Shown: positions 1 through 64,000 of the stretch, one piece after another | Position numbering within the stretch: position 1 is the first letter of the stretch | Layout of the letters: each line of letters starts with the position of its first letter | Origin: a virus | Virus record (IMG/VR): IMGVR_UViG_3300032282_005937 | Location: 1 to 64,000 of that record | Length of the DNA: 64,000 bases | Strand: one strand, 5' to 3' | The notes under the pieces: generated by a model | What the model was told of the DNA's origin: nothing | The model's database searches: none | The model's input: only the letters and a program-made list of their open reading frames with translations | Position numbers and translations under genes: made by a program

Positions 1-1
1 C

Positions 2-532
2 GAAAATCCTAAAACGATTGAGTCTTATGGTGGTAGAGGAAATAACTTTGGAATGGGTTGTCTTCTTGCTAGAAAGTTAATTTCTAAAGGAGTTAGCTGT
101 GTACAAATCGACCTGGGTGGATGGGATAATCATAGCAATATCTTTAGTACTATTAGGAATGGGAATGGGAATCGTCTTGATATGGGCATGGGATATTTGG
201 TCAATGACTTGGTAGATATGGGTATGTGGAAAGACACTGTAGTTATGTGGATGGGCGAGTTTGGTCGTACACCTAAGATTAATCAGAATGGTGGGCGTGA
301 CCATTGGGCTAGGTGTTGGTCTGTAGTTCTTGGGGGTGGTACTATCAAAGGTGGACAGGTTTATGGATCTACAACCTCTGATGGTATGGACATTAAAGAC
401 AAGCCTTGCAGTATTTCAGATGTTTATGCTACAGTTTACAAAGCTTTGGGTTTAGACCCAATGTTCCAAATTAGAGATAATTTAGGGCGACCAATACCTA
501 TATCAGAAGGAAAGGCTTTAGACATATTTTGA
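2..532 (+). CDS. DUF1501 family protein, C-terminal part (5' cut by window edge)
   Basis: The frame is open to the left edge, so only the last 176 residues are visible. They carry the DUF1501 signatures: a GGWDNHSN segment, then GEFGRTPKIN followed by GGRDHW, and a closing LGRPI segment. DUF1501 proteins are related to the sulfatase/alkaline phosphatase superfamily and are very abundant in Planctomycetes, usually as exported proteins; their substrate is not known. The Asp/His pairs in these motifs are the expected metal ligands (inference from the superfamily). The GC content is visibly higher than in the following genes, as in the small secreted gene and the virion genes of this window. In a phage it could be a host-derived gene or a virion-linked hydrolase. 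The N-terminus and any signal peptide lie outside the window. Confidence 0.85.
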   Translation, partial: ENPKTIESYGGRGNNFGMGCLLARKLISKGVSCVQIDLGGWDNHSNIFSTIRNGNGNRLDMGMGYLVNDLVDMGMWKDTVVMWMGEFGRTPKINQNGGRDHWARCWSVVLGGGTIKGGQVYGSTTSDGMDIKDKPCSISDVYATVYKALGLDPMFQIRDNLGRPIPISEGKALDIF

Positions 533-1464
533 TTAATTATTCTTTATGCTTATTTGGTGAATTTGAAAATTCTGTTGAAGAGTCCACAAATAGTTTGCGT
601 AGATATTCAACAGGATTACTTGAGTATTTTTTAAAATTAAATCATGTTGACTTAAAAGTTGTTCAATTTGATTGGAAAACAGAGCGTAATCAAGAAAAAA
701 CTTTTGAAAAAATTCCAAAATGTGATTTTTTATTAACAGCTTTATATGCATTAAATGTTTTAAATAACCCTCATTTAGCAAAAGAAAAGGTTAATTATAA
801 AACTTCAACTTTTTTAGAAAATAAAAGTTCGTGGGATTATTCATTTGGAAATCTAAAAGAAAGTTCTCCAGAATGCTATATTCCTTACCCTTGTTCAAAA
901 AGATTGTTTAAATACAAAGAAAAAATTCCAAAAACAATTCTTTTAGACGATCACAATCCAGAAATAGGTTTTGGAAAAGATATATCTGTACAAATAATGA
1001 ATTGGTTAGAAGAATTTGTAGATAATGGATATAAAATTTATCAACTTACAAAACAAGGAGATCTGCCACATTCAAAATATATAGAGCCAATATTTAAATG
1101 CAATTATCAAGAATATATGGAAAAAACATCTGAAATTGAATCATTTATAATGACTCACCCAGGAGCTTATGAGAATTCTGTAATTGATATGGTTGCAAGA
1201 GGAACGAGAGTATTAGTTCCTATAGATCAAGGAACATTTAAAAGATATGACAAGACAGAGGGGTTTGTTCCAATAGAAATAATTAAAGATTTTGAATTAG
1301 GGACATTTAAAAATAAAGAGCAATTGATAAATTTAATAAAGAAACCGATAGATAATTCTAATATTCAAAACCATATATCTATGATGACAGATATGGAAGA
1401 AGCTGTTTTGACAATAGACAGAGTTTTTCAAGATATAATAACAAACAACAACAAAACATCTTGA
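529..1464 (+). CDS. glycosyltransferase-like protein (GT-B type)
   Basis: A 311-residue protein starting at a TTG that overlaps the preceding stop; no ATG lies near the N-terminus. The C-terminal third has the pattern of a GT-B nucleotide-sugar binding half: a THPGAYENSVIDMVARGTRV stretch (small residues and Glu followed by a hydrophobic helix), then a strand and a region resembling the end of group 4 glycosyltransferases. The N-terminal half is not recognisable. It opens a series of glycan-related genes along the window. The assignment is by fold-level resemblance only; donor and acceptor cannot be inferred. AT-rich codon use contrasts with the upstream DUF1501 gene. Confidence 0.55.
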   Translation: MINYSLCLFGEFENSVEESTNSLRRYSTGLLEYFLKLNHVDLKVVQFDWKTERNQEKTFEKIPKCDFLLTALYALNVLNNPHLAKEKVNYKTSTFLENKSSWDYSFGNLKESSPECYIPYPCSKRLFKYKEKIPKTILLDDHNPEIGFGKDISVQIMNWLEEFVDNGYKIYQLTKQGDLPHSKYIEPIFKCNYQEYMEKTSEIESFIMTHPGAYENSVIDMVARGTRVLVPIDQGTFKRYDKTEGFVPIEIIKDFELGTFKNKEQLINLIKKPIDNSNIQNHISMMTDMEEAVLTIDRVFQDIITNNNKTS

Positions 1465-1494
1465 TTATAAAATTTTTTTTGATAACCTAAATTT

Positions 1495-1535
1495 TTAACA
1501 GGAAGAACGAATAGTATACCAATGGCATGTTGCCA
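1495..1535 (+). promoter_or_regulatory. promoter-like block and leader hairpin of the small secreted gene
   Basis: TTAACA at 1495-1500 is followed by ACGAATAGTA at 1507-1516 and TATACC at 1515-1520. The ten-base block ACGAATAGTA recurs at 6958-6967 inside a convincing sigma70-type promoter with almost the same distance from its -35 box. A perfect 5-bp hairpin, TGGCA/TGCCA at 1523-1535, follows. The spacing between -35 and -10 is short here (14), so the promoter call is tentative. Confidence 0.35.
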
Positions 1536-1568
1536 GAGGTTTCTGTTCTAACTCATAGGAGGTGTGTT

Positions 1569-1811
1569 ATGTTTAGTTTTGTTTTGGGTATCGCTTGTGC
1601 TGCTAGTGTTGAGTCCATTGACATCATTAAGATTCGTGGTGGATCTTCTTGCTCAAATGGATCGTGTTCTGGTTCTGTTTTTTCAGAAGCAACTAAATCT
1701 TCTAAGGTTGAAGTTGTTAAAAAACAGGAAGTTGCAACTAAATCTTGCAATCAGAATACAGCTTGTGCCAAGAAATCAAAATTTAAGATTTTTAAAAAGG
1801 CATGTCGTTAA
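1569..1811 (+). CDS. small secreted Cys-rich protein
   Basis: 80 residues. The start at 1569 is chosen because an AGGAGG box (1557-1562) sits directly upstream; an in-frame start at 1527 has no such site. The N-terminus MFSFVLGIACAASVES looks like a short signal peptide. The remainder has Cys-x-x-x-x-Cys (CSNGSC) and a second Cys pair (SCNQNTAC) and ends strongly basic (KKSKFKIFKKACR). It stands alone: its own leader, strong ribosome binding site and terminator suggest high expression as a single-gene unit. GC content is higher than in its neighbours. Function unknown; possible roles include a secreted or periplasmic effector or a superinfection-exclusion factor, none supported directly. Confidence 0.7.
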   Translation: MFSFVLGIACAASVESIDIIKIRGGSSCSNGSCSGSVFSEATKSSKVEVVKKQEVATKSCNQNTACAKKSKFKIFKKACR

Positions 1812-1821
1812 AAATAAATGT

Positions 1822-1847
1822 AAAAGGGGGGCTTTTGCCCCCTTTTT
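1822..1847 (+). terminator. intrinsic terminator after the small secreted gene
   Basis: AAAAGGGGG (1822-1830) pairs with CCCCCTTTT (1838-1846) around a 7-base loop, giving a 9-bp stem closed by a T run. It lies 11 bases after the stop codon. Confidence 0.9.
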
Positions 1848-1869
1848 ATATTGAAATGGATAGTAAAAA

Positions 1870-2208
1870 ATGAACAAAGAATTAACAAATAGTTGGCAAG
1901 GTGGTAATAAAACAGAAATAGATTTAAGCAGATTAAATATTGATGGTTATAAAATAGATTACAACAGTGCAACTTTTTTAGGCAAGCGATATGAAAAAGT
2001 TTTTAAACCACTAACAGGACTTTCTTTATATAATATCCTTACAAATGAAGAAGTCTTAAAATCATCAGAGATTTTAAAAGCACATATTAAAAGAATTAAA
2101 GAAAATAACTCAAGTTTAAAAGATTTTGAAATTTGTGATCTTGAAAATTTTCAAAGAATGTTAGAAACTTATGGAAATAATGGATTTTGCTTATATTCTT
2201 GGTACTAA
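1870..2208 (+). CDS. hypothetical protein
   Basis: 112 residues beginning MNKELTNSWQGG, with mixed polar and Lys/Glu-rich helices (residues 55-95). No family recognised, no signal peptide or membrane segment. It is the first gene of a tightly packed run (1870-4635) in which each start lies on or beside the previous stop. Confidence 0.65.
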   Translation: MNKELTNSWQGGNKTEIDLSRLNIDGYKIDYNSATFLGKRYEKVFKPLTGLSLYNILTNEEVLKSSEILKAHIKRIKENNSSLKDFEICDLENFQRMLETYGNNGFCLYSWY

Positions 2209-2209
2209 T

Positions 2210-2440
2210 ATGTATTACGCATATATTCAATATGTAAATAACAACATGGAAGTTTGTAAAAAACCTATTGGAAAAATAGAAAACTCTGAAGATATAGCTA
2301 CAAAAGTTATTCAAGACATATATATGTTAGAGTATATGTATATGCCAATGGCAGTTTTAATAGTTGAAGAGGATGGAAAAATAATATTAAAGTATTCAAT
2401 AGAAAAAATTAATGAAAAATTCTTTCTTGTTTCGAGGTAA
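2210..2440 (+). CDS. hypothetical protein
   Basis: 76 residues. The start at 2210 is preferred because its ATG follows the upstream stop by one base (TAATATG). An in-frame ATG at 2171 would overlap the previous gene by 38 bases. The sequence is Tyr-rich (MYYAYIQYV near the start; YMLEYMYMPMAVLIVEEDGK later) and looks like a small alpha/beta domain. No family recognised. Confidence 0.6.
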   Translation: MYYAYIQYVNNNMEVCKKPIGKIENSEDIATKVIQDIYMLEYMYMPMAVLIVEEDGKIILKYSIEKINEKFFLVSR

Positions 2441-2442
2441 AA

Positions 2443-3030
2443 ATGAACATTGATTCCTTAATAGAAAGATTAAACAAAAAAATAAAAAATAACATCACAT
2501 TTAGAAAAAAAGATGAAAAAATATTATTGATTTATTATAAAAACGAATCATATAAAAGATTTTTAACAAATCAAATTTTACATTTTTGCAATGAAAATAA
2601 ATTAGAAATATTTGATGTATCTCCATACAAATGCGACATTGTTAATTCATGTCACTTATATAAAGAGAGTGATTTTTACTTAAATATGTTTTATGAAATA
2701 AAGATAAGCAAAAAAGCAGAGTATAATAATATTGTTGTTTTTAAGGATATTGATTCTTTTATTTCTGATGATAAAACAATTGGGTTAGTAGAATACATAA
2801 ATGATTTTAAAAAATCTATTAACAACAATACAAAATTTATAATTGTTATGACTAATAAACGGCAAACAATGAAGCCGTTTTGTAAAAGCGATCCAAGTTT
2901 TTTGGGTATTGATTTTTATGGTTGTTTAACAGAAGCAGCATTTTTTGATGTTTCTAAAAAAACTCCAGAAGAATCTTTAAAAGAATTAACTCAAGATGAA
3001 AATAAATTAGGAGAAATAAATGAGGATTGA
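2443..3030 (+). CDS. hypothetical protein
   Basis: 195 residues, Lys/Asn-rich. Hydrophobic strands such as NNIVVFKDIDSFI (about residue 96) and KFIIVMTNKR (about 128) suggest an alpha/beta fold. The first of these ends like a Walker B strand but no P-loop is present, so I do not call it an ATPase. It overlaps the next gene by 11 bases. Confidence 0.6.
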   Translation: MNIDSLIERLNKKIKNNITFRKKDEKILLIYYKNESYKRFLTNQILHFCNENKLEIFDVSPYKCDIVNSCHLYKESDFYLNMFYEIKISKKAEYNNIVVFKDIDSFISDDKTIGLVEYINDFKKSINNNTKFIIVMTNKRQTMKPFCKSDPSFLGIDFYGCLTEAAFFDVSKKTPEESLKELTQDENKLGEINED

Positions 3031-3421
3031 TGTTTTGTCAAGAATGAGTTTTAAATCTGGAACATTAATATTAATTCAAATTGAAGACTTGAAAAGGTTA
3101 ATAGATAAAAAAATTAACAAAAAGATAGATGAATATGAAATAATATGTGATGTAGTTGAAAATGGTGGTGAAATGGTTGGTATGGACCCATATGAAAATG
3201 TATCAATAGGAAAAATGTATACACTTGATGAAGACGGTGGAAATTCTACAATTTTAAGAGTTGGGCCAGTTATAAACAAATCAAGAAGACTTTTAAACAC
3301 TGGTGAAAAAACAGCACAAGAATACTGCATATACAAAAAAAACAAAGAAAACATAGACATGAGTGAAATAGGAGATTTTTTTATGAAAGAATTAGAGAAC
3401 TATAAAAGGGAGATGCTTTAA
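3020..3421 (+). CDS. hypothetical protein
   Basis: 133 residues. A GGEMVGMDPYENVSIGKMYT segment in the middle looks like a small beta domain; the ends are charged helices. No family recognised. The start overlaps the end of the previous gene, which suggests translational coupling. Confidence 0.6.
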   Translation: MRIDVLSRMSFKSGTLILIQIEDLKRLIDKKINKKIDEYEIICDVVENGGEMVGMDPYENVSIGKMYTLDEDGGNSTILRVGPVINKSRRLLNTGEKTAQEYCIYKKNKENIDMSEIGDFFMKELENYKREML

Positions 3422-3422
3422 G

Positions 3423-4046
3423 GTGAAAACTGATAAAATAACAACTAGAATTGAAAATGGTAATAGTTTAGCAGATAAAGTTGCTAAATATTTAAACTTT
3501 AGGTTTAAGTATGAGTTTGAAAAAGCTTCTATTGAAGAAGATAAAAAACTAATGATTGATTACAAGTGCAAAAAAACTAATAAAACTGCACAAATGAAGT
3601 GCCGTGAAAATAAATCAGACATTATTTATGAAGCAAAAAGGTTTTATTCTACTGATGGTTCATCTTATGAAGAAGCAAATGGTAGAGATGTTCGAACTGA
3701 AGCAACATTGTATGTATGTTTATCCGCAGATAAGCGTAAAATTATAGTTGCAGAAACAGAAGCAATTAAAAAAATAGTTCAAAAAGAAATGCAAAAATTA
3801 GAAATAACACTTGATCAAGTGAAAAAATACGAAGAAGAATGTCAGCATAATAGAAATAAAACAAAAAAACTTTTATCAAATAAATCTAGAATTGAAGTAT
3901 GGTTTAAAGTTGACGAGGGAGTAGATTCAAGACATTATAGTAAATTGCTTGTTTTTATACCTTACTCTGCTATATTTGAATCTGTAGTAATTGATTTAAA
4001 GAGTGATGAAAATATTGAAGACGAAAGGACTTGGAAAAATGGATGA
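3423..4046 (+). CDS. hypothetical protein, possible PD-(D/E)XK-like fold
   Basis: 207 residues from a GTG start one base after the previous stop. Residues 44-60 read as a strand ending in Asp46, a turn, then Gln57-Met-Lys59. This spacing resembles the D...(E/Q)xK core of PD-(D/E)XK nucleases. A long Lys/Glu helix (about 117-150) follows. The motif is short and no catalytic His is obvious, so the nuclease reading is only a suggestion. It overlaps the oxygenase-like gene by 8 bases. Confidence 0.55.
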   Translation: MKTDKITTRIENGNSLADKVAKYLNFRFKYEFEKASIEEDKKLMIDYKCKKTNKTAQMKCRENKSDIIYEAKRFYSTDGSSYEEANGRDVRTEATLYVCLSADKRKIIVAETEAIKKIVQKEMQKLEITLDQVKKYEEECQHNRNKTKKLLSNKSRIEVWFKVDEGVDSRHYSKLLVFIPYSAIFESVVIDLKSDENIEDERTWKNG

Positions 4047-4635
4047 TCAAATTATTTTTAATCGTAGAACACCTAGTTTGCTTGTTGTTGATAACTTCTA
4101 TAAAGATCCAGATTGGATAGTTGAAAAAACAAAAGACTTTGATTTTAAAGAAGAAAACAAGTTCTATAAAGGAAAAAGAACAACAGGGTGCTTGTTTCCT
4201 TACATAAAAGAAGAATTTGAAAAGTTATTGCAAGCAGAGATAGTAGATTGGTTAAATCAACCAATGAATGGTGTTTTTCAAATAACATCTGGAAATGACC
4301 CATTAGTATGGCATAGTGATTCACAAGACTATGCAGCAGCAGTATATTTAACTAAAGATGGCCCAACAAATGCTGGAACATCATTTTGGAAAGATAAAAA
4401 GTATGGATGCAGAAGACCACCAAGTCATCCATTGGAAAATAGAGAAGATATACATGAATCAGACATATACACACAGCATAGCTTATTAAACGAAGACAGT
4501 TGGGAGTTGGTAGATAGAGTTGGATCTGTATATAACAGACTGGTTCTTTGGGATGGAAAAATGATTCACTCAGCTACAATGTACGGTGAGTTTTCTAGGT
4601 TAGTTCAACTATTCTTTTTTAATGTGAAAAAATAA
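4039..4635 (+). CDS. 2-oxoglutarate/Fe(II) oxygenase-like protein (DUF6445-type)
   Basis: 198 residues. The start at 4039 follows an AAAGGAC box; an upstream in-frame ATG at 4003 lies deeper in the previous gene. The double-stranded beta-helix signature is visible: His92-x-Asp94 (VWHSD), a distal His177 (KMIHSA) and Arg187 that would bind 2-oxoglutarate. The layout (LLVVDNFYKDPD near the start, NAGTSFW in the middle, RLVQLFFFN at the end) matches the DUF6445 group of small oxygenase-like proteins. The likely role is hydroxylation of a small molecule, sugar or amino-acid side chain. It sits directly before the glycosyltransferase-methyltransferase fusion, so a part in glycan tailoring is plausible. 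Substrate unknown. Confidence 0.75.
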   Translation: MDDQIIFNRRTPSLLVVDNFYKDPDWIVEKTKDFDFKEENKFYKGKRTTGCLFPYIKEEFEKLLQAEIVDWLNQPMNGVFQITSGNDPLVWHSDSQDYAAAVYLTKDGPTNAGTSFWKDKKYGCRRPPSHPLENREDIHESDIYTQHSLLNEDSWELVDRVGSVYNRLVLWDGKMIHSATMYGEFSRLVQLFFFNVKK

Positions 4636-5886
4636 ATGCCATACTTTTCTATAGTTACGCCAACGCACAATACCCAGTTCCTTGCTAGACTTTCTCGCTC
4701 TATAGCAAGGCAAACATTTAAAGATTTTGAATGGGTAATTGTTCCTAATGGGAACGCCAATATTGATGTTGAATCTTTGGCTTTTAAACCAAGAATTTTA
4801 CAATCAAAAAACCCTGACTCAAAATTAATTGGACTATTCAAAAAAGAAGGGTGCATAGGATCAAATGGCGTTGTAGTAGTTGAGGTTGACCATGATGATG
4901 AGCTAACGGAAGATTGTTTACAAGAATTATACAACACATTTAATTCAGATCAAACAATTGATTTTGCATATTCAAATTGTGCAGAAATAGACCCTGATGG
5001 AAAGCCCTTTGTTTACTCTGATTATTATGGTTGGAGAAATAGACCGTTTAAATATCATGGTAAAGATCTTTTAGAACTAATATCATTTGATTCAACTCCA
5101 GCATCATTCTCTAAAATTTGGTTTGCCCCAAATCATGTTCGTGCTTGGAAAAAATCGTTTTATGAAAAGATTGGTGGTCATGATGAAACAATGGAAGTTT
5201 TAGATGATCATGATATACTTTGCAAAACATACATACAAGGAAATGTTAAACATATAGATAAGTGCTTGTATATTTACTATAAGCATAAGAACAATACCTG
5301 TTACGGTGAAAAAAATGCTTTCATTCAAGAAGAAACATTAAACATTCATGATAGGTATATCTACGCATTAGCTGAGAAATGGTGTGATCTTAATGGTTTG
5401 CTTAAGATAGACCTTTGTGGGGGTTTTAATCCTCCAAAGGGGTACAAGTCAGTAGATATGCAGAACGCAGAAATTATACATGATTTAAACGATCCTTGGC
5501 CTTTTAAAGATGGCGAAGTTGGATTAATAAGAGCACATGATGCACTTGAGCATTTAAAAGACCCAATCCATGTGATGAAAGAGGCTTATAGATGCCTATG
5601 CCCAATGGGTTGGTTTTTAACTCAGACTCCATCCACAGATGGCAGAGGTGCTTTTCAAGATCCAACACATATAGCATTTTGGAATAGCAACAGCTTTTGG
5701 TATTACACAAAAAGAGATCAGGCTAAATACATTGGAACACCAGTAAGATTTCAAGCAAATAGAATTAAAAACTTTTATCCAAGCGAATGGCATAAGACAC
5801 ACAATATTCTTTATGTGAAAGCCGATCTGTTAAAAGTTCCAGATGAAACATTAAAAATGAGAGTTCCTGGAGAAGTTTCAATATGA
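4636..5886 (+). CDS. GT2 glycosyltransferase fused to class I SAM methyltransferase
   Basis: 416 residues, two domains. Residues 1-245 form a GT2 glycosyltransferase: SIVTPTHN at the start, an acidic DHDD (85-88) at the DXD position, and the LDDHD segment near 189-193. Residues about 255-400 form a methyltransferase of the Methyltransf_11 type: KIDLCGGFNPPKGY as the SAM-binding glycine loop, DLNDPWPF, then RAHDALEHLKDP and a CPMGW turn. The fusion couples sugar transfer to methylation, perhaps capping a chain with a methylated sugar. It starts right after the oxygenase-like gene's stop and overlaps the next gene by 4 bases. Confidence 0.85.
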   Translation: MPYFSIVTPTHNTQFLARLSRSIARQTFKDFEWVIVPNGNANIDVESLAFKPRILQSKNPDSKLIGLFKKEGCIGSNGVVVVEVDHDDELTEDCLQELYNTFNSDQTIDFAYSNCAEIDPDGKPFVYSDYYGWRNRPFKYHGKDLLELISFDSTPASFSKIWFAPNHVRAWKKSFYEKIGGHDETMEVLDDHDILCKTYIQGNVKHIDKCLYIYYKHKNNTCYGEKNAFIQEETLNIHDRYIYALAEKWCDLNGLLKIDLCGGFNPPKGYKSVDMQNAEIIHDLNDPWPFKDGEVGLIRAHDALEHLKDPIHVMKEAYRCLCPMGWFLTQTPSTDGRGAFQDPTHIAFWNSNSFWYYTKRDQAKYIGTPVRFQANRIKNFYPSEWHKTHNILYVKADLLKVPDETLKMRVPGEVSI

Positions 5887-6248
5887 TACACAACGCTTTT
5901 ATTAGCAGCGGAGAATTAATTGACAAAATAACAATTTTAAAAATAAAATGTTCAGTAATAAACAATGAAAATAATATTAATCAACTAGAAAGTCTTTTAA
6001 TAGTTTATAATCAAATGCCAGAAAATTTAAGAATTAAAATTATTGAATTTGAAGAAGAACTATTTTATATAAATAAAGTAATATGGAAATATGAAAATAT
6101 AGTAAGATCAAAAGTTAATGATGAAGAAATTTTAAAAGCTGCAAAATCTATATTTGAATATAATGACAAAAGAAACAATTTAAAAAAGTTGATAGATCAA
6201 GAAACAGCCAGTGGATTTTTTGATGAAAAAAAGCACGAAATAAATTAA
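5883..6248 (+). CDS. DUF6165 family protein
   Basis: 121 residues starting on the last bases of the fusion gene (ATGA overlap). The N-terminal SSGELIDKITILKIK and the later FEYNDKRNNLKKLI are hallmarks of DUF6165, a small helical family found beside glycosyltransferases and polysaccharide genes. Molecular function is unknown. Placement after the glycosyltransferase fusion fits that association. Its 3' end meets the minus-strand DUF5672 gene with a 4-base convergent overlap. Confidence 0.75.
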   Translation: MIHNAFISSGELIDKITILKIKCSVINNENNINQLESLLIVYNQMPENLRIKIIEFEEELFYINKVIWKYENIVRSKVNDEEILKAAKSIFEYNDKRNNLKKLIDQETASGFFDEKKHEIN

Positions 6249-6922
6249 TTCTTCCAATATTCTTCAAGATTATCGTAAACAGTATTCCTAAAATCAAAAT
6301 GTTTTGTAATTGCATTACATGCAGCCAAATGAAATCCAAAAGATTGATCGCTTGTTTTTGACCAATATTGTTCAACAGAAAATTTGCAAGCAGTATCAAT
6401 ATCAGCATATTTAAAACCAAGATCTAGCATTTTTTTATATATTGTGCAGCACAAGAAAACATCTTCAGCATGATTACAATATAAATCACCAATAATTTCT
6501 GATGCTTTATCCATAAACGATTTTGATCTTAAAGAAAATCCACCATTGCCAACATGATTTGTGCCATTTGGAGAATGGGGCCAAGTAGCACCAATGTAAT
6601 CGTATTTTAAAAAATCATCTGTCCATTTTTCTGGCATATATATTAATCCATCATGTTGAACAATTAGTGCAAATTTTGTTTTTATATATTTTGGAAATTC
6701 TTTAATCATAAAATTATCGTATTCTCTAGCAGACGATATTTTATTTATGTTTATATAATCGACACCGTATTCTTTTAGCTTATAATGTTTTATATCTGAA
6801 AAATAAATTGCTTTATTAAAAGAAATATCGCAATGTGAAAAAGAATGAATTATTGATTTTGCAGCATTATGATAGTTTTTGCAATCAACCACACAAATTG
6901 TTATGTCGTTTAAATTATTCAA
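6245..6922 (-). CDS. DUF5672 family glycosyltransferase-like protein
   Basis: About 225 residues. It contains the DUF5672 core: FALIVQHDGLIYMPEKW, YDYIGATWPHSP and HVGNGGFSLRSK, then an acidic HAEDVFLC segment. DUF5672 proteins are predicted GT-A type glycosyltransferases. I place the start at a TTG (6920-6922) preceded by GGAG; another TTG at 6935-6937 is possible but has no visible ribosome binding site. It is the leftmost of several minus-strand genes. The role is presumably sugar addition in the phage glycan pathway; the donor is unknown. Confidence 0.8.
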   Translation of the reverse strand: MNNLNDITICVVDCKNYHNAAKSIIHSFSHCDISFNKAIYFSDIKHYKLKEYGVDYININKISSAREYDNFMIKEFPKYIKTKFALIVQHDGLIYMPEKWTDDFLKYDYIGATWPHSPNGTNHVGNGGFSLRSKSFMDKASEIIGDLYCNHAEDVFLCCTIYKKMLDLGFKYADIDTACKFSVEQYWSKTSDQSFGFHLAACNAITKHFDFRNTVYDNLEEYWKN

Positions 6923-6946
6923 AAAAGCTCCAATCAATTAAATAAT

Positions 6947-6974
6947 TTGACAGATGCACGAATAGTAATATATT
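6947..6974 (+). promoter_or_regulatory. sigma70-type promoter
   Basis: TTGACA (6947-6952), a 16-base spacer and TATATT (6969-6974) drive the + strand gene at 6999. The spacer contains ACGAATAGTA, shared with the leader at 1507. It lies in a divergent intergenic region between minus- and plus-strand genes, as expected for a host-recognised early promoter. Confidence 0.65.
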
Positions 6975-6998
6975 ACAATTTTAAAGGAGTTAATCAAG

Positions 6999-7208
6999 AT
7001 GAAAGCTATAATAAAAGATTTTGTTGGAAATTATTTTTGCAGGGAACCAGAAGTTGGATTAACAAAAGTAAAAAGTAATGCTTATATTTTTGATTGTTAT
7101 AATGAAGAACACTCAAAATTAATATTAGAAAAAACAAAAATGTTTATATCTAATGATGATTTAACCTTAGAGTTTGTAGAAATGACAGAAATAAATTTAA
7201 ATTTTTAA
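6999..7208 (+). CDS. hypothetical protein
   Basis: 69 residues with a clear AAAGGAG box at 6984-6990. Sequence is mixed alpha/beta with no recognised family. As the first gene behind a good promoter it may be expressed early. Confidence 0.65.
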   Translation: MKAIIKDFVGNYFCREPEVGLTKVKSNAYIFDCYNEEHSKLILEKTKMFISNDDLTLEFVEMTEINLNF

Positions 7209-7217
7209 AGGAAAAAA

Positions 7218-7688
7218 ATGAACATATTTGTATTAGATAAAAATCCAAAACAAGCTGCTGAATGGCATATGGATAAACACATAGTTAAAATGCCTTTGGA
7301 AACAGCACAAATTTTATGCACCATTCTTAATGGTCATGGCATTATGACACCTTATAAATCAACTCATATCAATCATCCATGCACACTTTGGGCAGGAAAA
7401 AGTATGGGCAATTTTATTTGGTTGTGCGAATTAGGAATACATCTGTGTGATGAGTATTATTACAGATATGAAAAAGAACACAAATGTAAAAAAATTATAG
7501 AGGAATGTTTGACATTTGCATGTAAAATACCAAATCTTGAAATGACAGAATTTGTTCAAGCTATGCCAGAAGAGATAAAATCAAAAAATCCAATAGAGTC
7601 ATATAAAATGTATTATATAAAATTTAAATCACATATCGCAAAATGGAAAAAAAGAGACACACCAAATTGGTACAATGTAATACTATGA
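7218..7688 (+). CDS. conserved phage protein, pyrimidine-dimer glycosylase-like annotation group
   Basis: 156 residues. The N-terminus (MNIFVLDKNPKQAAEWHMDK, then HIVKMPLETAQILC) followed by THINHPCTLWA is typical of a protein common in large phages and often labelled pyrimidine dimer DNA glycosylase. It does not resemble T4 DenV at the residue level, and the repair activity is not established for this group. Conserved His, Asp and Lys residues in the first 30 positions may form an active site. It overlaps the next gene by 4 bases (ATGA). Confidence 0.65.
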   Translation: MNIFVLDKNPKQAAEWHMDKHIVKMPLETAQILCTILNGHGIMTPYKSTHINHPCTLWAGKSMGNFIWLCELGIHLCDEYYYRYEKEHKCKKIIEECLTFACKIPNLEMTEFVQAMPEEIKSKNPIESYKMYYIKFKSHIAKWKKRDTPNWYNVIL

Positions 7689-7873
7689 AAATTAAAAAAA
7701 ATAGACAAAAAAAAGCCAGAAGAATAATGATATTGGCATCTATTAGAATGTCAAAAAGCATTGGTATAAAATTCAATAGATTTTGTATGGAAGATATACG
7801 AGATGTTTACATGGACATGTTTGGGGTAGATAGTTTAATTAGAAGATTTGATATAGCAAGTATTGTGGCTTAA
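7685..7873 (+). CDS. small basic hypothetical protein
   Basis: 62 residues starting at an ATG overlapping the previous stop. The first 15 residues are almost all Lys/Arg/Asn/Gln (KIKKNRQKKARR). The rest, ending IRDVYMDMFGVDSLIRRFDIASIV, looks helical. Possibly nucleic-acid binding; no family recognised. It converges on the minus-strand HAD gene. Confidence 0.55.
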   Translation: MKIKKNRQKKARRIMILASIRMSKSIGIKFNRFCMEDIRDVYMDMFGVDSLIRRFDIASIVA

Positions 7874-7876
7874 ACA

Positions 7877-8269
7877 CTATTTTTTTGGAGATTTTGTTTT
7901 TATACCAACTTTATTATATTCACTACGCATTTTTGGATTATCATCTATAGCAAAAAGAACTTTTTCTTTAATGCTTTCAGCGTGTTTTTTCTTAGATTCA
8001 TTTTGATCTTTTGGACCACCACCAATGTTATTCATCATCAATCGATTGTATTTGACTCCAGCCTTTTTAAGAGATTCTACTGTGTCTTTCCTATCCTTTT
8101 CTGGTCTACCTGTTATTATATAGATTTTATTTTGTTTTGATAACTCATTAACATAATCGACCATTTTTTTAATTGGGTATATGCCATTACGCAAAATAGT
8201 GTTGTCAATATCGACAATAACTACATTTGCATTAGATAAGTACAGTTGTATATCTTCTGTTATACTCAT
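7877..8269 (-). CDS. HAD-superfamily phosphatase
   Basis: 130 residues, a compact capless HAD. Motif I is VIVDIDNTIL (Asp20, Asp22), motif II is the Thr in IITGRPE (Thr53) and motif IV is AIDDNP (Asp109-Asp110); Lys residues between them can serve as motif III. The closest functional types are the 3' phosphatase half of T4 polynucleotide kinase and acid phosphatases, so nucleic acid end repair or sugar-phosphate dephosphorylation are both possible. It ends one base from the start of the minus-strand Dps-like gene. Confidence 0.8.
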   Translation of the reverse strand: MSITEDIQLYLSNANVVIVDIDNTILRNGIYPIKKMVDYVNELSKQNKIYIITGRPEKDRKDTVESLKKAGVKYNRLMMNNIGGGPKDQNESKKKHAESIKEKVLFAIDDNPKMRSEYNKVGIKTKSPKK

Positions 8270-8270
8270 A

Positions 8271-8708
8271 TTAACTTAGTGTAAGCAAATATTTTAGTTG
8301 AGAAAAAGAACTGAGCATTTCATCTCTTGTATTTAATAAATTTGTTTGTGTGATTGGATTTACATTTTTAGGTATTTCTACAATAAGAAAGTTTTCTGCT
8401 TTAGAAATAAATGAAACAATTTCTTCTGGAGTATTATTAGATACAGAATACGAAGAAAATTGACCATGTGGCATTAAACCGTGTTCGCCTTGCCATTGTT
8501 CAATAAATTCATCAATGCTGTCAGATAAAGAATCGTAAGCTTCACCAAATGATTTGTGTTGAGCAAAGGATTTGGTATTCCAATGAAAAACTTTGAGTTG
8601 TGAAAGCAAAAATAAGAAATCTGACTGACTAATAGTAGCATCTGTTGCTACTTCAGCAGCTTTTGAAAAATAATTATAGATTTGTTTTGTAAAATCTGTG
8701 TTTTTCAT
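8271..8708 (-). CDS. DUF5856-like protein, ferritin/Dps-like helical fold
   Basis: 145 residues. The LLSQLKVFHWNTKSFAQHK segment, then YDSLSDSIDEFIEQWQGEHG, matches a phage family (DUF5856) that resembles Dps proteins: a His-Trp in the first long helix and an Asp-x-x-x-Asp-Glu in the second at ferroxidase-like places. Dps proteins bind iron and protect DNA; whether this family does so is not known. A TAAGGAG ribosome binding site lies in a small hairpin with the GGTGTA motif just upstream. It is likely co-transcribed with the HAD gene. Confidence 0.7.
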   Translation of the reverse strand: MKNTDFTKQIYNYFSKAAEVATDATISQSDFLFLLSQLKVFHWNTKSFAQHKSFGEAYDSLSDSIDEFIEQWQGEHGLMPHGQFSSYSVSNNTPEEIVSFISKAENFLIVEIPKNVNPITQTNLLNTRDEMLSSFSQLKYLLTLS

Positions 8709-8713
8709 AATAT

Positions 8714-8735
8714 CTCCTTACTATAAGGTACACCA
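8714..8735 (-). promoter_or_regulatory. GGTGTA leader motif with hairpin around the ribosome binding site
   Basis: On the minus strand this reads TGGTGTA, then CCTTA-TAG-TAAGG, a perfect 5-bp stem whose 3' arm is the TAAGG of the Shine-Dalgarno box for the gene starting at 8708. GGTGTA belongs to a motif seen at six other gene starts in the window. Confidence 0.5.
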
Positions 8736-8751
8736 AAATAAATTTTTAAAA

Positions 8752-9573
8752 TTACCAATCAATATTTTCATAAAAATAATTTGCCGATACACTGTTTATA
8801 CTATAATAAAGACATCTTTTATGAATCCATTCTTTTAACTTAGCTTTATCTTTTTCTAAAATTGCATTTTTTCTTAATTGATCATATTTTTTTTCTTCAA
8901 AAGAATAATTTCTTGCATCTTGATAGTGAAAAGAAAAAACTTTAAAATTTTTAATTTTTATATAAGTGCTTAAAAATCTTTCGTGTATAAACGGAAAAAA
9001 ATTCAAAGAGTTATCTTTGTAATATCCCATTGAAGAATTGTGAATTTCTTTAGTTGCTTCATCTAATTTATCTAATGCATCAAAATATTTTAAAAAAAAA
9101 TCATTGTATCCATCCCAAAATGTTTTATTTGCAACAAAATAACAACAGTAAAACATATCGTCAGTATTCATTGGTTCATATAAATGTTTTAAATCTATTT
9201 TTAATAATGGAAAAATTTTTTCCATAACCTTGATTGTTTTTTGATTAATAGAATAGAAGTTTTCCCATATATTGTACCAACAAGCTGAGGCAGTATAAAA
9301 TGGGTTAAAAAAATATATGTCATAACCTTCATTTTTTTTTATTTTATTTATAATTTCTATGCCATGAATGTTCATTTTTGATTTATAATTAATGCTAAAC
9401 GAACCCCAAAAATCCAATTTTTCTGCAACAGATTTTTCATAGCATATTTTATTTAAATAATATTCTCTTAATTCTGGTTTTAAATTTTTTGTATTGTCTA
9501 TTTTTTCAAATGATTTATCTACAAGATTTTCTTGATCTTTGTTATAAAAACATTGATATATTTTAATGTTCAA
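8752..9573 (-). CDS. probable glycosyltransferase-like protein
   Basis: 273 residues. The order of features (a short N-terminal strand MNIKIYQCFY, a YDIYFFNPFYTASACWYNIWE core, then YFVANKTFWDGY and a C-terminal HERFLSTYI segment) resembles polysaccharide-type transferases that use an N-P-x-Y core and a late His-Glu-Arg. There is no clear DXD motif. It lies upstream of the Dps-like gene on the same strand and diverges from the glycan island starting at 9657. The glycosyltransferase reading is inference from layout and context. Confidence 0.5.
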   Translation of the reverse strand: MNIKIYQCFYNKDQENLVDKSFEKIDNTKNLKPELREYYLNKICYEKSVAEKLDFWGSFSINYKSKMNIHGIEIINKIKKNEGYDIYFFNPFYTASACWYNIWENFYSINQKTIKVMEKIFPLLKIDLKHLYEPMNTDDMFYCCYFVANKTFWDGYNDFFLKYFDALDKLDEATKEIHNSSMGYYKDNSLNFFPFIHERFLSTYIKIKNFKVFSFHYQDARNYSFEEKKYDQLRKNAILEKDKAKLKEWIHKRCLYYSINSVSANYFYENIDW

Positions 9574-9629
9574 ATGAATGCCTTTATATTCAAATGCATA
9601 AAAAATAAATTCATTAGCAGACTACTTTA

Positions 9630-9650
9630 TAGGTGTATTTATATCAAGGG
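9630..9650 (+). promoter_or_regulatory. GGTGTATTTATA leader motif
   Basis: AGGTGTATTTATAT at 9631-9644 leads directly into an AAGGG ribosome binding site (9646-9650) for the gene at 9657. CTTTATA (9625-9631) can pair with TATA..AAG (9640-9648), so the motif can lie in a weak hairpin loop. Confidence 0.45.
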
Positions 9651-9656
9651 TGAAAA

Positions 9657-10238
9657 ATGAAATTAAATATAGTTACAGTTTTATTTAGAAAAAATTTACT
9701 AGAAAAACAAATGGAATCTATTCCTAAAAAAAAAGATATAAATTGGATTATTTGTAAAACTAAAAATTGGGGAGAAATACCAAAATCAATAACTGAAAAT
9801 AAAAATATATATTTAACAATAATTTCTGAAGTTGATTGTGAAGAAAATAGGGAAAATTTTGTAACAAAAATAAATCAAGGTTTATCTTTAGTAGAAGATG
9901 GTTTTTTTTGTATACTAGATGATGATAACATTATACATCCTGACATGTATGAAATTTACAATAATGAAAAACACAATTATGAAATGATTGTTGGAAAACA
10001 AATAAGAAAAAACGGAAAAATTTATTTAGACCCAAATTATCCAAGGCAAGATTTTGTAGATATGGGAAATGTTATTTGCACTACAAGAATTTTAAATAGT
10101 GTAAAATATTTTAATAAAATTGATAAGAACCATACATCATATGATGGACAATTTTGGTCGTTATGTTTTTCAAATCTAGACAAGGAAAGAGTTGCTTTAA
10201 TAAAAAAACCAATGTTTTATTATAATGGATTAAGATAA
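9657..10238 (+). CDS. short GT2-type glycosyltransferase
   Basis: 193 residues. It starts with a GT-A strand (LNIVTVLFRK), has an acidic FCILDDDNIIHPDMY core that holds the DXD, and ends with a YDGQFWSL segment where the catalytic Asp is expected. It is shorter than typical GT2 enzymes (about 250-300) and lacks any membrane segment, so it is probably soluble. It opens the 9.6-14.7 kb glycan island and overlaps the aminotransferase gene by one base. Confidence 0.75.
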   Translation: MKLNIVTVLFRKNLLEKQMESIPKKKDINWIICKTKNWGEIPKSITENKNIYLTIISEVDCEENRENFVTKINQGLSLVEDGFFCILDDDNIIHPDMYEIYNNEKHNYEMIVGKQIRKNGKIYLDPNYPRQDFVDMGNVICTTRILNSVKYFNKIDKNHTSYDGQFWSLCFSNLDKERVALIKKPMFYYNGLR

Positions 10239-10849
10239 TGGCTATAGGTGTTCATAAAATAACAGAAGATTTTGAAAAATTGATATGTGATTATACAAAA
10301 TCGCCCTATTGTGTAGCCACTGATAATTGCAGTAATGCTTTATTTTTGGCACTTTTATACGAAGGAATTAAAGATAAAAAAATAGGCATACCATGTAGAA
10401 CATACCCATCTGTTCCGTGTGAAATAATTCATGCTGGTGGAAAAGTAGAATTTTATGAAGTTGAAGGAAAAATAAAAGGTGAATATCAACTATTGGGCAC
10501 AAAGGTATTTGATAGTGCTTTGAGATTCACATCTAATATGTACAGAAAAGGATTTACTCAGTGCCTTTCTTTTAGTGGTCCTCATAAGCATTTAAAGCTT
10601 GGCAAAGGTGGGATGATATTAACTGACAGCTTAGAAGCTTCCCAGTGGTATAAAAAAGCAAGATTTAGTGGAAGAGGCGAATGCAGTTATCACGATGACA
10701 TATTCACAATGACAGGCTGGAATTTTTATATGCTTCCAGAAATTGCTGCTAAAGGAATTGGTCTTATGGCTGGAATTAAAGAACATAATGAGGATTTAGA
10801 ACTATTATATCCTGATTTAAGTAAATTTGAAATATATAAAGGGGAATAA
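10238..10849 (+). CDS. half-length DegT/DnrJ/EryC1-type PLP aminotransferase
   Basis: 203 residues. It shows the fold type I PLP core of sugar aminotransferases: ATDNCSNALFLALL (cofactor phosphate region), IPCRTYPS, then an Asp in KVFDSALRF. The Schiff-base lysine segment SFSGPHKHLKLGKGG places the lysine at 117. Family members usually have about 370 residues; this one stops soon after the lysine domain, so the C-terminal small domain is largely missing. It could be a minimal enzyme, need a partner, or have lost activity. Family members make amino sugars such as those in O-antigen chains. Confidence 0.75.
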   Translation: MAIGVHKITEDFEKLICDYTKSPYCVATDNCSNALFLALLYEGIKDKKIGIPCRTYPSVPCEIIHAGGKVEFYEVEGKIKGEYQLLGTKVFDSALRFTSNMYRKGFTQCLSFSGPHKHLKLGKGGMILTDSLEASQWYKKARFSGRGECSYHDDIFTMTGWNFYMLPEIAAKGIGLMAGIKEHNEDLELLYPDLSKFEIYKGE

Positions 10850-10850
10850 A

Positions 10851-11411
10851 ATGGAGTATGGAGAAACAATTGTTGTAAAAGAAAAGGTAGATAAATTAAA
10901 AGAATTATTAAAATCTGTAAAAGACCTAGATGGTGATGTAGTAGAAATAGGCGTTTATTTTGGTGGAACAGCATTAGAAATAGCAAAAATAGAAAACAAA
11001 AATACCATTCATATTTTTGATACATTTAATGGGATGCCTAATTTTTCAGAAGAAAAAGATAAAAAATGGGCAATAGGAAGTTTTAAAGGTGCAGATTTTG
11101 AAAAAATAAAAAATTTGTTTTTAAGTTACGACAATGTAAAAATATATGATGGCATATTTCCAAATGAAACATTTGAAAATATAAAAAATATTAAATTAAA
11201 ATTTGTTCATATAGATGTTGATAATTATCAGTCTTATAAAGATTCTTTGTCTGCAATTTATGAAAATGTTGTTGAAAATGGAATCATTGTTTTTGACGAT
11301 TATAATGAATCATGCTGTCCTGGTGCAAATTTAGCAATAAATGAATTTTTTGAAAATAAAGAAAGAATAATTTTTGATAATACATACTATATAATTAAAG
11401 GAAGTTTATAA
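10851..11411 (+). CDS. TylF/MycF-type O-methyltransferase
   Basis: 186 residues, starting at 10851 behind an AAGGGG box. The motifs follow the macrocin O-methyltransferase family: VVEIGVYFGGTALEIA (SAM binding), FVHIDVDNYQSYKDSL (metal-binding Asp pair) and GIIVFDDYNESCCPGA. TylF relatives methylate hydroxyls of deoxysugars with a divalent metal. In this island it likely methylates a sugar being built by the neighbouring transferases. Somewhat shorter than the usual 230-260 residues. Confidence 0.85.
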   Translation: MEYGETIVVKEKVDKLKELLKSVKDLDGDVVEIGVYFGGTALEIAKIENKNTIHIFDTFNGMPNFSEEKDKKWAIGSFKGADFEKIKNLFLSYDNVKIYDGIFPNETFENIKNIKLKFVHIDVDNYQSYKDSLSAIYENVVENGIIVFDDYNESCCPGANLAINEFFENKERIIFDNTYYIIKGSL

Positions 11412-11412
11412 T

Positions 11413-12024
11413 ATGCAAACTGAAAATTCTTTAGAAATAGTTAGAAAAATAACCAAAACAGTTCCAAGCTTTCATCATCACTATCATATTCTTTATGATC
11501 TTGCCAATACTATAGAAAAAGAAAAAATAACATATCTTGAAATAGGTGCATATGGTGGTGCATCTGCAATACTTATGCTCCATAATGAAAAAGTAAAAAA
11601 AGTTTTTTCAATTGATATAGGTCATCCTATAAAAGAAAAAACTGTATTAAAAAATGTTTCTGATTTTTTTAAAGACGATAGATATAATTATATTGTTGGA
11701 GATTCTGCAAACAATAAAGTAAAAGAATCCCTTTTAAGTAAAACAAAAGAAGTAGACATTCTTTTTATAGATGGTAGTCACGAATACAACTATGTTTTAA
11801 AAGATTTTGAAAATTATTCACCTATTGTTAGTAAGGGTGGATTTATAGTATTTGATGATTATAATTGCAATATTTGCACACAAGTTAAACCAGCAGTTAA
11901 TGAAATAGTTAAAAAAATAAATGAAAAAGATTTTATAATAATTGGAACATTAAAAAATGTTTGTAATGCTCACCCAAAAGAATTTGAAGATGGGAATTGT
12001 TTTATAATTCAAAAGGTTGTGTGA
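11413..12024 (+). CDS. class I SAM methyltransferase (Methyltransf_24 type)
   Basis: 203 residues. It contains YLEIGAYGGASAILM as the SAM glycine loop, VFSIDIG as the second acidic strand and DILFIDGSHEYNYVLKDFE followed by FIVFDDYN. These are typical of the Methyltransf_24/CmcI-like group, which modifies sugars and secondary metabolites. It differs clearly in sequence from the preceding methyltransferase, so the two probably act at different positions. The next gene starts right at its end. Confidence 0.85.
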   Translation: MQTENSLEIVRKITKTVPSFHHHYHILYDLANTIEKEKITYLEIGAYGGASAILMLHNEKVKKVFSIDIGHPIKEKTVLKNVSDFFKDDRYNYIVGDSANNKVKESLLSKTKEVDILFIDGSHEYNYVLKDFENYSPIVSKGGFIVFDDYNCNICTQVKPAVNEIVKKINEKDFIIIGTLKNVCNAHPKEFEDGNCFIIQKVV

Positions 12025-12025
12025 A

Positions 12026-12736
12026 ATGATAACAGTATATGGCCTTTGTTATAGAATATTAGACTACGCAAAAAAAACCGTTGATCGATTAAGGGAAACA
12101 GCTTCAGAAGATTTTAATTTTGTTTGCATAGAATCAAAATCTTGTAATTCTGAAAAATTTTTACCTTGGGCACTAGAAGAATTAAAAAATAAAAAAATAC
12201 AAAGATTTCTTGCGTGTACAACAAATTGTAGATTATATGGATTTAGATATGCTCTTGAAAATTTTCCACCAGATGATTCTGAAGATTTTTTTGTTTTAAC
12301 AGAACTAGATGTGTTAGTTCCAAAAAATGTTGACTGGATAAAAGAAATAAGAAAAAAAATGGAAAAAAATGTAATTTCTGGATTTACTTTGAGTAGTGAA
12401 AACTATGTTAAACCAAATACTGGATGGAATGAAAAAGAAAACATTGAAAACAAAAATTTTGGAGTTTGGTTAATGGCTATTAAAAAAAATATATTATTAG
12501 AAGGACTTAAAACATTAAAGGGCGAATTAACAGATGTTAAAATTTTATCTTTTATGTCAAAAAATGGAAAAAAAGATATTATAGATCAAAAACTTTATCA
12601 CTTAGGTTGGAATTCGTGGAAAGATGATCCTGATTATTGGGATTACAAATTAAAAACTATGGATAGATGGCAAACCAAAAAATGTAAAAGTGAAGAATCT
12701 ATAATTACAGAATTTAAAAATTACGAAAACATATAA
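12026..12736 (+). CDS. glycosyltransferase-like protein, first of a tandem pair
   Basis: 236 residues, ATG at 12026 overlapping the previous gene's end. The first strand (MITVYGLCYRILDYA) and the acidic FFVLTELDVLVPKNVDW segment at the DXD place fit a GT-A fold. YHLGWNSWKDDPDYW is at the C-terminus. It is closely related to the next gene across its whole length, including a stretch of near-identical DNA (about 12318-12390). The pair arose by duplication. Donor and acceptor unknown. Confidence 0.65.
   Translation: MITVYGLCYRILDYAKKTVDRLRETASEDFNFVCIESKSCNSEKFLPWALEELKNKKIQRFLACTTNCRLYGFRYALENFPPDDSEDFFVLTELDVLVPKNVDWIKEIRKKMEKNVISGFTLSSENYVKPNTGWNEKENIENKNFGVWLMAIKKNILLEGLKTLKGELTDVKILSFMSKNGKKDIIDQKLYHLGWNSWKDDPDYWDYKLKTMDRWQTKKCKSEESIITEFKNYENI
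12318..12390. repeat. segment nearly identical to about 13045-13117
   Basis: DNA of the tandem paralogues at 12026 and 12756 is almost the same here (it encodes PKNVDWIKEIRKKMEKNVIS in both). The rest of the genes is more diverged, so this part was copied recently or is kept alike by gene conversion. Confidence 0.7.
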
Positions 12737-12755
12737 ATTTAAAAGGTAACATGAA

Positions 12756-13463
12756 ATGATAACTGTGTATGGTATTTGCTATAGAATATTAGATTATGCA
12801 GAAAAAACAGTAGATAGACTAAGAAAAACAGCTTCAGAAGATTTTAATCTTATTTGTGTAGAGTCAAAATCTTGTAATTCTGAAAAATTTCTTCCTTGGG
12901 CATTAAAAGAATTAGAAAACAAAAAAATACAAATGTTTATAGCATCAAGCACAAATTGTCGTGGCTATGGATTAAAATGGGCTGTTGAAAATTTTCCACC
13001 TGATGACTCTGAAGATTTTTTTGTTTTAACAGATTTAGATCTTTTGGTTCCAAAAAATGTTGATTGGATAAAAGAAATAAGAAAAAAAATGGAAAAAAAT
13101 GTAATTTCTGGATTTACTTTAAGTAATGAAAATTATGTTCATCCAAATTCTGGATGGAATGAAAACCAAAATATATCAAAAAAATTATTTGGGGTATGGC
13201 TTATGTCAGTAAAAACACAGATTTTTTTAAACATATATCAAAATAAAAATATTAATTTAATAGATTCAGACATTATTTCAAGCATGACTAACTATGGGGA
13301 TAAAGATATAATTGATTCTAAATTGTATCATCTTGGATGGAACTCATGGAAAGACGATGAATCTTATTGGAATGATAAAATAACTAAAAATAATTGGGAT
13401 TCAAGAAAAGATGTTGACGAAACTGATGAAGTTCCAATATTTAAGGTATATAAAAACAAATGA
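12756..13463 (+). CDS. glycosyltransferase-like protein, second of a tandem pair
   Basis: 235 residues, paralogous to the gene at 12026. Both keep ESKSCNSEKFLPWAL, the NFPPDDSEDFFVLT core, an acidic Asp-x-Asp (TDLDLLVPKNVDW) and the C-terminal YHLGWNSWKDD. They differ mainly between residues 150 and 180 and at the C-terminus, which may set acceptor choice. It overlaps the ATP-grasp gene by 4 bases. Confidence 0.65.
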   Translation: MITVYGICYRILDYAEKTVDRLRKTASEDFNLICVESKSCNSEKFLPWALKELENKKIQMFIASSTNCRGYGLKWAVENFPPDDSEDFFVLTDLDLLVPKNVDWIKEIRKKMEKNVISGFTLSNENYVHPNSGWNENQNISKKLFGVWLMSVKTQIFLNIYQNKNINLIDSDIISSMTNYGDKDIIDSKLYHLGWNSWKDDESYWNDKITKNNWDSRKDVDETDEVPIFKVYKNK

Positions 13464-14722
13464 ATATAAACATATTAATATTCCCATGCGGTTCAGAAAT
13501 AGCATTAGAAGTTTTTGAATCTTTAAAACATAAAAAAAATATTGTTTTATTTGGTGGAAATAGCACAAAAGATCATGGAGTATTTACTTTTAAAAATTAC
13601 TTTGGAGATTTTCCTTTTGTAAAAGATAAAAATTTTATAGAATTTGTTTCTTGTTTTGTTAAAAAAAATAAAATTGATTTTATATATCCGTGTACAGATT
13701 ATACATTAGATTTTTTAAAAAAAAATGAAGAAAAAATAGGTTGTAAAGTTTTAACATCTTGCAAAGAAACAACATCTTTGTGTTTGTCTAAAGAAAAAAC
13801 ATACGAGTTTTTTAAAAAAATAATTAAAACACCAAGAGTATTTAAATCTTTTCAAAAAGTAAAAAAGTTTCCAGTATATATAAAACCAAAAATAGGATAT
13901 GGATCTAGAGATAATTTTAAAATTAACTCAAAGACACAATTAAAATCATTGTTTACTAAAGACCATTTAATTTTAGAGTATCTTTCTGGAGATGAATATA
14001 CGGTTGATTGTTTTACAAACAATGTTGGAGAATTAATTTTTATAAACCCTAGAGAAAGATCAAGAATTTCAAATGGTATAAGTACAAACTCTATTCTATT
14101 TAAAGATAAAAAAATTGAAGAAATTGCAAACAAAATTAACTCAAACATAAAACTTAATGGAAGTTGGTTTTTTCAATTGAAAAAAAATAACAAAGAACAA
14201 TATGTTTTACTAGAAATAGCATCAAGAATAGCTGGATCTTCAGCAATATCTAGGTACTTAGGTGTAAATCTTGCAGAATTAACAATTTTAAATGAAACAT
14301 CAAATGGTTTATTGATAAACACAAATAACTTTAATATAGAGACTGACAGATCATTAAAAACAAAAGCAAAAGTGAACATAGATTACGATTATGTATACAT
14401 AGATCTTGATGATACAATAATAGTAAATAAAAAAATAAATACGGACTTAATAAAAATTATATATCAATTTATAAACAACAACAAAAAAATTGTGCTTATA
14501 ACAAAACATAAAAACGATTTAACCAAAACATTAAAAAAATATAAAATACAAAACTTGTTTAATGAAATAATACACTTAAACTCAAATGATGAAAAATACA
14601 AATACATCATGCAAAAAAGTAGTATTTTCATAGATGATTCATTTTCAGAAAGATTTAAAATTAAAAATTATTTAGGAATCCCCACATTTTGTGTTAATTC
14701 TGTAAATTGTTTAATAGATTAA
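13460..14722 (+). CDS. ATP-grasp ligase fused to HAD phosphatase
   Basis: 420 residues. Residues 1-110 form a Rossmann-like pre-ATP-grasp domain (ILIFPCGSEIALEVF; FIYPCTDYTLDFL). Residues about 110-300 form an ATP-grasp domain: PVYIKPKIGYGSRDNF (nucleotide-binding Lys and flexible loop), LILEYLSGDEYTVD, and LLEIASRIAGSSAIS, which fits the Mg-binding E-x-N/S-x-R region. Residues about 305-420 form a HAD domain with YIDLDDTI, VLITKH and FIDDSFSER. The fusion suggests ligation (amino acid or amine onto a carboxylated sugar) and dephosphorylation in one chain. It closes the first glycan island. Confidence 0.8.
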   Translation: MNINILIFPCGSEIALEVFESLKHKKNIVLFGGNSTKDHGVFTFKNYFGDFPFVKDKNFIEFVSCFVKKNKIDFIYPCTDYTLDFLKKNEEKIGCKVLTSCKETTSLCLSKEKTYEFFKKIIKTPRVFKSFQKVKKFPVYIKPKIGYGSRDNFKINSKTQLKSLFTKDHLILEYLSGDEYTVDCFTNNVGELIFINPRERSRISNGISTNSILFKDKKIEEIANKINSNIKLNGSWFFQLKKNNKEQYVLLEIASRIAGSSAISRYLGVNLAELTILNETSNGLLINTNNFNIETDRSLKTKAKVNIDYDYVYIDLDDTIIVNKKINTDLIKIIYQFINNNKKIVLITKHKNDLTKTLKKYKIQNLFNEIIHLNSNDEKYKYIMQKSSIFIDDSFSERFKIKNYLGIPTFCVNSVNCLID

Positions 14723-14747
14723 ATAAAATTTATTACATTGAGATTTT

Positions 14748-15023
14748 ATGAAATATCTTTATGAAATATGGGTACGCATAGAAGAAAAAAATAAAAAAAA
14801 TAAAGCTTCTATAGATAAGAATGGAAGTTGTTGCATTGCATTATGTGCTTCATCAAACAAGGAAGCTCTCCTTCTTTTGCAAGAAGTACTTTTAAGTTGT
14901 GATAATAGGCCGATAGGAAATAAAAAGAAAATAAAGCACTTTAGGTTGAAAGACAGTTGCTCTAAGTATATATTTCTTCTGTGTAAGGAAAATGTCGAAA
15001 GTTATAAAAGAGCATGTGATTAA
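14748..15023 (+). CDS. hypothetical protein
   Basis: 91 residues with Cys pairs (GSCCIALCASS; CSKYIFLLC) and a basic, Lys-rich N-terminal third. No family recognised. It is followed by the gene-free structured stretch at 15029-15320. Confidence 0.55.
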   Translation: MKYLYEIWVRIEEKNKKNKASIDKNGSCCIALCASSNKEALLLLQEVLLSCDNRPIGNKKKIKHFRLKDSCSKYIFLLCKENVESYKRACD

Positions 15024-15028
15024 AAGCA

Positions 15029-15320
15029 ACTGCGTTAACAATTCAAGCATACGGTTCTTCCGCAGTTTTTATACCGAAATGAATCACATCACCAGGGGAT
15101 AACCCCAAGGATTGCCAGAGAGTAGCCAAACTCTCAACAGGGTGGCACGAAATAGTTTAGAAAGATTATTATACTAGAATTTGAGTGACCACTTCTCATA
15201 CTAGACCTGATACTTTACAAGTACCTTCTTTCTAATGTCCTATTTGGTCAAAATTTTATAACAAACTGCTAGTTCTAGGAACTTGCTGGTAGTAGTACTA
15301 TCAGGGAGAAGAAGTGGCCT
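15029..15320 (+). ncRNA. candidate structured non-coding RNA in a 300-base gene-free stretch
   Basis: No coding frame of useful length occurs between 15024 and 15325, and base composition is visibly richer in G+C than around it. Paired elements: AACTGCG (15029-15035) with CGCAGTT (15061-15067) followed by T's; GGGG/CCCC at 15095-15106 with a 4-base loop; GAGAGT/ACTCTC at 15118-15135, enclosed by GCCA/TGGC (15114-15117 with 15143-15146); CCTGATA (15206-15212) with TATCAGG (15299-15305), nested inside GACCACTTCT (15187-15196) with AGAAGTGGCC (15310-15319, one mismatch); and AGTTC/GAACT (15271-15283). The nested long-range helices argue for a real fold. Strand is chosen from the T-run after the first stem and is uncertain. 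It matches no RNA class I know. Confidence 0.5.
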
Positions 15321-15325
15321 ATTGA

Positions 15326-15610
15326 TTATAACAAGTCTGCTGCTATATCAGAAAAAAACCAAACAACACTTTTTTCAATAAAACCTTTAGAATTAAAATC
15401 GTTTGCGTTTTTTCCAAGTATTGATAGCAATGAAATAAATTCTGATTCTGATATAATTCGATTTAAATAAGATTTTCTTGTTATTTTTAACAGTAAATCA
15501 AAAGTTTCATTTGAACAAATGTTGTTTTTTGAGATAGAATTAAGTATTGCTGTTGAGTTTGAAAGTTTTTTTGTTAACTTTTTACAAGCATAAGTTATTC
15601 TATTTTTCAA
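15326..15610 (-). CDS. hypothetical protein
   Basis: 94 residues from a TTG start with an AAGGA box about 8 bases upstream on the minus strand. Sequence is helical and reads like a real protein (SNETFDLLLKITRKSYLN; SEFISLLSILGKNANDF). No family recognised. It diverges from the GNAT gene at 15634 and its 3' end borders the structured stretch. Confidence 0.5.
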   Translation of the reverse strand: MKNRITYACKKLTKKLSNSTAILNSISKNNICSNETFDLLLKITRKSYLNRIISESEFISLLSILGKNANDFNSKGFIEKSVVWFFSDIAADLL

Positions 15611-15633
15611 AGTTATTTTCCTTGAGGTTTATA

Positions 15634-16137
15634 ATGGCTAAAAAGAAAAAACAAATTTCAAGTGAAATAAAACTTCTTTTAAAAAAGAACCTAAGATCTA
15701 TAGTAGAAATAGAAAAGAAAAATTGCACTATAGAAGATCCAGATTTTGGAGAAATGGTTTCAAAAAAAGCTTGGAACTCGTCTAATTTTGTTGATTTTGT
15801 TAAAAAAAAGAATACATATAGTTACACAATAAGCGAAGGTGTATTAATTATTGGTTTTTTGCTTTTTGAAGTTAAAGAAAATGAATTATTAATTGAAAGA
15901 ATATGCATAGACAAAGATTTTAGAAGATCGGGATTTGGAAAAGAATTTTTAGATTTTATATACGCAAAAAAATATAGAAATAAAATTGTTTTTTATTGTA
16001 AAGAAGATGATGTTGTTACTATTAAATTTTTTAAGAAAAATGATTTTGTAGCAAGTTTAGAAAAAAATTATTTTGATATTGATAATGATGCAATCAAGTT
16101 TACAAAGGAGATTTTTTATGAAGAAAACAAAAGGTAA
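15634..16137 (+). CDS. GNAT-family N-acetyltransferase
   Basis: 167 residues. The start at 15634 is preferred over an upstream in-frame codon because a GAGG box precedes it and the upstream extension overlaps a divergent gene. The acetyl-CoA signature is clear: LLIERICIDKDFRRSGFGKEFLDF (R-R-S-G-F-G as the pyrophosphate loop), followed by YCKEDDVVTIKFFKKNDF, the usual late beta-bulge region of RimI-like enzymes. It could acetylate a protein N-terminus, an amino sugar or a small molecule. Its 3' end overlaps the zinc-ribbon gene by 20 bases. Confidence 0.85.
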   Translation: MAKKKKQISSEIKLLLKKNLRSIVEIEKKNCTIEDPDFGEMVSKKAWNSSNFVDFVKKKNTYSYTISEGVLIIGFLLFEVKENELLIERICIDKDFRRSGFGKEFLDFIYAKKYRNKIVFYCKEDDVVTIKFFKKNDFVASLEKNYFDIDNDAIKFTKEIFYEENKR

Positions 16138-16297
16138 AATACTTGTAAACTGTTTAGGTTGGTGTAATAAACAATTTTTAAGTTGTGATCCAGCAACAAA
16201 CAGGGTTTGTAAAAAATGCAAAGAAAAAATGGATAGTAAAAAAAATGAAATGGGGAAAAATTACTTTTATGAAAAAAAAATAGAGATAAATGAATAA
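16118..16297 (+). CDS. small zinc-ribbon protein
   Basis: 59 residues, start chosen by an AAAGGAG box at 16104-16110. It has Cys-x3-Cys (NCLGWCNKQF), a conserved CDPATNRVCKKCKEK and so four to five Cys able to bind zinc. Small proteins of this pattern occur in phage genomes as regulators or DNA-binding proteins; function unknown. It overlaps the next gene by 8 bases. Confidence 0.65.
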   Translation: MKKTKGKILVNCLGWCNKQFLSCDPATNRVCKKCKEKMDSKKNEMGKNYFYEKKIEINE

Positions 16298-17336
16298 ACC
16301 AAAAGTTGCACTTATAACGCCATCATTGGGTATGGGTGGTGCTGAAAGATGGATAGTTACTCTTGCAAGATTCTTCAAGAGATTAGATCCTTATTTAATT
16401 TTAAATTTAAGTGGCCAAAGCGACTCTATTTTATTAGATGAAATTCCAAATACAACAAAAGTTATATCAAGTTTTTATTCAAACCCTAAAAAAATTATAG
16501 ATGTTTTAAGCGATGCAGATGCAGTTATTTCTTGGTGTTTTAATTTAAATATAAGTTTAAAAAATAATTTAAAATGTCCAACAATAGATGTTTCACACAG
16601 TGATCCATCATGGAATGATCATTCTTGGCTTATAGAACAAACATCTGAAAGATCAAAATATCATGTTGGAGTAAGCAAAGTAGCTGCATCAGCATTTAAA
16701 AAAAATGATTCAACTGTAATCTATAATGGAATAGACACAGAAAGACTTAAAGAATTTAAAGGAAGAATTAAACAAAGAGAAGAATGGTATTGTGAAAATA
16801 AAAAAGTTGTTATTTTTTTAAGTAGATTATCAGAAGAAAAAAATCCAAGAATATTAATAGAGTGTTCAGAATTGTTTGATGAAAGTTGGAAATTTTTGTT
16901 TGTTGATGTTGGTTCACTAAAAAAAGAATTTAATAAAATAAATAACAACAATATAAAAATAATTAAAAAAACAAATAATATTGGCGATTATTATTCTGGT
17001 GCAGATGTAGTTGTTCTTCCGTCAGATGTGGAAGGAATGCCTTTAGTTTTATTAGAATCTTGGTTTTGTGGTGTTCCTATTGTAACAACTAATTATGATT
17101 CTTATTTAGAATTAATTAATATGCATGGAGAACTAGCATTATCAACAAATATAAGACCAACAGCAATTGAATTTTCAGATAAAATACAACAAGCTTTTTA
17201 TGAGGGAAGAAGTTCTAAAAGAGTTATTTTAGCCAAATCTATTGTGCAAAGCAATTACACATGTGAAACAATGATTAAAAATTGGGAAGATTATGTATTT
17301 TTAAAAATAAAAGAATGCAATGATAATCAACAATAA
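16290..17336 (+). CDS. GT4-family glycosyltransferase
   Basis: 348 residues, GT-B fold. The N-terminal domain has the classical start VALITPSLGMGGAERW. The C-terminal domain has VIFLSRLSEEKNPRIL, then DVVVLPSDVEGMPLVLLES (the E-x7-E region that holds the donor sugar) and CGVPIVTT. This type retains stereochemistry and uses UDP- or GDP-sugars. It overlaps the sulfotransferase gene, so sugar addition and sulfation may be coupled. Confidence 0.9.
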   Translation: MNKPKVALITPSLGMGGAERWIVTLARFFKRLDPYLILNLSGQSDSILLDEIPNTTKVISSFYSNPKKIIDVLSDADAVISWCFNLNISLKNNLKCPTIDVSHSDPSWNDHSWLIEQTSERSKYHVGVSKVAASAFKKNDSTVIYNGIDTERLKEFKGRIKQREEWYCENKKVVIFLSRLSEEKNPRILIECSELFDESWKFLFVDVGSLKKEFNKINNNNIKIIKKTNNIGDYYSGADVVVLPSDVEGMPLVLLESWFCGVPIVTTNYDSYLELINMHGELALSTNIRPTAIEFSDKIQQAFYEGRSSKRVILAKSIVQSNYTCETMIKNWEDYVFLKIKECNDNQQ

Positions 17337-17931
17337 AAAAAAATGGATATATATAGGACCACCAAAAACTGGAAGTACAGCTTTGTCGTATGTTTTAACA
17401 GATGGAAAATACAACAAAAATGATTTTTTTGAAAATTTAAATGTTAATTTTGAAGGCACAGAAATAAATGGTCAACATACACCTTGGCCTCCGAAAAAAC
17501 TGAGTTCTAAATATAATGATTATTATGTTTTTATAAGTGTAAGAAATCCTTTTTCTAGGATTGTTTCTCTTTACAATCATTGGAAATATGGGGAAAATTA
17601 CGAAAATGAATTATTTTTTAAAGAAAAAACACTTGAAGAATTTATGCATCTTGTTTTAAATAAAAATCTTTGTAATAATGGTTTTTTTGATATTACAATA
17701 ACAAATTGGGTTGCTAGATATGATTTTTTTATAAAACAAGAAAACTTAGAAAATGATTTAAAGATGCTGAATATTCACTCTATCGATTTTAATGTTCCAG
17801 TAATAAATGAGAAAATAGGATCGACAAAGCATTGGAAAGAAGAACATAATAAAAAAACAATTGAAATGACAATTGAATGGGCAGAAAAAGACTTTTATAA
17901 TTTTCAATACAGTAAGGACATTAATGCTTAA
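17320..17931 (+). CDS. sulfotransferase family protein
   Basis: 203 residues. The 5'-phosphosulfate loop is IYIGPPKTGSTALSYVL (about residues 10-26) and the 3'-phosphate motif is ISVRNPFSRIVSLYNHW. These bind PAPS. The family moves sulfate onto hydroxyl or amino groups of carbohydrates. No signal peptide or membrane segment, so it acts in the cytoplasm of the infected cell. Downstream of a GT4 gene, it most likely sulfates the glycan. Sulfated polysaccharides and sulfatases are prominent in Planctomycetes, which fits the proposed host. Confidence 0.85.
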   Translation: MIINNKKKWIYIGPPKTGSTALSYVLTDGKYNKNDFFENLNVNFEGTEINGQHTPWPPKKLSSKYNDYYVFISVRNPFSRIVSLYNHWKYGENYENELFFKEKTLEEFMHLVLNKNLCNNGFFDITITNWVARYDFFIKQENLENDLKMLNIHSIDFNVPVINEKIGSTKHWKEEHNKKTIEMTIEWAEKDFYNFQYSKDINA

Positions 17932-18640
17932 GTATTTTCTTGGTTTTTTTGGTTCTGATCGTTCTGGTAAATGGTGGACTGTTCGCTGCGAACACATTGA
18001 AGATAATCCATCATGTATAGGTTGTGGCACAAAAAAAGAGGTTCAAGCTCATCATATAATACCAGTTAGTGTTGATTCATCTAAAGAGTTATGTAGAAAC
18101 AACTTATGTACTCTTTGCAAACATTGTCATTTTGTTTTTGGGCACTTGCACAACTATAAAAATTACAATCCAGAAGTAATTAGGGATTGCCAAGAGCATT
18201 ACAAAAGAGTAAAACAATTTAGAGTTAAGACTTTTCAAAGACCTATTTCTTTATGGAGGACTATTATGGCTAAGTTTTTTGGTTCTATTGCTTTGGTTTT
18301 TTTAGGTTTTTCAATTTATGTTAGTCATATGTATGTGGTAGAGACTAATAAAAATATAACAGTTAAAGAACTTTTTTATGCTGAAAACAGGCTCTTAAAG
18401 GATGAGATTTATGCAGAGAGAAACAAACCAACTTATGAAAATGGCTATAGAGATGCTATTTTAAGGGCTGGTTCACCAACTGGTTCTGGCTCATATCGTG
18501 ATGGTTGGGAGGCTTGTGCAAAGCTTTATGCAGATGGTTCATGGACAAGTGGATATCATACTGCACTAGAACAATTTGGATGGAAGAATGAATCAACAGC
18601 ATTCAAAAACTCAAATCCTCAAGCTATTTCTATGAAATAA
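17924..18640 (+). CDS. HNH endonuclease continuing into a membrane-protein domain
   Basis: 238 residues. Residues 1-105 form an HNH nuclease with zinc Cys pairs: CIGC (31-34), AHHIIP (His43-His44), an RNNLCTLCKHCHF block (Asn59 and Asn60, Cys65, Cys68, His69) and GHLHNYKNYNP. Residues 119-138 are a hydrophobic membrane segment (FGSIALVFLGFSIYVSHMYV), followed by a Gly/Tyr-rich tail with ENGYRDAI and SGSYRDGWEACAK repeats. A GGAGGA box with an in-frame ATG at 18266 (residue 115) marks a likely second translation start, so two products may come from one frame. This may be a fusion or a lost stop codon. Confidence 0.75.
   Translation: MLKYFLGFFGSDRSGKWWTVRCEHIEDNPSCIGCGTKKEVQAHHIIPVSVDSSKELCRNNLCTLCKHCHFVFGHLHNYKNYNPEVIRDCQEHYKRVKQFRVKTFQRPISLWRTIMAKFFGSIALVFLGFSIYVSHMYVVETNKNITVKELFYAENRLLKDEIYAERNKPTYENGYRDAILRAGSPTGSGSYRDGWEACAKLYADGSWTSGYHTALEQFGWKNESTAFKNSNPQAISMK
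18254..18640 (+). other. internal translation start giving a 124-residue membrane protein
   Basis: TGGAGGA (18254-18260) lies five bases before an in-frame ATG (18266) inside the HNH reading frame. The product would begin MAKFFGSIALVFLGFSIYVS, a typical signal-anchor, with the remaining 100 residues outside or in the periplasm. In most phages the two parts would be separate genes. Confidence 0.55.
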
Positions 18641-18651
18641 TCTTTACTATT

Positions 18652-18684
18652 TTACCCTCATACTGTGTATTAGTATGGGGGTAA
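18652..18684 (+). promoter_or_regulatory. hairpin burying the ribosome binding site of an HNH gene, motif in loop
   Basis: Bases 18652-18664 pair with 18672-18684 in a 13-bp stem with a single T/G wobble and a 7-base loop, GTGTATT. The 3' arm contains the GGGGG box (18677-18681) for the ATG at 18687. The loop and following bases (TGTGTATTAGTAT) resemble the GGTGTATTTATA leader motif. T4 intron endonuclease genes use the same design: an RBS-hiding stem with a late promoter in its loop. There is no T run, so it is a poor terminator. Confidence 0.65.
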
Positions 18685-18686
18685 TT

Positions 18687-19061
18687 ATGAAAAAAAAATC
18701 GCACAACAGTAAGGCTTTTGGTGAAATTTCTGGAAAATATTGGTCTTCTTTAATAAAAAACGCAAAAAAAAGAAGTATAAAAGTAACTGCAACAATAGAA
18801 GAAGCTTGGGAAATATTTTTGAAACAGAATAGAAGATGTTTTTATACTGGTTTAAAAATAACTCATAAAAAGTATTTGAAAAGAATTAATAATAAAGACA
18901 TATATTCTTTAGGAACGGCATCGTTAGACAGAAAAAATAGTAACCTTAGTTACACTAAACAAAACATACAGTGGGTTCATAAAGATGTTAACTATATGAA
19001 AATGAGTTTAAACGAAAAGTATTTTATAAAACTTTGCAAGCTTATATCTAGGAGATTCTAA
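18687..19061 (+). CDS. HNH/endonuclease VII-like phage nuclease
   Basis: 124 residues. It carries RCFYTGLKI, later TASLDRKNSNLSYTKQNIQW and VHKDVNYMKM. This Cys...TASLDR-x-N-S...N-x-QWVH-x-D-x-N pattern is typical of free-standing HNH-type nucleases of phages. The Asp-Arg and the His-Lys-Asp-x-Asn supply the metal and catalytic residues. I chose ATG 18687; an in-frame ATG at 18675 lies in the hairpin stem. It probably acts as a homing nuclease on related phage DNA, and its translation seems controlled by the upstream hairpin. Confidence 0.75.
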   Translation: MKKKSHNSKAFGEISGKYWSSLIKNAKKRSIKVTATIEEAWEIFLKQNRRCFYTGLKITHKKYLKRINNKDIYSLGTASLDRKNSNLSYTKQNIQWVHKDVNYMKMSLNEKYFIKLCKLISRRF

Positions 19062-19543
19062 TGCCTTTAAAAAATTGTTCTGAAAATGGTAAAGATGGTT
19101 GGAAATGGGGCGATCAAGGTAAATGCTATCTTGGAAAAGATGCTAAAAAACAAGCTATCAGGCAAGGAATCTCTATTGAGGGTCCAGAAAAATTTGCTAA
19201 AATAATGAAGTCTCAATCTCATGAAGATCTTTATATGCAACTTTCAGAGAATGAAAAAGAATTAGCTAACTCACTTATTTCATTATCTCAAAAAGTTGGT
19301 CCACTTGATAAATCTGATGGTATTTGGGTTGGATATGAAAACGCAGAGAATAATCCTACTAAAAACATTGGTGTTAAATGTGGAAATTGTGCATTGCACA
19401 AATCAGAAAACGCATGTGCAATTATTGATCAACAAATAGAAATGAATGGAGTTTGTAGATTTGCCGTAATACCAGATGGTTATGTTAATGCTATTCAAGT
19501 AGAAAAGGACATAGAAGAATACTTTAATGAAAATAATAAATAG
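19061..19543 (+). CDS. conserved phage protein with Cys motifs
   Basis: 160 residues. The N-terminus (MPLKNCSENGKDGWKWGDQG, then KCY) resembles small phage proteins that precede structural or protease domains. The C-terminal third has GVKCGNCALHKSENACAIIDQ and NGVCRFAVIPDGYV, four spaced Cys that look like a metal or Fe-S site seen in phage structural or assembly proteins. Function not established. One base overlaps with the HNH gene's stop and 17 with the deformylase gene. Confidence 0.6.
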   Translation: MPLKNCSENGKDGWKWGDQGKCYLGKDAKKQAIRQGISIEGPEKFAKIMKSQSHEDLYMQLSENEKELANSLISLSQKVGPLDKSDGIWVGYENAENNPTKNIGVKCGNCALHKSENACAIIDQQIEMNGVCRFAVIPDGYVNAIQVEKDIEEYFNENNK

Positions 19544-20009
19544 CCCTGTTTTAAAAATAAAATGTAAAGAAGTAGATTTAAAAAAAGGAAAGACTATTGC
19601 CAAAAGAATGTGGCAATTTTTGAACCTTTACAATAAAAAGAACGAAGTAAAAGCTGTTGGTTTAGCAGCAAATCAATTTGGAATAGATGCTTCAGTTGCC
19701 ATAGTTCTTAAAAATAATAAACCATTTATTTTAATAAATCCTAAAATAATAAACTTTTCTCAAATAAAAATTTGTAAAAAAGAAGGTTGTTTAAGTTTTC
19801 CAGATGAACAACTTGATGTTTATAGACATATGTGGATTGAAGTTGTATGTTTAAATCATTCTGGATCAATTTTTTTTGGAAGTAGACCAGAAGAAAACAA
19901 TGATAATTTTTTAGAAAGCTGTGTTGCTCAACATGAAATAGCACACTTAAACGGTTTGACTTTTCATGATTTTCAATGGAATAATTCAATAACACCTAAC
20001 GATTGGTAA
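19527..20009 (+). CDS. def: peptide deformylase
   Basis: 160 residues with all three motifs: GLAANQFG (45-52, motif 1), EGCLSFP (86-92, Cys88 ligand) and QHEIAHLNG (135-143; His136, Glu137, His140). It removes the formyl group from new proteins in the host cytoplasm using Fe2+ or Zn2+. Phage deformylases are known mainly from marine and freshwater cyanophages, where they are thought to support host photosystem turnover; here no photosynthesis genes are seen, so it may simply speed maturation of phage proteins. Length and motif order are normal. Confidence 0.93.
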   Translation: MKIINSPVLKIKCKEVDLKKGKTIAKRMWQFLNLYNKKNEVKAVGLAANQFGIDASVAIVLKNNKPFILINPKIINFSQIKICKKEGCLSFPDEQLDVYRHMWIEVVCLNHSGSIFFGSRPEENNDNFLESCVAQHEIAHLNGLTFHDFQWNNSITPNDW

Positions 20010-20010
20010 A

Positions 20011-20280
20011 ATGAAAAACCACTATACAAAAGTAAAAAATGCTGTAGATTTTAAAATATATAATGAGCTTGAGAGTTTTGTTTACAACTCTTTAGTTGAA
20101 GATGAGTTAACATCTGAAGAAAATTTGCGTTCTTTAATTGTTTCTCAAGTAAAAAGAGAACATGGGAGCCTTATTTATTCAAGTATAGAAATAGAAGATA
20201 CTATAAAAAATCTAATTATTAGAAAAATTATCAAGGAAGCAATTGGCATAAAGTTGTCCAAGTTTATTTATAGTCAATAG
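20011..20280 (+). CDS. hypothetical protein
   Basis: 89 residues, almost wholly helical, with charged heptad-like patterns (NELESFVYNSLVEDELTSEE; IEDTIKNLIIRKIIKEAIG). No family recognised. It begins one base after the deformylase stop, so it belongs to the same transcript. Confidence 0.6.
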   Translation: MKNHYTKVKNAVDFKIYNELESFVYNSLVEDELTSEENLRSLIVSQVKREHGSLIYSSIEIEDTIKNLIIRKIIKEAIGIKLSKFIYSQ

Positions 20281-20282
20281 TT

Positions 20283-20331
20283 AGGGGTATTTATACATGG
20301 GCTTTATCCTTTTTAAAGGAGGTATCCCATG
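20283..20331 (+). promoter_or_regulatory. leader motif and hairpin enclosing the start of a 57-residue gene
   Basis: AGGGGTATTTATA (20283-20295) matches the GGTGTATTTATA leader motif. Directly after it CATGGG (20296-20301) can pair perfectly with CCCATG (20326-20331), which includes the ATG at 20329. Inside, CCTTT (20308-20312) can pair with the AAAGG of the AAAGGAGG box (20315-20322). A transcript initiated just downstream of the motif would lose the 5' arm, freeing the start. Confidence 0.5.
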
Positions 20332-20502
20332 CAAACTTATTTCGAAGTTTGGGCAACAGAGCCTAATGGCAAAACAAGAATAAAAATAGCAGAGTACGAA
20401 GAAATTTATTGGCAAAGAGCAGAAAAAAAAGCTTTATCATTAGAGTTACAAGGATATACTAAGATAGTTGTTTTTGAAAAAATGAGGACTACAAACAAAT
20501 AA
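20329..20502 (+). CDS. small hypothetical protein
   Basis: 57 residues (MQTYFEVWATEPNG...KIVVFEKMRTTNK) with an excellent AAAGGAGG box six bases before the ATG. The pattern of strand, loop, helix (WQRAEKKALSLELQG) and strand suggests a small alpha/beta domain. It is preceded by its own leader motif and hairpin. Family unknown. Confidence 0.65.
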   Translation: MQTYFEVWATEPNGKTRIKIAEYEEIYWQRAEKKALSLELQGYTKIVVFEKMRTTNK

Positions 20503-20527
20503 TTTTGGTTTGCATAAGGAGGATACT

Positions 20528-21592
20528 ATGGATATAAATCTCAGTTGCCCAATAAATCAGCTTGGGTATGGCGTTGTTGGTTTAAACATTTTTTTAAATC
20601 TACAAAAAAATCACAATGTCGCACTGTGGCCAATTGGACCAGTAGATTGCGAAGAATCAAAACATGATGCCTTAAGAGCATCTATTGAAAAAACAAAAAC
20701 ATTTAATTACACAGCACCAAGTTTAAAAATATGGCATCAATTTGATATGGCATCTCATGTTGGAAACGGCAAAAAGTTTGGTTTAACATTTTTTGAAACT
20801 AACAAAATAAAAGAAAATGAAATTCATCATTTAAAATTTTTAGAAAAAGTATTTGTTACATCTTCTTGGGCAAAAGATGTTCTTATAAATTCTGGTTTGG
20901 AAAGTTCAAATATAGTAGTTGTAAAGCTTGGAGTGGATAAAATAGTATTTCCAGAATCTAAAATAGATGATAAAAAAACAACCAAAATAGTTTGTGTTGG
21001 CAAATGGGAGATAAGAAAGGGCCACGATCTTATTATAGATATTATAGAAAGAACTTTTGATAAAGACGATGATTTCAAGCTTGTAATGTGTTGCTCTAAC
21101 CCATTTTTATCAGATGAAGAACAAAATCACTGGATTTCTTTTTTTGAAAAAAGTAAGTATTTTGACAAAATAATTGTTTTAAAAGAAAGATTAAAATCTC
21201 AAACAGATGTTAACAGATTAATGCATGGTTCTGATGTTGGAATATTCCCATATCGTGCAGAAGCTTGGAATTTAGAACTTTCTGAAATGTTGTCTATGGG
21301 TAAACATTGCATTGCTACAAACTATTCTGGCCCAACAGAGTTTGCTAATGATGCTGGTGCAATTTTAATTAATCCAGAAGGCATGGAAAATGCTTATGAT
21401 GGAAAATGGTTTGATGGTTCAGCAGAATGGGCAAAGCTTGGTAAAAAATATGTAGAGGAATTTTCTTCTGCATTAAGAAGTATTCATGAGCAAAAACAAA
21501 AGGGCGATTTAAAAATAAATTCTAAAGGCATAAACTATTTTAATGAAAACACTTGGGAAAAATCTTGTGAAACAATAACAGGTGAATTATGA
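20528..21592 (+). CDS. GT4-like glycosyltransferase
   Basis: 354 residues; start at 20528 because AAGGAGG lies at 20516-20522. The N-terminal domain starts INLSCPINQLGYGVVG, the glycine-rich donor-side loop seen in phage GT4 enzymes. The C-terminal domain has IVCVGKWEIRKGHDLII, then SDVGIFPYRAEAWNLELSEM and a GKHCIATNYSGPTEF segment. A related arrangement occurs in the glycosyltransferase at 48609. It retains all parts of a GT-B enzyme and is probably active; the sugar is unknown. Confidence 0.85.
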   Translation: MDINLSCPINQLGYGVVGLNIFLNLQKNHNVALWPIGPVDCEESKHDALRASIEKTKTFNYTAPSLKIWHQFDMASHVGNGKKFGLTFFETNKIKENEIHHLKFLEKVFVTSSWAKDVLINSGLESSNIVVVKLGVDKIVFPESKIDDKKTTKIVCVGKWEIRKGHDLIIDIIERTFDKDDDFKLVMCCSNPFLSDEEQNHWISFFEKSKYFDKIIVLKERLKSQTDVNRLMHGSDVGIFPYRAEAWNLELSEMLSMGKHCIATNYSGPTEFANDAGAILINPEGMENAYDGKWFDGSAEWAKLGKKYVEEFSSALRSIHEQKQKGDLKINSKGINYFNENTWEKSCETITGEL

Positions 21593-21987
21593 ATTTGACA
21601 GTATCATTTTTAATGTGCAAAACAGATGATGGTAAAGAACCTTCAATTATGTTTTTAAAAAACAAAAATGGTAATTATGAATTGCCAAGTTTTCAAATGA
21701 AAGATGATGAATATGATGTTGATGAATTTGTTAATACAACATTTAAATCAATTACTGGTGTTCAAGCGATAGACAAAAAAGGTTTTGGCTGGATTAATTT
21801 ATTTTTATCTGGAACTATAGTGTCAAACAAAAAATACAGTTTTGTTTATATGTGCAAGCTTCCAGATATTATAAATACAGAAGCTTATGAAGCTATTAAA
21901 ATGAGTTCTATTCTTGAATCAGAAAATTTTGAAGAGAATTATATTTCTCAAGTTATTTACTGTTTTAATAATTTGTATATTAGATAA
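21589..21987 (+). CDS. degenerate NUDIX-like protein
   Basis: 132 residues. The strand order and the YELPSFQMKDDEYDVDEFVN segment followed by FKSITGV align by eye with a NUDIX domain, where LPSF corresponds to LPGG and the helix to the catalytic NUDIX box. The REUxEExGU residues that bind Mg are missing, so hydrolysis is unlikely; it could bind nucleotides or be an old remnant. The true NUDIX protein of this window is at 41575. Overlaps the GT4 gene by 4 bases. Confidence 0.55.
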   Translation: MNLTVSFLMCKTDDGKEPSIMFLKNKNGNYELPSFQMKDDEYDVDEFVNTTFKSITGVQAIDKKGFGWINLFLSGTIVSNKKYSFVYMCKLPDIINTEAYEAIKMSSILESENFEENYISQVIYCFNNLYIR

Positions 21988-21988
21988 T

Positions 21989-22297
21989 ATGAAAAACATA
22001 AAAATAATTTTTGATGTAAACTCAAGTGATATTATAACAACATTTGTATTTCCAGAAATAATAGACAAAGAAGAAAAATCTGTTTTATCTGAAAAAACAG
22101 CATCTTTTCTTTCTTCTTTGCAAACTGGAGGTATGATGACATCAATAATACATGGTGTTGTTGAAGGTGGAATTATTTCTGACGATAAGAGTTTATCTGA
22201 TTTAATAATTAAAAAAATGCTTTCTAATTTTTTAGTTACATCAGATGAAAAGCCATTGGTTCTTCCGAGTGAAGCATTTGTTTTTAAGGAAAAATAA
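21989..22297 (+). CDS. hypothetical protein
   Basis: 102 residues, ATG one base after the previous stop; an earlier in-frame codon at 21914 is inside the upstream gene and is not used. It has a beta-rich start (KIIFDVNSSDIITTFVF) and a helical middle. No family recognised. One-base overlap with thyX suggests co-expression. Confidence 0.6.
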   Translation: MKNIKIIFDVNSSDIITTFVFPEIIDKEEKSVLSEKTASFLSSLQTGGMMTSIIHGVVEGGIISDDKSLSDLIIKKMLSNFLVTSDEKPLVLPSEAFVFKEK

Positions 22298-23100
22298 TGA
22301 CAATAGAAGCAAAAATAATTTCAGATTCTGTATCTGTTCATGATAGAAGAATAACTACTATGGTTATTAAATATCCAAGATTCATACATTCTGAGTTTAT
22401 GACACATAGAATTTTTTCTAGAAATGCCAGTAGTAGTCGAGCTATACCAGTTGATAAAATGATTGATGATATTAAAGAGGATATGGCAAAACCAAGCGTT
22501 TGGGCAAAAAACCAAAAGGGAATGTCATCTGGCGAAAAATTAGATCATAACAAAGAAGTCATGTGTAATCATGTTTGGCAAGAAGCAGCAGAGTTTGTTA
22601 TCAAAAAATGTGCATTATTAAAAGAGCTTGGTGTTCATAAAAGTATAGCCAATAGAATATTAGAGCCATTTTCGCACATAACAACAATTGTTACTTCTAC
22701 AGAATGGGATAATTTTTTTAAACTTAGAATAAGTCCTGATGCACAACCAGAGATATGTGAATTGGCTACAAAAATGAAAGCCGTATTAGATGAATCAACT
22801 CCTAAACTTAAAAACTTTGGTGATTGGCATATTCCATTTGGCGATGCTTATGTAGATGATGGTATACCAATAGAAAAAATGCTTAAAATAAGTGTGGCTC
22901 GTTGTGCTAGAGTTAGTTATCTAAATTTTGAAGGTAAAATAGACAATGAAAAAGATTATGATCTTCACGATAGATTAATGAATGAAGGTCATTGGAGTCC
23001 TTTTGAACATTGTGCTACTCCTACATCATCTGACATTTATAGTGGCAACTTCTTAGGGTGGCTACAATATAGAAAATTTGCGGATAGAAAGAATGATTAA
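22297..23100 (+). CDS. thyX: FAD-dependent thymidylate synthase ThyX
   Basis: 267 residues. The ThyX region appears as MTHRIFSRNASSSRAIP (about 35-51), a variant of the RHRxxSxNxxSxRY motif in which the final Tyr is replaced. Further motifs are KISVARCARVSYLNFEG and GHWSPFEHCATP, which lines the dUMP site. ThyX converts dUMP to dTMP with methylenetetrahydrofolate and FADH2. Together with RNR and dNMP kinase it supplies dTTP for an AT-rich genome. It overlaps the next gene by 8 bases. Confidence 0.9.
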   Translation: MTIEAKIISDSVSVHDRRITTMVIKYPRFIHSEFMTHRIFSRNASSSRAIPVDKMIDDIKEDMAKPSVWAKNQKGMSSGEKLDHNKEVMCNHVWQEAAEFVIKKCALLKELGVHKSIANRILEPFSHITTIVTSTEWDNFFKLRISPDAQPEICELATKMKAVLDESTPKLKNFGDWHIPFGDAYVDDGIPIEKMLKISVARCARVSYLNFEGKIDNEKDYDLHDRLMNEGHWSPFEHCATPTSSDIYSGNFLGWLQYRKFADRKND

Positions 23101-23665
23101 AAAAATACAATGGTTAAAGTGGGAAGATCCACTTACACCAAATAAAGAAGATATTGATCTTGAAACAAAATCTCATAAAGACAGCTTTAAAGAATTTGAT
23201 GATTCTGAAGAAAGACATGTTAGATTAGTTGTTGGTCCTTATGGTCTTTTGCCATTAAATGAAAATGCTGTTACAGCAAGACTTTACAAGCTTTGGGTTG
23301 GTCATTGTAACTTTGAAATAACCGATACGGTAAAAGAAAAAATAGAATCTGTTGCTGGAGTAGAAGTTTTACGAATATGGACAAGATACAGATTTTGGTT
23401 AGGTGTAGCAAATCTTTTTGATGATTCAGATGTTCAAACTAATATAGAAAAACTTTTAACCGAAGAGAAAGAATCGAAGAATAAAAATATTGCACTTAAA
23501 GCTTTAATAAAAGTTTTAAAAAATAAATATAAATTTTGGGCAGTTCTTTTAGAAAAGAATGGTGAATTAAAAACTGTTGGCAGTGAAAATATTGAAGATG
23601 TAAAAAAAGAAACAGAATTGAATAAAAATTTAAACATATTGGCTTGCAGTTGGAAAAATGATTGA
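23093..23665 (+). CDS. conserved phage hypothetical protein
   Basis: 190 residues, ATG at 23093 overlapping the thyX stop. A central block VVGPYGLLPLNENAVTARLY followed by KLWVGHCNF and GVEVLRIWTRYRFWLGVANL is strongly hydrophobic and aromatic and seems well structured; similar blocks occur in other phages. The C-terminal part is a Lys/Glu helix plus a short beta domain. No function known. Confidence 0.65.
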   Translation: MIKKIQWLKWEDPLTPNKEDIDLETKSHKDSFKEFDDSEERHVRLVVGPYGLLPLNENAVTARLYKLWVGHCNFEITDTVKEKIESVAGVEVLRIWTRYRFWLGVANLFDDSDVQTNIEKLLTEEKESKNKNIALKALIKVLKNKYKFWAVLLEKNGELKTVGSENIEDVKKETELNKNLNILACSWKND

Positions 23666-23670
23666 TATAT

Positions 23671-23682
23671 TGTATTTATTCA
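23671..23682 (+). promoter_or_regulatory. leader motif (TTGTATTTATTC variant)
   Basis: TTGTATTTATTC matches the core of the GGTGTATTTATA motif. AATGA (upstream) can pair with TCATT after the motif, so the motif again lies in a loop. An AAAAGGAG box and the ATG at 23705 follow. Confidence 0.35.
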
Positions 23683-23704
23683 TTACTCAAAAGGAGATTT
23701 TACT

Positions 23705-23965
23705 ATGTCTGATGTTGTAAAAGGTTTTAATCCTGATCAAGTTGCAAAGTCTGTAGCCATTATTGTTTCTACCTTAAAATGGGTTTCTACCATTATTCCT
23801 GGTGATTCAGATGATAAAGTTGTGGCTCAAATTGTTAAAATTGCTGAAGAACCTTGGTTTGTTACAGCTTTGACTTTTTTGATTAATAAGTTTGACGGTG
23901 ATCTTAGTCAAATAAAAGCAGAAGATTTTATTTTGGCTGCTAGAACTGCCCAAGGCAAAAAATAG
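23705..23965 (+). CDS. small hypothetical protein
   Basis: 86 residues with a strong AAAAGGAG box. Two amphipathic to hydrophobic helices (VAKSVAIIVSTLKWVSTIIPG; EEPWFVTALTFLINKF) may associate with membranes. The downstream neighbour is a clear small membrane protein, so a role in lysis or the cell envelope is possible but unproven. Confidence 0.65.
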   Translation: MSDVVKGFNPDQVAKSVAIIVSTLKWVSTIIPGDSDDKVVAQIVKIAEEPWFVTALTFLINKFDGDLSQIKAEDFILAARTAQGKK

Positions 23966-24108
23966 TGCTTAAGTTTTTAATTGAATTTATTTCTAATGTT
24001 GTAATAGCTATTTTTTTAGCAATTATATTTATATTGTTTTATGTTTCAGACAGTTTAAAAAAACATAAACATAATAAAGAATGTTTTATTGATAAAACCA
24101 ATAAGTAA
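23965..24108 (+). CDS. small single-pass membrane protein
   Basis: 47 residues from a GTG overlapping the preceding stop by one base. Residues 10-27 (SNVVIAIFLAIIFILFYV) are a membrane helix, followed by a basic tail (KKHKHNKECFIDKTNK). Size and topology resemble holin-like or spanin-like peptides, but no specific family is recognised. Confidence 0.6.
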   Translation: MLKFLIEFISNVVIAIFLAIIFILFYVSDSLKKHKHNKECFIDKTNK

Positions 24109-24124
24109 ATTATAGGAAATTAAT

Positions 24125-24904
24125 ATGTTTAAGAAATCATTGTTTTTTTTGTTGATGTTTTGCAATTTTACTTTTGCAGAAAACTTTATAATTCCCGAAC
24201 AAAAAATTATTGGGGCAGAAGTTCCTATTCCATTAGGTGAGCTTGTAGATTTATCTATAAGCCCAATTCAATCTGCACCAAAATTTTTAATTTCAACCAC
24301 ATATGCATGGAAAGTTTTTGATGGTTATACAGAAAAAAGAATTCGCAATTATGAAAATGGCGTTTTCTTTGGTTCTGGTATACAAGCAAAAAAACTTAAG
24401 GTTATTGTTGCAATAACTCACTTGTATATAGTTAAAGACAATGAAAAACTTTTAGAGGCAGCTACTAGAACTAATTTTATTTCAACAGATGTTTTTATTG
24501 GTGAACAAGAGCCTGATACTCCACCAGAGCCAGAGGTTGAACCAGAATTTGGAGAATCAAAGTATCAACTTTCTAAATTTATCTATGATAATGTTAAACT
24601 TTTAAAAATATCAAAGTCAGATAAAGCAAAACAATCTGCTGCTATTGCAACATCTTTTGATAGTATGGCTGCTGCTATTGCTGCCGGAACAATTGCAACA
24701 CTTGAAGACATACTTAAAAAGACAGCAGAATCAAATAAATTAGCATTAACAAAATCTGGTGGAGATAGAACAAAATGGGAACCAGTGTTTACAGAAATAC
24801 AAGAAAAACTTTTTGACTTATATAAAACAAATAAAATGCAAACTAAAGAAGACTTTGCTGCTGCGTGGAGAGAAATATCCTCTGGACTTAAATTAGTAAA
24901 ATAG
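24125..24904 (+). CDS. secreted protein of unknown function
   Basis: 259 residues. A signal peptide is obvious (MFKKSLFFLLMFCNFTFA, cleavage after Ala18). A beta-rich domain (about 25-130) contains KFLISTTYAWKVFDG and GVFFGSGIQAKKLKVIVA; an acidic proline linker (EQEPDTPPEPEVEPE) leads to a helical C-terminal domain rich in Ala and Lys. It is probably exported from the infected cell or sits in the periplasm. It lies between the small membrane protein and the papain-like peptidase, which makes a combined cell-envelope or host-interaction function plausible. Confidence 0.7.
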   Translation: MFKKSLFFLLMFCNFTFAENFIIPEQKIIGAEVPIPLGELVDLSISPIQSAPKFLISTTYAWKVFDGYTEKRIRNYENGVFFGSGIQAKKLKVIVAITHLYIVKDNEKLLEAATRTNFISTDVFIGEQEPDTPPEPEVEPEFGESKYQLSKFIYDNVKLLKISKSDKAKQSAAIATSFDSMAAAIAAGTIATLEDILKKTAESNKLALTKSGGDRTKWEPVFTEIQEKLFDLYKTNKMQTKEDFAAAWREISSGLKLVK

Positions 24905-24911
24905 GTGAAAA

Positions 24912-25835
24912 ATGTCTGAATTATCAAAGATTAATGGTTGGGCAGGAAAAAACAATCCTTCGCTTGTTGAAAGCGAGTTTAATTTAATTAAAGATGATGG
25001 ATCATTTAGAGATTTTAATGTTTATGGCAAAAGCCAAGACACTAAAGGCAAAAAAATGATGTTATATGATGTTGTTCGAAAAGTTCTTGGTAAGGATACT
25101 GAGAACTACGAGCAACAAATTGGAGATTGCGTAAGTTTTGGTGCTAAAAATGCTGTTGAATATTTAATGGCTACTGAAAAACTTATGAAGGGCGATCACG
25201 AAAAATTTGAACCTGTCTTTCCTCCATATCTTTATGGAATAGGAAGAGTTTTTGTTGGTCGTGGACAATTAAATGGTGAAGATGGATCTCTTGGTAGTTG
25301 GATGGCAGATGCTGTTATTAAATATGGTGTTTTGCGTAGTGGTTTTGATGGTGTTCCTAAGTATGCTGGAAGCGTAGCTAAAAAATGGGGCGATACACCA
25401 GGACCAGATAAGAAGTTTATTGAAGAAGGAACTAAACACCCAGTAAAATCTGCTGCTAAAATTAAAAGTTGGGATCAATTAGTTGAAGCTATTGTTAATG
25501 GATATCCTTGCACCACTGCTAGTGATGTGGGATATGAAATGGAAGCAGAATCTGATGGATTTCATAGTCAGACAGATAATTGGGGCCATCAAATGTGCTT
25601 TATAGGTGTTGATGATAGGGCTAAAGACCCATATGCAATCATAGTTAATAGTTGGGGCGATGCTCATGGTCACCTTAAAGACTTTGATACTGGAGATAAT
25701 CTACCCATAGGTGTTCTTAGAGTTAGAAAGAAAGATGCTGAAAAGCACATTAGGGCTGGTGAAACCTTTGCGTATAGCAATTTTGATGGTTTTCCAGAAC
25801 AATTAATAGATAAAAAACTATTTATGCTTATTTAG
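24912..25835 (+). CDS. papain-like (C1-type) cysteine peptidase
   Basis: 307 residues. The catalytic set is visible: EQQIGDCVSFG with Cys73 and a Gln at 68-69 for the oxyanion hole, His226 in NWGHQMCFIGVDD and Asn246 in AIIVNSWGD. This order and the NSWG motif define the C1A papain fold. There is no signal peptide, so if it acts outside it needs lysis or virion packaging. Bacterial and phage C1-like peptidases can cut host proteins or process virion proteins. Cys is followed by Val-Ser instead of the usual Trp, and the enzyme may be divergent. Confidence 0.8.
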   Translation: MSELSKINGWAGKNNPSLVESEFNLIKDDGSFRDFNVYGKSQDTKGKKMMLYDVVRKVLGKDTENYEQQIGDCVSFGAKNAVEYLMATEKLMKGDHEKFEPVFPPYLYGIGRVFVGRGQLNGEDGSLGSWMADAVIKYGVLRSGFDGVPKYAGSVAKKWGDTPGPDKKFIEEGTKHPVKSAAKIKSWDQLVEAIVNGYPCTTASDVGYEMEAESDGFHSQTDNWGHQMCFIGVDDRAKDPYAIIVNSWGDAHGHLKDFDTGDNLPIGVLRVRKKDAEKHIRAGETFAYSNFDGFPEQLIDKKLFMLI

Positions 25836-25846
25836 AAAGGTTTAAT

Positions 25847-26737
25847 ATGATAGATAAATCTGAAGGTTTACAATATGGAAAACCAGACAAAAACGATCCA
25901 AGAAAAACTCCAGCAAAACCAGATGAACAAAAAAAAGGTTCTAAAAATAATCCAAAAGACTCTGCTAATAAACCAAATAAAGATATAGAACTATCAAAAG
26001 AAACTGAAGATAAAATTAAAGTTTTAATGCAAGAACATAATGCTAAAGATCCAGAGTTTAAAGCAAATATGGGTCAATTAAAATCTGTTTTTAGAAGAGG
26101 TGCTGGAGCATTTTCTACTAGTCATGCACCAAAAATGAATAGATCAGGTTGGGGTTTGGCTAGAGTAAGAGCTTTTTTATATTTACTTCGCAATAAAAGA
26201 CCATCAAATCCAAATTATAAACAAGACAATGATTTATTGCCAAAAGATCATCCAAAAAGCACAAAAAAATCTTCAGCATCTTATCTGTATGAAGAAATTG
26301 ATTATTCTGAATTTTTAAATTCTATCAAAGATATAATAGTTAAAAGTAAAGAAAGAAGTAAGGCTTTTTCAGATATTGAAAAATATTTTACTAAATCTTC
26401 TGAAGGTTATGATGCACCAGAATCTGCCAGAAATAACGCAAGGAAAGTTTTGCAATGGAAAGACAAATATGGAAAAGAATGCAAAGGAATGACTGCTGTT
26501 GGTTGGGCAAGAGCCAGAGATTTGGCTGGAAATGCTATGCTGTCTGCTGACACAGTGAAAAGAATGGCTCAATTTAATAGGCATGGTTCTAATTATGAAA
26601 AAGCAAAATCTAAACCAGAATATAAAACTAAACCTTGGACTATTCCAGCAGTAGTTGCATGGTTAGGTTGGGGTGGAACATCTGGTATTGAATGGGCAAT
26701 CAGAACAAGTCAATCTATTATCAAAAACAAAAAGTAA
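25847..26737 (+). CDS. DUF5824-type phage protein
   Basis: 296 residues. A disordered, Lys/Pro/Asn-rich N-terminus (1-50) is followed by the DUF5824 block: VFRRGAGAFSTSHAPKMNR, GLARVRAFLYLLRNKRPSN and DNDLLPKDHPKS. A second domain (about 185-290) has APESARNNARKVLQWKDKYG, MTAVGWARARDLAGNAMLS and WTIPAVVAWLGWGGTSGIEW, known from phage head or protease fusion proteins. The two together suggest a virion or assembly protein; the exact role is unknown. Confidence 0.75.
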   Translation: MIDKSEGLQYGKPDKNDPRKTPAKPDEQKKGSKNNPKDSANKPNKDIELSKETEDKIKVLMQEHNAKDPEFKANMGQLKSVFRRGAGAFSTSHAPKMNRSGWGLARVRAFLYLLRNKRPSNPNYKQDNDLLPKDHPKSTKKSSASYLYEEIDYSEFLNSIKDIIVKSKERSKAFSDIEKYFTKSSEGYDAPESARNNARKVLQWKDKYGKECKGMTAVGWARARDLAGNAMLSADTVKRMAQFNRHGSNYEKAKSKPEYKTKPWTIPAVVAWLGWGGTSGIEWAIRTSQSIIKNKK

Positions 26738-26740
26738 ATC

Positions 26741-26884
26741 ATGTTAAATCTAGTGCTTTTTTTATTGTTTAATCAAACTATAAGCAAAGAGCAATTTGTA
26801 TTAATAGAAAAAGACCCTATTTCATTTTCTAAATTAATAGAAGAAATTAAAAAAACAGCAAAACAAGAGAATTGTTTAACCTGA
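26741..26884 (+). CDS. small protein with signal-like N-terminus
   Basis: 47 residues (MLNLVLFLLFNQTISKEQF...), hydrophobic for the first ten positions, then charged. Starts three bases after the previous stop and shares TGATG with the next gene, an arrangement typical of real overlapping phage genes. Function unknown. Confidence 0.5.
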   Translation: MLNLVLFLLFNQTISKEQFVLIEKDPISFSKLIEEIKKTAKQENCLT

Positions 26885-27246
26885 TGGAGAAAAAAATAAT
26901 GCGGTCGCATAAAAAAATAGAATTAATTTTACAAAAATCAGAAACAATAAAACACTATGATGCTATTGGAATTATAACCATTATTATGTTGGTTGGATTT
27001 ATAGTTGATGGAATTAGCATACTTAAATTTTGCACTTCTAAAAAAGGTGTTGCTTTAATAATTAAAAATGGCGGTCCTTTAGTAAGAATGTTTATAAGAA
27101 GAAATTTATACAACAAAATAATTAAAGCAAATGTTTCAGCAGAACACGCTAAGATTATATCTGATACAATAGTTGAATTAATGCAATCTTTGTCTGTTGA
27201 TGAAATAGTATCACTTTTGGATATGGTTTATAATGAAAATAGTTAA
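26884..27246 (+). CDS. membrane-anchored hypothetical protein
   Basis: 120 residues; the ATG overlaps the previous stop. One membrane segment (IGIITIIMLVGFIVDGISIL, about 29-48) is followed by a helical domain with AEHAKIISDTIVELMQSLS. No family recognised. It overlaps the next gene by 14 bases. Confidence 0.6.
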   Translation: MEKKIMRSHKKIELILQKSETIKHYDAIGIITIIMLVGFIVDGISILKFCTSKKGVALIIKNGGPLVRMFIRRNLYNKIIKANVSAEHAKIISDTIVELMQSLSVDEIVSLLDMVYNENS

Positions 27247-28123
27247 AGCCACATATGGTCCAAAAGATGTAACAGAGCATATTAAAAATTCTTTTAAAAA
27301 TGAAAAATTAAATCTTTTTGTTTCTAATTCAATATTTGGTGATACGAATCATGGTGTATTAAAAAAATTAACTATTGAATTTGATGATGGTTCTATATTA
27401 AAAACTAACGAAAATGAATTTTTAATTTATCCAGAAATATTAAGCGAAAGAATTGGAATTTTTTACACAAACAATAATGATCAAAGAAAAGAAAAAGCAC
27501 TCCATGCTAGTTTAGTAAGTTTAAAAATTGCATCAAAAGAAATGAATAATATAGTTACATGTGTGTGGAACAGAATATCAGAAAATCCTTTTTTTGAAAT
27601 AATTTCTCAAGTTAAAAATGGCAATCATTTAAATCAAGTTTTGCAAATTTTACAATTGCTTTATTTTATTAGAAAAAATGCAAAAAATGTAAAATATGTA
27701 AGTTTTTTAGAACATGATTGTCTTTATCCAGAAGATTATTTTGAATATGATGACTTTGAATGCGACTCTATATCAAACACTAATTATATAGGATTATGTT
27801 CTTCTGGTTGGCAACCTAATCATGGTGCAGTAAGACCAACATCTCAGGTAACTATGAAATTCGATAGTGCTATTAAACATTTTGAAAACATATTTCCAAA
27901 TGCATTATTGGAAAATAGTGGCAGTTTAGAGCCTTGGTATTCAAAAGAAGCTTCTTTTACACCATTAAGCTGGAAAAACAAAGATTGGTTTTGTAAAAAT
28001 CCATCGGTTCACATAAATCACGGCTATGCATTCACATCGCATTTTGAAACTTTTCAAAAGGTTTTTTCTGAATCAAATGAATACTGGGGTGATTATTCAG
28101 AATATGCTTATCTTTTTTCTTAA
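27233..28123 (+). CDS. glycosyltransferase-like protein with N-terminal DUF3395-like domain
   Basis: 296 residues. Residues 3-68 (IVKATYGPKDVTEHIKN; LFVSNSIFGDTNHGVLKKLTI) look like the small beta domain DUF3395, known from DnaJC11 and lectin-like proteins. It begins with the typical A-T-Y-G...D-V-T and has the S-I-F-G-D turn. Residues 70-296 resemble a GT-A transferase: VKYVSFLEHDCLYPEDYFEY holds an acidic E-H-D in the DXD place, then YIGLCSSGWQPNHGAVRP and a late INHGYAFTSHF. This combination of a possible carbohydrate-binding module and a transferase is unusual. Confidence 0.6.
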   Translation: MKIVKATYGPKDVTEHIKNSFKNEKLNLFVSNSIFGDTNHGVLKKLTIEFDDGSILKTNENEFLIYPEILSERIGIFYTNNNDQRKEKALHASLVSLKIASKEMNNIVTCVWNRISENPFFEIISQVKNGNHLNQVLQILQLLYFIRKNAKNVKYVSFLEHDCLYPEDYFEYDDFECDSISNTNYIGLCSSGWQPNHGAVRPTSQVTMKFDSAIKHFENIFPNALLENSGSLEPWYSKEASFTPLSWKNKDWFCKNPSVHINHGYAFTSHFETFQKVFSESNEYWGDYSEYAYLFS

Positions 28124-28186
28124 TTTTTCTACAAAAAACATTTGATTAAAAGTCACAAAATAGTCTTGCCACAATAAAAAAAATAA

Positions 28187-28309
28187 GTAAGATTTTGATC
28201 TGTCTTACCTACAATTATGGGTGTATTTATTTCCGCTGGTAATCGCCAGTATTACATTCCTTTAGAGTTCCGCTTATCCTTGCGATAGCAGGGCAGATGG
28301 AGTTTTTTC
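28187..28309 (+). promoter_or_regulatory. structured leader of the ribonucleotide reductase gene
   Basis: The 186-base gap before nrdJ holds GTAAGA/TCTTAC (28187-28192 with 28203-28208), the motif GGGTGTATTTATT (28219-28231), CTGG/CCAG (28236-28249), and TATC/GATA with flanking GC pairs (28272-28289). The sequence TTCCGCT occurs twice, at 28231 and 28269. G+C content is above that of the flanks. I do not find the conserved boxes of the cobalamin riboswitch. Confidence 0.45.
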
Positions 28310-30601
28310 ATGTCTATTAAAGAATTGCAAAAATATACGGCTGTTTCCAAATACGCTAGATGGATTAAATCTGAAAAAAGAAGGGAAACTTGGGATGAAA
28401 GCGTACAAAGAATAAAAGATATGATGATAGAAGTTCATCCATCCTTGCGTAAAGATATTGAAGAACATTACGAAATGATTAGGGATCAAAAAATATTGGG
28501 TTCACAAAGAGCATTACAATTTGGCGGTAAGCCGATCATTAAGCATAACGCAAGAATATTTAATTGTTCTGCCAGTTATTGCGACAGATTACGATTTTTC
28601 CAAGAATGTTTTTACTTATTGCTTTGCGGTTCTGGAACTGGATTTAGTGTACAAAAACATCATGTTGAGTTGTTGCCAAAGTTTTCATCCACTAGATTAA
28701 ATCCAGAAACATGTTGTTATGAACATCACATATATAGGGTTGAAGATTCAATTGAGGGTTGGGCAAATGCTCTTGGGGTTCTTCTTTCTTCATATTTTGA
28801 AACTCCAATAAAAGAGTTTGAAAGATACAAAGATATTGCAGTTGGTTTTAGTTATGAAGACATAAGGGAAAAAGGTGCTCCTTTAAGTTGTGGTATAGGC
28901 AATGCTCCAGGTTATCAACCACTAGAAAAAGCCTTAGAAAAAACTAGAGAATTGCTTGATAGATGTATTGCAAATGGGCAGACACAATTAAGAACAATAG
29001 ATGCATTTGATATAGTTATGTTTGCTGCTGATGCTGTTATATCTGGCGGTGTTCGTAGATCTGCAACTATCGCTCTATTTTCTGCTGATGATGAATTAAT
29101 GATCAACGCAAAGACTGGCGATTGGTATTTTACTAATCCTCAAAGGGCTAGGGCAAATATATCTGCGTTACTTCACAGAAAAGACACTCCCAAAGAAGTG
29201 TTTGAAAATCTTTTTAAGGCCACTAAAGAATTTGGTGAACCAGGATTTTTCTTTGCTGATTATTATGACACTCTGTGCAATCCATGTTGTGAGATTTCAT
29301 GGATAACAAAACATTTTTATAAAAAAGATGATCCAAAATTAGCCAAAGCTTTGTCACTATACGAAGGACCAATAACAACAAAAGAGTCATGCAAAGACGA
29401 TATGCCAGAAGATGAAGTTGGTCTTTCTGGTTGGGGATTTTGCAATTTGTCAACAATTAATGGAAAAACAGTTACATCAGAACAAGACTTCTATGAAAGG
29501 TGTGCTGCTGCTGCCTTTATTGGTACATTACAAGCATCTTTTACCAATTTCCCATACTTGGGTCATGTTACAGAACTTATTGCTCGTAAAGAGGCATTAT
29601 TGGGCGTTTCAATCAATGGTATGCAACATCACCCTAAAATACTGTTAAACCCAACAATTCAACAAAATGGGGCTAAAATAGTTAAAGACACAAATAAAAA
29701 ATATGCAGAACTTCTAAACATAAGTCCTGCTGCAAGAACGACTTGCGTAAAACCAGAGGGTAATTCTGCTGCTTTGCTAGGTTCAGCTTCTGGTATTCAT
29801 CCAGATCATTCTAAAAGGTATTTTCGTATTGTGCAAGCTAATCAGATGGAATCTCCATATCAGCACTTTAAAAGCATTAACCCTCAAGCGTGTGAAGAAT
29901 CAGTATGGTCATCAAATAAAACAGATGATTGCATAAGGTTTTGTGTACAAAGTCAAGATGGAACAGTACTTAAGGAAGACATAGATGCTATATCTATGCT
30001 TGATGATGTTTTATCAACCTATAAAAATTGGGTTGTTGCTGGAAAAAATGAACATCTTTGTGTTAGAAAAGAGTTAAACCACAATGTATCTAATACAATA
30101 CATGTAAAAGATAATGAGTGGGATAAGGTAAAAGAGTACATTTATAATCATCGTGCAGAACTTGCTGGAATATCTCTTATAGCTTCAACTGGAGATAAAG
30201 ATTATAACCAAGCTCCATTTACGGCAGTTTATTCAATTGAAGAGCAAATAACCAATTGGGGTTTTGAAGCTACGGCTAAGGCTTATGAAACTTACCCAAA
30301 ATTTTCTGAATATAATTTTAATTCTTTATGGGATGCATGTTCATGTGTTCTTGGCTATTTTGAACCAAAAGACGATAAGCAAAAATCTTGGAAAACTATG
30401 GTGCAAAAATATGCAGATGAGCATTTTTCTTCTGATGTTAAATACGCTACTTATGCACTTAAAGATGCTTATAATTTAGATTTGTGGAACAAATTAATAA
30501 ACAATTATTCTGATGTTAATTATTTAAATGCTTTTGAAAATAGTGCTACAATAAACATTCAAGGAGAACTTGCTTGTGCTGGTGGAGCCTGTTTAATATA
30601 A
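28310..30601 (+). CDS. nrdJ: adenosylcobalamin-dependent (class II) ribonucleotide reductase
   Basis: 763 residues, full length for the monomeric ribonucleoside-triphosphate reductase type. Motifs: IFNCSASYCDRL, LCGSGTGFSV, VISGGVRRSATIALF, NPCCEI (thiyl region), GWGFCNLSTING, KPEGNSAALLGSASGIH, and a redox-active pair at the C-terminus, ACAGGACLI. It reduces NTPs to dNTPs using adenosylcobalamin and does not need oxygen or a second subunit. The host or environment must supply B12. The gene is preceded by a leader motif and structured RNA. Confidence 0.93.
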   Translation: MSIKELQKYTAVSKYARWIKSEKRRETWDESVQRIKDMMIEVHPSLRKDIEEHYEMIRDQKILGSQRALQFGGKPIIKHNARIFNCSASYCDRLRFFQECFYLLLCGSGTGFSVQKHHVELLPKFSSTRLNPETCCYEHHIYRVEDSIEGWANALGVLLSSYFETPIKEFERYKDIAVGFSYEDIREKGAPLSCGIGNAPGYQPLEKALEKTRELLDRCIANGQTQLRTIDAFDIVMFAADAVISGGVRRSATIALFSADDELMINAKTGDWYFTNPQRARANISALLHRKDTPKEVFENLFKATKEFGEPGFFFADYYDTLCNPCCEISWITKHFYKKDDPKLAKALSLYEGPITTKESCKDDMPEDEVGLSGWGFCNLSTINGKTVTSEQDFYERCAAAAFIGTLQASFTNFPYLGHVTELIARKEALLGVSINGMQHHPKILLNPTIQQNGAKIVKDTNKKYAELLNISPAARTTCVKPEGNSAALLGSASGIHPDHSKRYFRIVQANQMESPYQHFKSINPQACEESVWSSNKTDDCIRFCVQSQDGTVLKEDIDAISMLDDVLSTYKNWVVAGKNEHLCVRKELNHNVSNTIHVKDNEWDKVKEYIYNHRAELAGISLIASTGDKDYNQAPFTAVYSIEEQITNWGFEATAKAYETYPKFSEYNFNSLWDACSCVLGYFEPKDDKQKSWKTMVQKYADEHFSSDVKYATYALKDAYNLDLWNKLINNYSDVNYLNAFENSATINIQGELACAGGACLI

Positions 30602-30702
30602 TGTCAAAAAGAATTGCAAAGATTTCAAAAACTAAAAAAGCAAAATTGGTGAAAAAAAATGCCGAAAAAAGGAAAAGTAAAAGGCATAGGTTCCCCTTTT
30701 AA
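30601..30702 (+). CDS. tiny highly basic peptide
   Basis: 33 residues, nearly half Lys/Arg (MSKRIAKISKTKKAKLVKKN...), whose ATG overlaps the nrdJ stop by one base. It overlaps the following gene by 44 bases in another frame. Possibly nucleic acid binding, but it could also be chance in a Lys-rich AT-rich stretch. Confidence 0.3.
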   Translation: MSKRIAKISKTKKAKLVKKNAEKRKSKRHRFPF

Positions 30703-31522
30703 TCTTAGTTTTTCAAGTTGTTCAAACAACAGCCCAAAGCTTTTTGATTGGTCTAATGAAGATTCAGATTTTTCTGTTTTCATGGATTATTCAATTCTTG
30801 ATTGTTACAAATATCCAAAAGTTAAAAATGTTCCTAGATTTGGATGGTTATGTGAATCTATAACAATATTTCAAAATCTGTATGATAAAATAAAATATGA
30901 TTACAAAAAAATATTCAACGATATAGATTACATATTTACTTCTGATGAATACTTGCTTTCTTTAGATTCAAGATTTAAATTTTGTTATTCATGCAGCAAT
31001 ATTCCTTGGTCAAAAAAAGAAAATTGGAACATTTATAAAAAAACAAAAATGTGTTCGATGATATGTTCAAATAAGTTGAGTTGTAATTTTCATGCTATTA
31101 GACAAAACATAGCAAAAAATAATATTGAAAAATTTGATTTGTTTGGCGGTTTTTTAAATTCACCTTACACTGGTGAAAAATATGATGGTTTCTATAAAAA
31201 AGATAATGCACTAAAAGACTATATGTTTACAGTTGTTGTTCAAAATAATAATCAACCTTATTTTTTTGCTGAAATGCTAACAGATTGTTTTTCATTTGGA
31301 ACAATACCAATTTATTTGGGTAATCCTAAAATAGACTTGTTTTTTGATTCAAATGGAATAATATCTATAGGTTCAGAGGAAGAATTTAATAAAATTGTTC
31401 TTAGCGAAGAATTATATTGGTTTAAATTTGATGGTGTAAAAAATAATTTTGAAAAATTGCAAACAATGGAAATGAGTGATGATTATCTTTATCAGCAATG
31501 TTTAAAACTTATGGAGGTTTAA
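30659..31522 (+). CDS. GT10 (fucosyltransferase)-like glycosyltransferase
   Basis: 287 residues. The C-terminal half has the GT10 pattern: DYMFTVVVQNNNQPYFFAEM, LTDCFSFGTIPIYLGNPKI, then GIISIGSEEEF. This matches the K-Y/F-x-F...Y-x-T/A-E-K/M-L...A/F-x-x-x-x-x-P-I-Y-x-G layout of alpha-1,3-fucosyltransferases, which use GDP-fucose. The N-terminal half (Cys-rich, PRFGWLCESI) is not assigned. It sits downstream of nrdJ, apart from the two glycan islands. Confidence 0.75.
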   Translation: MPKKGKVKGIGSPFNLSFSSCSNNSPKLFDWSNEDSDFSVFMDYSILDCYKYPKVKNVPRFGWLCESITIFQNLYDKIKYDYKKIFNDIDYIFTSDEYLLSLDSRFKFCYSCSNIPWSKKENWNIYKKTKMCSMICSNKLSCNFHAIRQNIAKNNIEKFDLFGGFLNSPYTGEKYDGFYKKDNALKDYMFTVVVQNNNQPYFFAEMLTDCFSFGTIPIYLGNPKIDLFFDSNGIISIGSEEEFNKIVLSEELYWFKFDGVKNNFEKLQTMEMSDDYLYQQCLKLMEV

Positions 31523-31523
31523 T

Positions 31524-31760
31524 ATGTCTCTATTTAATATTGGTGATATAGTTGCTTTAAAATCTGGTGGAATGCCAATGACTGTTGTGGCTTTTGGCGA
31601 AGAAACAAAAGAAGTTTTAGTTGTTTATTTTGATTTAGATGCTAATGTTATGCGAGATGGTTTTCCAGCAGAATCATTAGAGTTTACAGAAAATAGATGG
31701 AAAATGAAGTATTGTGTTGATATAAACGAAGAAGATTATACAGATGATGAGGAATTTTAA
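31524..31760 (+). CDS. DUF2158/YodC-like small protein
   Basis: 78 residues. FNIGDIVALKSGGMPMTVVAF followed by VVYFDLD and an acidic tail (NEEDYTDDEEF) matches the short SH3-like family of E. coli YodC (DUF2158), whose start is GDxVxLKSGGPxMTV. Role unknown. It overlaps the next gene by one base. Confidence 0.75.
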   Translation: MSLFNIGDIVALKSGGMPMTVVAFGEETKEVLVVYFDLDANVMRDGFPAESLEFTENRWKMKYCVDINEEDYTDDEEF

Positions 31761-32122
31761 TGCCATACTATGAATTTTCCTGTGAGTCATGCGAATACAA
31801 TTTTGAACTTAAACTTTCTTTTTCTGAAAGTCATCCTAAAAATTGTCCAAAATGTAAAAAAGGAAAAGTAAATCAAGTTTATGATGGAAATACTATTGTC
31901 TGCATGAAAGGTGGTAATACAATAGGGCAAGTAGGCGAAGCCAATTACAAGAAAGCTGGTGGTAAAATTAAAGAGCATATGGCCAAAAAACAAGAATTAG
32001 AAGATTCAAAATTGCCTTGGTGGAGATCTGGAAAAGTTAATGGTTTAGGAAAAAAGGATAAACCTTTAAATTTATCTAAAATTAAAAATGTTAAAAACTA
32101 CATAGAAACAGGAGAAGAATAA
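31760..32122 (+). CDS. FmdB-type zinc ribbon protein
   Basis: 120 residues. MPYYEFSCESCEYNFELKLS and a second pair CPKCKKGKV form the zinc ribbon of the FmdB/CxxC_CxxC_SSSS family. The remainder is basic and probably disordered (LPWWRSGKVNGLGKKDKPLN). Phage members are thought to bind DNA or RNA polymerase; no direct evidence here. Confidence 0.75.
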   Translation: MPYYEFSCESCEYNFELKLSFSESHPKNCPKCKKGKVNQVYDGNTIVCMKGGNTIGQVGEANYKKAGGKIKEHMAKKQELEDSKLPWWRSGKVNGLGKKDKPLNLSKIKNVKNYIETGEE

Positions 32123-32370
32123 TGGGTTTAATTCCAAATGCTGGAGAAGATTCGCCACACACAGCAATAGTTAGAATAAATTGGGAAGTTTTTCCAGTAA
32201 GTTCTGATGGTACATATGGATCAAATCAACCAGTTGATATTGGTTTGGTTTTACTTAGAGCAGACGGTATATCATTTCAAGAAGCTAAAAACAAATTAGA
32301 AGCTTTTTTGTCTAAAGCTATTGATGACAAAAACTTTGGGCACATTTGGAAAAGAGGACAGTCAATATGA
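32122..32370 (+). CDS. hypothetical protein
   Basis: 82 residues with an alternating beta start (AIVRINWEVFPVSSDG) and a helical end. No family recognised. Overlaps both neighbours (one base before, 4 after), consistent with a tightly coupled operon 31524-34119. Confidence 0.6.
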   Translation: MGLIPNAGEDSPHTAIVRINWEVFPVSSDGTYGSNQPVDIGLVLLRADGISFQEAKNKLEAFLSKAIDDKNFGHIWKRGQSI

Positions 32371-32660
32371 AAATTGAAGATCACGGAAATTTTATTATAA
32401 GTTGTAGCAATTGTAATAAACCGCTTGTTGATTTGTTTATAACAAATATGGATGCAGACATTCACTGGAAGTGTGTTGCCGAATGCTGTTATTGTGGAGA
32501 TAAGAGTTTTGTTAAAGATATTAAAGGAATTTTCAGACCTGGTGGATGCGTTACAGTAGACAGAGAAAATCCAGATCATTTTACACAAGATACTCTTTTA
32601 ACAGACATTGTTACTGAAGATAATAAAGTTATATTCAAAACACAGAAAGGAAAAATATAA
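32367..32660 (+). CDS. zinc-ribbon-like hypothetical protein
   Basis: 97 residues starting on the previous stop (ATGA). Cys pairs CSNCNK (about 13-16) and ECCYCGDKSF (about 42-45) can bind a zinc ion. The rest is beta-rich. Possibly a late transcription or DNA-binding accessory protein; not assigned. Confidence 0.6.
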   Translation: MKIEDHGNFIISCSNCNKPLVDLFITNMDADIHWKCVAECCYCGDKSFVKDIKGIFRPGGCVTVDRENPDHFTQDTLLTDIVTEDNKVIFKTQKGKI

Positions 32661-32980
32661 TGTTTTCTGTAATTGGATTTGATAAAAATGGAAAAGAATG
32701 CGATCATGAAAACTTCCTGTCTCTTGCTAAAAAAAGCACTGATACAGATTTGAATAGTGAAAAATTTTGGGTTAAAGTTTGTACCAACGGAATAGAGTCT
32801 GGAAAACTTTTTGATCCATCTTCAAGTTTGTTAGAAGACCTAAAGCGTTTTGATAATCATACAGATAAACATAGGTACTCATACAAAAGCGTAAATAAGG
32901 AATGTTTTAACTTTTACATTTCTTATTTATCAACCAACAATTCTTCATTTTTAAAAAATGCCGAAAGGAATATATCATGA
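32660..32980 (+). CDS. hypothetical protein
   Basis: 106 residues; start overlaps the previous stop by one base. Contains FWVKVCTNGIESGKLFDP and a helix around FNFYISYLS. No family recognised. Confidence 0.6.
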   Translation: MFSVIGFDKNGKECDHENFLSLAKKSTDTDLNSEKFWVKVCTNGIESGKLFDPSSSLLEDLKRFDNHTDKHRYSYKSVNKECFNFYISYLSTNNSSFLKNAERNIS

Positions 32981-33267
32981 CCAAAAAATCTAAAAATAGC
33001 CCTTTAAATGAAGTTGAAATATATTTTATTGAAGGTAACTGTTCATCTATGTCTTTAGGTGATATTGCAGAAAAATTAAGTAGAGATGTTGAATTTATTA
33101 AAGATATTTATGATAAGGCTAGAGTAAAAAAATCTTTAACATTTCAAACAAAACTTGGAAGCGTGGCTATGACAGCAGCACAATCTAGCAAAGGCGATGA
33201 TATTGTTAGATCAAGTGAGAATGCTGCTTATATGAAAAAATTTAAAGACAGTATTCATAAAATATGA
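32977..33267 (+). CDS. small helix-turn-helix-like protein
   Basis: 96 residues. The segment EVEIYFIEGNCSSMSLGDIA followed by EKLSRDVEFIKDIYDKAR has the spacing of a helix-turn-helix: first helix, tight turn at Met-Ser-Leu, recognition helix. Similar small phage proteins carry the pattern YIENN...S-x-x-E-I-A. It may regulate phage transcription. The C-terminal third is Ala/Ser-rich. Confidence 0.6.
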   Translation: MTKKSKNSPLNEVEIYFIEGNCSSMSLGDIAEKLSRDVEFIKDIYDKARVKKSLTFQTKLGSVAMTAAQSSKGDDIVRSSENAAYMKKFKDSIHKI

Positions 33268-33719
33268 TTTGTAAAACATACGACAAAGAATATTTTGAAG
33301 ATAAGACTTGTTGGGCAGTAGAGTTGTCCAATGGTGAAACCGTTTATCAAAACGATGGCTTTGATCAAACTGTTGAGTTTTCTGCTTGGGTTAGACTTAA
33401 AGAGTATTTGCACGAAAACAATTTGAAAATAGAAAAAATGTATGTGAGATTTAGATCGAATATTTTTTATCCTTTGGAAGATTATTGCGAAGGATACTTT
33501 TTCTCTATGGGCATCATTGGCATGATGTCTTCTACAGAAAATATAAATTTTTATATATTGGGTTCGATTAAGAAAGATGTTGTTAAGATAAAAAAGATAA
33601 AAGTTCCAGAACTAATAGTTTTTGATGAAGAAGAAAGAAACATTTCTGATTGTACTGAGCAACAAGTAATTTTAAATACGAAAGAAAATTATGGCAAAGG
33701 AAAGATCTTCAAACAGTAG
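33264..33719 (+). CDS. hypothetical protein
   Basis: 151 residues, beta-rich, with CWAVELSNGETVYQNDGFD and VRFRSNIFYP. It has no recognised family. It overlaps the previous gene by 4 and the next by 29 bases. Confidence 0.6.
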   Translation: MICKTYDKEYFEDKTCWAVELSNGETVYQNDGFDQTVEFSAWVRLKEYLHENNLKIEKMYVRFRSNIFYPLEDYCEGYFFSMGIIGMMSSTENINFYILGSIKKDVVKIKKIKVPELIVFDEEERNISDCTEQQVILNTKENYGKGKIFKQ

Positions 33720-34119
33720 ATATGAATCTAGGCATGGTGGTGGTTGGATAACTCCAGCACAATTTTTGGCTGAGTTAATGTGTGAGCGTTTTGCCAAACA
33801 AAATCGTCAAGACATACCTCCAAAATTTTGGGATAAACAACCTTGGAAAAAAGAGTTTTTTAAACAGCTTTCTTTAGCAAATAAGCTTTTAGAAAAATAT
33901 GATCCAGCATTAGTTTCTAAGGCTTTAAGATCACAAGAAGGTAAAAAAATATTTTCTTTAGGTGCTCCTTGGCTAATAAAACTTATAGAGTTTGAAGAAT
34001 ACAAGTTTAAGGAAGTAGACGAGAAGAAGGTTGAACAGGTAGAATCTCTTCCAGTTAAAATCTCTTTTGTTTCAAAGAAGTCAACACTAAGTAAGTTAAA
34101 GGATATTGAAAATGAGTGA
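33691..34119 (+). CDS. conserved phage hypothetical protein
   Basis: 142 residues. A disordered start (RSSNSRYESRHGGGW) precedes ITPAQFLAELMCERFAKQN, IPPKFWDKQPWKKEFFKQL and a helical region. It lies immediately upstream of uvsX and shares its transcript; in other phages proteins of this kind accompany recombination genes. Function unknown. Confidence 0.65.
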   Translation: MAKERSSNSRYESRHGGGWITPAQFLAELMCERFAKQNRQDIPPKFWDKQPWKKEFFKQLSLANKLLEKYDPALVSKALRSQEGKKIFSLGAPWLIKLIEFEEYKFKEVDEKKVEQVESLPVKISFVSKKSTLSKLKDIENE

Positions 34120-36097
34120 TGAAGTAGAAAAAATAATTAAAGAAGTATCAAAACAATATGGTGCTGGTATTGCAATAAATGCAAGCGATTTGTTAGATGA
34201 AGAAAAGCATGTTATACCGCTTTCACCATCTTTAAATCTTGGTCTGCATGGCGGTATACCAGAAGGTTCTTGGGTCACATGTTCTGGTCATCCTAAAAGC
34301 GGAAAAGAACAACCTATATCTGCTCTCGTTTACACACCAAACGGCCCTAAACCAATTGGTGAGTTAATGTTAGGCGAGCATGTATGTACACATGATGGCA
34401 ATTCGGCAGAAATTCTTGCTATTTATCCACAAGGTATTAAAGATGTTTATCGAATAAGTTTTTCAGATGGAACATTTGCAGAGTGTGGATTGGATCATCT
34501 TTGGTCAATCAAAACAAAAGACCATAAAGATTTTGTTGTTAGACAACTTAAAGATTTTATTAATGACATTTATTACAAGTCTGGAAAAGTGGCAAAATAC
34601 TCTATACCAATTTCTACTCCCGCAATGTTTAATGAAACAACCAAAGAAATTTCTCCATACATCATGGGTATTTTTCTTGGTGCTGGAATATTTGGTAAAA
34701 ATTCAACATATGTAACTCTTGAAAAAGATTTAGATATTATGAATGAAATGTCTGATAGCGATAAAAAATATATAGTTTATGACAATCAATTCAAAAAAAT
34801 CTCTGTTAAAAATTCCAATCCTTTTATAAAGCTTGGGCTTTTTAACATTGCAAACAACCAAAAGTTTATTCCCCCAAAATATTTGTTTGATGGCGTTTAT
34901 AATCGAACAAGATTAATAACTGGCATTTTAAAAGTTGCTGGATATTTAACTAAAGATAAAAGCTTAACCATTACAGTATCAAGTCAAAGACTTGCAGAAG
35001 ACATTGTTACATTGGTACAATCTTTAGGTGGAATAGGCAATTATTCTGTCCACAAGAACAAAGACTCAAAAAGATATGTCTGCATATTAAAACTTAACAT
35101 TTTACAAAAAAGAAAAAATAAATTTGAAAGAAAAATAATATCTGTAAAAAAAGTAAGAAAAGAAGAGTGTGTTTGTATTACTATAAATACAAAAGATGGC
35201 TTGTATTTAACCAACAACTTTATAGTTACACACAACACCTTAACCTCACTTTCTTTTGCTGCACAATGTCAAAAACCTGAGAATGGTGGTAGACATGTGT
35301 ATTATCTGAACATTGAAGGTCGATTAAAGCCTATGAATCTAAGGGGCATAGCTGGCTTAAATTTAGACAAGATGACAATCTATAGGTCTACTCAAGATAA
35401 GATTCTTTCCGCAAAGGACTACCTAAATTTGGCCTTTAAAGCTATTAATACCCACCCAGGAAGTTTGATCATCATAGATAGTGTTTCTGCCTTATGTGAT
35501 GAAAAAGAGATGGATGAGGGTATTGGGTATGAAAATAGAGGGGCTGGCAATAAGCTTTTTGCTGGTTTTTGCAGACAAGCAGCCAATATAGTGCCAGTAC
35601 AAAACTGTATTGTTTGGGCGATTATGCATTTAACCCAATCTCAGGGCATGTATGGTGGTTATACAGAAAAAGGTTCTAGAACATTACAGTATCAAGCAGA
35701 TGTTCAAATGAGAGTTAAATTTGATAAAGCTTGGAATGTTGGCATAGAGGGTAAAGAAAAACAAATTGGACAACAGGTTCATTGGTTAATTGAATCTTGT
35801 GCTTTAGGCTCACCAGGAATGGAAATTGATAGCTATATTCGTTACGGTATTGGTATTGATAATACATATGAAGCTATAAATCTTGGTTGTCAGCTTGGTC
35901 TTATAGCTAAAGCTGGTGCTTGGATGACACTTGATTTTATGCAAAGACATTTAAAATTGTTAGATTCAAAAGAATGGGATGATGCAACAATAAGAAAAGT
36001 TAAAACTCAAGGTACAGAAAAGCTTTATAGACTATTACTTGAAAATCCTTTATGGGTAAAAGTTCTTGAGCAAGAAATAAAAGGTCTTTTATCATGA
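34112..36097 (+). CDS. uvsX: RecA/UvsX-type recombinase interrupted by an intein in the Walker A motif
   Basis: 661 residues as translated, 351 after removal of a 310-residue intein. The start at 34112 follows an AAAGGA box. N-extein: residues 1-65 ending GHPKSGK, the first part of the P-loop. C-extein begins TLTSLSF, restoring GHPKSGKT. Later motifs are SLIIIDSVSAL (Walker B), NCIVWAIMHLTQSQGMYGG (L1/L2-like DNA-binding region) and YQADVQMRV. The size and motifs fit phage recombinases. It would coat ssDNA and drive strand exchange for recombination-dependent replication. Without splicing the P-loop is disrupted and the enzyme inactive. Confidence 0.9.
   Translation: MSDEVEKIIKEVSKQYGAGIAINASDLLDEEKHVIPLSPSLNLGLHGGIPEGSWVTCSGHPKSGKEQPISALVYTPNGPKPIGELMLGEHVCTHDGNSAEILAIYPQGIKDVYRISFSDGTFAECGLDHLWSIKTKDHKDFVVRQLKDFINDIYYKSGKVAKYSIPISTPAMFNETTKEISPYIMGIFLGAGIFGKNSTYVTLEKDLDIMNEMSDSDKKYIVYDNQFKKISVKNSNPFIKLGLFNIANNQKFIPPKYLFDGVYNRTRLITGILKVAGYLTKDKSLTITVSSQRLAEDIVTLVQSLGGIGNYSVHKNKDSKRYVCILKLNILQKRKNKFERKIISVKKVRKEECVCITINTKDGLYLTNNFIVTHNTLTSLSFAAQCQKPENGGRHVYYLNIEGRLKPMNLRGIAGLNLDKMTIYRSTQDKILSAKDYLNLAFKAINTHPGSLIIIDSVSALCDEKEMDEGIGYENRGAGNKLFAGFCRQAANIVPVQNCIVWAIMHLTQSQGMYGGYTEKGSRTLQYQADVQMRVKFDKAWNVGIEGKEKQIGQQVHWLIESCALGSPGMEIDSYIRYGIGIDNTYEAINLGCQLGLIAKAGAWMTLDFMQRHLKLLDSKEWDDATIRKVKTQGTEKLYRLLLENPLWVKVLEQEIKGLLS
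34307..35236 (+). mobile_element. class 3-type intein with degenerate LAGLIDADG domain
   Basis: 310 residues between Lys65 and Thr of the recombinase P-loop. Position 1 is Glu, not Cys/Ser. Block A is ALVYTPNGPKPIGELMLGEH. Block B reads AECGLDHLWSI, with His64 and Trp66. Block F has ECVCITIN with Cys290, and block G is FIVTHN with Thr308-His309-Asn310, followed by extein Thr. Trp at B:12, Cys at F:4 and Thr at G:5 are the WCT residues of class 3 inteins, in which the block F Cys replaces the missing first nucleophile. The homing endonuclease motifs YIMGIFLGAG and RLITGILKVAG have Ala126 and Ala211 where catalytic Asp is expected, so DNA cutting is probably lost. Confidence 0.88.
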
Positions 36098-36498
36098 AAA
36101 TAAAAGGTTTAGATGGAAGAATGCATTCTTGGTCATTTTATGGTCAAATGCCAGATATAAGTGATGAAAGAAAAAGATCGGAGTTACACATAAGAACTAG
36201 GGCATTGCTTAAATCTTTATATCCAGTAGATAGAATACTTGAAGAAGTTCATTTGCCAGGATCTGGAAATTTGTACGCAGATTTTTGGTTGCCTTTAAGA
36301 AATAAAATGATAGAAGTTCATGGGGAACAGCATTATAAATTTGTTCCATTCTTTCATGGAACACAGCTAAACTTTTTGGCATCAAAGGCGAATGACAATA
36401 AGAAGAGAGAATGGTGTTTAATCAACGGAATAGTTCTTGTGGAGTTACCATTTAATGAATCAACCGAGCAGTGGCAATCAAGAATTGAGCTTGACTGA
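36094..36498 (+). CDS. Vsr/PD-(D/E)XK-like nuclease
   Basis: 134 residues overlapping the uvsX stop by 4 bases. LPGSGNLYADFWLPLRNKM followed by IEVHGEQHYKF gives Asp63 and a Glu74-x-His76-Gly-x-Gln-His80 group, the pattern of Vsr-like PD-(D/E)XK nucleases (D...ExDGxxH). The later VLVELPFNE strand is also typical. Placed between recombinase and helicase genes, it may process recombination or replication intermediates. The exact substrate is unknown. Confidence 0.7.
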   Translation: MKIKGLDGRMHSWSFYGQMPDISDERKRSELHIRTRALLKSLYPVDRILEEVHLPGSGNLYADFWLPLRNKMIEVHGEQHYKFVPFFHGTQLNFLASKANDNKKREWCLINGIVLVELPFNESTEQWQSRIELD

Positions 36499-36964
36499 AG
36501 AACAAAAGATTGATCTTGCTTTAGAAAAATATGAATTGACCATTGGCTTAACACCAATTCCTTCTGATAAAGAATTCACATGCATAAAGTACCTATACTT
36601 ATCGCAGGATGATTTATCAAAAATGAGCAGCGAACAATGCTCAGAGTCATGTGTTTTACTTAATAGCTTTTCTTTTCACATAAGTAGAGTTATAAACAAA
36701 GAAAAAACAAAACTAAGATGGTGCAATGAAAAGATTTTAAGTGTTATAGCGAACAATCTTTCAGACTACAGATATTTTTCAGCAGAAGAAAGAATGGCTT
36801 TGTGCATAAAAGACAATGATTATGCAAAAAAAATAAAAAAACTTTCTACTTTAATACAAGCAAGAATAGATAGAATTGAATATTTACCGATTAGACTTGA
36901 AAAAGTTGCTGAATCTTTGTCAAATTTAGCTTATTCAAAAAGGAGAAATAATGAATCTCGTTAA
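36455..36964 (+). CDS. hypothetical protein in the replication block
   Basis: 169 residues; the ATG at 36455 lies inside the end of the previous gene. The first 20 residues are Gln/Glu/Ser-rich; the rest is helical, with LRWCNEKILSVIANNLSDYR and a long Arg/Lys helix (ARIDRIEYLPIRLEKVAESL). No family recognised. Possibly a recombination accessory or helicase-loading protein by position only. Confidence 0.6.
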   Translation: MNQPSSGNQELSLTEEQKIDLALEKYELTIGLTPIPSDKEFTCIKYLYLSQDDLSKMSSEQCSESCVLLNSFSFHISRVINKEKTKLRWCNEKILSVIANNLSDYRYFSAEERMALCIKDNDYAKKIKKLSTLIQARIDRIEYLPIRLEKVAESLSNLAYSKRRNNESR

Positions 36965-37379
36965 TATGTTAAAAACGGCAGTTGGAAAAAAGGATTGGGC
37001 ATTAGTGTCAAAAGCGTTGGATATTTTAGCTGGCGATGAAGAATTTGTTGTTCTAACACATCAACCATCAACTCCAGCTAAACAAGTTAATTTTTCATCC
37101 AACAAAGCCTCTGTCAGTAGTAAATCTTTAGTTCCACCAACAGCCAATAAGTTTGTTGATGATTTAACACTTGAATCGGGCTTCATAGAAAAGAATCAAA
37201 AGCCTTCTAACAAAAGCTATAGACAACCATTTAAAGAAGGTGATCATTTTTGTGAGGTAAAATGTTCTAGGTGTGGATGCGGTATGAAGGTAACAAAAGA
37301 AGAACACAAGTTTAGAACAATTGATTCTGAGTCAGCACCATTTACATGCATTAAGTGCATTAGAAATTCGAGTAGATAA
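36951..37379 (+). CDS. zinc-ribbon hypothetical protein
   Basis: 142 residues. The first 35 residues form a helix pair (LVNMLKTAVGKKDWALVSKA). A Ser/Pro/Lys-rich linker follows. The C-terminal KCSRCGCGMKV and FTCIKCIRN give four Cys for zinc. One-base overlap with the dnaB gene suggests a replication-linked role. Confidence 0.6.
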   Translation: MNLVNMLKTAVGKKDWALVSKALDILAGDEEFVVLTHQPSTPAKQVNFSSNKASVSSKSLVPPTANKFVDDLTLESGFIEKNQKPSNKSYRQPFKEGDHFCEVKCSRCGCGMKVTKEEHKFRTIDSESAPFTCIKCIRNSSR

Positions 37380-38842
37380 TGAACGATGTTGCATCTGAAA
37401 GAGTTATATTGGCTGCTCTTTTTCAAAAGGGTTATGATTGCTATATTGAAATTTGCGATATTGTTGATGAGAACAGTTTCAGTTCTGATGAAACATCTGC
37501 GATATATAAATGCTTGGTAAAAATAGTAAATGAAAAAGATTCAAAAGCCGATATACCATCAATTATAGCTGTAGCAAATTCTTTAAAAATACAGCAGTTT
37601 TTTCAAAAAGATGATCAAGCTAAGTATCTTAGATCTTTAACGCTATTGCCAGTTGAAATAGTTAATGCTAAAAAAGCAGCAGCAAAATTAAAAAAGATGC
37701 AAATTGCTAAGACTTTAGCGTACAACTTATCTAATTGTGCAACTGAATTGTTGAGTATGACAGGAGATGAGCCTATTTCACAAATAGTTTCTCTTGCAGA
37801 AGCAACTGTATTAGATCAAACTTTTAAAATTTCAAACGCAGAAGACCCAAGCCCAAAAGAAATATCTGAAGGTTTAGATGATTATGTAAAATTTCTAGAA
37901 GATAATCCAATATCTCAACTTGGTATTTCATCAGGCTTTAAAGTTTACGATAGGGCTATTGGGGGCGGTCTTAGGCCAGGAACAGTTAATTTGATTGGTG
38001 CAAGAATGAAAACAGGCAAATCATTTTTTGCAGACAATGTTGCAATGAATGTTGCTAAACAAGGCATACCTGTCTTAATGTTTGATACTGAAATGACAGC
38101 GAAAGATCATTGGCATAGACTATTGGCTTGTATTGGAAATATTAAAATTGAAGAAATTGAAAATGGATCTTTTTCAAAAGATTCTTCAAAAAAGAAAAGG
38201 GTTTATGATGCTTCAAAAGCATTGAAAGATATGCCATTCAAGTATAAGTCTATTGCTGGAAAAAGCTTTGATGAAGTTTTAAGCCTTGCCAGAAGATGGG
38301 TTATAAAAGATGTTGGACTAGATGATTTTGGTAAAGCAAAACCATGTTTAATAGTTCTAGATTATATAAAACTAATGGATGATGGAACAATATCAAAAAA
38401 TATTGCTGAATATCAAGCTTTAGGTTTTTTAATGACAAGCCTTCACAATTTTATGGTTCAGTATGGCGTTGCTTGTTTAGCCTTCACTCAATTAAATAGA
38501 GATGGTATAACAAGAGAAGACACAGATGTTGCGTCAGGCTCCGATAGAATTTTGTGGTTGTGTAGTAATTTTTCAATCTATAAGCGTAAAACAGAAGAGG
38601 AAATGGCAGATGAAAGCGTTTCAGACAATAATATCTCATACAACTTAAAACTCATACCAGTTGTTGCAAGACATGGTAAAGGTATTGATGCTGGTGATTA
38701 CATCAACATATCTGGTAACTATGAGTACGGCAGAATAACAGAAGGTCCAACTAGGAATGAATTTTACAAACTTAGATCAACAAGAATTAATAATGGCTTT
38801 CAAATAGAGGAATTACCAGATGAAATCTCAGGAACAAATTGA
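37379..38842 (+). CDS. dnaB: replicative DNA helicase, DnaB type
   Basis: 487 residues. The N-terminal helical domain (1-100) begins with ASERVILAALFQKG; the RecA-like motor starts near 185 with LGISSGFKVYDRAIGGGLRP and the Walker A GARMKTGKS (207-215). VLMFDTEMTAKDHWHR is motif H1a, CLIVLDYIKLMDD is Walker B, and ACLAFTQLNRDG holds motif H3. It forms a hexamer that unwinds DNA 5'-3' at the fork. It overlaps the primase gene by 23 bases, a normal helicase-primase pairing. Confidence 0.93.
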   Translation: MNDVASERVILAALFQKGYDCYIEICDIVDENSFSSDETSAIYKCLVKIVNEKDSKADIPSIIAVANSLKIQQFFQKDDQAKYLRSLTLLPVEIVNAKKAAAKLKKMQIAKTLAYNLSNCATELLSMTGDEPISQIVSLAEATVLDQTFKISNAEDPSPKEISEGLDDYVKFLEDNPISQLGISSGFKVYDRAIGGGLRPGTVNLIGARMKTGKSFFADNVAMNVAKQGIPVLMFDTEMTAKDHWHRLLACIGNIKIEEIENGSFSKDSSKKKRVYDASKALKDMPFKYKSIAGKSFDEVLSLARRWVIKDVGLDDFGKAKPCLIVLDYIKLMDDGTISKNIAEYQALGFLMTSLHNFMVQYGVACLAFTQLNRDGITREDTDVASGSDRILWLCSNFSIYKRKTEEEMADESVSDNNISYNLKLIPVVARHGKGIDAGDYINISGNYEYGRITEGPTRNEFYKLRSTRINNGFQIEELPDEISGTN

Positions 38843-39935
38843 TTTTAAATTAGCAAATAAAATAATTTCAAAAAATATAGATGTTGTTTTAAACCACTTC
38901 AATATTGAATTAAATTATACGGATGCCTATCTTTCTGGCCCATGCCCAATACATGGTGGAGATAATAAAACTGCGTTTAATATTTTTACATCTGGTAATA
39001 CGCATGTTGGAAACTGGATATGTTACACGCATCATTGTGAAAAAAACTTTATTAATAACAGCATTGGTTTTATTAGAGGTTTAATAAGCCATAGTAAATA
39101 TAACTGGTCAAAAGCTGGAGATAAAATAGCATCATTTGCAGAAACATTGTACTTAATAAAAAGTCTGTATGATTTTTCAATTGATGATAAATTATCTACA
39201 AATAAAACTAAAAACATATTAGAGTCTTCGGCATTTACAAAGACCACAAAAGAAAAACAAGATAAGTGGAGTAAGACTTCTGTAAGATCAAGCTTATCAA
39301 TACCATCTAAATATTATCTTTCTAGGGGTTATACTGAAGAATGTTTAAATAATTATGACATAGGAGAATCTAATTCTTCTGTTGGGATATTTAAAGATAG
39401 GGTAGTTGTTCCAGTGTATGACACAGATGGAAAGTTTATAGTCGGTTTCACAGGAAGAACAAAGTATAAAAAGTGTGAGGCATGTAAACACTATCATGAA
39501 CAAGAAGCTAGTTGCAATGGTTATGTTCATATGTCTAAGTGGTGTCACAACAAAGGATTTTCTAAAAAAGACTATTTATACAATTATAATTTTGCAATTG
39601 AATCCATTAAAAAAACTGGCGTTGCCATACTGGTAGAAGGACCAGGAGATGTTTGGAGAATTTCTGAATCTGGAATTAAAAATTCATTAGCTGTATTTGG
39701 ATCATCTTTAACAGATGCACAACAGATTTTATTAGAGTCATCTGGAGCTTTGTACTTAATTTTGTTATTTGACTCAGATGAGGCTGGTTTAAAAGCTGGC
39801 AATAATATAGAATCTTCTCTTGGCAGAATGTTCAAAATAATTAAGCCAAAATTACCTAATGGGTTTAAAGATATTGGTGAGATGAGTGTGGATGATGTTA
39901 AAAGTTTTTTACTCCCTATTATGGAAAAGCTGTGA
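38820..39935 (+). CDS. dnaG: DNA primase, DnaG type
   Basis: 371 residues. An N-terminal zinc site of the CHC2 kind is seen in GPCPIHGGDN and WICYTHHCEKN (Cys42, His45, Cys68, Cys73). A central domain has YYLSRGYTEECLNNYDIGES and RVVVPVYDTDGKFIVGFTGR, with an extra Cys-rich insert (CEACKHYHEQEASCNG). The TOPRIM core is AILVEGPGDVWRISESG and LILLFDSDEAGLKAG. It is shorter than bacterial DnaG and lacks the usual C-terminal helicase-binding domain. It makes RNA primers for the PolIII-like polymerase. Ends with a GTGA overlap. Confidence 0.9.
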   Translation: MKSQEQIDFKLANKIISKNIDVVLNHFNIELNYTDAYLSGPCPIHGGDNKTAFNIFTSGNTHVGNWICYTHHCEKNFINNSIGFIRGLISHSKYNWSKAGDKIASFAETLYLIKSLYDFSIDDKLSTNKTKNILESSAFTKTTKEKQDKWSKTSVRSSLSIPSKYYLSRGYTEECLNNYDIGESNSSVGIFKDRVVVPVYDTDGKFIVGFTGRTKYKKCEACKHYHEQEASCNGYVHMSKWCHNKGFSKKDYLYNYNFAIESIKKTGVAILVEGPGDVWRISESGIKNSLAVFGSSLTDAQQILLESSGALYLILLFDSDEAGLKAGNNIESSLGRMFKIIKPKLPNGFKDIGEMSVDDVKSFLLPIMEKL

Positions 39936-40579
39936 TACAAAAAATAATTGGGTTTTCTGGAAAAAAGGGTTCTGGCAAAGATACTATTGCTGGATTTCTT
40001 TCATTTAATTCTGTTGCTCTTTTTGGTTGTAGATCAGCTATTTATTCTTTTGCACAACCAATGAAAAAAATAGCTATTGATTTTTTTGGCTTAAGGCACA
40101 AACAAGTCTTTGGATCATTTGAAGATAAAAAAACTTTGACAAACTATTCATGGGAAGACCTGCCACATTACGAAGAAATTAAAATTGGAAAAGAAGTAGT
40201 TCCAACAGGCAAAATGACAGCTAGAGAATTTTTGCAGGAATTTGGAACTGGTATAGCCAGAAGAATGTGCAAAGACATACATATAAATGCTTGTTTTAAC
40301 GAAATAAGAAATGGTCATTGTCCATTGAATTTTATTACCGATGCAAGATTTGAAAATGAAATAGATAGCATTAAAGCAAAAGGTGGAATTGTTATAAGAT
40401 TAACAAAAAGCACTGAAGATGATTACCATATAAGCGAAAATGAATTGGATAATAGTGAAAAATTTGATATTGTTTTAGACAATCAAAAAATGACAAAAGA
40501 AGAACAAAAAGTAGAAATTTTAAAAATTCTTAAGAAATTAGATTGGATAAAGAGTGATTATAACTTACTTAAGGTCTAG
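39932..40579 (+). CDS. deoxynucleoside monophosphate kinase
   Basis: 215 residues from a GTG overlapping the primase stop. FSGKKGSGKDTIAGFLS is the P-loop, followed by YSFAQPMKKIA, GKMTAREFLQEFGT and FITDARFENEIDSIKA. These fit the phage dNMP kinase family typified by T4 gene 1, which phosphorylates dNMPs to dNDPs. It completes the nucleotide supply line of RNR and ThyX. It overlaps the Cas4-like nuclease gene by 26 bases. Confidence 0.88.
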   Translation: MIQKIIGFSGKKGSGKDTIAGFLSFNSVALFGCRSAIYSFAQPMKKIAIDFFGLRHKQVFGSFEDKKTLTNYSWEDLPHYEEIKIGKEVVPTGKMTAREFLQEFGTGIARRMCKDIHINACFNEIRNGHCPLNFITDARFENEIDSIKAKGGIVIRLTKSTEDDYHISENELDNSEKFDIVLDNQKMTKEEQKVEILKILKKLDWIKSDYNLLKV

Positions 40580-41582
40580 TTCTGTATCATCATACTCTTG
40601 GTGTCAGCACAAGTATTGGTTGACCTATAATCTTGGCTTTAAAGATGACTCCAATAAAAAGGCAGAAAAGGGTAATGTCGTACATAAAGGTTTAGAATTG
40701 TTGGCAAATAAAAAGCTTTGCCTACAAAATGGAACAATTTCATTTTCTGATTCTGAATTAGGCATGGAATTTATAACATCAGAAATGTCACCAGAAACAG
40801 CAATATTGGCTGGCTTCAATCATTATAAAAACAAAAGCACACATGAGTGGACAGATGTTGATTTTAAAGAATGCACTAAATGGTTGTGGGATGTTCTATT
40901 ATTTAATAATGGCATGTTTTCACCATTAACCAGAAATATTGTTATGCCAGAACAGTATTTTGATATTGAAATTGATAAGCCTTGGGCAAATTATGATTAT
41001 TTTCTTCCAGATGGGCAAATAATTTCTGGAAAGTTGCGAATAAAAGGAACTATGGACTTAATAACAAGGGTTGATTCAAAAACAGTAGAGTATGTTGATT
41101 GGAAAACAGGAGAAAGAAAAAATTGGTCAACAGGAAAAGAGAAGGGTTATGATGATTTGTACAATGATTTTCAGCTTAGATTGTACCATTATGCTTTAAA
41201 TGAATTGTACCCAAATGAAAATATGATAATTATGACAATATTTTTTGTTAAAGCTGGTGGACCATTTTCTTTATGTTTTCAAAAAGAAGACATAAAAACA
41301 ACTGAAGAAATGATAAAAAAAGAATTTGAAAAAATTAAGAATTGCAATAGACCATCAAGAATAATAGACTATGGAAAAGATAAATGGAAATGCATTAGAC
41401 TTTGCAGTTTCTATAAAGAAAAACATAAGGATTCTGAAAATGAATCGATATGTGATCATATGCATCAAGAGTTAATACAACTTGGTATTAATAATGCGTA
41501 TGTTAAACACGCCAAAAAAGATACCGTAAAATCTTATGGCGATGGTGGTGGTCAATCTAATAGGGAGAATCAAAATGGCTGA
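40554..41582 (+). CDS. Cas4/RecB-type PD-(D/E)XK exonuclease with Fe-S cluster
   Basis: 342 residues from a GTG. LRSSSVSSYSWCQHKYWLTY gives Cys17 at the N-terminus; Cys280, Cys284 and Cys300 near the C-terminus complete a four-Cys cluster, as in Cas4 and AddB. The nuclease core has His44 (GNVVHKGLE), Asp168 (IKGTMDLI) and Asp182-x-Lys184 (YVDWKTGE), then a QLRLYHYAL motif matching the RecB QhxxY. It would resect DNA 5' or 3' ends. Sitting next to recombinase, helicase and polymerase genes, it most likely serves recombination-dependent replication; no cas genes are present. Confidence 0.88.
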   Translation: MIITYLRSSSVSSYSWCQHKYWLTYNLGFKDDSNKKAEKGNVVHKGLELLANKKLCLQNGTISFSDSELGMEFITSEMSPETAILAGFNHYKNKSTHEWTDVDFKECTKWLWDVLLFNNGMFSPLTRNIVMPEQYFDIEIDKPWANYDYFLPDGQIISGKLRIKGTMDLITRVDSKTVEYVDWKTGERKNWSTGKEKGYDDLYNDFQLRLYHYALNELYPNENMIIMTIFFVKAGGPFSLCFQKEDIKTTEEMIKKEFEKIKNCNRPSRIIDYGKDKWKCIRLCSFYKEKHKDSENESICDHMHQELIQLGINNAYVKHAKKDTVKSYGDGGGQSNRENQNG

Positions 41583-42273
41583 TTGGAGATGGGAAGATAT
41601 TGTTTTTACCAACAAAAAAGAAGAAGTTGGAACAACACCAACTGTTAAACCAGAAATTGTTGAATATCAGCCTAAGTACAATGGCGAAAAAGTTCTTGTC
41701 ATTAAAACTGATTTATTAAAAGATGATTCGTTTCAAGGATTCATTACTGGAATTGAAGCAAAAAATTTACGAGATAAAATTCTTTCGACAGACAATATGT
41801 TTTATATTGATCGTGATATTGCAGAAAACGATAAATCTTATAAACAAGTTATACCATACTGTTTGATCAATCGTGGAGATTCAACATTTTGTTATCAAAG
41901 GTCTAAAAAAGGATCTGAGAACAGATTGCATGATTTATGGTCATTGGGTGTTGGTGGGCATATTAATCCATGCGATGGATTAGATGCAGAAACTATTACT
42001 AATGCATGTAAAAGAGAAGTTGAAGAAGAAGTAGAGTTTTCAAATTTGAAAAATGCACACTTTGTAGGATTGATAAACGATGATTCAAATGATGTAAGCT
42101 CTGTTCATTTTGGAGTTGTTTATAGTGTTAATCTTCAAGATCATTCAGCTTTTAAAGTTAAAGAAGAAGCATTGACAGAAGGTTCTTTTGTTAAAAAAGA
42201 AATTGTTAAAGTTGAAGAAAAGAACTGGGAAAATTGGTCTAGTTTAATTGTAAAAGAATATTTAAGAAAGTAA
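41575..42273 (+). CDS. NUDIX hydrolase
   Basis: 232 residues; start at 41575 by the AGGGAGA box. The NUDIX box is intact: GVGGHINPCDG, then ACKREVEEEVEF (R-E-x-x-E-E-x). The N-terminal half contains a strand-rich part with VLVIKTDLL and DRDIAENDKSYKQVIPYCLI, a layout seen in phage phosphoesterase NUDIX proteins. Likely hydrolyses nucleoside diphosphate derivatives (oxidised dNTPs, NDP-sugars, ADP-ribose). Between a nuclease and polymerase gene, dNTP pool cleaning is the simplest guess. Confidence 0.85.
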   Translation: MADWRWEDIVFTNKKEEVGTTPTVKPEIVEYQPKYNGEKVLVIKTDLLKDDSFQGFITGIEAKNLRDKILSTDNMFYIDRDIAENDKSYKQVIPYCLINRGDSTFCYQRSKKGSENRLHDLWSLGVGGHINPCDGLDAETITNACKREVEEEVEFSNLKNAHFVGLINDDSNDVSSVHFGVVYSVNLQDHSAFKVKEEALTEGSFVKKEIVKVEEKNWENWSSLIVKEYLRK

Positions 42274-42291
42274 AATTTTTAGGAACAGCAC

Positions 42292-44205
42292 ATGAATAAT
42301 TGGACAGCACTACATTGTCATTCTCATTACAGTCTTTTAGATGGTTTAACAAAGCCAGAATCTATGGCAAAAAGAGCCAAAAGCCTTGGACACAAGTCTA
42401 TAGCTCTTACTGATCATGGAACTATTTCTGGCTCTATTTCTTTTAATAAGGCATGTGTTGCAGAAGAAATAAAACCAATAATAGGATGCGAGTTTTACAT
42501 ATGTAATCAAAGTGCTTTAATTCATGATAAAACTAATTCTAAAAATTCTCATTTGTGCGTTCTTGCTAAAAATATTTCTGGCTGGTCTGAGCTTATAAAG
42601 CTATCATCTTTATCAAATAATAAAGATTATTTTTATTATAAGCCTAGACTAAGCTTGGAAGATTTTGCACCATACTCAAAAAACCTAATAGCATTCTCTG
42701 GACACCCAGGAACCCAATTGGCTAGATGCATTTTTCCAGATGAAGCATATAAATGTTCTAGTCCAGAAGAAGCAAGAGCTTTAATTAAAGATGATTGGTT
42801 TGAAGAGTCTAAAAAGCTATGTTCTAAACACCAAGATATTTTTGGCAAAGAGAACTTTTTTATTGAAATACAACTTTTTGATAAAGACAATCTACACTGT
42901 TCTGTAGTTCTTGCTGAATGTCTTAGAAAACTATCTAAAGAAACAGGTATTAAGGCAATAGCTACTCCTGATGCTCATTACGCTAAACAAGAGGATGCTT
43001 CTGATCAAAGAATAATCTTGTGTGCATCTATGGAAACAACTCTTTCTAAAGTAAGGTCGTCTTTAGATAAACACGAAGATTTTGGATTATCTAGTTTCTT
43101 TAAATCAAATAGATATTACATTCCATCTACTGAAGAGATTTTAGCCCTTCATGAACCAGAAGAATTAAAAAACTGTTTGTTGATTGAAGAGATGTGCGAG
43201 AATTATTCTTTAACAAAAAAGTCGGTTCTTCCAAGTTTTGAATGTCCAGAAAGTAAAAATGAACACGATTATTTAAGAGAGCTTTGCAGAAATGGTTGGA
43301 AAGAAAAGTTTTCAGATTTAGAAAAAGATTCATCAAAGTTTGAAAATTATGTTGCAAGAATTAAAAATGAGCTTTCTGTTATAGGCGATGCTGGTCTTGA
43401 AGGTTACTTTTTAATTGTTCAAGATTATTGTAATTGGGCTAGAAAACAAGGATGGTTAACAGGAAGAGGGCGTGGATCAGGTGCTGGTTGTATGGTTTCT
43501 TATTTGCTTGGAATAACTCAAGTAGATCCAATTGAGCACAATTTAGTTTTTGAGCGTTTCTACAATGCTGGAAGAAATGTTCCAGGTCATGTAAGTCTTC
43601 CCGATATAGATTGTGATTTTCCAATTACAAAAAGAGACAAGGTTATTGACTATATTAAATCAAAGTATAACGAAGAAAATGTTTCGCAAATGATAACATA
43701 CAGTAGGATGCAGGGCAGGGGTGCTTTAAAAGATGTGTTAAGGGCACATGGTTTTTCGTTTGATGAAAGTAATGCTATTACAAAAAATATACCTGATGAA
43801 GCTGAAATATCTGAACAGCTTCAAGAAATGAAGGAAGATGGTGGAGAATCATCAATCATTGGTTGGGCATTAGAAAATATCCCTTCAAAGCTTAAAGATT
43901 ATTGCGAGATAGACGAACAAGGTAACATAACAGGAAAGTTGTCAAAAGAGTTTTCACAAGCGATTAGACTTGAAGGAACTAAGCGTAGTCAAGGAAAACA
44001 TGCTGCTGGAATTGTTATAAGTCACACTCCCTTAAAAGATATTTGCCCTATGATCTATGATAAAAAGAATAAGCAAATGATTGCTGGTCTTGAAATGTCA
44101 GATCTTGAATCAATTGGTTTAGTTAAGTTTGATATTTTGGGAGTTGCTGTTTTAGATAAAATAATGGGCTGTATAAATTTATTGAAAGGAAAAGAAAATG
44201 AGTGA
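42292..44205 (+). CDS. dnaE: DNA polymerase III alpha, N-terminal half (PHP and palm)
   Basis: 637 residues. PHP domain: LHCHSHYSLLDGLTKPESMA, ALTDHGTISG and TPDAHYAK. Palm: GLEGYFLIVQDYCNWARKQG, GRGRGSGAGCMVSYLLGIT, the catalytic LPDIDCDF (two Asp), then GTKRSQGKHAAGIVIS, and GLVKFDILG with the third catalytic Asp. The protein ends 20 residues later, where single-chain DnaE would continue to the fingers domain. The missing part is encoded at 45109. All three catalytic Asp are here. The polymerase must assemble from two chains, or splice post-translationally; no split-intein sequence is visible at this end. Confidence 0.92.
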   Translation: MNNWTALHCHSHYSLLDGLTKPESMAKRAKSLGHKSIALTDHGTISGSISFNKACVAEEIKPIIGCEFYICNQSALIHDKTNSKNSHLCVLAKNISGWSELIKLSSLSNNKDYFYYKPRLSLEDFAPYSKNLIAFSGHPGTQLARCIFPDEAYKCSSPEEARALIKDDWFEESKKLCSKHQDIFGKENFFIEIQLFDKDNLHCSVVLAECLRKLSKETGIKAIATPDAHYAKQEDASDQRIILCASMETTLSKVRSSLDKHEDFGLSSFFKSNRYYIPSTEEILALHEPEELKNCLLIEEMCENYSLTKKSVLPSFECPESKNEHDYLRELCRNGWKEKFSDLEKDSSKFENYVARIKNELSVIGDAGLEGYFLIVQDYCNWARKQGWLTGRGRGSGAGCMVSYLLGITQVDPIEHNLVFERFYNAGRNVPGHVSLPDIDCDFPITKRDKVIDYIKSKYNEENVSQMITYSRMQGRGALKDVLRAHGFSFDESNAITKNIPDEAEISEQLQEMKEDGGESSIIGWALENIPSKLKDYCEIDEQGNITGKLSKEFSQAIRLEGTKRSQGKHAAGIVISHTPLKDICPMIYDKKNKQMIAGLEMSDLESIGLVKFDILGVAVLDKIMGCINLLKGKENE

Positions 44206-44467
44206 AAAAGAAGAAATTGAATTAATAGCAAAACTAGTATCTCAACAAATGGGATTAGTTCAAGCTGTATCAGAATGTCAAAATTCAAAAAATCAACTTT
44301 CTTTACAATTTATAAAAATACTTAAAGCAATTGTTCTAAAAAACAACGGTAGTTTTATTATAGAAAAAGAATTTTTTGAGTCTGCTGATGACAATGATTT
44401 TAAATTAGATATCACAACTGATGATGAAGAATCAATCGTTTTACAATTTTTAGAGAATGAGGAATAA
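44198..44467 (+). CDS. small acidic hypothetical protein
   Basis: 89 residues with a helical first half (IELIAKLVSQQMGLVQAVSE) and an acidic C-terminus (DITTDDEESIVLQFLENEE). It overlaps the dnaE-N gene by 8 bases and is followed directly by dnaQ. It could be a small subunit stabilising the split polymerase, but this is guesswork from position. Confidence 0.6.
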   Translation: MSEKEEIELIAKLVSQQMGLVQAVSECQNSKNQLSLQFIKILKAIVLKNNGSFIIEKEFFESADDNDFKLDITTDDEESIVLQFLENEE

Positions 44468-45106
44468 ATGTATAGTAATACAATTATGGTTTTTGATTTT
44501 GAAACAGGTTCTTTAGATATAAATAAGTGTGAAGTAATTCAAGTTGCAGCTATGGCAATAAATAGAAAAACTCTTGAACCAATCAAAGATGGTATTTTTG
44601 AAACATTGATAAAGCCAAGAGACTTTAATAATCTTCAAGATGAAGCTCTTGCAATAAATAAGAAAACAAGGGAAGAATTGAAGCTTGCACCAAGTATTGA
44701 TGCTGTTTGGAAAAAGCTTGCAGATTTTATTTCAATGTTTAATAACGGCAAAGGAAATATTTCTGCACCAATTCCAGCAGGAAAAAACATAAGACATTTT
44801 GATATGCCTATTTTCCAAAGAGTTTGCTCAGAACTTGGTTATGTAGATAAGAATGGAAATCAGAATTTATTAAATAGAAGAAGTATGTATGACCTTGATG
44901 AAATAATGATGTTATGGTTTGATAACACTACAGTAGTTCCAAACTATAAGATGGATACACTTAGAGATTTCTTTGGATTATCTAAAGCTAATGCTCATGA
45001 TGCTTTAACTGATGTTATACAGACTTCTGATATTATTTTACATTTTTTAAAATTGCACAGAAGCATTTTTCCAAAAATTAAATTTAAAGATGCATTTAGA
45101 AAGTAA
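44468..45106 (+). CDS. dnaQ: DnaQ-like DEDDh 3'-5' exonuclease
   Basis: 212 residues. Exo I is MVFDFETGSL (Asp, Glu), Exo II is PAGKNIRHFDMPIFQ (Asp) and Exo III is NAHDALTDVIQT (His, Asp), with the His placing it in the DEDDh subclass of PolIII epsilon. It probably proofreads for the alpha subunit encoded around it. Its position between the two dnaE halves supports a physical complex. No domain beyond the exonuclease is seen, and the usual alpha-binding tail of bacterial epsilon is not obvious. Confidence 0.9.
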   Translation: MYSNTIMVFDFETGSLDINKCEVIQVAAMAINRKTLEPIKDGIFETLIKPRDFNNLQDEALAINKKTREELKLAPSIDAVWKKLADFISMFNNGKGNISAPIPAGKNIRHFDMPIFQRVCSELGYVDKNGNQNLLNRRSMYDLDEIMMLWFDNTTVVPNYKMDTLRDFFGLSKANAHDALTDVIQTSDIILHFLKLHRSIFPKIKFKDAFRK

Positions 45107-45108
45107 TT

Positions 45109-46731
45109 ATGAAATATTATAAGTTTGAATGTGGCTGTTCTTGGCCAATAATTGAAGAATCTAAGATAGAAGGTGCTTTACCATTAATGGAAGTTGATCC
45201 ATTAAAATTGCCATACTGCCAGTCAACTTGGGATTTGTTTGCCAGAGGCGATACAAAAGGCGTATTTCAGCTTGAATCAGATCTTGGTAAACAATGGAGC
45301 AAGCGATTAAGGCCAAAAAACGCAGAACATCTATCTGCCATTGGTGCATTAATTAGGCCAGGAACACTTCGTGCATTAGATGAAAACGGCATTAGTATGA
45401 CTGCTCACTATTGCAAAAGAGCCAACTTTGAAGAACCAGTTGAGTCATATCATCCTGTTGTTGATGAAATTTTGAAGTCAACATATGGATCATTGGTTTT
45501 TCAAGAACAAGCTATGGAGTTATCTAAGTCTGTAGCTGGCTTTACTCTGCAAGAAGCTGATAAGCTAAGAAAGGCTATGGGTAAAAAGCTTGCTAGTGAA
45601 ATGGCAAAATGTAAAAAATTGTTTATTGAGGGTGCTAAAAAAGTTGAAGTTGTAAGCGAAAAACAGGCTGAAGAAATATTTAGTTGGATTGAACAAAGTC
45701 AAAGGTATTCGTTCAATAAAAGTCACAGTTGCTGTTATGGTTTAACTGGATATGATACAGCTTATTTGAAAAGCCATTTTCCAGTTCAGTTTTATTGTAG
45801 TTGGTTATATTATGCAAAGGATAAGCTTGATTCTCAACTTGAGATCATGGATCTTGTTGAAGATGCAAGAAAGTTTAACATAGATGTTTTAGCACCAGAT
45901 GCTTTTAAACTAAATAAAAATTTTGCAACCGATGGTTTAAATATATGGTTTGGTATCACTGATATTAAAGGCATTGGTGAATCACAATTCAATAAACTTA
46001 AAGCATCTATGGAAAAGAACAAAGATAAGCTAAATACTTGGGAAAATTTTGTAGTATTTTGTTCTGATGAAATACCAAGTTCTACTATAATAAAACTAAT
46101 ATCTGTTGGTGGATTTAAAAGATATAATACATGTAGACAAAAGCTTTTAGCAGAATATAATTCTTGGGTACAGTTAACAGATAAAGAAAGAGAATGGATC
46201 AAAATTAATTTTACAGAATCTACTATGGCTGAATTAATATCTTCAGCAGCAAAACCAAAAAAGGAAAATGGTGGTTGCTCTAACCAGAACAGAGTATTGT
46301 TTTTGAAAGACTTAGCTAATTTGCTCATTAATCCACCATCTCCACACATTGATCTTCCTCAGTGGCTAATTTGGTCAGAAAAGGATGCTTTAGGCATTTC
46401 TTTGACTTGTAATGCAATTGATTCATGCGATACTGCACAAGCTAATACTACATGCAAAGAATTTTTAAATGGAAAAACTGGTTTTATGATTTTTGGAGTT
46501 GAAATACGAAGGTGCAAAGAAGTTGTAACAAAGGCTGGTAAATCTCCAGGATCTAAAATGGCTTTTATGTCTATATCAGACTCAACTGGAAAAGTGGATG
46601 ATGTAATATGTTTTCCAGACTCGTACAAAGATAGTTCGTCTTTGTTAAAAGAGGGCAACACTGTTTTAATTCATGGTGAAAAAAGCAGGGGCAGTGATTC
46701 TCTTTTGGTTAAAAAAGTTTTTCAAATTTAG
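45109..46731 (+). CDS. dnaE: DNA polymerase III alpha, C-terminal half (fingers, HhH, OB)
   Basis: 540 residues. After a short N-terminal extension with YKFECGCSW come the fingers motifs FARGDTKGVFQLES, IGALIRPGTL, TYGSLVFQEQAMELSKSV and LRKAMGKK, then IEQSQRYSFNKSHSCCYG, which is the region interrupted by split inteins in cyanobacterial DnaE but is intact here. A helix-hairpin-helix region (DIKGIGESQFNKL) and a C-terminal OB-fold (GFMIFGVEIRR; MAFMSISDSTGKVDDVICF) follow. It contains no catalytic Asp and needs the product of 42292. The four-gene order dnaE-N, small ORF, dnaQ, dnaE-C is compact and intact. Confidence 0.92.
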   Translation: MKYYKFECGCSWPIIEESKIEGALPLMEVDPLKLPYCQSTWDLFARGDTKGVFQLESDLGKQWSKRLRPKNAEHLSAIGALIRPGTLRALDENGISMTAHYCKRANFEEPVESYHPVVDEILKSTYGSLVFQEQAMELSKSVAGFTLQEADKLRKAMGKKLASEMAKCKKLFIEGAKKVEVVSEKQAEEIFSWIEQSQRYSFNKSHSCCYGLTGYDTAYLKSHFPVQFYCSWLYYAKDKLDSQLEIMDLVEDARKFNIDVLAPDAFKLNKNFATDGLNIWFGITDIKGIGESQFNKLKASMEKNKDKLNTWENFVVFCSDEIPSSTIIKLISVGGFKRYNTCRQKLLAEYNSWVQLTDKEREWIKINFTESTMAELISSAAKPKKENGGCSNQNRVLFLKDLANLLINPPSPHIDLPQWLIWSEKDALGISLTCNAIDSCDTAQANTTCKEFLNGKTGFMIFGVEIRRCKEVVTKAGKSPGSKMAFMSISDSTGKVDDVICFPDSYKDSSSLLKEGNTVLIHGEKSRGSDSLLVKKVFQI

Positions 46732-46739
46732 GAGCAGAA

Positions 46740-47111
46740 ATGAACATTTGTAGTTTTATGGGTCGTTTAACTAGAGAACCAGAATATGTACAATTACAAA
46801 ATGGAAAAAATGTAATAAATTTTTCTATGGCTGTTAGAAACCCAAATACTGGAAACAAAGATAAAGCAGACACAACATTTATTGATTGTGTAGCTTGGGA
46901 AGGAACTGCTGATTTAATAAATAAGTATTTTAAAAAAGGTTCTAGGATATTAGTTCATACATCTGCAAAAACAGATAACTGGATTGATAAAGATACTGGA
47001 AAAAATAGGTATAAGATTAAATTTCTTGTACAAAAATTTTGGTATGTAGATCAAAAACAAGAAGATGCGTATTCAAGCATTGAAAATGTTGATGAAGAAG
47101 AAGTGATTTAA
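46740..47111 (+). CDS. ssb: single-stranded DNA-binding protein
   Basis: 123 residues with an OB-fold: MNICSFMGRLTREPEYVQLQ, INFSMAVRNP, ADTTFIDCVAWEGTADLI and a KYFKKGSRILVHTSAKTDNW strand. The tail is acidic (SSIENVDEEEVI) but lacks the bacterial DDDIPF-type tip, so interactions may be phage specific. It is the last gene of the replication block. Confidence 0.92.
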   Translation: MNICSFMGRLTREPEYVQLQNGKNVINFSMAVRNPNTGNKDKADTTFIDCVAWEGTADLINKYFKKGSRILVHTSAKTDNWIDKDTGKNRYKIKFLVQKFWYVDQKQEDAYSSIENVDEEEVI

Positions 47112-47112
47112 T

Positions 47113-48612
47113 ATGCAAAAAAGAAAAGTCCTTCTTGTTAGTGAAGCATCTTATCTTAATTCTGGATATGCCAATTATGGTTTTCAGATAATGAAAAGGC
47201 TTTATGACACTAAGGACTTTGATCTTGCTGAAATAAGTTGTCATGGAAGTGATGATAGATCAAATGAAATACCTTGGAAAAGCTATGTAGTTCCAAAAAA
47301 ATCAAACATCTTTGGCGAAGACATATTTAATGATGTTCTAATAGATTTTAAACCAGATATAGTTTGGTCATTTAGAGATCCTTGGGTAGATGAGTTTATT
47401 GGTGATTCAGTATTAAGGAACAACTTTAAATGGGTCTACATGCCAACCGTTGATGCTTTGCCATTAGATATTGACTGGGTTGATACTATAAGCAGAGCAG
47501 ATCATATTTTAACATACTCTGATTGGGCAGCAGAAGAACTTAAAAGTTTGTATCCTAATATAAATGTTCTAGGTTCAGCATCTCCAGGATTTGACACTAA
47601 TTTTAAACCTGTTGAAGATAAAATCAAATTTAAGAAACAACATGGAATAAATGAAGAGTCATTAATTATTGGCTCTGTAATGAGAAATCAAAAAAGAAAA
47701 CTTATTCCAGATCTACTTGATGCATTTTCTGAGTTATTAGATAAAGCACCAAAAGAAATTTCTGAAAAATGTTTTTTGTATCTTCATACAACTTATCCAG
47801 ATGTTGGTTGGAATATACCTAGACTTATTGCAGAAAGACCAAAAATATCAAATAAGGTTCTTTTTTCTTATAACTGCAACAACTGTTTTAAACTTTCAAT
47901 CTCTTCTTTTTGTGGTGCGATTATAGAATGTAATAATTGTAAACAAGTTAATTGTACATTCCCTAGAGTATCAAAAGGCTCAAAAAGAGATGATATGGTT
48001 ATGGTGTATAACCTTATGGATCTATATGTGCAATACTCTTGTGCAGAAGGTTTTGGTATGCCACTAGTTGAAGCAGCATCATGCGGTGTACCAGTTTGTG
48101 CTGTAGACTATAGTGCAATGACTGATATAGTTAAAAAACTAGAAGGTTATCCAATAAAAGTCCAAAGATATACATATGAGGTTGAGACAAATAGAAAGTT
48201 TGCTTTGCCAGACAATTCTAGCTTTAGCGATATTTGTATTGAATTTTTTAAGAAACCATACCCTATAAGAAAAGCAATATCTAAGAAAACAAGAGATTTA
48301 GTTGTTAAAAATTACACATATGAAAAAACATTTGAAAAAATTAAAAATATTTTTTATTCAATAGAACAAGAAAATAAATGGGATTTACCTTTAAAATTTG
48401 CTGAAATGCCAAAAGATTTTAAAGACTGCAATTCTAATAACGACATGATTGAAAAGATTTTTAAAAAAATTCCAATTGATTTGGGTCATATTAAACAAAA
48501 ATGCTTATTTAAATTAAATAATAGGATGCACGATAAACAAAAAGTTTTAAAAGAACTCTCTTCAATATTTGATTCTTATAACCATTATGAGTCTTTAAGG
48601 GTAAAAAAATGA
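47113..48612 (+). CDS. GT4-like glycosyltransferase with Cys-rich insert
   Basis: 499 residues. N-terminal Rossmann half: VLLVSEASYLNSGYANYGFQ and LIDFKPDIVWSFRDPW. C-terminal half: IIGSVMRNQKRKLIPDLLDA, then VQYSCAEGFGMPLVEAASCG and PVCAVDYSAMTDIV, the donor-sugar site of GT4. Between them (about 253-280) lies an insert with FSYNCNNCFKLS and IIECNNCKQVNC, probably a zinc ribbon, which is unusual for this family. It opens the second glycan island and abuts ssb. Confidence 0.85.
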   Translation: MQKRKVLLVSEASYLNSGYANYGFQIMKRLYDTKDFDLAEISCHGSDDRSNEIPWKSYVVPKKSNIFGEDIFNDVLIDFKPDIVWSFRDPWVDEFIGDSVLRNNFKWVYMPTVDALPLDIDWVDTISRADHILTYSDWAAEELKSLYPNINVLGSASPGFDTNFKPVEDKIKFKKQHGINEESLIIGSVMRNQKRKLIPDLLDAFSELLDKAPKEISEKCFLYLHTTYPDVGWNIPRLIAERPKISNKVLFSYNCNNCFKLSISSFCGAIIECNNCKQVNCTFPRVSKGSKRDDMVMVYNLMDLYVQYSCAEGFGMPLVEAASCGVPVCAVDYSAMTDIVKKLEGYPIKVQRYTYEVETNRKFALPDNSSFSDICIEFFKKPYPIRKAISKKTRDLVVKNYTYEKTFEKIKNIFYSIEQENKWDLPLKFAEMPKDFKDCNSNNDMIEKIFKKIPIDLGHIKQKCLFKLNNRMHDKQKVLKELSSIFDSYNHYESLRVKK

Positions 48613-49742
48613 AGGTTCTTTACATAGGCGTTTATCGTGATGGAACAGGTTATGGTCAAGCAGCAGAAGATTATATTCTTTCTTTGAACTCTGTTGGTGT
48701 TGATGTTGTTTGTAGACCATTAAAACTTAATAGTGTAGATTATTTACCTAATCCAATAGTGTCTAAGCTTGAGTCTAAAAGTTCAAAAAATTGCGATATT
48801 GTTATTCAACATGTATTGCCAATACATATGCAGTACAATGGAGATTTTGACTACAACATTGGTCTTTTTGCTTATGAAACCAGCAACTTTAAAATGTCTG
48901 GATGGAAAAATTATTTAAACTTAATGGATGCTAATGTTGTAATAAATAAACAAATGATTAATTCTTGTTTGAGCAGTGGAGTAAATACGCCATTGCATAT
49001 AGTTCCTCACGCTAGAGATTTTTCTAGATACATTGAAAAATATGAAAAACTTGAAATAGTAACATCGCAAGTTTTAGATTCTGATTTTATATTTTATACA
49101 ATAGGTGAAACAACAAAGAGAAAAAACTTTTCTGCATTGTTAAAAGCTTATTTTACAGAGTTTTCTGAGTCTGAGCCTGTTTGCCTATTGGTTAAAACCA
49201 ATAAATCAACTTATGAGTTTTATGACTATTGTGGAAAAATACTTGATGGTCTTTGCATAAAAAATCCACCAAAAGTTATTACTATTACAGAAAGAATGTC
49301 AGACGAAGAAATAAATAGACTTCATTATACATGTGATGCTTTTGTGCAACCATCTTATGGTGAAGCTTGGGGCATACCAGCTTTTGATGCAATGGCTTTT
49401 GGTAAAACTCCAATTGTCACTAATTGCACTGGATATGTTGAGTACATGGATGAATCTGTTGGTTGGTTGGTTAATGGCTTTGAGGAACCAGTATTTGCTG
49501 CTGATAAACAAACAGATGATATATATACATCTGGTGAAAATTGGTTTTCAGTAGACATATTGGATTTAAAGAGAAAGATGAGAGAGTGTTACGCAAAGGA
49601 AGGAATTAGGAGGTCAAAAGCTGCAAATGCTTTAGATCGTGCTTACGAATTCTCCCATGAAAAAGTGGGTTCAATCTTTCTTGAGGTATTAAAAAATGTC
49701 ACAAAAGAAAAGAAAACAGAATTGGTTAGAAGAAGCTACTAA
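48609..49742 (+). CDS. GT4-like glycosyltransferase
   Basis: 377 residues. VLYIGVYRDGTGYGQAAEDY is the N-terminal glycine loop; FYTIGETTKRKNFSALLKAY begins the donor domain; FVQPSYGEAWGIPAFDAMAF with GKTPIVTNCTGYVEYM is the sugar-binding region. This is the full GT-B set. It overlaps its neighbours by 4 and 47 bases. Its N-terminal loop resembles that of the enzyme at 20528, so they may use similar acceptors. Confidence 0.88.
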   Translation: MKVLYIGVYRDGTGYGQAAEDYILSLNSVGVDVVCRPLKLNSVDYLPNPIVSKLESKSSKNCDIVIQHVLPIHMQYNGDFDYNIGLFAYETSNFKMSGWKNYLNLMDANVVINKQMINSCLSSGVNTPLHIVPHARDFSRYIEKYEKLEIVTSQVLDSDFIFYTIGETTKRKNFSALLKAYFTEFSESEPVCLLVKTNKSTYEFYDYCGKILDGLCIKNPPKVITITERMSDEEINRLHYTCDAFVQPSYGEAWGIPAFDAMAFGKTPIVTNCTGYVEYMDESVGWLVNGFEEPVFAADKQTDDIYTSGENWFSVDILDLKRKMRECYAKEGIRRSKAANALDRAYEFSHEKVGSIFLEVLKNVTKEKKTELVRRSY

Positions 49743-50442
49743 CGCAGAAGTAGAAAAAACCATTTCTTGGAGAGATGAAAGGGATAAAGCTGCTGATGAG
49801 CAAAAAGAAAATGCTAATAGCAATAAGTTAAAAGCAAAAACAAAAAATCAAGAAATATACATAAATTCTGTATACACTAAAACTGTAACAATATGCTCTG
49901 GTGTTGCTGGAACAGGTAAAACATATATAGCTTGTGGAATAGCAGCAGAAATGCTCATTGATTTAAAGATAGAAAAAATAATTATTGCTAGACCATTAGT
50001 TGAATGTGGTCAAAGACTTGGTGCATTCCCAGGAGATCTAAAAGAAAAAACAGAACCTTTTATGACAGCTATGCTTGAAGTGTTTGGTAAGTTTATGACT
50101 AAAACAAAAATGCGTAAAATAAAAACAGATGAAGTTTTAGAAATATGCCCATTAGAAATAATGAGGGGAAGAACATTTCATAACTCTGTAATTATTTTAG
50201 ATGAAGCACAAAATGCTACTAGAAGACAATTAAAAATGTTTCTTACTAGATTTGGACAAGAATCAAAGGTTATTATTTGTGGCGATCATACTCAAACGGA
50301 TTTACCGCACTCAGAAGGAAATACAATGAATTGGTTGCTTGATAGGCTTGACCACAATGATATTGGTAAGGTATTCTTGACATCTGAAGATGTTCAAAGA
50401 CATGGCCTTATTCGATATATAATAGAACAGCTTGGTGAATAA
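49696..50442 (+). CDS. phoH: PhoH-like ATPase
   Basis: 248 residues. A Lys/Asn/Gln-rich start is followed by VTICSGVAGTGKTYIACGIA (Walker A), IIIARPLVECGQRLGAFPGD and VIILDEAQNATRRQLKMFLT (Walker B), then VIICGDHTQTDLPHSEG. These are the conserved PhoH blocks. The family is very common in large phages and linked to RNA metabolism or stress; its exact role is open. It sits among glycosyltransferase genes, overlapping the upstream one by 47 bases. Confidence 0.9.
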   Translation: MSQKKRKQNWLEEATNAEVEKTISWRDERDKAADEQKENANSNKLKAKTKNQEIYINSVYTKTVTICSGVAGTGKTYIACGIAAEMLIDLKIEKIIIARPLVECGQRLGAFPGDLKEKTEPFMTAMLEVFGKFMTKTKMRKIKTDEVLEICPLEIMRGRTFHNSVIILDEAQNATRRQLKMFLTRFGQESKVIICGDHTQTDLPHSEGNTMNWLLDRLDHNDIGKVFLTSEDVQRHGLIRYIIEQLGE

Positions 50443-51422
50443 TGCACCATAGTGTCAGCAACATATTACGATCTTCGACTAGAAAATCTGGTCAAAGACT
50501 TAATATTTTAACCTTTTCTACTCATGAAAGATATCAGTCTAATATGGCTGATGTTAATGCTAATTTTTGGGTTATTAATAATCCTAAAATTAAAACTTGG
50601 AATTTAAATTTTTCAGACATTCCTAAAAATCATACTATGTTAAATAGTATCTCACTTTTAAGCGATATACCAACATACATAGATTTTGATTTAATAATTT
50701 CTCAAAGCAAATTTGTGCAATTTAATTTAGCTGTTCAGATAGCAGATTATTTAAAAATTCCACTTGTTTGCATTGAACACACTGAAATGTTTGAAGACAG
50801 GAAAAAATTTAAACACATGGTTGGTGATACAAACATATTCATATCTGATTATTCTGCTAAAACATGGGAAGCTGATTATGCCTACTATGTTATTGATCAT
50901 GGTATAAATAGTTCTCTATTTCACAATAAAAATATAAAAAGAGAAAATCAAGCATTGAGTATTGTAAACGATTGGATAAATAGAGATTATGAATGTGGTT
51001 TTACACTTTGGAAAGAAGTAACAAAAGATCTTCCAGTTTATGTAGCTGGTGATACACCCAACTTTTCTAAGCCAGCTAAAAATACAGAAGAGCTTATTGA
51101 CATCTACAATAGAAACTCTATATTTTTAAATACATCGATGCATAGTCCAGTTCCAACTACTTTGCTTGAAGCTATGTCTTGTGGGTGTTGTGTTGTTACA
51201 ACTAAAAACGAAATGATAGACTCATTTATAGAAAATGGTAGAAATGGTTTTGTTTCAAACGATAAAGATGAAATTAGAAAAAATTTAGAAGTTTGTTTAA
51301 ATAATCCAGATATGTGTAGGGAAATTGGAAAAAGAGCTAGACAAACAATCATTGATAAGTTTTCTTTAAAGATGTTTACAGAAAAATGGGATTATGTTTT
51401 AAGTAGATCTTTAGGTAAATAA
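50442..51422 (+). CDS. GT4-like glycosyltransferase
   Basis: 326 residues. The N-terminal domain is shortened; DLIISQSKFVQFNLAVQIAD and IPLVCIEHTEMF are visible. The donor domain has NSIFLNTSMHSPVPTTLLEA and MSCGCCVVTTKNEMIDSFIE, with ENGRNGFV typical of GT4. It overlaps phoH by one base. Probably a soluble retaining enzyme; sugar unknown. Confidence 0.8.
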   Translation: MHHSVSNILRSSTRKSGQRLNILTFSTHERYQSNMADVNANFWVINNPKIKTWNLNFSDIPKNHTMLNSISLLSDIPTYIDFDLIISQSKFVQFNLAVQIADYLKIPLVCIEHTEMFEDRKKFKHMVGDTNIFISDYSAKTWEADYAYYVIDHGINSSLFHNKNIKRENQALSIVNDWINRDYECGFTLWKEVTKDLPVYVAGDTPNFSKPAKNTEELIDIYNRNSIFLNTSMHSPVPTTLLEAMSCGCCVVTTKNEMIDSFIENGRNGFVSNDKDEIRKNLEVCLNNPDMCREIGKRARQTIIDKFSLKMFTEKWDYVLSRSLGK

Positions 51423-51423
51423 A

Positions 51424-51894
51424 ATGAAAATAAACATTTGTTTTGGAAACTCAAACGAATATCTAAATGGATATGTTAATACTAATTTTGTTAAAAATGA
51501 TAAGTTTGAAAATTGTCATCCTGAGAACTTAGATTCGATTGTAGATGATGGTGAAGCAGACGAAATATTAGCTATTAATGTTTTAAATTATATTGAGTTT
51601 AAAAAAATAAAAGATGTTTTAATTAATTGGTACAAAAAATTAAAATACGATGGTACAATCGTCATATCTTTTTTTGATTTTACAGAGATATGTAGAGCTT
51701 TAACTTCTGGACAATTAGATGTTTTAGATGCAAAGAAACTTATTTATGGTGAACAAAATGAAAGTTGGCAATTTTTTAAATCTGGATTTTCATTAATTGA
51801 ACTAAAGAAGTTTTTTTTATCCATTGGTTCTAAGGTAGAATATTGTAAAATAGATGGTTTTATTTCACACATTAAAGTTAGGAGAATTAAGTGA
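51424..51894 (+). CDS. divergent class I methyltransferase-like protein
   Basis: 156 residues. INICFGNSNEYLNGYVNTNF resembles the start of small SAM methyltransferases from glycan loci (L-x-x-G-x-x-x-x-x-G-Y-x-N-x-D), and ILAINVLNYIEFKKIKDVL with WYKKLKYDGTIVISFFDF matches the later motifs. The glycine-rich SAM loop itself is degenerate (CFGNSNEY), so activity is uncertain. It overlaps the next gene by 4 bases. Confidence 0.6.
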   Translation: MKINICFGNSNEYLNGYVNTNFVKNDKFENCHPENLDSIVDDGEADEILAINVLNYIEFKKIKDVLINWYKKLKYDGTIVISFFDFTEICRALTSGQLDVLDAKKLIYGEQNESWQFFKSGFSLIELKKFFLSIGSKVEYCKIDGFISHIKVRRIK

Positions 51895-52718
51895 GCAATT
51901 TGCACACAAGCTGTAGGGATTGTTTTTATGCAATTTATGAAGAGTCTGAAAAAACTCAAATTGGTTGTCATTTTAATAAGTTGGAAAAACTTAAAGAAAA
52001 TAATATTGCAATAACAGAATCTTATGATGATGAAAAAGAATTTTTTGTTCTAGAAAAACATGCTTGTATGGCCTATAGAACTAAGTCATCTATGATTGCT
52101 GCTAATCAAGATGTTAAAGAAAGTATGGAGTTAACTAGAAAACAAATGTCGCCTAAAATTGCTGCTGTTATAAATGTATTTAATAAAGACATGGAAGGAT
52201 TAAAGAAAACAATTCAGCAGATATCTGATCAAGATATTCAATTTTATGAAGTTATTTTTTGTGTTTCATCAGGTATAAAGCCATCAGAAATTATATCTAT
52301 GATTCATAAGCTAAACTGTACATTTAAATGGAATATAAAACAAATAGTAGATGAATATTGGTTGGGTTCTAGAGCAATAAATGTTTCTGTTCAAAACAGC
52401 AAGTCTACATATTTTGCACTTTTTAATTGTGGGTTTGATATACCCAAAGCTTTTGTTAAAGAAATTGATGAAGCTATTTGTGACCAGATGAAAAGATTTA
52501 TTGTGCTTCATGGTGTTGATGAAGAGGGAAATGGCTCTGTTTATCAAACATATGCTTTTAATGCATTAAGGGGCAATGAAGAGGCTTTCATTGAGCAAGA
52601 AAATGATAAACCAGCACACACTTTTTTAGAAAAGTTGAACTATCTTGCAGCCCAAAGTGATTTGATGCACCTACTTAAGAAATGCGAAGAAGTATGTCCT
52701 TGCATGAAAAACCACTAG
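51891..52718 (+). CDS. GT2-like protein with N-terminal Cys motif
   Basis: 275 residues from a GTG with an AGGAG box. The first 60 residues hold SCRDCFYAIYEESEKTQIGC, a short metal-binding motif, and HACMAYR. From about residue 85 a GT-A domain begins: KIAAVINVFNKDMEGLKKTI, VIFCVSSG, and YFALFNCGFDIPKAFVKEID, where the DXD would be but is reduced to FNCGFD. It may be a catalytically weak or non-catalytic relative. It overlaps the next gene by 37 bases. Confidence 0.65.
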   Translation: MSNLHTSCRDCFYAIYEESEKTQIGCHFNKLEKLKENNIAITESYDDEKEFFVLEKHACMAYRTKSSMIAANQDVKESMELTRKQMSPKIAAVINVFNKDMEGLKKTIQQISDQDIQFYEVIFCVSSGIKPSEIISMIHKLNCTFKWNIKQIVDEYWLGSRAINVSVQNSKSTYFALFNCGFDIPKAFVKEIDEAICDQMKRFIVLHGVDEEGNGSVYQTYAFNALRGNEEAFIEQENDKPAHTFLEKLNYLAAQSDLMHLLKKCEEVCPCMKNH

Positions 52719-53464
52719 TATCCATAGTAATACCAAATCACAATTATGGTAAATGGATAGAAGATGCTATAGATAGCGTTGTCTACGATGATTATTCTAA
52801 TAAAAGAATAGTTGTTGTAGACGATGGTTCTACCGATGGATCAGCTAAAAAAGTTTATGATCTTTTATCAGATCCAAAAGCTTCTGAAGCATCTGGAATA
52901 TCTGGTATAACAGGCAAATATAAAAAAACAGATGTTGAAATAACATTAATAGCTTGTAATGAGTGCAGAGGACCATCTGCTGCAAGAAACATAGGAATAA
53001 AGTTTTATTGGGAAAATACTGATGTTTATTCATTCTTAGATTCTGATGATATGCACATAAATGGAAAATTAAAAGAAAGTTTATCTGCTTTAATTAGTGG
53101 ATGGGGATCAATTGGTGCTGTATATTGCGATTATATAAATTTTGATTATAAAAACAATATAAGTTTTCAACAGCACAAAGAAGCTTTTTGTTCTGAAAAA
53201 ATATTGAAAGAATGTATAATGCCATCATGTAATTTAGTTCCTAAATATGTCTTTGAAAAAATAGGTTTTTATGATGAGGCTATGCGTGTTGCAGAAGATT
53301 GGGATCTTTGGATAAGAATGTCTAAACATTTTATTGCTTATCATATCCCAAAAACTCTTACAATAATGAGAACAGGAAGTTATAATTCTACCAATACTGT
53401 TTCTGAGGAAGTGTGGTCTAAAAACTGGCGAAGAATTTTAGAAAAAATAAAAAATGATAAATGA
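52682..53464 (+). CDS. GT2 glycosyltransferase
   Basis: 260 residues (or 256 from ATG 52694). PLVSIVIPNHNYGKWIEDAI, VVVDDGSTDGSAKKV, GPSAARNIGIKF, YSFLDSDDMHINGKL with the DXD, and AEDWDLWIRMS with the catalytic ED-x-D complete a canonical GT2 inverting enzyme. It has no membrane segment. It shares the glycan island with a nucleotidyltransferase, whose product may be its donor. Confidence 0.92.
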   Translation: MRRSMSLHEKPLVSIVIPNHNYGKWIEDAIDSVVYDDYSNKRIVVVDDGSTDGSAKKVYDLLSDPKASEASGISGITGKYKKTDVEITLIACNECRGPSAARNIGIKFYWENTDVYSFLDSDDMHINGKLKESLSALISGWGSIGAVYCDYINFDYKNNISFQQHKEAFCSEKILKECIMPSCNLVPKYVFEKIGFYDEAMRVAEDWDLWIRMSKHFIAYHIPKTLTIMRTGSYNSTNTVSEEVWSKNWRRILEKIKNDK

Positions 53465-54140
53465 TACATGCATTATTATTCCAGTTGCTGGTCTTGGTAA
53501 AAGAATGAAGGCATATGGCCCCAAAGCATCAATACGCATAGACAAAGAAGAAACAGTTTTAAGTAGACAAATTAAAATTTTAAGAAGTTTTTTTCCAAAA
53601 TCAAAAATAATTGTAGTTTGTGGTTTTCAAAAAGAAAAAATATTTGAAATAATTGATCAAGATATTGTTTGTGTTGAAAATAAAAGGTATAAAACTTCAA
53701 ATATTTGTCTTTCAATTAAAATAGCTTTAGATAAATGTCATTGCAAGAAAATCTTGATAGTGAATGGAGATCTAGTTTTTACTGGTGAAATATTTAATAC
53801 AATGCCAAAAAACACATCTTGGATTGCTATTGACACTAATATAAATCAAAGATCTTCTGAAGTTGGCGTTAATATAGTGGAAGGTCAAATAACTAATTTC
53901 TGTTATGGTTTAAATCCTAAGTGGGGTCAAATAGTTTGTTTAATAGGAAGAGAAATGGAATTCTTTAAAAGAATAGTTGTTTTAGAAAGATCTGAAAAAA
54001 AGTTTTCCTTTGAAATACTTAATGATGTAATAGATATGGGTGGTATTATAAAGCCACAAATAAACAAGAAGTGGAAGCTTGTTGAAATAGACACATCTAA
54101 AGATATAGTTAGAGCTAAAAAGCTTGTAAGGAAGGTTTAA
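53454..54140 (+). CDS. sugar-phosphate nucleotidyltransferase-like protein
   Basis: 228 residues. IIIPVAGLGKRMKAYGPKAS is the nucleotide-binding loop with Lys in the PKA position, VENKRYKTSNICLSI is the second conserved block, and ILIVNGDLVFTGE is the metal-binding strand. The set matches small NTP transferases such as LicC and HddC that make CDP-choline, CDP-sugars or GDP-heptose. With the GHMP-kinase-like protein at 55669 it could form a minimal activated-sugar pathway. It overlaps the GT2 gene by 11 bases. Confidence 0.85.
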   Translation: MINDTCIIIPVAGLGKRMKAYGPKASIRIDKEETVLSRQIKILRSFFPKSKIIVVCGFQKEKIFEIIDQDIVCVENKRYKTSNICLSIKIALDKCHCKKILIVNGDLVFTGEIFNTMPKNTSWIAIDTNINQRSSEVGVNIVEGQITNFCYGLNPKWGQIVCLIGREMEFFKRIVVLERSEKKFSFEILNDVIDMGGIIKPQINKKWKLVEIDTSKDIVRAKKLVRKV

Positions 54141-55019
54141 ATGAATGTTCTATGCGACATGGAATATCCATTAGATGAAAAAGAAATGTTTGGATGGGGC
54201 AAAGCATTTTCCTCAATAGATCATGAGTTCTTTTTTTTAAATAGAAAAGAAAAAGCAATAATTGATGCTTTTGAAGAAAAAAAACCTTCTATATTTATAA
54301 CTCATGCAGCCCTATTAAATAGAGCATCGTGTAAAGCTATTATTAAAAACGAATACTGTAAAACATTTGTGTTTATTGATTCAGAAGAAGACAAAGAAAA
54401 ACTAAAAGATAAATCAAATGTTTTTTATATTTCAAAAAATAAAAATTTAAATTGCATGTTTGTAGAAGAATCTTGCGATCTTTATTTGTCGTTAAAACCA
54501 AAAACAAACATAAATATGATATCTGACATATGTTATATAGGCGACTATGTAAAAGAGTATATTCTTTCAAAGTGTTTTTCTATGTTTAGGGTTAAGTGTT
54601 GGGGAAATACAAAGTGGCCCTTCACAACATATTTGGGCAAAATTAAACCAGACAAAATAAAAGATGCAATATGTTCTTCAACAACATCTTTATATCTTGA
54701 TGATTTAAACAATAAAAGCTGGCCACTATATACATATCTATGCAATAGACCAATACTTTCCTATAAAAGTGCATGGTTAAAAAATGTTTTAAAAGATACA
54801 TCTTTATGTTTCTCAGACGAAGAATCTTTTTTTGAAAATCTTTTAAACATAATTAGAAATCCAGAAATTGCATATCAAAACATAAAAATCAATTCGCAAT
54901 TTATAAAAAATAATCATTTGTCACATCATAGGGTTTCAGCTATACTAGATACTATAGGACTTAAGGAGGATTCAATAAAATGTATAAATGTTGCGATGGA
55001 TCTAATAAAGAAGTATTAA
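54141..55019 (+). CDS. CgeB/DUF3880-like glycosyltransferase
   Basis: 292 residues. The segment CYIGDYVKEYILSKCFSMFR followed by VKCWGNTKWPF, then SSTTSLYLDDLNNKSWPLYT, YLCNRPILSYKSAWL, and LCFSDEESFFENLLN, has the layout of CgeB-type transferases (G-D...W-G...S-L-N...R-x-x-E...). Several consensus residues differ, so it is a distant member. It overlaps the next gene by 40 bases. Confidence 0.65.
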   Translation: MNVLCDMEYPLDEKEMFGWGKAFSSIDHEFFFLNRKEKAIIDAFEEKKPSIFITHAALLNRASCKAIIKNEYCKTFVFIDSEEDKEKLKDKSNVFYISKNKNLNCMFVEESCDLYLSLKPKTNINMISDICYIGDYVKEYILSKCFSMFRVKCWGNTKWPFTTYLGKIKPDKIKDAICSSTTSLYLDDLNNKSWPLYTYLCNRPILSYKSAWLKNVLKDTSLCFSDEESFFENLLNIIRNPEIAYQNIKINSQFIKNNHLSHHRVSAILDTIGLKEDSIKCINVAMDLIKKY

Positions 55020-55669
55020 GCATTTTATTAGGATATGGCCAATCTCCAGATGTTATTAAAAAGTCTTTATGGTGGATATCAGAAGAATTAAATAATAACC
55101 AATATAATGTAATTGTCATAGACGATGGGCAATGCGGTGACATAGCAAAAGAAATGTCTAACTATGTTGCAAGAATATGCCCAAAAATAATAAGTATAAA
55201 TAATGCTGCACTTTTAGAACACTATAAAATAGACTCTATAAGAAAAAGCAAAAAGCTTGCTTATGCAATTTGTGAAAAATTTTCTTCCAACAAAAGAGTG
55301 TACATAAGCCCAAGATCAATATGTTACGGCAAATCTTTTAAATCATTTTGTGATCAAATACAAGATGATAAAGTTATGCAGATGAGATCATATTTAGTGC
55401 CACTATATGTCCAAGAGGCAATAAGTGACTACTCTTCAAATTTTTGTAATTTTTTAGCTAATGAATGTAAAAAATATCCAATATATACTGAAAACTATCC
55501 TGAGAAAAGTATAGATTATATAACACAATCAACGGTTGATTCATTAAATAACAAAGAAGCATTGTTTTCAGAACATGAATGTTTTTATTTGGAACCAAAA
55601 GAGCCTGACCCAAAAGAACATCTTGAAACAATAGATCTAGAATTAATAGATAAAATCTTGGAAAATTAA
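54980..55669 (+). CDS. hypothetical protein in the glycan island
   Basis: 229 residues. An AAGGAGG box at 54963-54969 supports this start within the previous gene. The VIVIDDGQCGDIAKEM stretch resembles the acidic strand of a GT-A or other Rossmann-type fold, and the C-terminus is acidic. I cannot assign a family; Rossmann-type sugar enzyme is the best guess. Confidence 0.6.
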   Translation: MYKCCDGSNKEVLSILLGYGQSPDVIKKSLWWISEELNNNQYNVIVIDDGQCGDIAKEMSNYVARICPKIISINNAALLEHYKIDSIRKSKKLAYAICEKFSSNKRVYISPRSICYGKSFKSFCDQIQDDKVMQMRSYLVPLYVQEAISDYSSNFCNFLANECKKYPIYTENYPEKSIDYITQSTVDSLNNKEALFSEHECFYLEPKEPDPKEHLETIDLELIDKILEN

Positions 55670-56403
55670 TGATAATATATAAAGTACCAAAACCAATCTC
55701 TATAATTGGAGAGCATTCAACAAAATGCATGACTTTTTCATCATGCAATTTTAGTTATTTAAGCAAGTTTGGGAATGTCAAATCTTTTTTCATAGATAAA
55801 AAAGTAAAATATTTTTACAAAAGATGCTTTAAAAATTATAGCACGATAAAATCAAAGTTATTAAATTTGATAGAATCCGATGATTTTCCTTCTTGCTACA
55901 CATCTATATTTGGAAAATTTAACTATATACACAAAGCTTCAACAATATGGAACAATCTTGAAATAGATAGCTCTAGCGATTTTTTTGATAACCTGTTAAT
56001 CTTTCATGTAAGAAGAAAATATTTTAAATACAATAAAGTAAAATCAATAGAAAATTTTAACACTGGAATTATTCATAAAATGGTAGATGATGCTTATAGT
56101 GCATATATAGATAATGACTTTAAATTTATGGGAAAGTTAATAGATTCTTATTGGAGAATAAAAACTCAATTAGACCCAAATTCTGCAAATGAATTTATTT
56201 ATAGAATTTATTCTGACTGTAGATTGGCTGGTGCTTGGGGTGGAAAAATGGATGAGAATACAATGATTATTTTAGCACCAAAAGAAAAACATGAAGAGAT
56301 ATGTACTGTGATGAAAGACCATATAAGATTAAACTCTTCTGTTAACACAACAGGAATAGTAAGAGAGGAACTGTTTAGTGGAAATAGCAATTGCTGTAAA
56401 TAA
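55669..56403 (+). CDS. GHMP kinase-like protein
   Basis: 244 residues. The N-terminal KVPKPISIIGEHSTK corresponds to the GHMP first strand (P-x-R-x-x-x-x-G-E-H), and the C-terminal RLAGAWGGKMDENTMIILAP with EKHEEICTVMKDHI matches motif 3 (GAWGGG and the following strand). The central ATP loop GLGSS is not visible, and the protein is shorter than the usual 320. It may have lost kinase activity. HddA-type family members phosphorylate heptose-7-phosphate, which would pair with the nucleotidyltransferase at 53454. Confidence 0.6.
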   Translation: MIIYKVPKPISIIGEHSTKCMTFSSCNFSYLSKFGNVKSFFIDKKVKYFYKRCFKNYSTIKSKLLNLIESDDFPSCYTSIFGKFNYIHKASTIWNNLEIDSSSDFFDNLLIFHVRRKYFKYNKVKSIENFNTGIIHKMVDDAYSAYIDNDFKFMGKLIDSYWRIKTQLDPNSANEFIYRIYSDCRLAGAWGGKMDENTMIILAPKEKHEEICTVMKDHIRLNSSVNTTGIVREELFSGNSNCCK

Positions 56404-56830
56404 GATTAAAAGAGATCAACTTCTTTTTGATATAAGAAATCAATGTTCAAAACATAACATTGTTGTATATTCAAACAAAGAGATGTTTCTTAATAAAAGT
56501 TTTGGCTTTAGTATACTCACATATTATGACATGTGGTATTCAAATGCTGATTATCATGTGGCTACATGCCTATATTCTGCTAAAAGTATGTTGTTGAACC
56601 CAAAGATTAAAACTGTATATTTTTATGTATGGGATTTAGAGTGGGTTTACGGTGTGCATGAGTACGAAGACATTAAAAACATCTATGCCAATAAGAGAAT
56701 AGAACTTATTGCAAGAAGTGAAGATCATAGTAAATCGATATATGATTCATGGAACATTAAAGCTAGAATAGCTTATAACTTTGACTTAGATAACATAGTG
56801 GGGGAAAAACATGAAAAAGTTAACATATGA
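56378..56830 (+). CDS. hypothetical protein, Rossmann-like
   Basis: 150 residues from a GTG with GAGAGGAA upstream. Strands VKTVYFYVWDLEWV and ELIARSEDHSKSI look like half of a GT-B fold; the length would allow only one Rossmann domain. Similar short proteins occur in phage glycan regions. It ends the second glycan island and overlaps the nuclease gene by 20 bases. Confidence 0.55.
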   Translation: MEIAIAVNKIKRDQLLFDIRNQCSKHNIVVYSNKEMFLNKSFGFSILTYYDMWYSNADYHVATCLYSAKSMLLNPKIKTVYFYVWDLEWVYGVHEYEDIKNIYANKRIELIARSEDHSKSIYDSWNIKARIAYNFDLDNIVGEKHEKVNI

Positions 56831-57575
56831 ATTTTTGCATAAACATTATGTTGAATTACAACAATCAACTTATGAAATAGCGGAAGTTTCAGAAACTTAT
56901 CCTAACAAAATAAGAAGGGCACTAGTTTCATTTGGTATACCCTTAAGGGATAAGTCAGAAGCTCAAGCAAAGGCTTTAGCCACAGGAAGATGTTTTCATC
57001 CAACTAAAGGTAAAAAATTAACAGAAGAAACCAAGATAAAGATAAGTGACTCTATGGCAAATTCTTGGGAATCAATGGATAAGACTGAAAGAGAAAGAAG
57101 GTCGATTGTTTCTAAGAAAAATTGGGAAGCTATGCCTTTAAGCAAAATTGAAGAAATGCAGAAAAAAGCAGCAGAATCAGTTAGAGAAGCTGCTGAAAAT
57201 GGTTCTAAGCTTGAAAAATTTTTAATTAACGGAATAAGAAAAAGTAAAATTAAAGCAGATTTCCATAAAGAATTCTATGTGATAGGCGAAAGACAACATA
57301 TTGATATTTATATTCCAGAATACAAAGTTGGAATAGAAGTTGATGGCCCAACACACTTTAAGGCTATTTGGGGAACGGAAAAATATGAAAAACAATTGAA
57401 AAGCGATACTAAAAAAACTGGATTGCTATTGAATTCTGGAATGAAGCTGATAAGAATAAAAAACATAAGCGGTAACAGTTCTGGTTTTTATATGAGAACT
57501 ATCTTGAAAAAGCTTCTCGATACGCTAGAATTAATAAAAGAAGGATCATCAGAAGGATTATACGAACTGGAGTAA
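56811..57575 (+). CDS. homing endonuclease: HTH, NUMOD3 and Vsr-like nuclease
   Basis: 254 residues. Residues 18-46 (STYEIAEVSETYPNKIRRAL) form a helix-turn-helix. GKKLTEETKIKISDSM (about 67-82) is a NUMOD3 DNA-binding motif, repeated in weaker form. Residues 135-225 form a Vsr-like nuclease: HIDIYIPEYKVGIEVDGPTH with Asp165, Glu176, Asp178 and His182, then KLIRIKN. This arrangement resembles EDxHD-type phage homing nucleases. It is free-standing, lying between the glycan island and a recombination gene; no intron is visible around it. Confidence 0.8.
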   Translation: MKKLTYEFLHKHYVELQQSTYEIAEVSETYPNKIRRALVSFGIPLRDKSEAQAKALATGRCFHPTKGKKLTEETKIKISDSMANSWESMDKTERERRSIVSKKNWEAMPLSKIEEMQKKAAESVREAAENGSKLEKFLINGIRKSKIKADFHKEFYVIGERQHIDIYIPEYKVGIEVDGPTHFKAIWGTEKYEKQLKSDTKKTGLLLNSGMKLIRIKNISGNSSGFYMRTILKKLLDTLELIKEGSSEGLYELE

Positions 57576-57577
57576 AA

Positions 57578-58270
57578 ATGGTTAAGAAAGTAGCAGAAGA
57601 ATTGCAAGTGGTAGAAGAAAAAATTAACAGCAACAGCCCCGAATGGAACGAACATGTTCTTTCACATTTTCAGCAAGATGAGCTAGTTGATGGAAACCCA
57701 ACTGTAGATGGATTAAGGCGAGTTGCTGAACTTTTAATTGGGCCAATCACCTCTGGAAAAGCAAGTGTTGTTCAATCACCCAATCCAGATAATGATGGGC
57801 GATGTGTAGTGTCATACACTGTTATAGTTAAATCCTTAAATGGATCTGACTTAATATTTGAGCAAACAAGCCTAGCAGATTGTTATGCTGGAAATTGTGA
57901 TCCAAGGTTTGCAGTATTTGCATCAGCAGTTGCAGAAACTAGAGCCGAAGGAAGAGCATTAAGAAAATTACTTAGACTACGGAAAATAATTGCAGCGGAA
58001 GAAGCTGGCCTTGTTCCAGCCGAAGAAAATGGGTCTAACGGAAAAATAACAGCCACTCAAATGAGTTTTATCGAAACTCTGTGTAATAGGAACGATATAA
58101 ATGTTCCTGTTTATTTGGGTGACTCAAAAAGCTTCAGCTTTAGCGGTAGGTTGGAGGAAGTTCCTTATAGGTCAGCAGTGGCTATCATAGCCCATCTATC
58201 TGAGCTTCAGCGTAATAATGCATCGATTAACCCTAAGTATAAGGGTTATAACCCCAATTGGAGGAAGTAA
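57578..58270 (+). CDS. conserved phage protein, possible single-strand annealing protein
   Basis: 230 residues. The block NPTVDGLRRVAELLIGPI, CVVSYTVIV, TSLADCYAGNCDPRFAVFAS and AVAETRAEGRALRKLLRLRK recurs in large phages. The A-E-T-R-A-E-G-R-A-L-R-K helix resembles that in Rad52/ERF-type annealing proteins (A-x-T-x-A-x-x-R-A-L), but I cannot confirm that family. The C-terminal 70 residues form a second small helical domain. It overlaps the zinc-ribbon gene below, which in other phages accompanies such proteins. Confidence 0.65.
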   Translation: MVKKVAEELQVVEEKINSNSPEWNEHVLSHFQQDELVDGNPTVDGLRRVAELLIGPITSGKASVVQSPNPDNDGRCVVSYTVIVKSLNGSDLIFEQTSLADCYAGNCDPRFAVFASAVAETRAEGRALRKLLRLRKIIAAEEAGLVPAEENGSNGKITATQMSFIETLCNRNDINVPVYLGDSKSFSFSGRLEEVPYRSAVAIIAHLSELQRNNASINPKYKGYNPNWRK

Positions 58271-58644
58271 TGAAAGCTATTGTACCTTTTAGTATTTGCA
58301 CTGTAGAAATTGAATGCGAGTCTGTAAAAGATCTTTTTAGAGAAATCGCAACTCTTGCTGAAGTACTCAACGAGGAAAAGTGTGGTGTCTGTGGTGGAGA
58401 AGATGTTGTACCTAAGACAAGAAATGTAGAAAAAAATAAAAAGGTCTACGAATATTTTGAGATGAGTTGTTCTAATCCAAAATGTAGGGCAAGGTTAAAC
58501 TTTGGTCAAAAGCAAGACGGTTCTGGAATTTTTCCAGTTCGTAAGCTTGATGCCAATGGCAAGCCAGACCGTGAAAATGGGTCATACGGCTCGCATAATG
58601 GTTGGTCTAAGTACAAGGGCGGTAATGTAGATGAAGTGCCTTAA
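58270..58644 (+). CDS. zinc-ribbon protein paired with the annealing-type protein
   Basis: 124 residues; ATG overlaps the previous stop (TAATG). Cys pairs CGVCGG and CSNPKC (about 38-41 and 67-72) form a zinc ribbon around an EYFEMSC strand, and RARLNFGQKQDGSGIFPVRK follows. The pattern suggests ssDNA or ssRNA binding. Overlap with the preceding gene supports joint function. Confidence 0.65.
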   Translation: MKAIVPFSICTVEIECESVKDLFREIATLAEVLNEEKCGVCGGEDVVPKTRNVEKNKKVYEYFEMSCSNPKCRARLNFGQKQDGSGIFPVRKLDANGKPDRENGSYGSHNGWSKYKGGNVDEVP

Positions 58645-58798
58645 TATCGAATCTATGACAATAGATGATATAAAAGAAGAACTCCTTTGGCTGAAGGGCT
58701 TTGATGCCGATTGGTCAAAGGAGCTTTATAATTTGCTTAAAAAAGAACTATCCGTTAGAGATATTCAAGCTCAATCCAAAGAGCGTACTGAGTCTTAG
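58631..58798 (+). CDS. small hypothetical protein
   Basis: 55 residues (MKCLNIESMTIDDIKEELLW...), helical and acidic. It starts inside the end of the zinc-ribbon gene and its last 44 bases overlap the convergent virion-protein gene. Similar small Trp-containing helical proteins are common in phages, but it has no assignment. Confidence 0.45.
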   Translation: MKCLNIESMTIDDIKEELLWLKGFDADWSKELYNLLKKELSVRDIQAQSKERTES

Positions 58799-59366
58799 AC
58801 CCAATCGTATCTGGACTAGCAGAAAGTGCCAAGTACCAATCATGTCTGCTATCAATAGTGTCAGAACCACTTGGGCTTAATCCTGATGTACCAGGAGAAT
58901 CTGCAAGAGTCATATAACCAGTTCCTGCTGGTGTTGACCAAGTATTGCTTCCAGATCCAATCAAACTTTCATTTGAAGCTGGATGAATTAGTTCTGCAAC
59001 TTTGGTAGTAACACCACTTGCTTCATTAGATATGCTTGACCTATCATAAATTCTAAGTTTTGTATTCTGAGTTTTTACCCCAGTAGAATGGGTAAATCTA
59101 ACATTTAAAGTAGCAAGACCATTTGCTATTGTTCGTAAGTGCCTTGCAGCACTACCGTTAGGGTATCCAGATGCGGTATTGTAATATTTTACATTTTTGG
59201 CTTTACCGCCATTTGTTGCACCTTGACTATCAGTTATATATGTATCATCTTGGTATTGCCCAACGGCAACAGATGATCCAAAACCACTAGATCCATAAAA
59301 GCCTATACCGCTAGATACAATGTTTTCAAAAGAAGCATCGCCAGCATAAAAGCTAATTGTAGCCAT
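58755..59366 (-). CDS. probable virion structural protein
   Basis: 203 residues, rich in Gly, Ser and Thr. ATISFYAGDASFENIVSSGI with GFYGSSGFGSSVAVGQYQDD and TYITDSQGATNGG resembles structural proteins of marine and freshwater myoviruses. The body is beta-rich and ends LSASPDTIGSKTQYALWIEL, a typical virion-protein C-terminus. No signal peptide. Likely a decoration, neck or tail component. GC content is higher than in the early genes, and the leader motif precedes it. Confidence 0.7.
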   Translation of the reverse strand: MATISFYAGDASFENIVSSGIGFYGSSGFGSSVAVGQYQDDTYITDSQGATNGGKAKNVKYYNTASGYPNGSAARHLRTIANGLATLNVRFTHSTGVKTQNTKLRIYDRSSISNEASGVTTKVAELIHPASNESLIGSGSNTWSTPAGTGYMTLADSPGTSGLSPSGSDTIDSRHDWYLALSASPDTIGSKTQYALWIELEYL

Positions 59367-59374
59367 ATTTTTTC

Positions 59375-59400
59375 TCCTATGTACATAATATTATACACCA
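59375..59400 (-). promoter_or_regulatory. leader motif and ribosome binding site of the virion gene
   Basis: Minus strand: TGGTGTATAATATTATG (59384-59400), then TAGGAG, then ATG at 59366. TGGTGTA matches the GGTGTATTTATA motif, and TATAAT within it is also a perfect -10 box. TGTA and TACA around it can pair. Confidence 0.5.
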
Positions 59401-59433
59401 GTCATGAGAACATTTTCAAGTTTATATATTTTA

Positions 59434-60690
59434 CTAATTTTGTGTTTCAGTTACGGTTCCAAGAACATAGTCTGAAGAAGGGTCAAATTCACATTCATAT
59501 ATTGAACAGTCACAAAAATAAAAGTATGATGTTCTATTATTTGTCCAAACTCCATTATATATTACTGTTCCATCATCTAGTAAGTCAACATTAGATTGAT
59601 CCATCCCAAATATACTATCTGGAGTAACTTGTGCTACATATCCACAATATTTTGTTCCATCGGGTCGAGTATAATAACCACCAAATATATTGCCACAACA
59701 TGTGTAATTATTGCCATACACTGGTTGACAAGGCCCAGGAGGTGCTTCACATTGAAATCCATACATTCCACTAAAGTTTAAACCCATACCAAATTGATAA
59801 CCGCAACTTAAATAAGTAAGTGCGTGTATTTTTTCGGATTTATTATTTACTGAAGAATTAGGCATTATACAATTTTTATAATTAAATTCTACATTTCCAT
59901 CAAAAGAGCCATGTGATTTGCAATAATCTCTTGGGAATTTTATTACTGGATCAGTTACCCAATCCGCTTGTCCTACACAAGTCCAAGTTGCGTTGTAAGC
60001 ATCATTTTTGTTACCATCATAACCACATGGATCAACACAATAAAATCTTAATTCTACGCCCCCACTATCTACTCCAACAAAATATTGACTTGGTATTGTA
60101 ACAATAAGCATAGCCCCAAGGGGATTGCTCCATTTATTAGAATGAAGAAATACTAACTCACTCCAGTCTGTTAAATCCCAGTAGTAACGCATATTTTCGT
60201 CTTGACGCAAAGTGGCTTTTCTAAATTTTACCCATAATTGACATTCTTTTTTTTTGCTGTCTTGTATTACTTCAAGGTCAAAAATTGTGATTGGATAATT
60301 AGGTGTTACTCCACCTGGAACACCTTGCCAATCTGAAGTATCCCCATTGTAATCTTCAACTCCCCACCCCGAAGAAAGACTAGGTAATTTAAATGCAGTT
60401 CTACCCCTTCTAGTTTGATTATTATTTGATAGATTTCCTTGAAAATAAATTCTTCCATTTGGAGCATAAGTTGCATTAGATGCTACATAACTATAATTTT
60501 TTTTATCCCATTTAGCTTCAAACATTGGTTCTGGAAATCTCTTATGTACCCAAGGCAAATAGGCATAGGAGTTAAGAAAAGAATATCCAAAACCATACGA
60601 TGTAGATGAATTAGGGTTTGGTGTTGTGTCTGGACCATTAATCATTTTACATGTACAGCCACCACTAGGGGTTTTACAACAACATGACAT
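59434..60690 (-). CDS. Cys-rich virion-type protein
   Basis: 418 residues with 20 or more Cys, starting MSCCCKTPSGGCTCK. Later blocks include FYCVDPCGYDGNK, FQCEAPPGPCQP, YTCCGNIFGGYY and YFCDCSIYECEFD. It is beta-rich with many Tyr, Asn and Gly. The AAAGGTG box suits the ATG. Such Cys-rich, non-secreted chains are unusual in a reducing cytoplasm; they may bind metal or form disulfides after lysis. It is likely a tail or fibre component, as it follows the 1088+ residue protein with one base between. Confidence 0.65.
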   Translation of the reverse strand: MSCCCKTPSGGCTCKMINGPDTTPNPNSSTSYGFGYSFLNSYAYLPWVHKRFPEPMFEAKWDKKNYSYVASNATYAPNGRIYFQGNLSNNNQTRRGRTAFKLPSLSSGWGVEDYNGDTSDWQGVPGGVTPNYPITIFDLEVIQDSKKKECQLWVKFRKATLRQDENMRYYWDLTDWSELVFLHSNKWSNPLGAMLIVTIPSQYFVGVDSGGVELRFYCVDPCGYDGNKNDAYNATWTCVGQADWVTDPVIKFPRDYCKSHGSFDGNVEFNYKNCIMPNSSVNNKSEKIHALTYLSCGYQFGMGLNFSGMYGFQCEAPPGPCQPVYGNNYTCCGNIFGGYYTRPDGTKYCGYVAQVTPDSIFGMDQSNVDLLDDGTVIYNGVWTNNRTSYFYFCDCSIYECEFDPSSDYVLGTVTETQN

Positions 60691-60691
60691 A

Positions 60692-63600
60692 TTAAAACAC
60701 CTTTATATTATTTTTTTCAAGAGTATCAATCAATTGAACAAACTTTTTAGTCAAAGCTTTAAGTTCTGCTCTTAATAATTTAACTTCTAAATTTGGAAAA
60801 CTAGAAGCAACCACAGGGGATGGAGTAGTTACTGTAGTACACTTCATAACTTTAACTTTAGTTACAGAGAGAAAACCAGTCTCAGGATCACAAGAAACAT
60901 CTTGAACAACACTTACGCATGGATCTTCTGTTGGTGGACCAGTGGTCGCAGGACCACCAGTAGTCGTAGGACCACCAGTAGTAGAAGTTCCAGTAGTGCC
61001 AGTAGTGCCAGTAGTGCCAGTGGTCGTAGGACAAAGATCTTCTGGATCTGGAGGAATAATTTCTTTTGCAAGTCCATGCCAAAACCATAGGGTGCTTATG
61101 ATTGGAACTTCTTGCCCATAACATGTGGCTGTATCTCCAGTGTTATATGCTATCCCTTCACTTAATCCAAATGTTCGTATGAAATCTACAGATTTGTGCT
61201 CTGGACATAATGTTGTTTTTCCATCATTTTGTCTTAAAACATAGTAAGGGTCTGTTGTGTCTTCTGTTATCTCAAAATCTGCATAATATTTAAATGCACT
61301 ATTTTTAACCCCAGTTGTAGTATTATATTTACAAACTTCAAAAGGGAAACCACCAGAATTACATATCATGTTGTATATCTGATTTTGCACTTTTAAATCA
61401 TTGTATCTAGGGATTGAACCTTCGCCTTTTATATACCACCTATTGTCGTAAACAGAATATTGTGCAAGAGTTTGGGTGTTTTTTATTTGGCGTTTACTTG
61501 AAAGGTTATACACTTCAACATATTTATCACTTAATAAATCATTAGTGTACATTTGCATAGATGCAGATGAAAGTCTTCCGGCTGTGTTGCATGTGAAATT
61601 GCTTCCTAAAACATCTGATCCAGATTCCACTCTAACAATATCGTGAGAAGTCCATAGTGCTCTTACTGAATCCCATATTAGATCAACTGGGCCAGTCATT
61701 TTATATTCTGCGTTTTCCCAAGGTGCGTTGGCAGGAAGACCATTTGTGTTATAGAATTGATTTGTTAAATTTCCACCAAGAGCAGGAATGACTTGTCCTG
61801 ACCAAAGATCTATCCCCCATCCAGAAACCATTAATGGTCCACGAAGAGCAATTGCATTAACATCTATTACTTGACTACCGCTACCTGTTGCTTGTGATGC
61901 ATTGCCATATCTATCTGGTTCATTATGGTTATCCCAATAATCATGGTTATAATCCATAAAACAATCAAAATGTGCCAATCTTTTAAATGGATTATATGTA
62001 ATGGCTGTTGGAACTTTACCCTGTCTAGGATCAATGTAATTATCTGATCTTTGATATTGATAATCTGGAAAATTTGTAAATGTTTGACTAATTAAATTAG
62101 AATCTGTTATTGGCCATAGATGTGGAAGAAGATAATTCCCAGTATTATTTCTAAATGGAGAATATAGCGTATCTATTGATGCAACTGATTTAGCATTGTC
62201 ATCAATAAATTCATATTGTTTTTTTCCAATATCCTTCATTGATTCATTTTGTTTATATGATGCACCAAGAACCTTTGTCCTTGAATACATCCCACCACTA
62301 GTTGATGCACCAGCACCAGCATTAGCAAAACCTATACCCATTAAAATTAAAGAATGTGGACTCATTCTGTCGTGTCTTCGACCTAAAAAATCTAAAAAGA
62401 AAGATCTTATTTTTCCACCCATCTCTGCACGATTTGCAGACTGTTGTCGTGCAATTGTGTCCATATAGGCTTTTAAAATATTTCTTCTATCTTCATTTTG
62501 TTTTGCTACTTGTTGCTTCATTCTATTTATTACAATTTCTGATGTTACGCCAAATCTTGGCGTGAATGTTCTAAATGAATATTGAGTTGTTACCCCATTG
62601 GGTCCATAACTTGCACTAATAGATGTTACAATAGCACCATTCTTAACTAACTCATCTCCAATTTGATGTTCTGGAGCAGACACCATTGTCAAACTTCCAG
62701 TTTCAAATTTATCAATCGGTTGTATATCTTTTAACTTATCTGCAAAAACCTCACCTAAATTTGCACTTGAACCAAACTCCCAAGGAGTAAGACTTGAATC
62801 ATTTTCAACTTTTGTTAATCCACCTTTTCCACTATTTATATACCAAGGACCATAAGCATCATTAGTAGTAGCAGCAAAACTTATTGCCATTTTTATTGGA
62901 GTAATAGGTAAAAAACCAACTTTAAAAAGTTCAGAAGAACCAATTAATACTGGTCCAAATACTCCAAAAAGCCATCTTGATAATATATCATCCCCAAGTT
63001 CTGACCTATATTTTTCTTGTTTTATAAAAACTACCGATTGTGGTAAAGAAACATGAACATGCTCTACCCCATTAACCATGACATACTTATCAGAAACATT
63101 TAATTTTACATAAACATAGTTTCCTTGCACATAACAATCTGCACTTGTATCATCTACTTGATATGTTCCAGGTAATGCCTCTATAACTGCCCAGTTTTGC
63201 AATTTTCCTTTAGGGTCTTTAAATTGTCCTTCAAATATTTCTTTTGGTATGCTTTTAAATGGTCCAGAAGCAGTTTGAGTTTTATCATACCATCCACTTT
63301 GTGTTGGAAGAATATTGTATGTTCCCCTTTGCTCATCTGTTAATGGATCTTGTGGTCCTTTTTTTTCTAATTTATTTCTTACTGTTAAACCACCAGTTTT
63401 GCTAGTAGCACCATCAATTCCTATATTATTCCCAACTCCTTTAAGATTAGAATCCGTTCCACTATTTACTTGAACTAAAAATTGTTTTCCCCAAAAAGTT
63501 TCGCAATAACTTTTTAAAAATGAATACAATCTAGCTGCTCTTCTTACACCAATATCATTTTCTTTTTCTGAAAAATATCTTCTTAATGGAGTTGAACCAG

Positions 63601-64000
63601 CACCACCATAAGCAGTCCAATAAAAACGATCTGGATTCCAATCTCTTGGTGCTCTTAAAAATACATTTTGATATCTATTCGGTTGATAAAGCTCAAGATA
63701 AAACTCCCAAGCTTCTTGAGAACCCATAACGCATTGTAGCTCTACTGTATTTGTTAAGTAATAAGTATCTCCATCTATGTCTTCAATCCCAATAGATGGA
63801 ATGTTTATGTTTTCCATTACTTCTAAAGTGTAGGGTTGATTTAAAAGGTTATAGCGTGTTAATATTTCATAATTAATTGATGTTTGAGCTTTTCCAGTTA
63901 TGTCAACGCCCCAATAATATTTTATAACAGCATCTGATGCACTTGTTTTATTAAACAATATAGTGTTTTCTTTTGCCCCGCCCCATACAACAAAATTAGA
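60692..64000 (-). CDS. large virion or fibre protein, 5' end cut by window edge
   Basis: At least 1102 residues; the frame stays open to base 64000, so the TTG at 63956-63958 is not necessarily the start. Early residues contain VELQCVMGSQEAWEFYLELY and a long beta-rich body follows, with DDNAKSVASIDTLYSPFRNN and WGIDLWSGQVIPAL. Near the C-terminus a Thr/Gly/Pro linker (TTGTTG and GGPTTTGGP repeats) separates the body from a Cys-containing segment and a C-terminal helix with Leu heptads (LEVKLLRAELKALTKKF), suited to trimer formation. It resembles phage tail-fibre or adsorption proteins. No specific family is recognised. Confidence 0.65.
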   Translation of the reverse strand, partial: SNFVVWGGAKENTILFNKTSASDAVIKYYWGVDITGKAQTSINYEILTRYNLLNQPYTLEVMENINIPSIGIEDIDGDTYYLTNTVELQCVMGSQEAWEFYLELYQPNRYQNVFLRAPRDWNPDRFYWTAYGGAGSTPLRRYFSEKENDIGVRRAARLYSFLKSYCETFWGKQFLVQVNSGTDSNLKGVGNNIGIDGATSKTGGLTVRNKLEKKGPQDPLTDEQRGTYNILPTQSGWYDKTQTASGPFKSIPKEIFEGQFKDPKGKLQNWAVIEALPGTYQVDDTSADCYVQGNYVYVKLNVSDKYVMVNGVEHVHVSLPQSVVFIKQEKYRSELGDDILSRWLFGVFGPVLIGSSELFKVGFLPITPIKMAISFAATTNDAYGPWYINSGKGGLTKVENDSSLTPWEFGSSANLGEVFADKLKDIQPIDKFETGSLTMVSAPEHQIGDELVKNGAIVTSISASYGPNGVTTQYSFRTFTPRFGVTSEIVINRMKQQVAKQNEDRRNILKAYMDTIARQQSANRAEMGGKIRSFFLDFLGRRHDRMSPHSLILMGIGFANAGAGASTSGGMYSRTKVLGASYKQNESMKDIGKKQYEFIDDNAKSVASIDTLYSPFRNNTGNYLLPHLWPITDSNLISQTFTNFPDYQYQRSDNYIDPRQGKVPTAITYNPFKRLAHFDCFMDYNHDYWDNHNEPDRYGNASQATGSGSQVIDVNAIALRGPLMVSGWGIDLWSGQVIPALGGNLTNQFYNTNGLPANAPWENAEYKMTGPVDLIWDSVRALWTSHDIVRVESGSDVLGSNFTCNTAGRLSSASMQMYTNDLLSDKYVEVYNLSSKRQIKNTQTLAQYSVYDNRWYIKGEGSIPRYNDLKVQNQIYNMICNSGGFPFEVCKYNTTTGVKNSAFKYYADFEITEDTTDPYYVLRQNDGKTTLCPEHKSVDFIRTFGLSEGIAYNTGDTATCYGQEVPIISTLWFWHGLAKEIIPPDPEDLCPTTTGTTGTTGTTGTSTTGGPTTTGGPATTGPPTEDPCVSVVQDVSCDPETGFLSVTKVKVMKCTTVTTPSPVVASSFPNLEVKLLRAELKALTKKFVQLIDTLEKNNIKVF
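60936..61031. repeat. tandem repeats encoding a Thr/Gly/Pro linker
   Basis: Imperfect 9- to 18-base repeats (CCAGTAGTG units and GGACCACCAGTAGT units) inside the large virion gene. They encode TTG and GGPTTT repeats. Such repeats shift in number by slippage, changing linker length. Confidence 0.75.

Follow-up and report, generated by a model that had tools for sequence, protein, structure and literature searches.

The sequence GGTGTATTTA is probably (probability about 0.8) the entire recognition element of a class of late or delayed promoters in a group of uncultivated phages, and the phage-encoded sigma factor sigma-A is its most likely reader. A literature search on the motif found nothing relevant. 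Below, the window denotes the whole stretch of viral DNA that was analyzed, 64,000 nucleotides in length.

Definition, enrichment, and orientation of the motif

The motif is real. Its core is GGTGTAWWW, reduced to GTGTAWWW in the wider family. When k-mers were counted without bias in 239 nonredundant leaders from the window and 19 relatives, GGTGTAT was recovered in 22 leaders, against 1.06 expected; these genomes are kin of one another and incomplete, and the genes were called with a simple purpose-written caller. A comparison with control hexamers also favored the motif. In intergenic DNA, GGTGTA[AT]5 was found 57 times pointing toward a gene and 0 times pointing away from one, and 30 of 56 nonredundant copies of GGTGTAWWW lay at most 100 nt from a start codon, whereas the reverse complement did so in 5 of 57 cases. 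Many copies of GGTGTAWWW are also present within genes. The first-pass annotation had proposed comparing the frequency of the motif in leaders with that in coding DNA and on the opposite strand, and the outcome of that comparison favored the motif. The box was conserved at orthologous leaders across lineages, and it was retained even where the DNA on its left side was unrelated.

Within the window, sense-oriented leaders make up 1.3% of the strand positions. All three occurrences of GG[T/G]GTATTTA fell within them (binomial p of 2e-6, for a pattern picked post hoc), as did 5 of 13 occurrences of GG[T/G]GTAWWW (p of 5e-7), one of the five, at 18678, being part of the hairpin and ribosome-binding site of the HNH gene and not the motif. 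The loose 12-mer with three mismatches allowed gave 160 matches, with 112 expected, and was uninformative. Of the 12-mer originally described, the core GGTGTA with its A/T run stood, and the 12-mer as a unit did not.

Sites in the window

Seven gene starts had been listed as carrying the motif, and it was confirmed at all except the two marked as rejected in Table 1. The box at 9632 recurs as GGTGTATTTTATAT ahead of the orthologous gene in a relative whose upstream DNA is unrelated. At 20284, GGGGTATTTA was kept in the record itself and in 16/16 relatives in which the leader was found by BLAST, with no variation across 12 distinct aligned leaders. Ahead of nrdJ, GGGTGTATTTAT was unchanged in 11/11 representative leaders; one further nrdJ leader, at locus L019, is unrelated in sequence. 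For the site at 59399, GGTGTA was retained in six relatives, the rest of the upstream DNA being unrelated, and the degenerate site at 8734 appears as GGTGTATAT at the same leader in three relatives.

The two remaining sites were rejected. That at 18665 (TGTGTATTAGTA) lacks the GG core and forms the loop of a hairpin with 10 perfect base pairs, which was retained in 12 distinct leaders, and at 23671 one relative has ATTATATTTATC.

Table 1. Motif sites, rejected sites, and leader structures in the window
Positions	Strand	Feature	Context
8734-8722	-	Degenerate motif GGTGTACCTTATA	26 nt before Dps-like gene 8708-8271 (DUF5856)
9632-9643	+	Motif GGTGTATTTATA, exact match	25 nt before glycosyltransferase-like gene 9657-10238
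18655-18681	+	Rejected: hairpin CCCTCATACT-GTGTATT-AGTATGGGGG	Overlaps ribosome-binding site of HNH-type gene 18687-19061
20284-20295	+	Motif GGGGTATTTATA, one mismatch	45 nt before small gene 20329-20502
20296-20331	+	Hairpin CATGGG...CCCATG	Encloses ribosome-binding site and start codon; begins at predicted RNA start
23669-23680	+	Rejected: ATTGTATTTATT, three mismatches	Unconserved
28220-28231	+	Motif GGTGTATTTATT, one mismatch	90 nt before nrdJ (28310-30601)
28232-28309	+	nrdJ leader past the box	Strongly conserved; hairpin GCTGGTAATCGCCAGY at 28235-28250
59399-59388	-	Motif GGTGTATAATAT	33 nt before virion-strand gene 59366-58755

Promoter architecture

Across 29 nonredundant sites, information content was confined to GG[T/G]GTA and the A/T run, and no -35 signal was present. 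The GG was invariant in the clade, position 3 was either T or G, and the common continuation of the box was TTTA, not TATAAT. Positions 6 to 14 were 90% A+T. Purines peaked at +15 from the first G, with one present there in 26/29 sites; these purines are partly due to ribosome-binding sites, and among the 14 sites whose leader measures at least 40 nt the p value was 0.03. From this arrangement we infer a promoter in which the box would act by itself as a -10-type element, with no partner at -35; the A/T-rich DNA that follows would melt, and RNA would start about 15 nt past the first G. The earlier suggestion of a late promoter analogous to the T4 TATAAATA is well supported by the enrichment, the orientation, the single box, and the partition between early and late strands.

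Early and late strands and the genes served

In the longest relative, the virion strand carries GGTGTAWWW 11 times in sense and 0 times in antisense orientation, and the early strand has 0 copies of GGTGTAWWW and 30 of CGAATA. The genes behind the motif include a tail fiber gene and other virion-strand genes. The motif also stands ahead of the non-virion genes nrdJ, the Dps-like gene, the glycosyltransferase gene, and the gene at 20329, so that late timing is probable rather than proven.

The box extends to phages whose sigma-A is 28 to 57% identical, where GTGTAWWW precedes the gene after portal in 9/10 leaders, counting cases in which that gene heads its operon. The leaders of the portal gene itself provide weaker evidence: in this clade, GGTGTAATAA overlaps the end of the gene upstream, which occupies the terminase position, and GTGTAT in L195 appears to code for the end of that gene. 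Ahead of the sigma-A operon, GGTGTA in L156 and L158 was set aside as a probable coincidence, because TATAAT lies behind it and the other lineages lack the box.

Across lineages, the late box co-occurs with sigma-A, and CGAATA with sigma-B. The predicted early promoter system in one set of lineages combines CGAATA and sigma-B, and in the other set, where sigma-B was undetected, it consists of TTGACA/TATAAT.

Sigma-A as the candidate reader

The sigma-A gene heads the late operon and lies outside the window, which is why it was invisible to the first-pass annotation. The protein is small, with a match to Pfam Sigma70_r2 above the cut-off and no match to Sigma70_r4; the alignment of its C terminus with a region 4 is weak and includes a deletion of 10 residues. 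The predicted structure (mean pLDDT 70) serves as support only, and in a Foldseek search its nearest solved structures were sigma factors, namely, ECF region 2 domains (best E value, 0.006). No cultured or cellular relative of sigma-A was found in the phage records or bacterial genomes searched, and relatives of the virion and sigma genes of the group were undetected in the reference phage records searched.

Judging by co-occurrence, sigma-A probably reads the box. The host RNA polymerase core would be joined by sigma-A, whose region 2 would recognize the box and whose C terminus may be a region 4 minus its helix-turn-helix; such a region 4 would explain the missing -35 element. The chances seem about even that sigma-A represents a separate minimal class of phage sigma factors, made up of region 2 and a region 4 remnant devoid of the helix-turn-helix, that reads GTGTAWWW by region 2 alone and has kept this specificity while the early promoter system was exchanged. 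Because the two motifs and the two sigma factors separate across lineages, an exchange of early regulators with the late one kept is testable with purified proteins while the phage itself is uncultured. If the promoter reading is true, this uncultivated freshwater phage group would gain its first transcription map, covering promoter classes for early and late genes as well as candidate sigma factors, and would add a further independent case of late genes served by a -10-only box and a region-4-less sigma factor. Reading by sigma-A would in addition make this a late regulon derived wholly from phages that are uncultivated and lack cultured relatives.

Alternative explanations

The link between sigma-A and the box rests on co-occurrence, and the group encodes more sigma-like genes, namely, sigma-B and, in G009 and G019, a third. 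A promoter read by sigma-B, a host sigma factor, or another phage regulator is nevertheless rather unlikely: sigma-B is 28 to 44% identical within the clade, where the box is unchanged, and was undetected in distant phages retaining GTGTAWWW; the early strand, on which promoters read by the host are expected, does not carry the box; and a multisubunit RNA polymerase beta' domain was not found in five relatives. A search for single-subunit RNA polymerases gave no match, but its controls also failed to match, so it says little. An ordinary host sigma-70 promoter of the extended -10 type is very improbable, even though TGTATAAT is similar to an extended -10 and the 59399 site overlaps TTGAAA-18-TATAAT. 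Comparison among relatives ruled out a sigma-70 promoter at 59399, as TTGAAA and TATAAT vary there while GGTGTA is constant. A -35 hexamer 16 to 18 nt before a -10 hexamer was not found for the class, this single candidate being unconserved; furthermore, the change of T to G at position 3 removes the TG that an extended -10 contains, and both the invariant GG and the usual TTTA continuation argue against it. Least credible of all is chance in an A/T-rich genome or selection bias in the original list. The 12-mer with three mismatches is indeed common and 2/7 listed sites are not instances, but the k-mer count, with its strand bias and controls, was independent of that list, and orthologous leaders conserve the motif across lineages.

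The first-pass annotation had also raised the possibility of an RNA element, which would make the motif a processing site, a translational enhancer, or a ligand-binding leader and not a promoter. Every site is sense-oriented within a leader. In the nrdJ leader, conservation extends beyond 100 nt, with a mean column identity of 87% in the alignment, and GGGTGTA there could pair with downstream TACATACC. A covarying hairpin is present in the leader of 20329, where the RNAalifold consensus, drawn from only five sequences, contains three pairs in which both bases were substituted, among them a replacement of G-C by A-U. Against this, a common structure is absent, the structures of these two leaders are unlike each other, and both hairpins begin past the box, near the expected RNA start. 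Spacing to the ribosome-binding site is unfixed; the distance to the ATG, correctly described as variable, measured 15 to 91 nt, and the two sites with a start codon 15 nt from the first G leave no space for a leader. A known riboswitch at nrdJ was ruled out, the Rfam search of that leader giving no match to a known RNA family or riboswitch and the leader having only two covarying pairs, with a slightly unfavorable covariation term. An RNA element therefore seems a poor explanation for the motif as a class, and what stands is conserved structure just downstream of it in the nrdJ and 20329 leaders.

Comparison with known systems

ECF sigma factors contain regions 2 and 4 and recognize bipartite promoters. 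Sigma-A resembles them in region 2, by Pfam match and nearest structures, but has no detectable region 4.

The T4 late promoter (TATAAATA), read by gp55, a small sigma factor of the domain-2 type, consists of a short box in the -10 position followed by A/T-rich DNA and lacks -35 conservation (PMC2988020). The missing -35 and the A/T stretch are shared by the promoters here, and the -10 position of the box and its reading by a small sigma factor of that type are predicted likenesses, whereas the box here has an invariant GG..G. An hhalign comparison of sigma-A with gp55 gave an E value of 0.62, which does not indicate homology. Although TATAAATA occurs in the reverse complement of the motif, a T4 late box on the opposite strand was rejected because 18 TATAAATA sites are scattered over both strands and the box varies in its A/T half.

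Late promoters of phage 7-11 are bipartite (GTAAtg-16-aCTA), and the sigma factor of this phage, gp47, possesses region 4 (PMC8948821). Here, too, a phage-encoded sigma factor would drive late genes via a phage-specific promoter class, although with a single box and region 4 undetected.

The middle/late promoter element of phiEco32 is tAATGTAtA without a -35, and its sigma factor gp36 lacks region 4 and uses a single-element promoter, with starts 6 to 8 bp downstream (PMC8948821). The same combination of a single element, no -35, and a region-4-less phage sigma factor is predicted here from sequence, the start site being the putative one given above. The elements differ, TAATGTATA in phiEco32 and GGTGTATTTA here, and the phages are otherwise unrelated at the sequence level; hhalign of sigma-A with gp36 covered only 16 columns of region 2 and was not significant (E value, 0.12). 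In both groups, the early genes lie on the strand opposite the late cluster. A Dps-family operon is among the genes near the phiEco32 middle/late promoters (PMC8948821), and a Dps-like gene stands behind the box here.

Conservation of the box between relatives

The first-pass annotation had placed one leader motif at seven gene starts. Leader comparison between relatives bore out five of these sites and did not bear out 18665 and 23671. The strongest pattern was that GGTGTA was retained although the DNA to its left was unrelated between relatives, as observed in seven genomes at the virion-strand gene 59366, in four distinct leaders at the Dps-like gene 8708, and in two leaders at gene 9657 (genes are named by their start in the window). 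The box of the nrdJ leader sits within a longer conserved block, upstream of which the DNA is unrelated in one related locus (L014); one further locus, L019, has an unrelated nrdJ leader. For gene 20329, GGGGTATTTA was present in 12/12 distinct aligned leaders.

Site 18665 was rejected as a box: it forms the loop between the perfectly pairing arms of the hairpin CCCTCATACT-GTGTATT-AGTATGGGGG, which 12 distinct leaders retain. The 3' arm of this hairpin shares sequence with the ribosome-binding site of an HNH-type gene, and translational control of that gene is possible. Site 23671, a weak match that is altered in contig G004, was also rejected. The conserved block upstream of the nrdJ box (AAAAAATAAGTAAGA...), with TTG ~16 to 17 nt ahead of TAAGAW in most relatives, may hold a second, earlier promoter for nrdJ.

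The IMG/VR virus record holding the window is 70,880 bases long, the window being its bases 1-64000 (G+C ~30%), with genes for nrdJ, DnaB, a DnaE-like polymerase, ThyX, and many glycosyltransferases. Phage records gave no near match to its first 25 kb. With the window nrdJ protein as the query, 34 related loci were found in uncultivated virus contigs, and the comparison set comprised 19 related contigs, all fragments, retrieved piecewise.

Enrichment and anatomy

For an unbiased test, all called leaders of 20 genomes were merged where near-identical to give 239, and every 6- and 7-mer was counted; genes were called with a simple caller written for this analysis. Besides ribosome-binding words, two stood out, ACGAATA, seen 35 times against 2.4 expected (1 antisense), and GGTGTAT, seen 22 times against 1.06 expected (6 antisense), with the caveat that even after merging the counts are not fully independent because the genomes are related. 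The earlier claim that the motif lies upstream of genes and faces them held up: GGTGTA[AT]5 in intergenic DNA faced the gene 57 times and faced away 0 times, with 33 occurrences in coding DNA, which was ~12 times as much sequence. Nonredundant GGTGTAWWW lay within 100 nt of a start codon in 30/56 cases, compared with 5/57 for its reverse complement and 0 to 21% for other permuted or similar hexamers.

Across 29 nonredundant box sites, information was found only in GG[T/G]GTA and the A/T run behind it, with no conservation at the -35 distance. Counted from the first G, positions +6 to +14 were 90% A+T, versus 72 to 74% elsewhere, and +15 was a purine at 26/29 sites, usually with T just before it. 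This fits a -10-type element with an RNA start that would lie near +15. Ribosome-binding purines add to the +15 peak; restricted to the 14 sites whose leaders span at least 40 nt, the peak had a P of 0.03. Two sites have their start codon exactly at +15, and a message from them would be leaderless. The 20329 hairpin, which encloses the ribosome-binding site and shows a compensatory change, starts at about +15, as does the nrdJ leader hairpin GCTGG...CCAGY.

Two leader classes and two sigma factors

The longest close relative is G008. Its minus-strand small-gene cluster contained 30 CGAATA and 0 GGTGTAWWW, and its virion strand carried 11 sense and 0 antisense GGTGTAWWW. Among the G008 genes behind the box are one for a collagen-like tail fibre protein, a small gene positioned between those of the portal and major head protein, and other virion-strand genes. 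Off the virion strand the box also precedes nrdJ, 20329, and the Dps-like gene, which makes "late or delayed" the more cautious label. ACGAATA, which in many cases has a TGAATAA/TAAATAA-like stretch ~20 nt upstream, probably marks an early promoter class, and it co-occurs with sigma-B, a phage sigma factor whose gene, like that of sigma-A, is located outside the window's own record.

Sigma-70 region 2 was present in those relatives whose contigs extend into the part of the genome concerned. Sigma-A (195 to 197 aa; mean column identity 83% over 15 sequences), whose gene heads the late operon, matched region 2 above the Pfam cutoff and gave no Pfam region-4 match. Its C-terminus aligned weakly to region 4 of a different phage sigma factor and lacked 10 residues at what would be the position of the helix-turn-helix. 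Inspection by eye showed boxes of the sigma-70 type in the leader of the sigma-A operon in several lineages. The sigma-B gene belongs to the early cluster, and in G008 and G012 a CGAATA leader precedes it; the protein shows weak region-4 similarity and diverges down to 28 to 44% identity.

Searching with the sigma-A alignment yielded 41 further loci at 28 to 57% identity. There, the gene after the portal (~460 to 510 aa where complete) had GTGTAWWW in 9/10 nonredundant leaders where it heads an operon, and GGTGTAGTA in the tenth. Box and ATG were ~24 to 30 nt apart (45 in locus L193), and control words occurred in 0 to 2 of 13 leaders. Portal leaders had GTGTAWWW in 8/18, with fragments and wrongly called starts among those counted. 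Leaders with TTGACA/TATAAT were present in the most distant lineages, where neither sigma-B nor dense CGAATA was detected, although two larger records carry another region-4 protein and one a second region-2 protein. The late box thus goes with sigma-A, and CGAATA with sigma-B. We infer promoter function, start site, timing, and assignment to sigma-A for the box.

Comparison with known phage systems

The box system appears to work like two known ones. The phiEco32 gp36 protein, with no region-4 homology, reads a single element, tAATGTAtA, and RNA starts 6 to 8 bp downstream of it (PMC8948821). T4 late promoters have a box of 8 bp in the -10 position, an unconserved -35, and an A/T-rich stretch behind, and are read by gp55, a domain-2-type sigma (PMC2988020). 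Because sigma-A gave no significant alignment to gp36 or gp55 and TATAAATA had no strand or leader preference, the likeness does not show membership by descent. A search of 50,697 phage records gave no relatives of sigma-A or the portal, and the bacterial genomes searched likewise contained no sigma-A relative.

Other features

Features by coordinate (G and L numbers, related uncultivated virus contigs or loci)
Feature	Record	Position	Strand	Remarks
DUF1501 protein gene	window	53-532
DUF1501 protein gene	G008	133488-134738
ACGAATA leader motif	window	1508 and 6959	+	also in early cluster of G008, G012, G004, others
Conserved block	window	14967-15212	+ (as aligned)	246 nt, mostly noncoding
Hairpin before HNH-type gene	window	18655-18681
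Block upstream of nrdJ box	window	28178-28219
Third sigma-like gene	G009	22011-22532		regions 2 and 4; also in G019; none at that place in the window
Stig1-matching protein gene	G008 (L067)	44866-48474	virion strand	1202 aa

The 246-nt block was ~75% conserved across the clade in variable surroundings, and its consensus fold had 52 pairs, 11 of them changed on both sides. It had no Rfam match and is a candidate new structured phage RNA. The ten matches of the L067 protein to the plant Stig1 family are probably compositional, from cysteine-rich repeats. The DUF1501 family is characteristic of Planctomycetes and their relatives, and its genes may offer a lead to the host of the phage.

Follow-up and report, generated by a model that had tools for sequence, protein, structure and literature searches.

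What lies in the gap between two convergent reading frames, gene A on the plus strand and ORF B on the minus strand, in the 64,000-nt stretch of phage DNA analysed here (the window, a part of a 70,880-base virus record of IMG/VR)? A first-pass annotation had proposed a candidate large structured RNA at 15029–15320, describing three hundred bases without a gene and with raised GC content. The statement on the missing gene holds for the element itself, where at least five stop codons occur in each of the six frames and the longest open run comprises 37 codons; just downstream, a conserved minus-strand ORF of 94 aa begins. The GC content amounts to 38.7% in the element vs 25.8% across 12–18 kb, and only 0.9% of the 305-nt segments within 5–20 kb reach a value as high. 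Folding of the single sequence was not above chance on either strand (z -1.58 on the plus and -1.32 on the minus strand), and the proof of RNA structure is therefore comparative.

Close relatives of the locus were collected with two exact patterns, which yielded 12 IMG/VR contigs sharing a common gene context; one of them is identical to the window over the 1001 bases compared, and the remainder are approximately 94% identical. Among these relatives only two of the 305 sites of the element are variable (15242 and 15271) vs 90 of 634 flanking sites (Fisher p = 4e-14), the genes beside the near-invariant element evolving normally. The variability falls sharply at both ends of the element, which coincide with helix ends, namely the 5' strand of H1 and the 3' strand of H8 (Table 1). 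The span proposed earlier has accordingly to be replaced by the conservation boundaries, 15014–15318.

A further 19 copies, more distant and approximately 63–80% identical, were obtained by pattern search of IMG/VR phage contigs: L102, about 80% identical to the window element, was found with a gapped pattern, and a second pattern, anchored on the invariant hairpin H5, gave 18 further true copies with nhmmer E values from 1e-39 to 1e-47. The close and distant copies thus add up to 31 further sequences. Searches of GenBank phages and of plasmids yielded no true copy, and pattern scans of GTDB genomes gave no homologue: none of the ten GTDB pattern matches fitted the family profile, and these candidate cellular homologues were rejected. 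Likewise, blast, nhmmer and covariance model searches revealed no homologue in 55%-identical relatives, many of whose records are fragments. In all 12 records searched for this purpose, there was one full RNA copy per record. The records carrying the RNA reach 141.8 kb, and in the seven of them that include the corresponding region the RecA/UvsX-containing protein of the window is present at 68–69% identity. Within the collections searched, the RNA is a single-copy, vertically kept feature of one phage lineage, which consists of uncultured phages of roughly 110–140 kb.

Several other features of these genomes were observed in passing. The RecA/UvsX-containing protein (663 aa, window 34106–36097) resembles terminase/primase/helicase-loader-like ATPase profiles in its N-terminal part and RecA/UvsX in its C-terminal part, the combination being conserved at 53–100% in 46 loci. 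DNA polymerase III alpha (window 42292–46731) is split into two ORFs, 42292–44205 with the PHP and NTPase domains and 45109–46731 with the finger and HHH domains, between which lies a DnaQ-type exonuclease ORF (44468–45106; Pfam RNase_T, 5.5e-16); this order is the same in all relatives compared. Tandem related ORFs of 239 and 235 aa, about half identical to each other, occupy window positions 12017–13463, the second having no Pfam or PHROG match.

For the covariation analysis, 14 distinct copies were aligned with MAFFT on sequence alone, with no fitting to the structure; the model used has 12 helices and three pseudoknots and comprises the helices of Table 1 together with H10 and H11. The model kept 95.6% of the pair cells vs 37–45% when the partners were slid by 1–3 columns, and two-sided changes were found in 26 of the 74 pairs vs 3–7 after sliding and 10.9 in column shuffles; because the sequences are related, which inflates the cell counts, the slid control and the variety of pair types carry more weight than the shuffles. 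Most of the changes fall in H1, H3, H6 and H7, of which H6 and H7 belong to the two pseudoknots crossing H8/H9. There is one two-sided change in H8, one in H9 (in L102) and one across the three pairs of PK1; H4 and H5, being invariant, are untested by covariation. The hand-aligned helix types contain nine G-U and no A-C pairs, which identifies the plus strand as the selected one. A conserved RNA fold on the plus strand, independent of the next gene, is hereby shown.

Table 1. Position and supporting observations of the RNA element, its helices and the adjoining features (coordinates of the window).
Feature	Coordinates	Strand	Observations
Gene A, 91-aa basic protein (pI 9.2)	14748..15023	+	Reading frame intact in every homologous locus examined; always immediately 5' of the RNA
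Candidate promoter TTGAAA-17-TATATT, inside gene A	14946..14974	+	Start ~14981; 10/12 consensus
Whole RNA element	15014..15318	+	~305 nt; near-invariance among close relatives, 19 distant homologues, covariation
H1	15014..15021 / 15082..15089	+	Two-sided change in 5/8 pairs; 92% of cells paired
H2	15028..15034 / 15061..15067	+	100% paired; C-G to G-C in L126
PK1, pseudoknot from the H2 loop	15052..15054 / 15074..15076	+	Only 3 pairs; C-G to A-U in L102; 100% paired
H3, hairpin GGGG-AUAA-CCCC	15095..15106	+	4/4 pairs with a two-sided change somewhere; 100% paired
H4, UGCCA/UGGCA	15113..15117 / 15143..15147	+	Invariant, hence neither for nor against; 100% paired
H5, hairpin AGAGU-AGCCAA-ACUCU, inside H4	15119..15134	+	Invariant
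H6, 9 bp (window) to 12 bp (maximum in relatives)	15157..15165 / 15227..15235	+	8/12 columns with two-sided change; crosses H8 and H9
H7	15174..15177 / 15201..15204	+	Two-sided changes; loop contains the H8 5' strand (pseudoknot)
H8, 8 bp	15189..15196 / 15310..15317	+	100% paired; conserved block ends with the 3' strand
H9	15206..15212 / 15299..15305	+	95.5% paired; U-A to A-U in L102 (hand alignment needed)
ORF B, 94 aa, convergent	15326..15610	-	Open in all close relatives; third-position bias
GNAT acetyltransferase, next plus-strand gene	15634..16137	+	Pfam Acetyltransf_7, 2.3e-7

The fold consists of two parts. The 5' domain is composed of H1, H2 with its loop pseudoknot, H3 and H4/H5; in the 3' domain, H8 and H9 connect bases enclosed by H6 with bases outside it, and H8 also crosses H7. 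The strands of H7 vary as CUAG/CUAG, CUAAG/CUUAG, CUAGG/CCUAG and CUGAAA/UUUCAG, and the H8 pair 15191-15315 is A-U in four and C-G in ten sequences. The 3' hairpins H10 and H11 hold in the L119 clade and align poorly with the window clade, and they were left out of Table 1. Outside the helices, many unpaired bases of the RNA are invariant. Of the two long-range helices in the first-pass annotation, H9 is borne out as drawn, and the other (15187-15196/15310-15319) survives as the eight inner pairs of H8, its two outer pairs being lost, as 15188/15318 is an A-C combination in the window and 15319 falls beyond the conserved block. That annotation had included neither the 5' domain, which has a pseudoknot of its own, nor the additional 3'-domain pseudoknots; it also lacked the strand, the sharply defined ends and the constant gene neighbourhood.

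The Infernal search suggested earlier gave no match in the window at the gathering scores of Rfam 15, and at E values up to 5 neither the element nor three of its homologues matched a GOLLD, ROOL, intron or ribozyme family. The weak matches that did appear, such as STnc150 (E 0.0046) and mir-276 (E 0.017), were rejected, since they lay far below the gathering scores, are unrelated and did not recur among the homologues. The earlier view that the element is not a tmRNA, RNase P, 6S or SRP RNA or a group I intron agrees with the lack of matches to the respective Rfam models and of a tmRNA call by ARAGORN. A guide RNA of TnpB appears unlikely, since the TnpB zinc-ribbon domain was absent from the five records searched, where positive controls were detected; as regards an omega RNA of IscB/TnpB (HEARO) in general, no RNA-guided nuclease was found adjacent to the element, the IscB RRXRR search having no positive control.

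OLE RNA, which has small protein partners, belongs to bacterial chromosomes and is longer than the element of about 305 nt; the two are alike as structured RNAs adjoining a small protein gene and differ in that no sequence or model match connects them. The put RNA of phage HK022 and the EAR RNA are antitermination RNAs that act in cis and are found within long operons of phages or of polysaccharide genes, or in front of them; the element would resemble them if it acted in cis. They have about 70–125 nt and lack a 300-nt double-pseudoknot core. GOLLD and ROOL are large pseudoknotted orphan phage RNAs, GOLLD being mostly longer than 800 nt and located near tRNA islands, and ROOL, exemplified by the 659-nt env-120 RNA that forms a nanocage, being often near tRNA islands (PMC12286853). 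The element shares with GOLLD the character of a large pseudoknotted orphan RNA of phages or prophages with strong covariation, and with ROOL that of a phage-borne orphan RNA with multiple pseudoknots. It differs from both in the absence of an Rfam match and in its conserved block of 305 nt, the shorter length having been recognized already in the first-pass annotation, and also in its setting away from tRNA islands: no tRNA gene was detected in the window or in the related record G053, and the only one in the related record G004 lies about 24 kb from the RNA.

With covariation beyond the controls, non-coding character and homologues, the element is, on this comparative evidence, a new structured RNA family, which belongs among the orphan structured RNAs of phages and is neither GOLLD nor ROOL. 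The original observation is thereby confirmed as real and stronger than first claimed, with 31 further copies, compensatory changes in 26 of the 74 pairs, no coding capacity and no credible Rfam match.

The role of the RNA has to be considered against its gene neighbourhood. The stop codon of gene A lies within the first 3–16 nt of the element. The acetyltransferase is retained in all RNA loci examined that extend far enough, and a small CxxxC...CxxC protein is likewise found downstream where the locus is long enough. The region between the RNA and the acetyltransferase differs by clade: the window and L102 have the minus-strand ORF B there, the L119 clade a cupin gene and then B, and L140 nothing; L140 lacks ORF B, and its acetyltransferase begins about 95 nt past the RNA. 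In the window and its distant relatives, the starts of ORF B and of the acetyltransferase gene are about 24 nt apart (window 15326–15634), which leaves hardly any room for separate promoters. As for expression signals of the RNA, no intrinsic terminator-like site was seen, and a candidate promoter inside gene A, the best such site upstream, is suggestive only: its TTG codon is kept in 16 of 16 A genes, although TTG constitutes only 16% of the Leu codons, but promoter-like sites are not in excess region-wide, and the candidate is not significant by itself. A Bacteroidota-type promoter was dismissed, its pattern not being enriched in the window.

We slightly favor the reading that the element is a stand-alone non-coding RNA gene of about 305 nt on the plus strand, which is carried by one phage lineage and would act in trans via a bound partner. 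Such an RNA would be transcribed on its own or cut out of the gene A transcript, would persist as a compact molecule and would act in trans during infection, binding its partner through the invariant unpaired bases; a protein-binding scaffold or decoy appears to be the most likely mechanism, and the candidate partner is either a factor of the host or protein A, the basic protein encoded next to the RNA. We counted for this reading the covariation, the plus-strand pairing bias, the near-invariance, the changing downstream gene, the promoter-like site and the adjoining basic A, and against it the absence of a terminator-like site, the non-significance of the promoter-like site, the exchangeable A and the position of AGAAGGGG in the L119 clade. 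The putative trans-acting role is derived from the independence of the RNA from the downstream gene. Antisense action on the phage's own genome found no support, the best matches being within or barely above the shuffled background; an 18-nt match in G053 was not repeated in four other records.

A cis-acting leader is retained as a rather unlikely alternative; it would be a riboswitch or a put/EAR-type antitermination RNA through which the acetyltransferase and sugar-modification genes downstream are controlled at the level of transcription or translation. The genes on both sides of the RNA are sugar-related (glycosyltransferases, ATP-grasp, sulfotransferase), and in every locus that extends to the acetyltransferase the RNA is located ahead of it. 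Furthermore, in the L119 clade the cupin (Pfam Cupin_2) begins 10–12 nt past the RNA, and the 3' strand of H8, AGAAGGGG, lies 8 nt ahead of the cupin ATG, placed like a ribosome-binding site; H8 would then hide the ribosome-binding-like AAGGGG, and a local cis effect may occur in this clade. The fixed type of same-strand downstream gene characteristic of a cis riboswitch or leader is nevertheless not seen, as ORF B on the minus strand, the cupin or the acetyltransferase follows depending on the clade, and in the window clade and L102 there is no plus-strand gene for about 300 nt past the RNA, the opposite-strand ORF intervening. The 3' helix H8 is kept in all clades despite the differing downstream gene; this speaks against a simple leader of the adjoining gene, as does the missing terminator-like site. 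Given the variable downstream gene and the possible promoter inside gene A, the stand-alone RNA is preferred to a regulator of the gene that follows.

Protein A could also be dedicated to the RNA as its partner in an RNP comparable to the RNase P or OLE particles, which in our opinion is rather unlikely. The adjacency and overlap of A and the RNA are invariant, and the A proteins are small and basic (pI 9.2–9.6). The best AlphaFold2 model of protein A had a pLDDT of 87, three of the five models being poor. Foldseek gave no significant match to the model, and its eight best VIA-align matches were all archaeal/eukaryotic ribosomal protein LX/eL20, a weak resemblance whose Z values of 4.1–4.5 are within the usual background. 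Moreover, two types of A, with approximately 41–45% amino acid identity, occur beside near-identical RNAs. When L121 (1201–1473) is compared with L124 (2399–2680), the A genes display 62% nucleotide identity and the adjoining RNAs 98%; judged from the sequences, this is an exchange of gene A alleles with its edge at the RNA, and it speaks against a tightly coupled evolution of protein A and the RNA. Protein A is thus regarded as a possible partner.

Still more doubtful is the broader proposal of a new architectural class of phage RNA machine, in which the 305-nt double-pseudoknot RNA would target the host in trans, for example by serving as a decoy for one of the host's RNA-binding complexes or by being a new ribozyme, and might form an RNP with the LX-like protein A. 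That the RNA is a self-cleaving or self-splicing ribozyme is very unlikely: nested pseudoknots and many invariant unpaired bases would suit it, and the H6/H9 crossing recalls the P3/P7 crossing of group I introns, but no intron or ribozyme family was retrieved from Rfam and no interrupted gene is seen. In particular, a group I intron splicing gene A was rejected even though the frame rule fitted at 15017/15317, since the frame of the supposed exon 2 is interrupted by a stop in the relatives, and the coding signal and the real gene there are on the minus strand. A DNA-level element with a conservation unrelated to RNA, such as a site of replication or packaging or a hot spot of recombination, is scarcely credible, as the exchange of gene A alleles right at the element edge is outweighed by 26 compensatory pairs and nine G-U vs no A-C pairs, i.e., by selection for pairing in the RNA of one strand.

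Large structured phage RNAs are few, and a function is known for only a minority of them. The preferred stand-alone RNA is compact and has a complete secondary structure backed by covariation; its strand and ends are defined and 31 further sequences are available, which makes direct in vitro production, probing and structure solution possible. Its near-invariance beside normally evolving genes means that the phage needs this RNA, or that the partner of the RNA does not change.

Follow-up and report, generated by a model that had tools for sequence, protein, structure and literature searches.

An RNA hairpin under selection hides the ribosome-binding site of an HNH nuclease gene in uncultured freshwater phages and may hold a late promoter core in its loop

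The window analysed here, a stretch of 64,000 nucleotides, comes from an uncultured virus record of 70,880 bases, whose relatives reach 206-221 kb. Phages of this group carry class II ribonucleotide reductase, DnaB and DnaE-like polymerase genes as well as very large tail genes, and it is by our own reading of the sequences that we take the polymerase to be DnaE-like and the reductase to be of class II. The locus of interest is an operon around a short HNH endonuclease gene (Table 1), for which 29 close relatives were found. Matches to two phrog families mark its product as an HNH nuclease by sequence; a Pfam search of the gene gave no HNH match above the cut-off, and its match to PacI is weak (E 0.46). 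The relatives fall into five lineages, A to E, lineage A being the window and 27 relatives. In all lineages the operon order is an upstream HNH domain, a variable gene, the HNH gene, the 160-aa gene, peptide deformylase and further genes, so that the HNH gene occupies one syntenic place in all five. No empty site was found in any related genome read, and mobility, the mark of a homing endonuclease, was thus not observed; by analogy with T4 gene 49, the HNH gene could be a resident nuclease.

Table 1. Features of the HNH locus and of the proposed regulatory elements, in window coordinates.
Feature	Position	Strand	Basis or remark
Upstream ORF, HNH domain and C-terminal part	17873..18640	+	PF01844, E 5e-5; possible internal start 18266
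RNA hairpin, 13-bp stem and 7-nt loop	18652..18684	+	Fold z, covariation, low divergence
Loop element GTGTAT, proposed core of internal late promoter	18665..18670	+	Invariant in four lineages; equals core of GGTGTA motif
Shine-Dalgarno GGGGG	18677..18681	+	In 3' arm; SD-zone pairing 1.00 in fold
HNH endonuclease gene, 124 aa	18687..19061	+	phrog_3322 (endonuclease), E 8e-14; phrog_1035, E 1e-11
160-aa gene, own SD	19061..19543	+	Syntenic in all lineages
GGGGTATTTAT, late-motif variant	20284..20294	+	Before gene 20329; retained in lineages A and C
Second SD-hiding hairpin, ACATGGG ... AAAGGAGG ... CCCATG	20297..20331	+	Spans SD and start codon of gene 20329
57-aa gene, proposed to be under second-hairpin control	20329..20502	+	SD and start codon lie in covarying stem
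Canonical GGTGTA motif, probable late element	59394..59399	-	Before gene 58755-59366, structural region; kept in orthologous leaders, eight genomes

The leader of the HNH gene folds into a long hairpin, the arms of which, TTACCCTCATACT (18652-18664) and AGTATGGGGGTAA (18672-18684), form 12 Watson-Crick pairs and one U·G pair around the loop GTGTATT (18665-18671). A 141-nt fold around it has a z score of -3.7, with 1 of 200 shuffles equally stable, and only five hairpins in the window record, this one included, have 10 bp or more with four or more G-C pairs. The Shine-Dalgarno (SD) sequence within the 3' arm lies 5 nt from the start codon at 18687. When 518 leaders from three related genomes are compared, two lineage-A HNH leaders rank 2 and 5 in stability, and with an SD-zone pairing of 1.00 they take ranks 1 and 2 among the stable leaders. 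An in-frame ATG inside the stem (18675) was considered as the HNH start and rejected, since it is not conserved and a 1-nt deletion in the relative L025 breaks the frame. No Rfam family scored above threshold. The hairpin is not a mobile repeat, as exact-pattern scans met a single copy in each contig, and every such contig bears the HNH gene.

Within lineage A, all members have the same 27-nt hairpin core apart from a single C-to-T change, which preserves the pairing. Over 17 distinct ORFs, mean divergence is 0.44% in the core, compared with 25% at fourfold sites and 35% in a 16-nt flank. Lineages B, C and D, with HNH proteins about 65% identical to that of the window, have other stems of the same shape: CCCCUAGUAU/AUACUGGGGG in lineage B (L031), CCCCUAUUACU/AGUAAUGGGGG in lineage C (L041) and CCUCUAGUAU/AUACUAGGGG in lineage D (L099-L108), lineages B and C being one contig each and lineage D a set of near-identical contigs. 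Over the four lineages A to D, both partners have changed in 8 of the 13 stem pairs, while 96.6% of cells are paired. In 500 shuffles none of the covariation measures was equalled, and slid controls give at most three pairs in which both partners changed. The rows of this comparison were trimmed by hand around the loop, because MAFFT had misaligned the 3' arms of lineages B to D. The loop sequence GUGUAU is invariant in all four lineages. U·G pairs occur in every hairpin lineage at differing positions and would be A·C mismatches on the opposite strand, which fits a plus-strand RNA better than it fits a palindrome in the DNA or an antisense transcript. An AT-rich genome might by itself throw up an inverted repeat by chance, an explanation that is contradicted by this covariation and constraint and deserves practically no credence.

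The hairpin belongs to the HNH leader, since lineage D has a different gene directly upstream from that of lineage A and the hairpin is retained in both. In lineage E (L040/L097) the HNH gene has no hairpin, and its start overlaps the upstream stop codon. The hairpin is also absent from HNH relatives below 50% identity, and neither contig searches nor searches with the neighbouring gene yielded extra lineages that have it. A transcription terminator, or a stabiliser of the 3' end of the upstream gene, might be suspected from a stable G+C-rich stem right after a stop codon. However, neither function would lead one to expect a loop without variation or a 3' arm that contains an SD, and the U-run of a terminator is absent in lineages A, C and D, where the stem runs into the SD spacer and ATG (in the window it is followed by UAAUUAUG); we regard this explanation as very improbable.

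In folds, removal of the 5' arm abolishes the stem, the energies going from -20 to -1.3, from -21.5 to -2.0, from -23.2 to -1.4 and from -15.6 to -4.3 kcal/mol. Thus, as in hairpin-delayed genes of the T4 type, the ribosome-binding site (RBS) is paired in a stable stem on read-through RNA, as folds and covariation indicate, and is free in folds of RNA that lacks the 5' arm. The initial annotation had described a 13-bp hairpin with the SD of the HNH gene in its 3' arm, had proposed that it hides the RBS in read-through RNA, and had named a lack of compensatory substitutions in homologous loci as what would speak against it. The structure is confirmed, the compensatory changes exist, and three lines of evidence, namely the covariation, the wobble pairs that suit one strand only and the occluded SD, strongly support the hiding of the RBS. 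We conclude with great confidence that this is an SD-hiding RNA hairpin under selection.

What the loop does is a matter of the leader motifs of the phage group. Ten related genomes yielded two of them, CGAATA (motif 1) and TGGTGTA (motif 2), the GTGTA-containing motif being derived independently, with the hairpin leaders left out. In two of the genomes (G001 and G003), CGAATA occurs in 37 of 150 non-structural leaders and in 0 of 26 structural-region leaders, whereas GGTGTA occurs in 9 of 26 structural-region leaders and in 8 of 150 others (Fisher p = 1e-4). GGTGTA is orientation-specific, with 25 forward and 2 reverse occurrences in four genomes, and is retained at orthologous structural-region genes across genomes. 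From their distribution, GGTGTA/TGGTGTA is a probable late promoter element and CGAATA a candidate early one. In the window, CGAATA(A) stands in the leaders of 1564 and 6999, and many sites are present in G001 and G003; same-strand CGAATA sites lie 2-14 kb upstream in 7 of 10 genomes. Sigma-factor-like genes number two in G001 and two in G003, sigma-like proteins being encoded at L159:16793-17386 and L159:15721-16221, and a search for a single-subunit phage RNA polymerase gave no match, its control likewise matching nowhere. Two other candidates for a motif at the hairpin were dropped: CGAATA matches neither the loop nor the 3' arm, and the string TATTAGTATGGG, considered as a repeated window motif, has 59 matches against 66 expected.

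The loop, GTGTAT(T/A), is the core of the structural-gene motif without the strongly conserved G in front of it. At that position the four hairpin lineages have T, T, T and A, as opposed to a near-invariant G in the motif, and the loop scores only modestly against the position weight matrix (PWM), at 1.8e-3 to 8e-3 per site. From GTGTA to the SD the hairpins measure 12, 14, 14 and 15 nt, compared with 14-17 nt in ten short-leader motif-2 genes, and the sharp lower edge of this distance is expected if transcription starts just before the SD. By the spacing of the other motif-2 leaders, the late transcript would start at about 18676-18680. The 3' arm (GGGGTAATTAT) was also tried as a GGGGTA variant of the motif; it scores well in the window (about 4e-4 per site), is lost in L025 and in lineages B and C, and as a promoter would give a leaderless RNA. 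Of the leader motif that the initial annotation had seen in the loop and 3' arm, the GTGTA(T) core in the loop therefore stands, but its preceding G is missing and the 3'-arm match is not kept in other lineages. The late promoter that was proposed inside the loop fares similarly, having in its favour the structural-gene motif core, the SD distance and the parallel cases described below, and against it the one missing conserved base; we consider that the loop probably is such a promoter.

A hairpin that hides the RBS and has no promoter inside, leaving the nuclease permanently low or being opened by RNA processing or a translating ribosome, would be enough for the stem covariation and SD occlusion, and it would suit the stop codon of the upstream gene, which lies 11-17 nt 5' of the stem in all lineages. 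Since it leaves the invariant loop and the constant GTGTA-to-SD distance unexplained, we find it quite unlikely. Somewhat less unlikely, though still improbable, is a translational operator, at which translation would be shut off when a protein of the phage or the host, possibly the nuclease, attaches to the stem and the GUGUAU loop, the loop being kept for protein contact. T4 gp43 and the MS2 coat protein act in this way on operators in their own messages, and the present hairpin shares with their sites a variable stem and a conserved loop overlapping or adjoining the RBS. RNA hairpins bound by proteins typically combine, as here over the SD, a stem that varies with a loop that does not, and the late motif's near-invariant G is missing from this loop. 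On the other hand, and unlike the gp43 and MS2 operators, the loop here equals a putative promoter core, GTGTA, that is also found in leaders of genes without such hairpins, and the string GTGTATTTAATA recurs beside, not inside, another SD-hiding stem in lineages D and E.

That stem belongs to gene 20329, a member of the same operon, and it covaries over ten distinct leaders, with the compensatory changes AUGGG/CCCAU, AUAGG/CCUAU and AUAGCAG/CUGCUAU in relatives. In lineages D and E, GTGTATTTAATA replaces GGGGTATTTAT at the same place before the gene. The motif stands beside this stem and not in its loop, as would suit an element that acts in the DNA. Two unrelated nuclease genes of G003, an HNH_3 gene adjoining a tRNA-like stretch and a DUF559-type endonuclease gene, each have a predicted SD-hiding stem with the full GGTGTA inside, both cases coming from that one genome sequence; two other nuclease-like genes that were examined have no such device. 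The DUF559-type gene lies within a 'fractured gene' arrangement at 201-204 kb of G003 (L175:1161-4156): dnaE is split into two ORFs, the first ending and the second beginning with an intein half, and the endonuclease gene stands between the two. The G003 record (L165-L175, 206 kb) further contains near-duplicate genes, with two ribonucleotide reductases (39032 and 185155) and two DnaB, which suggests that assembly fused two related phages or that a large stretch was duplicated.

Reading the loop as an internal late promoter, we propose the following sequence of events. RNA derived from upstream by early or middle read-through, for which the upstream ORF would be the source, would carry both arms and form the 13-bp stem, burying the SD and so preventing synthesis of the nuclease. 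At a later stage, a late specificity factor, plausibly a sigma-like protein encoded by the phage, would let RNA polymerase start at GTGTAT in the loop. The late RNA would begin at or just before the SD, lack the 5' arm, fail to fold and be translated. From the gene family and from T4, the benefit may be that a DNA-cutting enzyme is kept silent early. The conserved stem, the SD occlusion, the invariant loop, the match to the structural-gene motif, the spacing and the parallel cases all support such a timing switch, with the HNH gene silent early and on late, as do the sigma-like genes and the same-strand CGAATA sites upstream; the missing G and modest score of the loop, and lineage E with its gene but no hairpin, tell against it. 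On balance we lean towards it, although promoter activity, late timing, sigma identity and benefit are parts that we infer.

Similar arrangements are known from T4 and its relatives. In T4 I-TevI, I-TevII, I-TevIII and segB and in Aeh1 mobE, the RBS is tied up in an RNA structure, and a late promoter is so placed that its own transcript is unable to form that structure (PMC2988022). Likewise, the T4 genes e, soc and 49 are resident late genes whose RBS or start codon is sequestered in early read-through RNA, and a short late RNA escapes (PMC3014915). As with I-TevI, segB and mobE, here a nuclease gene lies in a co-directional operon, its RBS is in a stable stem, and a putative promoter element is so placed that late RNA could not form the stem. 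Here, however, the element is a GTGTA core located in the loop and not TATAAATA, the start site is deduced from spacing, and the phages are unrelated and have sigma-like proteins of their own. The T4 late promoter TATAAATA is absent from all four hairpin lineages and is not enriched in leaders. Gene 20329 would be a resident gene of the e, soc and 49 kind, and the HNH gene may be another, with the difference that the promoter type and the phage group are not those of T4. Indeed, the best terminase match among isolated phages, to Bacillus Slash-like phages, has about 25% identity, so the group is not T4-like, and the view of the initial annotation that this is a phage very different from T4 holds.

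A T4-like trick thus seems to have arisen separately in uncultured freshwater phages. The principle of the RBS hairpin is already known from T4; what is new is its occurrence in unrelated phages with a promoter motif of their own, and we found no case of an RBS hairpin with an internal late promoter outside T4 relatives in searches of open-licence papers. A broader proposal, on which we are evenly divided, is that these freshwater phages independently built a general 'silent until late' device, in which TGGTGTA late promoters (-10-like), used with a phage-encoded sigma factor, lie inside RBS-hiding hairpins, and which would serve the resident gene 20329 and nucleases of three unrelated families, including the split-intein dnaE endonuclease. 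That this arrangement turns up at several unrelated nuclease genes, with another promoter motif and in phages that have sigma-like proteins of their own, suggests that nuclease delay by RNA structure is recurrent, and not a T4 peculiarity. For these uncultured freshwater phages, a large group, the analysis also yields candidate promoter motifs, one early and one late.

Other non-coding stretches of the window deserve mention. About 300 nt without an ORF (15024-15325, plus strand; also L109:651-945, L098:972-1270 and L097:1351-1650) keep their sequence between diverged relatives, for example at GTGGCACGAAAT and GAGTGACCACTTCTC, and their consensus structure has double changes in 8 of 48 pairs over four sequences. 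The region has no Rfam match, no tRNA and no tmRNA, and its single-sequence fold is not unusual (z -0.9); it is a candidate for a new structured non-coding RNA. The ribonucleotide reductase leader (28123-28310), which gave no match in an Rfam search, is strongly conserved in nine genomes, with GGTGTATTTAT followed by GCTGGTAATCGCCAG and further stems, and is possibly regulated. Finally, a perfect terminator-like hairpin, AATGTAAAAGGGGGGCTTTTGCCCCCTTTTTATATT, lies at 1817-1852 on the plus strand and is identical in the related genome G005.
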